DNA of 18,100 nucleotides from Desulfobacterales bacterium. GTDB lineage: Bacteria; Desulfobacterota; Desulfobacteria; Desulfobacterales; JAFDCJ01. Below are positions 1 to 18,100 of the stretch, one piece after another. The stretch spans positions 4,464,845-4,482,944 of the forward strand of contig CP070771.1 in NCBI GenBank assembly GCA_020345785.1, given 5' to 3'. Both the position numbers and the translations under genes were made by a program. The notes below the pieces were generated by a model. It was not told the origin of the DNA. It worked only from the letters and a program-made list of their open reading frames with translations, and ran no database searches. Every line of letters begins with the position of its first letter. Position 1 is the stretch's first letter.

Positions 1-612
1 GGCCGCCAGGGTGCCGGTGTCATTGTAGCGAGCCTGATAAAAAGCCGGGACGTACGCACCCGGGACATTGCGTGCCAGGTTCAGTAATGCGGCCTTTTGA
101 TCCGCGTGCGGTTCAAACGTCTGGAAAAAACCGGGAAGCAGCTCTTCGGCCTCGCCGATGAGAAAACAGTCGATAAAAGCGGATATCGGTTCGGGGTTTA
201 AGAAGCACGCCACCCCGCCGGCAATGACCAGCGGGTGCCGGTGGTCTCTATCGTCGGCACGCAGCGGGATGCCGGCCTGTTCCAGCATGGCCAGCACATG
301 GGGGTAATCGTTTTCAAACGAGAGGGAAAAGGCGATGATATCGGCCGCAGCAACGCGGCGGCCCGACTCCATGGTAGCCAGCAGTGCCGGCCGAGACCGG
401 CTTTCATCCGGCAAAAAAACCCTTTCGCACACCACGTGGTCATAGCTGTTCAAAAGCCTATACAGGGTCAGATATCCGAGATTGGACATACCCACGTGAT
501 AGCGGTTGGGATACGCCAAGGCAACACTGACTCTGGACTGCCAGGATTTTCGAATGGTCCCGATTTCGGTCCGGGCGTGAGGGCGGTCTGATTTATCTGA
601 TTTTCGCGGCAT
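1..612 (-). CDS. B12-binding/radical SAM family protein, N-terminal part
   Basis: Translating the minus strand from the ATG at 612 gives 204 codons with no stop up to the window edge, so the gene is truncated at its 3' end. The visible segments AYPNRYHVGMSNLGYLTLY, CERVFLPD, AFSLSFENDYPHVLAMLEQA, PLVIAGGV.CFLNPEPISAF and FLIGEAEE follow the N-terminal B12-binding-like domain of the radical SAM family annotated as TIGR03960. The CxxxCxxC cluster motif expected of a radical SAM core would lie beyond the edge and is not seen. No other in-frame ATG lies between 612 and the upstream stop at 664-666, which supports this start, but no clear Shine-Dalgarno precedes it; a heptamer array ends at the start codon instead. 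The exact reaction of this family is not known to me. It follows ftsZ on the same strand but probably forms its own unit. Confidence 0.72.
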   Translation of the reverse strand, partial: MPRKSDKSDRPHARTEIGTIRKSWQSRVSVALAYPNRYHVGMSNLGYLTLYRLLNSYDHVVCERVFLPDESRSRPALLATMESGRRVAAADIIAFSLSFENDYPHVLAMLEQAGIPLRADDRDHRHPLVIAGGVACFLNPEPISAFIDCFLIGEAEELLPGFFQTFEPHADQKAALLNLARNVPGAYVPAFYQARYNDTGTLAA

Positions 613-613
613 G

Positions 614-634
614 TTATCGGCTGTCCATTGTCCG
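614..634. repeat. heptamer array (TTGTCCG family) before the radical SAM gene
   Basis: Three degenerate 7-nt units, TTATCGG/CTGTCCA and then TTGTCCG on the plus strand, end two bases before the ATG at 612. The family is the same as the array at the murF start (13313-13354). Confidence 0.5.
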
Positions 635-799
635 TGGCGCGTTGCCGGATGCGTTTCAGGACATCAATGGGTATGGGGTCCGTTGTTCCGCCGGAGGCGG
701 ATTCGTTGCTTAAAAAAGCGATATGGCCTCAATTCACTTGCGGACTGATGCCCCGCTGGTTGCTGGGGCAACATTGCACGAGGAAAATCAACCATTAAC

Positions 800-830
800 A
801 GTATAATGGTGCTGTTTTGATCAGAGTCAA
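800..830 (-). promoter_or_regulatory. possible sigma-70-like promoter for the radical SAM gene
   Basis: On the minus strand TTGACT (825-830) is followed after 18-19 nt by TTATAC/TATACT (800-806). The spacing is slightly long. The site lies about 190 bp upstream of the radical SAM start, inside the inverted-repeat element and downstream of the ftsZ terminator. Prediction by eye only. Confidence 0.3.
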
Positions 831-932
831 CAGCCCAAATAAGATGTCCCTTTAGATGTACTAAAGATACCGCCGCATCAAAAAAATCCTCCCTTCCACA
901 ACAACACATAGTCGTTTTAGCGAATGCGCACA

Positions 933-974
933 AACATTGAACAATGAACAACCGACCACAAACAACAGAGACAA
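933..974. repeat. heptamer array downstream of ftsZ
   Basis: Six 7-nt units in phase on the plus strand (AACATTG/AACAATG, then AACAACC, GACCACA, AACAACA, GAGACAA). It ends against the A-run of the ftsZ terminator and lies just inside the right arm of the 677-1008 inverted repeat. Confidence 0.6.
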
Positions 975-998
975 AAAAACCGATCCGCCACCGGCGGA
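973..998 (-). terminator. probable rho-independent terminator after ftsZ
   Basis: In the minus-strand transcript a stem TCCGCC/GGCGGA with a GGT loop (984-998) is followed four bases later by seven U (973-979). An outer CCG/CGG pairing would bring the stem up to the U-run. It sits about 14 bp after the ftsZ stop. The same hairpin is part of the inverted repeat 983-1008, so the terminator may have been brought in by that element. Confidence 0.5.
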
Positions 999-1011
999 AC
1001 AACGGACCTTT

Positions 1012-2187
1012 TTAATCAGCTTTCTTTCTTAAGAAGGTGGGCACATCCAATTCTCTGTCATTGATGATCACACCGCTGGTGCCTCGGTAAATAGCCCCGG
1101 AAGATTCACCCACCGCCCTTTTCTGACGGATGAAGGTCGGCTCATCGTAATCGATGATTTTATCCAGGTCTTCGGGAGTGATGTCTCGGATTTTACCTCG
1201 CAGCGGTTGAACTTGCGCCTCTTCCTTGGCAGGTTCTTTTCCGATTCCGGTTGCAATCACCGTCACCCGCATTTCATCTCCCAAGCTGTCGTCAACCGAG
1301 GTGCCCCAGAAGATCTCCGCATCATCGCCCACTTCGTTGTGAATGAATTCGGACGCTTCGGCAACTTCTTCAAATTCCATGTCGCTGGTAGCGGTGATGT
1401 TCATCAGGACGCCCTTGGCTCCGTTGATGGGAATGTCTTCCAGCAGGGGATGCGAGATCGCCTTTTCGGCAGCCTCCACCGCCCGGTTTTCACCCGATGC
1501 AATGCCAATACCCATCAGGGCCATGCCGGCCTTGGACATGGTGGTTCTGACGTCGGCAAAATCCAGGTTGACGACACCCGGCATCATGATCAGATCCGTG
1601 ATTCCTTTAACCGAGTGCAGCAGGATTTCGTCGGCTTTTACAAACATCTCCATCAAGGTGGCTTTTTTGGATGCCAGACCGCGCAGTCTGTCATTGGGAA
1701 TGGTGATGGCCGTGTCCACCACTTTCTTCAGCGTCTCGATGGCGTCGTCGGCCACTTTGGCGCGTTTTTTGCCCTCAAAAGAAAACGGCCGGGTCACTAC
1801 CGCAACTGTCAACGCCCCCAAATCCTTACTGATTTCAGCAATGACCGGGGCTGCGCCGCTGCCGGTGCCGCCGCCGAATCCAGCCGTGATGAACACCATG
1901 TGACTGTCGGCCAACACCTGCCGGATTGATTCTTCGTTTTCCAAGGCGGCATCCCGGCCTACCTGGGGATTGGCTCCGGCTCCCAGACCCTCGGTAATGT
2001 GTTCGCCAAGTTGAATCCTGATCGGGGCTTTGGAAATCTCCAGAGCCTGGGCGTCTGTGTTGGCCGCAATGAATTTGACTCCCTGAAGATTGGATGCGAT
2101 CATGTTGTTGATGGCGTTTCCACCTGCACCGCCGACTCCGATAACCTTGATTTTCGCTGATTTTTCCTTGTCTACATAAGTAAACAT
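1012..2187 (-). CDS. ftsZ: cell division protein FtsZ
   Basis: FtsZ is the tubulin-like GTPase that polymerises at midcell into the Z ring and recruits the divisome. The 391-residue product is of usual length. The GTP-binding signature GGGTGSG is at residues 105-111, and the N-terminal Gly-rich nucleotide loop VGGAGGNAINNM is near 18-29. The T7-loop NLDFAD needed for hydrolysis across the dimer is at 207-212. A charged linker of about 50 residues leads to the C-terminal peptide DVPTFLRKK, the docking site for FtsA. The ATG at 2187 has a strong Shine-Dalgarno (AGGAGGG, 2193-2199), among the best in the window. It is the last dcw gene, 223 bp after ftsA, and a probable terminator follows. The two-base-perfect motifs leave little doubt about identity. 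Confidence 0.98.
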   Translation of the reverse strand: MFTYVDKEKSAKIKVIGVGGAGGNAINNMIASNLQGVKFIAANTDAQALEISKAPIRIQLGEHITEGLGAGANPQVGRDAALENEESIRQVLADSHMVFITAGFGGGTGSGAAPVIAEISKDLGALTVAVVTRPFSFEGKKRAKVADDAIETLKKVVDTAITIPNDRLRGLASKKATLMEMFVKADEILLHSVKGITDLIMMPGVVNLDFADVRTTMSKAGMALMGIGIASGENRAVEAAEKAISHPLLEDIPINGAKGVLMNITATSDMEFEEVAEASEFIHNEVGDDAEIFWGTSVDDSLGDEMRVTVIATGIGKEPAKEEAQVQPLRGKIRDITPEDLDKIIDYDEPTFIRQKRAVGESSGAIYRGTSGVIINDRELDVPTFLRKKAD

Positions 2188-2220
2188 GTTTGCCCTCCTA
2201 CCGATTTTAGATGTGGGTTG

Positions 2221-2255
2221 TTAGTTATAGGTTATAGGTTATTGGTTAATGGCTA
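2221..2255. repeat. heptamer array, TTRGTTA family
   Basis: Five consecutive 7-nt units: TTAGTTA/TAGGTTA, then TAGGTTA, TTGGTTA, ATGGCTA. It begins 20 bp upstream of the ftsZ Shine-Dalgarno. The same family occurs at 7610-7637, 7734-7768 and 11857-11884. Confidence 0.75.
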
Positions 2256-2293
2256 TTTGCCGTTTTTGAATTCTGTCATCCGTCTGCTTGAAG

Positions 2294-2325
2294 GCTGGGA
2301 AGCCGCGAAGCCGGGAAGCTGCGAA
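2294..2325. repeat. octamer array, GCYGGGAA family
   Basis: Four 8-nt units: GCTGGGAA/GCCGCGAA, then GCCGGGAA, GCTGCGAA. The plus strand is purine-rich here, the reverse of the related arrays at 4799-4854 and 13588-13619. Confidence 0.75.
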
Positions 2326-2342
2326 GTAGCATCCTTTTTTCC

Positions 2343-2410
2343 GCATTCCGATTTCCGCCATCCGACTTCCAGCACCTCTGCTTCTGCCCTCTGTCTTCTG
2401 TCATCTGTCT
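2343..2410. repeat. two joined heptamer arrays ending at the ftsA stop
   Basis: Four units of type GCATTCC/GATTTCC (2343-2370), then five units of type TCTGTCT/TCTGTCA (2376-2410). The last unit ends on the base next to the ftsA stop codon (2411-2413). Confidence 0.75.
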
Positions 2411-3637
2411 TCAAACCACATCATGAAACCACTTCTTCATGGTTGTCATGACACGATTGAAGATGTTTTTATCGCGGATTCTGAACTTCTTTGAATTACG
2501 GTTACGGGCACCATACAAAACCAATCCCACTCCGGTGGCGTACATGGGATTATTGACCACGTCAACCAGACCCTTAATTCCTTGGGGCTTGCCCAGTCGG
2601 GTGGGCAGCTTGAAAACCGACTCCGCCACCTCCGTTACACCTTCCAGCAAAGACGATCCGCCGGTTAAGACAACTCCGGAACTGATGGCGTTTTCCATTC
2701 GGGCGCGATAAATTTCCCGGTAAGTCAGTTCGAAAATTTCCTCGAGACGGGGTTCCAGAATTTCTCCAAGGATCTGTCGCGGAAGTTTACGGGGTCCACG
2801 ACCGCCCATTCCCGATACCTCGATGGTTTCATCGCTGCTGATATCCCGGGCCAGACAGGTACCGTACTTCTTTTTTATTTTCTCGGCCTCGGCCTGAGGG
2901 GTGCGCAATCCAATCGCGATATCGTTGGTCAGGTTGTTGCCTCCCAAAGCCAGCACGAACGTATGCTTTATATTTTTGCCGGAAAATACGGCCAGGTCGG
3001 TGGTCCCGCCGCCCAGATCCAGCAGGGCGGTGCCCAGTTGTTTTTCTTCTTCAGTCAGGACGGCTTCACCGGATGCCAGTGACTCTAAAACAATATCGGA
3101 AACATCAAGTCCGGATCGATTGGCGCATTTCACAATGTTGTGGGCCGACGCGACGGCCCCGGTAACGATGTGAATTTTAGCCTCCAACCGAACCCCGGCC
3201 ATTCCCACCGGATTTTGAATACCAGGTTCGTCGTCGACTATAAATTCCTGGGGCAGAACATGAATGACTTCACGATCCATGGGAATCGCAACCGCTCTGG
3301 CGGCATCGATAACCCGCTCGACATCGTTTTCCGTGATTTCCGATCCTTTGATGGCAACAATACCGCGGCTGTTAAATCCCGTGATATGCCCGCCTGCAAT
3401 ACCGGTGCATACCGAAGAGATTTCACAGCCCGCCATTAGTTCCGCCTCTTCCACCGCTTTTTTAATTGATTCCACAGTCGATTCGATATTAATGACCACC
3501 CCCTTTCGCAACCCGATGGAAGGATGTGTTCCAATACCGATAATGTTGGTATCCGACCCGGATACCTCACCTACCACGGCACAGATCTTGGTCGTTCCGA
3601 TATCAAGGCCCACGATAATATCACCTGCTCGTCGCAT
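2411..3637 (-). CDS. ftsA: cell division protein FtsA
   Basis: FtsA is the actin-like ATPase that anchors FtsZ filaments to the inner membrane and passes signals to the septal synthases. The start chosen at 3637 gives 408 residues. The frame is open to an ATG at 3661, but the only strong Shine-Dalgarno (AGGAGG, 3644-3649) sits 6 nt before 3637. ATP-binding motifs of the actin/Hsp70 fold are present: phosphate-1 DIGTTK (12-17), phosphate-2 DLGGGTTD (207-214) and adenosine loop VLTGGSSLLEG (323-333). The C-terminal stretch 392-408, with alternating basic and hydrophobic residues and a Trp, is the expected amphipathic membrane-targeting helix. It is 73 bp downstream of ftsQ and upstream of ftsZ, the classical ftsQ-A-Z order. 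A heptamer array begins directly at its stop codon. Confidence 0.97.
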   Translation of the reverse strand: MRRAGDIIVGLDIGTTKICAVVGEVSGSDTNIIGIGTHPSIGLRKGVVINIESTVESIKKAVEEAELMAGCEISSVCTGIAGGHITGFNSRGIVAIKGSEITENDVERVIDAARAVAIPMDREVIHVLPQEFIVDDEPGIQNPVGMAGVRLEAKIHIVTGAVASAHNIVKCANRSGLDVSDIVLESLASGEAVLTEEEKQLGTALLDLGGGTTDLAVFSGKNIKHTFVLALGGNNLTNDIAIGLRTPQAEAEKIKKKYGTCLARDISSDETIEVSGMGGRGPRKLPRQILGEILEPRLEEIFELTYREIYRARMENAISSGVVLTGGSSLLEGVTEVAESVFKLPTRLGKPQGIKGLVDVVNNPMYATGVGLVLYGARNRNSKKFRIRDKNIFNRVMTTMKKWFHDVV

Positions 3638-3643
3638 TCTATT

Positions 3644-3649
3644 CCTCCT
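3644..3649 (-). promoter_or_regulatory. ribosome binding site deciding the ftsA start
   Basis: AGGAGG on the minus strand, 6 nt upstream of the ATG at 3637. It favours 3637 over the in-frame ATGs at 3661 and 3652, which have no such site in front. Confidence 0.8.
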
Positions 3650-3710
3650 CATGATCCCCATTGGATTGTCGAATGTCTCTTGGCAATCGTTTCAATCGGA
3701 TCCGGCCATT

Positions 3711-4568
3711 TCACTCCAATCCAAGGGGATGTATCACGACACGCTCTAAATTGTTCAGATCGATGCGATCAAAATCCAATATGTTCTGTTGACGCTTAAG
3801 ATACGAAAGCAACTTCGCCAGCATATGATACTTGCCGGGAAAGTCGCTGTATCCGAGATTTATGGCCTTGATGCTGTCAAAGGCATAAAGTGTCAGGCCG
3901 ATTTGCCGGTCGACTTTAATCTGCCGGACGAGACGATTCGGCAGAATGGCGCCCTGCTGCAAACCCATTTGTAAGACCTGCATCACCGCTTTAAACGGTG
4001 CCGAATGGGCCGGCATCCCTTGTTTTTCTGATGATTGCAACTGACCATATACCGGCAGATCCGAGATATCGAGGCCGCTGACGACCGGTAGATCTTGGGG
4101 ATCCGATGAATCCATTGCTTTGAATATCTGGCCCTGATGATTGATCAGAAACTTTTGCCCGAGATCGACCTGCGCCAGGGCTTGATGTTCTTTGACGTGA
4201 ATGATCAGCCGGGATGGAATCTCCCGGCGAACCTCAGCGTCAGCAATCCACGGGTGGGCCAGCAGCCTTTTTCGGACCAAAGGGAGATTAACCGCCAGGA
4301 TATTATCGCCTATGCGGACCCGGGCCTGCCGGGCGACCTCCTCCGGAGTTAACCGCTGCGTTCCCTCGATGCTCATCTGTCGCGCCGCAAAATAACTACA
4401 TTTGGTAGCCAGATCATGAACCAGAACGAAAAAGACGGTTACCACCACCAATGCCACGACTGACGCCAACGCCTTGAATGCTAGGGTAATGCCCCCCAGG
4501 ATTTTATGGCGCTTCTTGGTCTTATCGGACTTACGATAATTTTTGCGCGGCTTCTTACTGAAAAACAC
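3711..4568 (-). CDS. ftsQ: cell division protein FtsQ
   Basis: FtsQ is a bitopic inner-membrane protein that links early and late division proteins and in other bacteria binds FtsB/FtsL. The 285-residue product has a strongly basic cytoplasmic N-terminus (1-28), one membrane segment at about 30-52 (LVVVTVFFVLV core), a POTRA domain at about 62-128 (IEGTQRLTPEEV ... HPWIADAEVRREIPSRLIIHVKE) and then the periplasmic FtsQ beta domain. The start is GTG at 4568, with GAGG (4575-4578) at suitable spacing. Upstream, in the place where murB and ddl often lie, there is only repeat DNA. ftsA follows after 73 bp. Confidence 0.95.
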   Translation of the reverse strand: MFFSKKPRKNYRKSDKTKKRHKILGGITLAFKALASVVALVVVTVFFVLVHDLATKCSYFAARQMSIEGTQRLTPEEVARQARVRIGDNILAVNLPLVRKRLLAHPWIADAEVRREIPSRLIIHVKEHQALAQVDLGQKFLINHQGQIFKAMDSSDPQDLPVVSGLDISDLPVYGQLQSSEKQGMPAHSAPFKAVMQVLQMGLQQGAILPNRLVRQIKVDRQIGLTLYAFDSIKAINLGYSDFPGKYHMLAKLLSYLKRQQNILDFDRIDLNNLERVVIHPLGLE

Positions 4569-4588
4569 CTGTTACCTCATAAATAAAT

Positions 4589-4636
4589 GAGCACTTTGTT
4601 CAAGGAGCACTTCGTTTAAAGAGCGCTGCGCTTGTC
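4589..4636. repeat. three tandem 16-bp repeats upstream of ftsQ
   Basis: Units of exactly 16 bp: GAGCACTTTGTTCAAG at 4589, GAGCACTTCGTTTAAA at 4605, GAGCGCTGCGCTTGTC at 4621. They begin 11 bp upstream of the ftsQ Shine-Dalgarno. Confidence 0.7.
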
Positions 4637-4724
4637 GAAGATCCCGTTGCTTTTTGCGGGGAGGCAAAAAAGAGGATGTAATCGTTTTTTACCTGGATCT
4701 TTCTGCTCTTTACGGCATAAGCCG

Positions 4725-4794
4725 TGCGTTGTGCGTTTTGCTCTCTTCGCTCTGCTCTTTGCACTCTGCTCTATGCCCTCTGCCTTATGCTTTC
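4725..4794. repeat. ten-unit heptamer array, TGCTCTA family
   Basis: Ten 7-nt units fit without a phase break; examples are TGCGTTG, TGCTCTC, TGCACTC, TGCTCTA, TGCCCTC. This is the longest heptamer array in the window. The same words recur at 17699-17726 and, in the other orientation, inside murE (15230-15250). Confidence 0.85.
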
Positions 4795-4798
4795 CACC

Positions 4799-4854
4799 TT
4801 CCAAACTTCCCAGCTTCCCAGCTTTCAAGCCTCCCAGCCTCCTACCTTCTCATC
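4799..4854. repeat. seven-unit octamer array, TTCCCAGC family
   Basis: Seven 8-nt units, including two identical TTCCCAGC copies (4807-4822), then TTTCAAGC, CTCCCAGC, CTCCTACC. It follows the heptamer array after four bases, so the period changes from 7 to 8 at this point. Confidence 0.85.
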
Positions 4855-4880
4855 TTTTTCGTATCCCGACTTCCGGATTC

Positions 4881-4910
4881 GGACAGGCTCAGTCCTCGAC
4901 GCTCAGTCCT
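4881..4910. repeat. direct repeat across the murC stop codon
   Basis: GCTCAGTCCT occurs at 4887-4896 and 4901-4910. The second copy contains the murC stop codon (TGA on the minus strand, 4903-4905). Confidence 0.6.
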
Positions 4911-6282
4911 GTGCCCCCCACTCCTGAAGCAGCTGCTCACCCACTTTATAGACATCTCCGGCTCCCAGCGTCAGCAAGATGTCGGCCGGTTTTAAATTTT
5001 GCTTCAGATAAGCCACCGCATCTTCAATCCCCGCCGCATATGCTACCTCCTTGTGACCGTGGGCCTGAATGCCTTCACACAGCAGCCGGCCGGTCACGCC
5101 TTCGATTTCTTTCTCACTGGCAGCATAAATCGGTAATACCAGCAGAACATCGGATTGATAGAATGAACGGGTGAAGTCATCAAACAATGCCCGGGTCCGA
5201 CTGTAGCGATGCGGCTGAAATACAACAACCTTGCGTCTGCCGGGCCAGCATTTTTCAACAGCCTCCAGAGTACTCTTTATTTCGGTGGGATGATGCCCGT
5301 AATCGTCTACCACCGTTATGTCACGTAACTCACCTTTGATCTCCAACCTGCGCTGGACGCCCTCAAGGGTCTCCAGCGCGCCCTTGATGGCGGCAAAAGG
5401 CACATCCAGTTCGATGCCCACCGCGATGCTCGCCGTGGCGTTATAGACGTTGTGAAGGCCCGGAAGGTTCAGGTTAATGCGGCCAAGCTTCTGCCCATGG
5501 CGGTACACGGTAAATTGGCTTTGCCGCTTTTCAAATTTCACATCTCTGATCTGGAAATCGGCCTGGGTACTCATGCCATAAGTTGTATAGCGTTTTTTAA
5601 TGTCAGGGATCAGATCCTGTATCGGTTCATTGTCCAGACAAAGGATGGCCAGACCGTAAAAGGGTATCCGGTCGATAAAGTTCAAGAAAACGGATTTGAT
5701 GGCATCCATGTCCGCATAAAAATCAAGATGCTCCCGATCAATATTCGTGACCACGGCGATGGCGGGCGAGTATTTTAAAAATGATCCATCACTCTCATCG
5801 GCTTCAGCCACGATAAAATCACCCTGGCCCAACACGGCGTTAGAACCGACACTTTTCAGCTTGCCGCCGATGACCACTGTCGGGTCAAGCCCTCCGCGGG
5901 CCAATACCGACGCCACTATCGAGGTCGTTGTGGTCTTGCCGTGCGCACCGGCGATGGCCACACTGTACTTCAACCGCATCAGCTCGGCCAGCATCTCTGC
6001 CCGCGGAATCACCGGAATTGATGCCTGCTCAGCAGCAACTACTTCCGGATTGTCGCGGCTGACGGCCGAAGACGTCACAACGACATCGGCGCCGACGATC
6101 TGATCTGCCAGATGACCTTCAAAGATAATTCCGCCCAATGCTTTGAGACGTTCGGTGATATCGGAGGATTTTAAATCGGAGCCGGAAACCTTGTAGCCTA
6201 GGTTGAGAAGCAACTCGGCAATGCCGCTCATTCCGATACCGCCGATTCCTACAAAATGGATGTGATATTTTTTGCGATACAT
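4903..6282 (-). CDS. murC: UDP-N-acetylmuramate--L-alanine ligase MurC
   Basis: MurC adds L-alanine to UDP-MurNAc, using ATP, in the cytoplasm: the first amino acid step of the peptide stem. The 459-residue product has the N-terminal nucleotide-fold loop GIGGIGMSG (12-20), the Mur ligase P-loop GAHGKTTTT (112-120), a central domain with DESDGSFLKY and TNIDREHLD, and a C-terminal domain with the DDYGHHPTEI and FQPHRYSRT motifs typical of MurC. The ATG at 6282 must be right because the Gly-rich loop starts about ten residues in. No Shine-Dalgarno is visible, since an octamer array runs to within two bases of the ATG. The stop codon also lies in a direct repeat. It follows murG after 158 bp. murB, which makes its substrate, is not next to it. 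Confidence 0.98.
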   Translation of the reverse strand: MYRKKYHIHFVGIGGIGMSGIAELLLNLGYKVSGSDLKSSDITERLKALGGIIFEGHLADQIVGADVVVTSSAVSRDNPEVVAAEQASIPVIPRAEMLAELMRLKYSVAIAGAHGKTTTTSIVASVLARGGLDPTVVIGGKLKSVGSNAVLGQGDFIVAEADESDGSFLKYSPAIAVVTNIDREHLDFYADMDAIKSVFLNFIDRIPFYGLAILCLDNEPIQDLIPDIKKRYTTYGMSTQADFQIRDVKFEKRQSQFTVYRHGQKLGRINLNLPGLHNVYNATASIAVGIELDVPFAAIKGALETLEGVQRRLEIKGELRDITVVDDYGHHPTEIKSTLEAVEKCWPGRRKVVVFQPHRYSRTRALFDDFTRSFYQSDVLLVLPIYAASEKEIEGVTGRLLCEGIQAHGHKEVAYAAGIEDAVAYLKQNLKPADILLTLGAGDVYKVGEQLLQEWGAQD

Positions 6283-6284
6283 AA

Positions 6285-6324
6285 GATTAGTTGATTAGTT
6301 GAATAGTTGATTGGTTGATTCGTT
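6285..6324. repeat. five-unit octamer array at the murC start
   Basis: Units GATTAGTT/GATTAGTT, then GAATAGTT, GATTGGTT, GATTCGTT, all 8 nt. The array starts three bases upstream of the murC ATG and takes the place of a ribosome binding site. It contains the left arm (6290-6306) of a 17-bp inverted repeat with 6429-6445. Confidence 0.85.
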
Positions 6325-6428
6325 AAAAAAGACCTTATTTTAGTTTATTGATTAAAGATTTAACTCATTGCGTGTTTGATATTGAACTTGGAAGCATGGT
6401 TGCGTGGCCGGCTGAAAATTTCCTTTAC

Positions 6429-6468
6429 CTATTCAACTAATCAACCAGTCAGCTCATCAACCAACTTA
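6429..6468. repeat. five-unit octamer array over the murG 3' end
   Basis: Units CTATTCAA/CTAATCAA, then CCAGTCAG, CTCATCAA, CCAACTTA, the inverse of the family at 6285-6324. The murG stop codon (6441-6443) and its last eight codons lie inside the array. Bases 6429-6445 pair perfectly (17 bp) with 6290-6306. Confidence 0.8.
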
Positions 6469-7571
6469 TAACAATCATCCACAATATGTTTGGCCGCATC
6501 GGGCTTGCCGAGACGGCGGGCCCTGGCGGCCATATCCTTTAAAGCTGACGAATTCGCTGCATAGAACGCTATTTTTTCACTGAGAATTTTACCGTTGAGA
6601 TTCTTTTCGATAATCATTTCGGCGGCGCCTTCTTCCGAAAGGCTGCCGGCATTTAACACCTGATGGTCATCAGCCGCGTAGGGAAACGGGACGAACATGG
6701 CCGCCTTGCCCAGCGCAGTTATTTCGGCAACCGTTGTGGCACCGGCGCGGCATATCAGCAGGTCAGCCTGGCGGTATAGTTCGGCCATGTTGTCGAAAAA
6801 AGGTTGAACCGTGCAGCGAATTTGGTTTTGACGGTAGGCTTCGCCGACCGTCTGCTCGTCCGCCGCACCTGTCTGATGTATAAAATACATCTGTTCTTTT
6901 TCTCTTAGATCTTGTAAAGCTTCTATGACCGCCATGTTTATCCTGTGGGCGCCCTGACTGCCGCCGATGACAAGAATCGTAAAAAACCGATCGTCGCCAT
7001 GGTTGTCCCTTCCGTTTTCCCGGCGATCCGCATCCACTAGTAATTCACGCCGCACCGGATTGCCCGTCCACAGAACTTTTTCCGATTTAAAGCGCGATTT
7101 GGTATTTTCAAACGATATGTAAATACGCTTCGCAAAACGCGCTAAAATTCGGTTGGTTATGCCCGGCAATATATTTTGTTCATGAACAACCGTTGGGACT
7201 CTCAGCAACCAGGCGCCGATTATTACCGGCCCGGCTGAATAGCTACCGAGACCGACAGCAAGATCCGGACCGAATTTTTTAATGATCCGCATCGATTCCA
7301 AGATTCCGATAGGAATTATTAAAGTCGATTTTAGTTGATTCCACATTCCTCGACCTTTAATGCCGGCGGCTGTGATACACTCAAGTTCAAAGCCGGCTTT
7401 GGCAAGCACCGATTTCTCTAGTGGATTACCGGTGCTGACAAAAATAACTCTGGTTGCTGCATTGCGGCGCTGGAACTCCTGGGCAATAGCAATTCCGGGG
7501 AACAGATGACCGCCGGTTCCACCGCCGGCGATGATTATATTTAACGGGCGCCAGCCGTTATCATCATTCAT
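6441..7571 (-). CDS. murG: UDP-GlcNAc:lipid I transferase MurG
   Basis: MurG transfers GlcNAc from UDP-GlcNAc to lipid I to form lipid II on the inner face of the cytoplasmic membrane. In the 376-residue product the N-terminal Gly loop is AGGGTGGH (15-22), with HEQN at 130-133, the second Gly loop GGSQGA at 203-208, CRAGATTVAE at 274-283 and DDHQ at 301-304: the donor and acceptor site signature of GT28 enzymes. It is somewhat longer than common MurG proteins because of a short N-terminal lead and a charged insert near 181-194. The ATG at 7571 has no strong Shine-Dalgarno. The last eight codons and the stop come from an octamer array, so the C-terminal residues are probably not ancestral. ftsW precedes it by 196 bp. 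Confidence 0.97.
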   Translation of the reverse strand: MNDDNGWRPLNIIIAGGGTGGHLFPGIAIAQEFQRRNAATRVIFVSTGNPLEKSVLAKAGFELECITAAGIKGRGMWNQLKSTLIIPIGILESMRIIKKFGPDLAVGLGSYSAGPVIIGAWLLRVPTVVHEQNILPGITNRILARFAKRIYISFENTKSRFKSEKVLWTGNPVRRELLVDADRRENGRDNHGDDRFFTILVIGGSQGAHRINMAVIEALQDLREKEQMYFIHQTGAADEQTVGEAYRQNQIRCTVQPFFDNMAELYRQADLLICRAGATTVAEITALGKAAMFVPFPYAADDHQVLNAGSLSEEGAAEMIIEKNLNGKILSEKIAFYAANSSALKDMAARARRLGKPDAAKHIVDDCYKLVDELTG

Positions 7572-7609
7572 ATCGTTTCTTAATTGCTTCTATATGTAAT
7601 CACCGCTTG

Positions 7610-7637
7610 TTATTGGTTATATGTTATTAGTTATTAG
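7610..7637. repeat. heptamer array upstream of murG
   Basis: Units TTATTGG/TTATATG, then TTATTAG twice. Bases 7622-7635 are the exact reverse complement of 7749-7762 (14 bp), so this array and the next form inverted arms around about 113 bp of AT-rich DNA. Confidence 0.8.
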
Positions 7638-7733
7638 AATTCGTACAATTACTCCAATGTTAGTGACTTCGTTTCCTAAGCTTTGAAATCTCATTTTTTA
7701 TTTATATCAAGCTATCTGACTCATATCTAGAGC

Positions 7734-7768
7734 TAACCACCAATAACCAATAACTAATAACAAATATC
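7734..7768. repeat. heptamer array at the ftsW stop
   Basis: Units TAACCAC/CAATAAC, then CAATAAC, TAATAAC, AAATATC. The last base is shared with the ftsW stop codon (7768-7770). It is the inverted partner of 7610-7637. Confidence 0.8.
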
Positions 7769-8898
7769 TATTGACCAGGCGCCGGCGCGCGGCGTGAAGC
7801 GCTGATATTCATCAAAATCCCAACCGATGCCATATTCAGCAACAGAGATGTTCCGCCGTAGCTCAAAAAGGGCAGGGTGAGCCCTTTGGTGGGCAGCAAA
7901 CCCAGGGCGACGCCCATGTTAATGCATATTTGCAGCCCCATGGCGGCCGTCAAACCGACGGCCATCATCGATCCAAATGTGTCCGATGCATGGCGGGCAA
8001 TTTGAATGCCTTTGAAAAGAATTAAAGCATAAAGCATGATGATAATCAGAACGCCAACCAGGCCGAACTCTTCTCCAATTATTGAAAATATGAAATCCGT
8101 GTGGGGCTCAGGCAGATAGAACAGTTTCTGATAGCCCTTGCCGATTCCCACACCCCACAATCCTCCCGTGCCGAAGGCCATCAGGGAGTGCACAATCTGA
8201 TAGCCTTCGTCGGCCGAGTACTGCCAGGGATTGAGAAAACTCAAAATGCGTTTCATCCGGTACTCGGCGCTCGCTAAAAAGAAATAGGCCATAGGCATCA
8301 ACAAGAGCAGTGATCCGAAAAGATGGCGGCAGCGAACCCCTCCAACGAACAGCATCAGCCATGTAAGTGCCGCCAGAATGACAACCGAACCAAAATCCGG
8401 TTGTTTGATAATGAAAAAAGAGAATACACCCAAGACGACGACATGCGGTATAAATCCAATTGAAAACTCTTTGAGTTTCTCACCCTTTTTTTCCAGGGAA
8501 TAGGCCAGAAATATTACCAAAGCAAACCTGGCAAATTCCGACGGCTGAAACGACAATCTGCCGAAGCGCAACCATCTGACAGAACCACCGGCCGCCAGAC
8601 CGAGATCCGTGAATTCAATTGCGATCAGAAAAACAAGGGCCAGCACCAGCAGGGGGTATGTCAGCGGGCGATACCAGCGATACGGAAAATGGCGGCAGAT
8701 GACCAGTCCGACAATTCCTAGCAGGGCGAAAAGCGCCTGCTTCTTCAAAAACAAATTGTCTGTGCCGAATTTTTTTAAAGCCACCGCCGAGCTGGCACTG
8801 TAAACCATCACGATTCCAATGCCGACCAGAAATAGTACCGGAAACAGCAAGCCAATATCGTATGAGACATTATGTGCGATTTGTTTGTCGGAATTCAT
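7768..8898 (-). CDS. ftsW: septal peptidoglycan polymerase FtsW (SEDS family)
   Basis: FtsW is the SEDS-family glycosyltransferase that polymerises lipid II at the septum together with the class B PBP FtsI. The 376-residue product is a polytopic membrane protein with about ten hydrophobic segments. Family motifs are RFGRLSFQPSEFARFA (about 111-126), KQPDFGSVV (165-173), EPHTDFIFSIIGEEFG with the conserved Asp at 268, and PFLSYGGTSLLLNMASVGILMNIS near the C-terminus. The ATG (8896-8898) overlaps the murD stop in an ATGA arrangement, pointing to translational coupling; no separate Shine-Dalgarno is seen. RodA is the closest alternative, but position within the dcw cluster decides for FtsW. Confidence 0.96.
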   Translation of the reverse strand: MNSDKQIAHNVSYDIGLLFPVLFLVGIGIVMVYSASSAVALKKFGTDNLFLKKQALFALLGIVGLVICRHFPYRWYRPLTYPLLVLALVFLIAIEFTDLGLAAGGSVRWLRFGRLSFQPSEFARFALVIFLAYSLEKKGEKLKEFSIGFIPHVVVLGVFSFFIIKQPDFGSVVILAALTWLMLFVGGVRCRHLFGSLLLLMPMAYFFLASAEYRMKRILSFLNPWQYSADEGYQIVHSLMAFGTGGLWGVGIGKGYQKLFYLPEPHTDFIFSIIGEEFGLVGVLIIIMLYALILFKGIQIARHASDTFGSMMAVGLTAAMGLQICINMGVALGLLPTKGLTLPFLSYGGTSLLLNMASVGILMNISASRRAPAPGQ

Positions 8899-10334
8899 GA
8901 TGTTTGTGATTTTAACTTTTCGACTGCCTTCCTGAAATCATCACCCCGCTGGGCATAATTGTCGTACATATCGAAGCTGGCACACCCGGGTGACAGCAGA
9001 ACCACATCGCCCGGGTTACATGTACTGTAAGCCTGATTTACTGCGTCCGCCATGGAATCGGCCGAAGATGTCGCCGTAATATCCTTCAGTGACTCGTGAA
9101 TAAGATCAGCGGCCCGGCCGATCACTATCAGTTTTTGGGTATGCCGGGAGACGACCTCCCGGAGTTCCTTGAAATTTCCGCCTTTATCCAGCCCGCCCAT
9201 GATCAAAACCACAGGTGAATCAAAGCATTCCAGGGCCCGCATCACGGCATTCACATTGGTTGCTTTTGAGTCATTGAAAAATTCGACGTCATTTATCACG
9301 TCGACATACTCCAGCCGGTGGGCACTACCCTTGAAATGGTCCAGGGTGTCCTGAATCGACTGCGGCCGTGCGCCAACCGCCATGGCTGCCAGGCCGGCGG
9401 CACAGGCATTCTCAAGATTGTGCCGGCCCCGGAGTTTTATATTGGCAAGATTGAGCGATATCGGGTTTCGGCCTCCAGCCCGGAAGAGCCGGCGACCCGC
9501 CGGGCTTCCGGATTTCAAATTTCGGCTTTTGGCGGCTTTGCTGCTTAATTCGTCCGAGTGCAGGGTGATATGGTGATTGTTTAAAATTGCACCTTCTTCA
9601 TCGGCCGCAGGGTTTGGGTATATCAACTTTCGCGCCTTGATATCTCCAGTCAGTGAACGGATTAAAGGATCCGAACCATTTAAAACAGCAAAATCGCCGG
9701 CCTGCTGGTTTTCAAAAAGCCTCATTTTAGATGCGGCATAGGCGGCAAAATTCGGGTAGCGATCCAGATGATCGGCCGTGATATTCAACAGCACACCGAC
9801 CCGCGCCCTGAAGCTTTCAATGGTGTCCAGCTGAAAGCTGCTGACCTCGGCTACGATGACATCCGCCTGCTGCTCGCCGTCCACATAATCGATGAGCGGA
9901 TTGCCGATGTTGCCGCCCACAAAAACATTTAGACCGGAGCGTTCCAGCATATCGCCCAACAGCTCGGTCGTGGTCGTCTTGCCGTTGGTGCCGGTAACCG
10001 CCACGATGGGCCGGCGGATATACCGTGAGGCCAGCTCAACTTCCCCCATCACCGGAATAGCGCGTTGCCTGGCCTGTATGACCGGCTCGATCATATGCGA
10101 GACGCCCGGGCTCAAGACAATCAAGTCCGCTGCCGTAAAGGTTTCCGTCCGGTGTCCGCCCAGCTCCATGGGGATGCCCATGGCCTGGATTTCCTGCACT
10201 TGGGATGCCAGTTTATTTTCAGGCGCCATGTCGGTCACCACGACCGCCGCCCTCCTGTTCTTCAGAAAGCGGGCTACGGCCACGCCTGTTTTTCCGAGTC
10301 CCGCAACCACAATTTTTTTTCCGGCAAGCTTCAT
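8895..10334 (-). CDS. murD: UDP-MurNAc-L-Ala--D-glutamate ligase MurD
   Basis: MurD adds D-glutamate to UDP-MurNAc-L-Ala with ATP in the cytoplasm. From the ATG at 10334 the product has 479 residues (a TTG two codons upstream is open too). It shows the N-terminal loop AGLGKTGVAVA (11-21), the P-loop VTGTNGKTTTTE (113-124), VSSFQLD (164-170), ITADHLDRY (185-193), HNLENA (305-310) and FNDSKATN with GGLDKG in the C-terminal domain. Residues about 264-290 (SSKAAKSRNLKSGSPAGRR...) are an extra basic segment absent from usual MurD. It is coded by a palindrome plus 7-nt repeats and falls between the central-domain strands before LRGRHNLENA. No Shine-Dalgarno is seen; a long hairpin lies 36-91 nt upstream. 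It overlaps ftsW by an ATGA. Confidence 0.96.
   Translation of the reverse strand: MKLAGKKIVVAGLGKTGVAVARFLKNRRAAVVVTDMAPENKLASQVQEIQAMGIPMELGGHRTETFTAADLIVLSPGVSHMIEPVIQARQRAIPVMGEVELASRYIRRPIVAVTGTNGKTTTTELLGDMLERSGLNVFVGGNIGNPLIDYVDGEQQADVIVAEVSSFQLDTIESFRARVGVLLNITADHLDRYPNFAAYAASKMRLFENQQAGDFAVLNGSDPLIRSLTGDIKARKLIYPNPAADEEGAILNNHHITLHSDELSSKAAKSRNLKSGSPAGRRLFRAGGRNPISLNLANIKLRGRHNLENACAAGLAAMAVGARPQSIQDTLDHFKGSAHRLEYVDVINDVEFFNDSKATNVNAVMRALECFDSPVVLIMGGLDKGGNFKELREVVSRHTQKLIVIGRAADLIHESLKDITATSSADSMADAVNQAYSTCNPGDVVLLSPGCASFDMYDNYAQRGDDFRKAVEKLKSQTS
9480..9530. repeat. palindrome and heptamers inserted in murD
   Basis: An imperfect palindrome at 9480-9511 (outer CCGGAA/TTCCGG, inner CCGGCG/CGCCGG, 3-nt loop ACC) is joined to 7-nt words GGATTTC/AAATTTC (9510-9523). 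The patch stays in frame and codes the extra basic segment of MurD. Confidence 0.65.
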
Positions 10335-10369
10335 AATCAAGGAATTTTTTCTGCCCGTCGTTCCAATCC

Positions 10370-10425
10370 GACCGCCCCGCTCTTGCTGGCAGGAGGGCAG
10401 GGCCTGAGCAAGAGCAGAGGCGGTC
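10370..10425. repeat. long stem-loop upstream of murD
   Basis: GACCGCC (10370-10376) pairs with GGCGGTC (10419-10425), GCTCTTGCT (10379-10387) with AGCAAGAGC (10407-10415), and CAGG (10390-10393) with CCTG (10403-10406). There are at least 16 stem pairs with small internal loops. No U-run follows on either strand, so it does not look like a terminator. It may be a leader structure or a palindromic repeat. Confidence 0.75.
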
Positions 10426-10516
10426 AGAGTTTGGTTTCAGCCGTTCAAAGGTTTAAGGTTCAGGGTTCGCGGGTTGCATTTTTTTCACCATCCAAACAGC
10501 GAACCGCAGAACAGCA

Positions 10517-10594
10517 GAATATCGAAGGCTGGAATCGCTGCGCTCTGTCTTTTTTATAAATAGACAGAATGCATTCCTTCGACCTTCGATATTC
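10517..10594. repeat. imperfect long palindrome in the mraY-murD gap
   Basis: GAATATCGAAGG (10517-10528) pairs with CCTTCGATATTC (10583-10594), GGAAT (10531-10535) with ATTCC (10573-10577), and TCTGTCT (10544-10550) with AGACAGA (10562-10568). A nested hairpin of 24 pairs results. Confidence 0.75.
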
Positions 10595-10614
10595 GTTATT
10601 CATTATTCGATATT
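10587..10614. repeat. heptamer array, CGATATT family
   Basis: Units CGATATT/CGTTATT, then CATTATT, CGATATT. The first unit is the arm of the palindrome at 10517-10594, so the array may have grown from the palindrome end. Confidence 0.75.
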
Positions 10615-10694
10615 CGCTTTTTATATAGTTTCTTTTACGATCAAGCTCGCTTCTATGGCGGCCAGCGGCTGCGCTGATTCCTTGACAGACACAA

Positions 10695-11774
10695 CTATCT
10701 AAGTTTCAGCGTACTCATGGCCAGCAGGGCCAGGGCAATGGCAATGATCCAGAAGCGCACGATCACCTTGGGTTCCGGCCAACCCTTGAGTTCAAAATGA
10801 TGATGCAGCGGCGCCATTTTGAATATTCTCTTGCCGCTGGTCATTTTGAAAAAACCGACCTGGAATATGACGGATAAGGCTTCTATGACAAACAACCCTC
10901 CCACCAGCAGCAATAAAATTTCCTGCTTGGTAATCACGGCCACCGTTCCCAGAAATGCACCCAGCGATAAGGAACCGACGTCTCCCATAAAAATCTGGGC
11001 AGGATACGAGTTAAACCACAGAAATCCGAGACCGGCGCCAGCCAGAGCACCGCAGAAGATGGTTAATTCTCCTGCACCGGCCACGTAATTTAATTGCAGG
11101 TATCCGGCGATTTTGACATGCCCCGACACATAGGCAAAAATCATATAGGTTGCCGCAGCGATAATCACCGGACCGATGGCGAGTCCGTCAAGGCCGTCGG
11201 TGAGATTAACGGCGTTGGACGCGCCGACAATGACAAATACTGCAAAAATGATGTACCCCCAACCGAAATCCGGCGAGATATTTTTAAAGAAGGGTATGGT
11301 AACCTGAGTTGAAAAATCCGGGCTGACGTATACCAGAATTCCGGTGATCAGAGCGACAATTGCCTGCAACAACAGTTTCCGGCGTACGGTCAGTCCCTTG
11401 CTTTGCTTTTTGACCTGCATTAGATAATCATCGAAAAATCCGATCAATCCGTAACCCAGGAGAACAAACAGCCCGATCCATACAAATAAATTCGTCAAGT
11501 CACTCCACAAGAGAATGGAAACCGTAATGGATAACAAGATCAACGTACCGCCCATGGTCGGTGTGCCGGCTTTGTCAAGGTGCGTTTTGGGACCGTCATC
11601 GCGAATATATTGCCCCACCTGCATTTCTGCCAGCTTACGGATCATCCAGGGACCCAGCAGAAAGCAAATGAAAAAGGCCGTCAAACTGGCATATATGGTC
11701 CTGAACGTGATGTAGCGAAATACGTTAAAGACCGAAAACGTTGTATGCAGTGGATATAGGAGGTGGTAAAGCAT
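10695..11774 (-). CDS. mraY: phospho-MurNAc-pentapeptide translocase MraY
   Basis: MraY transfers phospho-MurNAc-pentapeptide from UDP to undecaprenyl phosphate, making lipid I in the inner membrane. The 359-residue product is polytopic with about ten hydrophobic segments. Catalytic and binding motifs are all present: [11 protein letters not shown] with D115/D116, [13 protein letters not shown] with D193/D196, [13 protein letters not shown] with D265, and [14 protein letters not shown] with the three His at 324-326. The ATG at 11774 is preceded by AAGGA (11781-11785) at good spacing; this site falls in the first unit of a 9-nt repeat array. It lies between murF (108 bp) and murD (360 bp), the usual order. 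The C-terminus ends in LKLR shortly after the last membrane segment. Confidence 0.98.
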
Positions 11775-11781
11775 CTTAGTT

Positions 11782-11826
11782 CCTTAATTGCCTAAATTGT
11801 CTAAAATGTCTAAAATGCCTAAAATT
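11782..11826. repeat. nonamer array upstream of mraY
   Basis: Five 9-nt units: CCTTAATTG/CCTAAATTG, then TCTAAAATG twice and CCTAAAATT. It begins 7 bp upstream of the mraY ATG, and the mraY Shine-Dalgarno is within its first unit. Confidence 0.8.
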
Positions 11827-11856
11827 ATGGATGCCGATCTCTTTTATGAAACGAAT

Positions 11857-11884
11857 CATCAACAACTTATAACAAATAACCATT
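11857..11884. repeat. heptamer array containing the murF stop
   Basis: Units CATCAAC/AACTTAT, then AACAAAT, AACCATT on the plus strand. On the minus strand the murF TAA (11883-11885) is part of the array sequence AGTTAATGGTTA. Confidence 0.7.
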
Positions 11885-13313
11885 AACTTTTTTTCTCTCC
11901 CGCCCAATCCTTCAGTCCCTGTACCACTTTCTCCATCGCCATGCCGCGCGAACCTTTCACCAGTACCCAGTCCCCGGGTTGCAGCCAGGCGATCAGATCT
12001 TCGATTATTTCCTCGCGGGATCCGGTGATCGAATCCGCCGCCGGCAAACCTTCATTACGGGCACCTGCTGCCAGCGAATCGGCATATTCACCGTAGGCAT
12101 ACAAACGGTTGATCCCGGATCGGGCGGCCAGGGCACCAACCTGGCTGTGCAGCGACGCCGCCTGCCGGCCGAGCTCCAGCATATCTCCCGCCACAAAAAT
12201 GCCCCTGGCCCCGGCGCGCATCCTTTTGAGAGTTGTCAGGGCGGCTTTCATTGAATCCGGATTGGCATTGTAAGTATCATCGATAATGTGAATCCCATTG
12301 GGTGTTCGATGGATATTCATTCGGCCGCTGACCGGTTCAAACGCCTCCAAACCCGCTTTGATCTTACCGGCAGACAACCCCAGCAGATTGCCAACTGCCG
12401 CGGCCGCCAGTGCATTGGTAACCATAAAGCGGCCCGGAGAATTCAGCCGGATGGATATGCTTTCTTCAACAAGTTTCAGCGTAAAACATATTGCGTTCTC
12501 TTTTTCGGCAACATCATCTGCTCGGATTGCAGCATCCGGCGCCAAACCATAGAGGTGCACTTCGTGAGCAGTTTGGCGGGCCAGTTGCCGCACCCGGGGG
12601 TCATCGGCATTGAGAACTGCTTTGCCGTGTCGACCCAAGCCTTTTAAGAGAGAGCCTTTTTCCCGCGCGACCCCTTCCATTGATCCCAGGCCTTCCAGGT
12701 GGGCCGGGCCGATATTGGTAATAACCCCGACATCCGGGGTGCAGATTTCGGCCAATCTGGCGATTTCGCCCGGATAGTTTGTGCCCAGCTCCACCACGGC
12801 CCATTGATGCTCAGGCTCAAGACCCAGCAGGGTCAGCGGCAAGCCGATCTGGTTGTTGAGATTTCCAACGGTTGCCAGGGTGTTGAATTGCTGTGACACG
12901 ACAGCGGCCGTCATTTGACGGGTGGTGGTCTTGCCGTTAGAGCCCGTAATGGCGACAACCGAAACGTTGGAACGTCGGCGATTGAACGCCGCCATATCAC
13001 CCAGGGCACGAGTGGTGTCTTCCACCGCGACGACCGCGACACCTTTTTCTTTCCATTTCGCTACCGGCAGATGTTCAACATTTTTGTTGCTGATGACCAG
13101 CCCCCGGCCCCCCTGCTCGACAACATCCGGCGCGAAAGTATGGCCGTCATGAACCTCCCCTACGACGGCTACAAAAACGCCGCCGGCAGCTACGCGGCGC
13201 GAGTCGATAAAGACCTGCGCAAACAGATACTGCCGGTCGCCGCACAAAAGTTCACCGCCGGTCGCTTCAAGAATCTCGCTGGTTGTCCAGGGTATGGGAT
13301 GACTGTTCGTCAT
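11883..13313 (-). CDS. murF: UDP-MurNAc-tripeptide--D-Ala-D-Ala ligase MurF
   Basis: MurF adds D-Ala-D-Ala to UDP-MurNAc-tripeptide, completing the soluble pentapeptide precursor. The 476-residue product has the N-terminal substrate domain (PWTTSEILEATGG near 9-20, IDSRRVAAGGVFVAV at 36-50), the P-loop ITGSNGKTTT (122-131), LGTNYPGEI and ITNIGPAHLE in the central domain, and DDTYNANPDSM with FVAGDMLELG in the C-terminal domain; the last two set MurF apart from other Mur ligases. The ATG at 13313 is supported by the early PWT motif, but no Shine-Dalgarno is seen. Six heptamers run into the start codon, and the last unit plus ATG reads CGGACAATG. The stop lies in another array. Neighbours are murE upstream (398 bp) and mraY downstream. 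Confidence 0.97.
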   Translation of the reverse strand: MTNSHPIPWTTSEILEATGGELLCGDRQYLFAQVFIDSRRVAAGGVFVAVVGEVHDGHTFAPDVVEQGGRGLVISNKNVEHLPVAKWKEKGVAVVAVEDTTRALGDMAAFNRRRSNVSVVAITGSNGKTTTRQMTAAVVSQQFNTLATVGNLNNQIGLPLTLLGLEPEHQWAVVELGTNYPGEIARLAEICTPDVGVITNIGPAHLEGLGSMEGVAREKGSLLKGLGRHGKAVLNADDPRVRQLARQTAHEVHLYGLAPDAAIRADDVAEKENAICFTLKLVEESISIRLNSPGRFMVTNALAAAAVGNLLGLSAGKIKAGLEAFEPVSGRMNIHRTPNGIHIIDDTYNANPDSMKAALTTLKRMRAGARGIFVAGDMLELGRQAASLHSQVGALAARSGINRLYAYGEYADSLAAGARNEGLPAADSITGSREEIIEDLIAWLQPGDWVLVKGSRGMAMEKVVQGLKDWAGEKKS

Positions 13314-13354
13314 TGTCCGTTGTTAGTTGTTAGTTGTTTGTTGTCCTTTGTCCG
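13313..13354. repeat. six-unit heptamer array at the murF start
   Basis: Units TTGTCCG/TTGTTAG, then TTGTTAG, TTGTTTG, TTGTCCT, TTGTCCG, with no phase break. The first base (13313) is the complement of the A of the murF ATG. Confidence 0.85.
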
Positions 13355-13359
13355 TAGCG

Positions 13360-13420
13360 AGTCTCAGCCGTCTCACCTATATCCTGATAACTCCTATCAG
13401 CTGACTAAAGGGATGAGACT
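13360..13420. repeat. nested stem-loops in the murF leader
   Basis: Outer arms AGTCTCA (13360-13366) and TGAGACT (13414-13420) pair over 7 bp. A second GTCTCA at 13370-13375 could pair with the same right arm. An inner perfect hairpin is CTGATA (13384-13389), loop ACTCC, TATCAG (13395-13400). It lies 47-107 nt upstream of the murF ATG and could act as RNA structure. Confidence 0.55.
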
Positions 13421-13587
13421 GTTTTCTTAGACCTTTGATGTTAACTTAAATCCAGGTTCAGCGCTTGTCGAGGTCAGAGATCCACCTCAACTTGGCTATT
13501 ATCAAATAATCCGTTTCTAATGAGTGCTTGAACGAAAACCCGATCGCATAATTTTTTAAACGCTATGGGGCGTCCCGGCTTTATTGC

Positions 13588-13619
13588 CTTCCAGCTTCCC
13601 AGCCTCCAAGCCTCTTAAC
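13588..13619. repeat. four-unit octamer array, TTCCCAGC family
   Basis: Units CTTCCAGC/TTCCCAGC, then CTCCAAGC, CTCTTAAC. Confidence 0.7.
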
Positions 13620-13651
13620 TCAGCCCTCGCGTCTCGCTCCGCGAATCAAGT

Positions 13652-13679
13652 ATCCGGCATCGAGGATCCGACAACCAGC
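13652..13679. repeat. heptamer array, ATCCGGC family
   Basis: Units ATCCGGC/ATCGAGG, then ATCCGAC, AACCAGC. The words resemble the patch inside murE at 15201-15231. Confidence 0.5.
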
Positions 13680-13705
13680 ACCCCTCGGCAGGCTGTGCCA
13701 CGGAG

Positions 13706-13726
13706 CATTGACTACGGACCACTGAC
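13706..13726. repeat. heptamer array supplying the murE stop codon
   Basis: On the minus strand the units read GTCAGTG/GTCCGTA, then GTCAATG. The murE TAG (13712-13714) spans the second and third units, so the last murE codons (AVSGP) are array-derived. Confidence 0.65.
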
Positions 13727-15364
13727 GGCGCGCAACGCCTTGCGCGCTTCTTCGCGATCATCAAAATCTATCGTGGTATTGCCAAGTATCTGGTATGTCT
13801 CATGTCCTTTGCCGGCAATTATTACGGCATCGTTCGGCCGGGATGCCAATATTCCCAGCCCAATGGCGCGTCGGCGATCCGTCTCAACAATATAGCCCTT
13901 TTTATCAAAGCCCGTTTTCAAATCCTGAACCGAATATTGGACACCGCCCACCTTTTTGATACCCGGCAAAATCTGTTCGATGATGGCAGCCGGGTCCTCG
14001 GTGCGCGGATTGTCCGATGTCACAATCGACAGGTCGCAAAGCCGGGCGACGATCTCTCCCATCAGAGGGCGTTTTTCCCTGTCGCGGTCACCGCCGCAGC
14101 CAAATACGCAGATGATTCTGGCCGGTGCGATCTGTTTTAAGGCGGAAATAGCATTTTCCAGGGCATCCGGCGTATGGGCATAATCCACGTATACAAAGCG
14201 CCCACTTGAATTTTCAATGCTCTCAAGGCGGCCGGGTATGGCACCTAATGCCTCGATGCCCGCTTTTATGGCATCGAGTGCAATGCCCAGTGCTGCAGCT
14301 GCTCCGGTGGCACTGAGGATATTTGCAACATTATGAAACCCCACGAGGGGAGTTTTGAAATCAAAACTCCCCTGCGGGGTGGAAACCCTCCCATGGGTGC
14401 CCATTAATCCATATTGGGAGGTTTCGGCCTTAATTTCGCAATCCGGAGCAGAGCCGGTTTTAATAACCTGCATGGCAAGAATATTTGCAAGCTCCTTGCC
14501 TTTGGTGTCATCACAATTAACAACCGCCACGGCTCTGTTCTTTTTAGGTCCTGTGCCGAGATATTCGGTGAATAACCTTTTTTTGCTGGACCAGTAGGAT
14601 TGCATGTCGCCATGGAAGTCGAGATGATCCTGGCTCAAATTCGTAAAGACCGCCATGTCGAATCGACAGCCTCTAATCCGGTAAAGGTCCATGGCGTGGG
14701 AAGACGCTTCCATAATGACATGGGTGACACCTTCCTGCAGCATTTCCGACAGAATCCTCTGCAGATCCAGGGATTCCGGAGTCGTCATGGGATTGGGAAA
14801 TGTTTTGTCGGCATAGCGGTAATTTATGGTTCCGATCACTCCTACCTTGAAACCGGCGCACGACAAGATACTTTCGATTAAATAAGCGACGGTGGTCTTG
14901 CCGTTGGTACCGGTAATACCGATCAGGGTCATATGTTCCGAGGGGTGGCTAAAAAAACAGGCGGCCAAATCGGCCAGCCCCATGCGCGTATCCAGCACCT
15001 GTATGATGACCGGTTTGATTTTTATGGATGACGCCCCGCCAAGTTCGTAAGAGAACTGCCGTGGTTCCTTTTGAACCACCATCGCTGCCGCTCCCCTTTC
15101 CAAAGCCTGGTCGATATAATCATGTCCGTCAGCGCTGCGACCCACAACGGCAACAAACAGGCCATTCGGCTCAACCTCCTGGGCTCGGTAATGAATTGAA
15201 CCGATGTCGGTATCCGGCAAGCCGGCATCGGGCATAGAGCATAGGGCATAGCGAACCCTTTCAATACTTTTTGCGCTTTGCGCTTTGCGTTCCGCCTTCA
15301 GGCTGAACATTCCAAGGGGTTCAATTGCTTTTAATAAGGTTGAAAGCTTCACCCGTTCACCCAT
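13712..15364 (-). CDS. murE: UDP-MurNAc-L-Ala-D-Glu--DAP ligase MurE
   Basis: MurE adds the third stem residue to UDP-MurNAc-L-Ala-D-Glu. The DNPR motif in VTSDNPRTEDP points to meso-diaminopimelate as the substrate. The P-loop is GITGTNGKTTVAY (149-161), followed by TTPESLDLQ, MEASSHAMDLYR, FTNLSQDHLDFHG and VDYAHTPDALE. At 550 residues it is longer than the usual figure of about 490. Much of the excess is residues about 20-52, coded by a palindrome and heptamer words, inserted between the MKLSTLLKAI-like N-terminus and DIGSIHYRAQEVEPNGLFVAV. The ATG at 15364 overlaps the ftsI stop by 8 bp, indicating coupling; a GTG four codons later (VKLSTLL) is a possible alternative. The stop codon lies in a heptamer array. 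Confidence 0.97.
   Translation of the reverse strand: MGERVKLSTLLKAIEPLGMFSLKAERKAQSAKSIERVRYALCSMPDAGLPDTDIGSIHYRAQEVEPNGLFVAVVGRSADGHDYIDQALERGAAAMVVQKEPRQFSYELGGASSIKIKPVIIQVLDTRMGLADLAACFFSHPSEHMTLIGITGTNGKTTVAYLIESILSCAGFKVGVIGTINYRYADKTFPNPMTTPESLDLQRILSEMLQEGVTHVIMEASSHAMDLYRIRGCRFDMAVFTNLSQDHLDFHGDMQSYWSSKKRLFTEYLGTGPKKNRAVAVVNCDDTKGKELANILAMQVIKTGSAPDCEIKAETSQYGLMGTHGRVSTPQGSFDFKTPLVGFHNVANILSATGAAAALGIALDAIKAGIEALGAIPGRLESIENSSGRFVYVDYAHTPDALENAISALKQIAPARIICVFGCGGDRDREKRPLMGEIVARLCDLSIVTSDNPRTEDPAAIIEQILPGIKKVGGVQYSVQDLKTGFDKKGYIVETDRRRAIGLGILASRPNDAVIIAGKGHETYQILGNTTIDFDDREEARKALRAVSGP
15201..15290. repeat. palindrome and heptamers inserted in murE
   Basis: Outer CCGATG (15201-15206) pairs with CATCGG (15226-15231) around a CCGGC-AA-GCCGG hairpin (15214-15225). 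This is joined to GGGCATA/GAGCATA and GGGCATA (15230-15250), and further along TTTGCGC/TTTGCGC, TTTGCGT (15270-15290). The same word types fill intergenic gaps, but here they lie in frame in the murE N-terminal region. Confidence 0.8.
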
Positions 15365-17084
15365 TTGCCTTGGTTCCCACGGATACTCTGAATTTGGTTT
15401 TGTCGCTTTCAGGCGCGACGTTTAAATAGTTAAGTGTTTGTTGGGCGATATCTTTGAATACCGGTGCTGCGACAATGCCGCCGTAGAAAATTTCCTTGGG
15501 TTCATCAATGACGACCAGGATTGCAATTTGCGGATGATTGGCCGGTGTAAATCCCACAAATGACGCAACATGTTTGTTGTCCGAGTATTTTCCGTTTTCA
15601 TCCAGCTTGCGGGCGGTGCCGGTTTTGCCGCAAACCGAATATCCATCGAGAGCGGCATTGACGCCGGTACCGCCCTCGGTAATGACGGTTCTCATAATTT
15701 TTTTGACAATTCCGGCAGTTCGTGCCGAAACCACACGCCGCACCTGCCGGGGTTTGAAGGATTTAACAGGAAGGCCGTTTTGATCCGTAATCGACCCCAC
15801 GATATAAGGCTGCATCAGGACTCCATCATTGGCGATAGACGCAACCGCCGTAATCAATTGAACGGCAGAAACTGCGATTCCATGACCGAAAGAGATGGCG
15901 CCTATGTCTATATTCGACCAGGATGAATAATGGGAGAGACTGCCCGGTGTTTCACCCGGGCAGTCAATTCCTGTTTTTTCACCAAAACCAAAGTTGCGAA
16001 ATGTTTGATAAAGTCTTTTAGCTCCCACCTTTTCGCCGACTTTCACAGCCCCGATGTTGCTCGAAAACTTAATGATTTGCTGCAGTGACAGCCAGCCGTG
16101 CCGGCGGATATCATGAACAACGTTTTTTCCAATTTTGTAAGCGCCGTTCTCACAATAAAAAATATCATTTTCTTTGATGTTGCCATACTCCAGTGCTGCG
16201 GCGGCGCTGAAGATCTTGAAGGTCGATCCCGGCTCAAATGGATCGGTGATGGCCCGGTTGCGCCACCGTGATCGGTCGTATTCCAAATAGGAATTCGGAT
16301 TGAATGTCGGATAATGGGCAATGGCCAGTATGGCACCTGTCTGCGGCTGCATGACAATTGCCAAAGCGGAGCCGGCCGAATATTGATCGGCTGCCCGCTG
16401 CAGGGCGTTTTCAGTTATATACTGGATGGTACTGTCGATGGTCAGAACCAGGTTATGACCTCTGTTGGTCGCCAATTGACGATTTTCAGGGCTAAAACCG
16501 TTGCCCAGAGCATCCTTGAAAACCGTAAAATTTTTGTCAGCCCCCGTGAGTTGCCGGTTGTAATAAAACTCGATACCTTCCAAGCCTTCGCCGTCCAAGC
16601 CCGTAAAACCCAGTGCCTGGGCCGCCAGCGTCGTATTGGGGTAATAGCGGTTGTATTCCTGGATAAAATCAATGCCCGGCAAATCAAGATCTTTAACCAG
16701 ACTGGTTTCTTTGGCCGTTGTTTTGCGCTTGATCCAGACGAAGGATCTGTCGGACGCCAGTCGCATTTTGATTGCACGGGCATCCAACTTCAAAATCGCG
16801 GCCAGCGCCTTGGCGCTCGCTTTTACTTCCGTGACCCGCGACGGATGGGCGGCAATGGACGTCACATCTCCGCTAAGAGCCAGCTCCCGCATATTGCGGT
16901 CATAAATAGTGCCGCGTTTGCCGGATGTCGTTAATGATTTTTCATACTGATCCGTTGCTATTTGCGATAGCCACTGACTCCGATAAACCTGCAGGTGTAC
17001 CGCTTTGGCGATAATGGCCCCCAAGGCTCCCAAAAAGAAGAGACCCACCAGCAGGATTCGCAATTTTATATATTTATTTTCCAT
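15357..17084 (-). CDS. ftsI: peptidoglycan transpeptidase FtsI (PBP3-type)
   Basis: FtsI is the class B penicillin-binding protein that cross-links septal peptidoglycan with FtsW. The 575-residue product has a short basic cytoplasmic end, one membrane anchor at about 9-29, the PBP dimerisation domain (RGTIYDRNMRELA near 57-69; RYYPNTTLAAQALGF at about 146-160) and the transpeptidase domain. That domain carries the SxxK motif STFK with S287/K290, SxN as S341-S-N343 and KTG at 487-489. No PASTA domain follows, so a Spo/Pbp type with PASTA is excluded. The ATG at 17084 has no evident Shine-Dalgarno. ftsL is 139 bp upstream, and the 3' end overlaps murE by 8 bp. Confidence 0.96.
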   Translation of the reverse strand: MENKYIKLRILLVGLFFLGALGAIIAKAVHLQVYRSQWLSQIATDQYEKSLTTSGKRGTIYDRNMRELALSGDVTSIAAHPSRVTEVKASAKALAAILKLDARAIKMRLASDRSFVWIKRKTTAKETSLVKDLDLPGIDFIQEYNRYYPNTTLAAQALGFTGLDGEGLEGIEFYYNRQLTGADKNFTVFKDALGNGFSPENRQLATNRGHNLVLTIDSTIQYITENALQRAADQYSAGSALAIVMQPQTGAILAIAHYPTFNPNSYLEYDRSRWRNRAITDPFEPGSTFKIFSAAAALEYGNIKENDIFYCENGAYKIGKNVVHDIRRHGWLSLQQIIKFSSNIGAVKVGEKVGAKRLYQTFRNFGFGEKTGIDCPGETPGSLSHYSSWSNIDIGAISFGHGIAVSAVQLITAVASIANDGVLMQPYIVGSITDQNGLPVKSFKPRQVRRVVSARTAGIVKKIMRTVITEGGTGVNAALDGYSVCGKTGTARKLDENGKYSDNKHVASFVGFTPANHPQIAILVVIDEPKEIFYGGIVAAPVFKDIAQQTLNYLNVAPESDKTKFRVSVGTKANG

Positions 17085-17223
17085 TACAAATTAGGTTCTT
17101 ATTTTTGCTACTCTGATAATTTATAGCCGGTGCCTGATAAATGATAGCTTGGGTTTTAGGCCTTAATTAAAAAGGCTAACTTCATTAATTTTTGGCAATC
17201 TAGAGCATTTCAGGCATTTATAT
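17085..17223. other. short gap between ftsL and ftsI
   Basis: 139 bp, AT-rich. It has a weak stem-loop near 17159-17179 (TTAGCCTT with AAGGCCTAA on the minus strand, one bulge, no U-run). The 9-nt words of the ftsL-stop array (17205-17226) lie at the ftsL end. Confidence 0.45.
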
Positions 17224-17226
17224 TCA
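17205..17226. repeat. nonamer-like repeats at the ftsL stop
   Basis: GCATTTCAG and GCATTTATA are spaced by 9 nt and are followed by TTCAGGGCATT. On the minus strand the ftsL stop TGA (17224-17226) is part of AATGCCCTGAATATAAATG. Confidence 0.45.
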
Positions 17227-17535
17227 GGGCATTACGATTGTATGTTTCGCACTCGGCGAAATCAAACCCAGCTTTTCTCTGGCTATCTTTGAAATGCGTG
17301 CAGGTGATTTGAGACGCGCCAGTTCAATTTTTAAATTATCCCGCACCGTCGAGAGCTGCTGGTTCTTCTCCATCAGATCGGCGATATCATATTTAATCTG
17401 CGTGTACTGCACCCGGCACCACGTGTAGAAAAGAAGCTCGGCGATGAATACGATCATCAAAACCAGACAGGTCATAACCGCTTTCGGGTTGCGTTGCTTA
17501 AGCTTCTGCTTGCTGTTCTTTACTTTTTTTGACAC
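17224..17535 (-). CDS. ftsL: cell division protein FtsL
   Basis: FtsL is a small bitopic membrane protein that joins FtsB and FtsQ and activates FtsW/FtsI. The 103-residue product has the expected layout: a Lys-rich cytoplasmic tail (1-18), one membrane segment (about 19-39, MTCLVLMIVFIAELLFYTW), and a periplasmic coiled coil (about 45-78, with LMEKNQQLSTVRDNLKIELARL) ending in the ARISKIAREKLGL motif common to FtsL/FtsB-like proteins. The start is GTG at 17535 with no clear Shine-Dalgarno; the next Met is at the membrane segment, so GTG is favoured. The gene lies between rsmH and ftsI, which is the usual ftsL place and decides against FtsB. The last codons and the stop are made by a repeat. 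Confidence 0.88.
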   Translation of the reverse strand: MSKKVKNSKQKLKQRNPKAVMTCLVLMIVFIAELLFYTWCRVQYTQIKYDIADLMEKNQQLSTVRDNLKIELARLKSPARISKIAREKLGLISPSAKHTIVMP

Positions 17536-17578
17536 CAGAATAGTATAGAGTTGATTAGTTTATAAATTATTGCAGAAA

Positions 17579-17650
17579 GGCTGGGAGGCTTGGATGCCGG
17601 GAGGCGAGGCTTCTCAGCCTCCAATCCTGCAAGTTTCTCAGCCTCCTGTT
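17579..17650. repeat. nine-unit octamer array with orientation switch
   Basis: Units in phase 8: GGCTGGGA/GGCTTGGA, TGCCGGGA, GGCGAGGC, then TTCTCAGC/CTCCAATC, CTGCAAGT, TTCTCAGC, CTCCTGTT. The first units are the reverse complement type of the later ones, so a GGAGGC/GCCTCC hairpin (17601-17622) forms at the switch. Confidence 0.75.
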
Positions 17651-17698
17651 TCCCCGATTCCCCGTCTCTCCCCCTCTCCGTTTCACCTCTCCACGCCA

Positions 17699-17782
17699 TG
17701 CTCTATGCGCTCTGCTCTCTGCCCTTAGCTTCCCACCTTCTTACTCTCTGACTTTCTCACCATCTTGTTTTGCCTTCCCAGC
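17699..17782. repeat. heptamer array passing directly into octamers
   Basis: Four heptamers, TGCTCTA/TGCGCTC, TGCTCTC, TGCCCTT (17699-17726), are followed without a gap by seven octamers starting AGCTTCCC/ACCTTCTT and including TTCCCAGC (17775-17782). Confidence 0.7.
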
Positions 17783-17825
17783 CCCCAGCCTCAGCTTGCC
17801 GCGGCATAGTCCAACGGACGAAGAC

Positions 17826-17839
17826 GGGTCCTCAGTCCT
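17826..17839. repeat. heptamer pair after rsmH
   Basis: GGGTCCT/CAGTCCT lie 6 bp beyond the rsmH stop codon. The GTCCT/CAGTCCT words recur at the murC stop. Confidence 0.35.
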
Positions 17840-17845
17840 TCATAC

Positions 17846-18100
<255 letters not shown>

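Follow-up and report, generated by a model that had tools for sequence, protein, structure and literature searches.

Heptamer repeats have been noted in bacterial spacers for decades and we know of no accepted cause for them. As cited in PMC4679880 and PMC4692102, heptamers are the commonest class of 5–11-nt repeat in most prokaryote genomes and slippage was proposed to explain them (Mrazek et al, 2007); polarity and facing pairs of such long simple sequence repeats go unmentioned in these citations. The available text of Rehm et al (2015; PMC4692102) describes degenerate GGGAATC and GGGGA(C/T)T heptamers that are intergenic and genome-wide in Xanthomonas and Nostoc sp. PCC 7120, with 70 and 75 cases of two sites in convergent orientation, few sites between divergent ORFs, and a length and sequence that vary strongly between close relatives; there their biological role is left open. 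Cyanobacterial STRR, according to the sections available, include hairpin-forming ones between hupS and hupL (PMC2670836), and a degenerate heptanucleotide hairpin occupies the P6b loop of the trnL intron (PMC3488679). For the TAACTGA repeats of marine Beggiatoaceae, the accessible part of the report (MacGregor, 2015; PMC4679880) gives 147 of 170 sets as pointing to a start codon, most of these without a ribosome site; few sets lie at the 3′ ends of genes, and a single inverted repeat is noted.

The window analysed here is the whole 18,100-nt stretch of a Desulfobacterales bacterium (GCA_020345785.1, contig CP070771.1, positions 4,464,845–4,482,944 of the forward strand). Its non-coding DNA (11 stretches, 2,668 bp) holds 18 arrays according to a lag-match detector, with periods of 7 (n=11), 8 (n=5), 9 (n=1) and 16 (n=1), while 100 dinucleotide-preserving shuffles of the same DNA gave a mean of 0.33 arrays and a maximum of 2, those of period 7 averaging 0.04 against the 11 observed. 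Nine of the 11 stretches carry arrays, none being detected in ftsQ>ftsA (49 nt) or ftsL>ftsI (139 nt). This bears out the initial annotation, which had placed 7/8/9-nt arrays in almost every dcw junction and had named shuffled intergenic sequence as the control; all nine of its word families are visible, although the 4–10 units it gave per array shift down to about 2.7–7.4 units (19–53 nt) when measured. The coding DNA (15,432 bp) holds 3 arrays, two of them of period 7 within murE in a single variable-length linker near the protein N-terminus, and the arrays of the window are thus mostly intergenic. Tandem Repeats Finder picked out nearly identical places. The arrays are as follows.

933..951, minus strand, period-7 TTGTTCA, downstream of ftsZ
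2224..2255, minus strand, period-7 CCTATAA, C-type, 36 nt before the ftsZ start
2286..2326, minus strand, period-8 CTTCCCGG, C-type, ftsA>ftsZ
2338..2370, minus strand, period-7 CGGAAAT, G-type, ftsA>ftsZ
2383..2409, minus strand, period-7 GACAGAA, G-type, 1 nt after the ftsA stop
4586..4633, minus strand, period-16, weakly C-type, murC>ftsQ
4739..4790, minus strand, period-7 GCATAGA/GCAGAGA, G-type, murC>ftsQ
4790..4842, minus strand, period-8 GGAAGCTG, G-type, murC>ftsQ
6285..6324, minus strand, period-8 AACTAATC, C-type, ending 2 nt before the murC start
7609..7637, minus strand, period-7 TAACTAA/TAACCAA, C-type arm, ftsW>murG, pairing with 7739–7766 in a computed fold
7739..7766, minus strand, period-7 GTTATTG, G-type arm, 1 nt after the ftsW stop
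10448..10468, minus strand, period-7 GAACCTT, C-type, mraY>murD
10576..10616, minus strand, period-7 CGAATAT, G-type, mraY>murD
11782..11825, minus strand, period-9 ATTTTAGGC, G-type, 7 nt before the mraY start
13319..13353, minus strand, period-7 GGACAAC/TAACAAC, C-type, 5 nt before the murF start
13591..13614, minus strand, period-8 GGAAGCTG, G-type, murE>murF
15224..15251, minus strand, period-7 CTATGCC, inside murE
15270..15289, minus strand, period-7 CGCAAAG, inside murE
17650..17679, minus strand, period-8 GGGGAATC/GGGAGAG, G-type, rsmH>ftsL
17698..17725, minus strand, period-7 GCATAGA/GCAGAGA, G-type, rsmH>ftsL

The mraY–murD element is placed by BLAST at 10361–10434 of the window. A known structured RNA was ruled out, there being no match in the window to Rfam models at the gathering score.

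The same type of array occurs genome-wide in relatives, which rules out a dcw-specific system; the essential operon had initially been taken for a special target, a reading that these data do not support. In Desulfonema magnum, sampled systematically over 400 kb, period 7 accounted for 73 of about 116 arrays and shuffling gave none. Many dispersed copies per genome are thereby shown in a relative and period 7 leads, dominance of periods 7, 8 and 9 having been proposed as a genome-wide check, these recurrence counts being from relatives only (in the sampling of G001, 15 of 20 contigs were shorter than 600 bases). Across 81 loci of relatives, 98 period-7 arrays were intergenic and 60 lay inside mechanically called ORFs, in which real and spurious ORFs are unsorted. 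Word families recur across the Desulfobacterales, their recurrence having been another proposed check, and words are common to unlinked junctions within genomes: 14.4% of cross-junction array pairs within one genome were alike (n=216), 5.0% of pairs at the same junction in another genome, and 3.1% of pairs at different junctions in different genomes (n=6,475). The idea that one word would persist at orthologous junctions held for mraY>murD, where L001 also has the CGAATAT word, and for the junction before mraY, where L002 also has ATTTTAGGC, but failed at the many junctions where words differ between relatives. Since relatives do have some start-side words in common at a given junction, selection may have conserved some of them.

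Unit identity drops with distance along an array from 0.844 to 0.727, a gradient present in 63 of 81 long arrays. Because neighbouring units resemble each other more than units further apart do, the units appear to grow by local, slippage-like duplication, in line with the common growth process suggested initially. Their degeneracy had been held to argue against ordinary slippage, but this gradient is what slippage together with point mutation is expected to give. With mostly 7-nt units that are intergenic, dispersed and grown by local duplication, the arrays belong with the STRR or heptameric simple sequence repeats.

What the initial annotation overlooked is that many arrays stand as facing pairs. 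Where neighbouring arrays have opposite strand bias, the G-rich arm comes first in 62 pairs and second in 3 (2.67 Mb). This count is restricted to periods of 7, 8 or 14, to pairs whose GC skew is at least 3 and to loci of at least 2,000 bases other than L081–L084; it pools related genomes, and genes outside dcw were called mechanically. The majority is G-first in 19 of 19 genomes, and the arrangement makes the G-rich strand point away from the neighbouring gene on each side. With no skew cut-off, all opposite-sign pairs divide 69:5. Further loci gave 15:2 (14:2 without the known discovery genomes) and another further set 4:0, and the contigs of 20 further genomes contributed one polar pair. 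Array-free tandem gaps had no G-first order (67:60). Among paired arrays those adjacent to a stop were G- or C-rich in the ratio 53:4 and those adjacent to a start were C- or G-rich in the ratio 52:5; for solitary arrays, a division made after the polarity was seen, the corresponding ratios were 45:17 and 16:13, with no polarity above the array-free background (G:C of 67:21 after stops).

In their facing pairs and outward G-strand the arrays thus resemble the repeats of Xanthomonas and Nostoc. As far as the available text goes (PMC4692102), those comprise one G-tract word family per group and are discussed as G-quadruplexes, whereas a Desulfobacterales genome holds many unrelated words, including AT-rich ones and period 8, mostly in arms without GGG; no GGGNATC dimer was found in the window allowing up to one mismatch. 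Cyanobacterial STRR share the 7-nt degenerate units, the position between genes or in RNA loops and the pairing as two hairpin arms; they belong to another phylum, two cyanobacterial plasmids sampled had heptamers without G-first polarity, and the sections available of PMC2670836 and PMC3488679 say nothing of an outward polarity. Like the TAACTGA repeats, as partly seen in PMC4679880, the arrays are short heptamer runs in spacers with a preferred direction, but the Beggiatoaceae system is of one word, and that family was rejected here, the window having a single copy against a chance mean of 1.03. Borg tandem repeats, in the text available of PMC9879509, are likewise fast-evolving, intergenic and genic, and biased in strand composition, but have perfect units with lengths divisible by three in ORFs and lie on archaeal extrachromosomal elements. 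The arrays are therefore not undescribed in kind, as had been supposed: repeats of 5–11 nt and heptamer abundance were already in print (PMC4679880 and PMC4692102, as far as available), and abundance, hairpin pairing and outward-G placement have each been published for particular words in Xanthomonas, Nostoc or Beggiatoaceae. New is the word-independent form of the polarity, with period 8, in Desulfobacterales; among the titles and abstracts listed by searches of an open-access library, none dealt with such arrays in Desulfobacterota.

On balance we favour the view that the arrays, as degenerate short tandem repeats of the type known as STRR or long simple sequence repeats, form a genome-wide, mostly tolerated spacer population rather than equipment of the division operon, and that their polarity probably has a two-sided origin. 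Units multiply by local slippage-like duplication and then diverge by point mutation, words are re-used at unlinked junctions of one genome, and many arrays are one side of a facing pair, G-rich arm first and G-rich strand outward from each gene. The polarity appears to belong to the two-sided junction and not to single arrays, and so probably arose, or has been maintained, through something that affected the two sides of a single point; fold-back copying, or the extension of two DNA ends followed by their joining, are candidates. Many pairs can fold as RNA into a hairpin in which stop and start codons come close to each other, a capacity that we take to be mostly a by-product. The data hint at a common mechanism by which the arrays are made or maintained.

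The pairs might instead be RNA hairpins under selection, spanning from the stop of one cistron across to the start of the following one, where they would stabilise the polycistronic mRNA, aid its processing or couple translation. Own arms do complement each other, scoring 19.7 where other arrays of the same genome score 8.1, and gaps with both kinds of arm fold better than shuffles (mean z of −3.33, n=18; array-free gaps −0.69, n=77); hairpin-type functions have also been suggested for cyanobacterial repeats (available text of PMC2670836). The polarity persists, however, in pairs of non-complementary arms with unrelated words (13:0), although arms that score as unrelated could descend from complementary pairs that have since diverged, and convergent gaps contain pairs as well (6:1). 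In the five gaps of the window that were tested, folding reached at best z of −1.6, and at many junctions the words differ between relatives. We therefore regard selected hairpins as unlikely.

Rather more doubtful is separate selection at each gene end, in which C-rich arrays after stops, which might recruit Rho, and G-rich arrays before starts, as spurious ribosome sites or structure, are removed. The dcw gaps would fit, with 45 G- and 6 C-rich arrays after stops and 35 C- and 3 G-rich before starts, the ATTTTAGGC array before mraY being an exception to the start-side rule, and a preference for G after stops is present in array-free gaps too. This reading is weakened by the solitary arrays, which have no preference next to starts and only the background bias next to stops, and by convergent gaps, where the polarity after stops persists (20:4), as it does in AT-rich pairs (25:1).

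More speculative again, and improbable as it stands, is that facing arrays were left behind where a telomere-like process acted on DNA ends at breaks between genes. Both 3′ ends at a break would gain G-rich 7–8-nt words through a putative polymerase that stutters or carries a template; once the ends were joined, G-words would remain to the left and C-words to the right, and the unit-similarity gradient would have arisen through later slippage. If true, this would explain why polarity is limited to two-array junctions, why it extends to unrelated and AT-rich words and to both tandem and convergent gaps, and why different words that follow one another on the same side share it.

Placement governed by G-quadruplexes, as considered for the GGGAATC repeats of Xanthomonas, is very improbable: G-tract heptamers are likewise placed outward (available text of PMC4692102), but the polarity is equally strict in arms without GGG (45:3, hence 45 of the 62 G-first pairs) and in those with no more than one GG (14:0), which contradicts quadruplexes as a general cause in Desulfobacterales. 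Artefacts of assembly or sequencing, and likewise periodicity by chance, can be all but dismissed, given the near-empty shuffles of window, relatives and D. magnum, the abundance of arrays in a D. magnum record titled complete genome, and two further assemblies that carry the window's word at the corresponding junction.

A polarity that is independent of word, G-tracts and arm complementarity narrows the search for a cause, since it speaks against quadruplexes and plain hairpins and points to something acting on both sides of the junction. The two-sided origin that we favour lends itself to comparison of strains and to work on relatives in culture, the Desulfobacterales including both array-rich members, among them Desulfonema magnum and HSG2, and array-poor ones. 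The relatives also hold 17 arrays of period 10, of AAAGTGG type and mostly in divergent gaps, which we take to be MraZ operator sites.

Opposed neighbouring arrays (degenerate short tandem repeats found with a lag-match detector) almost always run from a G-type to a C-type array, the type being the strand bias in G and C. In 2.67 Mb there were 521 arrays with periods of 7, 8 or 14. Where neighbours lay at most 300 bp apart and had a GC skew of 3 or more, opposite-sign pairs were G-then-C in 62 cases and C-then-G in three (binomial p = 2.5e-15, kinship ignored). With one vote per genome, the window counting as one, G came first in 19 of 19. A further 56 pairs were of the same sign and on average alike in direct orientation. 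Tandem gaps that lack arrays have no such order (67:60). The two arms of a pair tend to be reverse-complementary, scoring 19.7 against each other compared with 8.1 against other arrays of the same genome and 6.2 against other genomes; polarity nevertheless persists in arms lacking complementarity, being 13:0 at scores up to 9, 7:0 at 10-14 and 42:3 above 14. It was 25:1 in pairs under 35% G+C, 19:1 and 18:1 in the higher classes, and 45:3 in pairs without GGG.

The window carries on its minus strand a division/cell-wall (dcw) cluster, rsmH (partial), ftsL, ftsI, murE, murF, mraY, murD, ftsW, murG, murC, ftsQ, ftsA, ftsZ and a partial gene, named by gene order and inspection of translations. 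A tblastn search with 12 of these proteins (ftsL to ftsZ) showed an identical order in relatives. The best matches to its MraY were in Desulfobacterales, at loci L002 (92%), L001, from an Olavius-associated MAG (91%), and L008 and L014 (both 89%). All five window junctions carrying both array kinds run from G to C.

Array order at window junctions (G, G-type; C, C-type)
ftsA>ftsZ: GGCC
murC>ftsQ: GGC, the C being a weak period-16 array
ftsW>murG: GC
mraY>murD: GC
murE>murF: GC

Polarity was also counted in 56 of 58 further loci fetched around two words, those of Desulfonema magnum and the array-rich genome HSG2 being omitted. These gave 15 G-then-C, two C-then-G and 11 same-sign pairs, and their stop-adjacent arrays were G in 24 cases and C in two. 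Four of the 56 (L305, L313, L315 and L316) belong to other genomes of the 2.67-Mb count; with the counted L313 pair removed the polarity is 14:2, and some genomes may still overlap the dcw loci. Another 24 loci, the four richest of which had been located by repeat word, gave 4:0.

The same polarity is seen at gene ends. Homology defined 218 dcw gaps no shorter than 40 nt across 74 loci, and 87 of these gaps contained 131 arrays. Within 40 nt past a stop there were 45 G, six C and four neutral arrays, and within 45 nt ahead of a start 35 C, three G and eight neutral. Onset 0-4 nt past a stop was found for 33 of the 131 arrays against 9.1 under random placement, with no crowding within 0-4 nt of a start (10 against 9.0). 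Array-free gaps lean to G past stops (67 G, 21 C) and show no lean ahead of starts (44 G, 41 C). With mechanically called ORFs pooled, tandem gaps had a G:C ratio of 94:22 next to stops and a C:G ratio of 78:17 next to starts. The corresponding counts were G:C 20:4 at stops in convergent gaps and C:G 7:2 at starts in divergent gaps, the latter falling short of significance. Divergent-gap arrays distant from starts are of mixed type, many being D. magnum C-type arrays within larger repeats. One window array, of period 9 ahead of mraY, breaks the start-side rule. In a split made post hoc, and with related genomes pooled as in the other counts, arrays with a complementary partner gave 53 G:4 C at stops and 52 C:5 G at starts. 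Arrays sharing their gap with a non-complementary one instead gave 16 G:5 C and 17 C:1 G; for solitary arrays the counts were 45 G:17 C and 16 C:13 G. Polarity thus accompanies two-array gaps, and arrays on their own stay at background level. The arrays at window 6283-6324 and 13314-13353 stop 2 and 5 nt short of the murC and murF starts, leaving scant space for the usual ribosome site; PMC4679880 describes a comparable absence of ribosome sites at TAACTGA repeats.

The 2,668 bp of non-coding window DNA hold 18 arrays (11 of period 7, five of period 8 and one each of 9 and 16), and 100 dinucleotide shuffles a mean of 0.33 and a maximum of two; the 15,432 bp of coding DNA hold three. The intergenic DNA of 81 loci, from 80 relatives plus the window and 100,334 bp long in all, held 98 arrays of period 7, 19 of 8, 17 of 10, eight of 14 and five of 9, one shuffle giving at most two per period. 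Mechanical ORFs of these loci, real and spurious mixed, held 60 of period 7, 38 of 9, 26 of 6, 21 of 15, 15 of 12 and 12 of 8. Twenty evenly spaced 20-kb pieces of the D. magnum chromosome gave 73 of period 7, 10 of period 8 and at most six of any other, with none after shuffling. Since D. alkanivorans (four of period 7 in 400 kb) and 20 further genomes (nine of period 7 and 12 of period 9 in 240 kb of pieces, mostly first contigs) are poorer, array richness is a property of some genomes.

Repeated GGTT-NNN was present in 10 of 10 hand-picked relatives, with 1,637 sites in HSG2. Of 194 genomes in the order, 116 had it and 57 had repeated ATTGA-NN. The window octamer CTTCCCAGC(C/T)TCCCAGC occurred in 15 of 194, its reversed pattern matching once. 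The reversed GGTT pattern is rarer than the forward in most array-rich genomes but is the commoner of the two in D. magnum (94 vs 3), where other words predominate. Comparing six genomes junction by junction, by eye, several gaps have different words in relatives than in the window, such as the stop side of murE>murF. Some words, though, keep their place: shared with L002 are the period-9 word ahead of mraY and a GAACCTT-type word, with L001 CGAATAT following mraY and a TAAC-type word ahead of ftsZ, and with L001 and L007 a GGACAAC-type word ahead of murF. Alike words were most frequent when two junctions within the same genome were compared (14.4% of 216 pairs), against 5.0% of 1,388 pairs at the same junction across genomes and 3.1% of the 6,475 remaining pairs.

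In 81 arrays with at least eight units and at least three unit types, unit identity drops from 0.844 between neighbours to 0.727 at distance 7, a drop abolished by shuffling unit order; it was seen in 63 arrays, with the opposite trend in 18. This gradient fits slippage or unequal duplication together with point mutation. Fresh templated writing of each unit would not yield it. The pair-level polarity favours an event acting on two sides of a single point, of which telomere-like end extension would be the boldest version, and an improbable source of the facing arrays. Among dcw gaps 60-260 nt long, those carrying both kinds of arm folded with a mean z of -3.33 (n=18), those carrying one kind with -2.00 (n=46) and array-free ones with -0.69 (n=77); for the five gaps of this size in the window, z ranged from -1.6 to +0.5. 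Hairpins are possible, though predicted to be weak in the window, with ftsW>murG the clearest candidate.

Heptamer abundance and a polymerase-footprint idea are credited to Mrazek 2007 in PMC4679880 and PMC4692102, hairpins of 7-bp repeats in cyanobacteria are described in PMC2670836, and PMC4679880 reports TAACTGA repeats to be oriented. The closest precedent is the GGGAATC-type repeats that PMC4692102 describes in Xanthomonas and Nostoc, which include convergent pairs and are placed outward; they share the outward rule, whereas the arrays here obey it independently of the particular word. No description of such arrays in Desulfobacterota was found among the titles and abstracts listed by searches of an open-access library. 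Heptamers, hairpins and outward placement are already known; what is new here is an outward rule not tied to one word, in Desulfobacterales. Two cyanobacterial plasmids held 16 and 29 heptamer arrays (1 and 2 in shuffles), with inverted pairs two G-first, three C-first and one neutral, and with five G, five C and five neutral arrays past stops and five G, five C and two neutral ahead of starts. For Nostoc, PMC4692102 describes outward placement on the chromosome and the absence of such repeats from its plasmids, so this polarity test, besides being small, may have been made in the wrong place.

Other elements were observed in these loci. Within the murE reading frame (window 15224-15289) two heptamer arrays lie in a near-N-terminal linker, so arrays may become protein sequence; linker length is highly variable among relatives, with a similar peptide in L001 and L014. 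D. magnum locus L095 has C-type CCTAACACCTGACAC arrays every ~242 bp at 6688-10540, within a longer repeat. A 75-nt element with complementary ends in the mraY-murD gap is 82-99% identical in five genomes, much better kept than its flanks; an Rfam search of the window, this element included, gave no match. Divergent gaps close to the cluster start carry period-10 AAAGTGGATT-type repeats, which we take to be MraZ operator sites. Short palindromes of the type TCCGCC-N-GGCGGA were seen by eye in a number of spacers, both in the window and in L001.

Positions of other elements
window 10361-10434, minus strand: 75-nt mraY-murD element
L001 11342-11416: 75-nt mraY-murD element
L002 11110-11184: 75-nt mraY-murD element
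L014 11087-11160: 75-nt mraY-murD element
L037 2461-2534: 75-nt mraY-murD element
L002 2878-2898; L024 1339-1370; L043 3608-3628; L051 3530-3551; L062 3468-3493: period-10 repeats
window 677-712 and 980-1002; L001 spacers ftsL>ftsI, murF>mraY and ftsQ>ftsA: TCCGCC-N-GGCGGA-type palindrome
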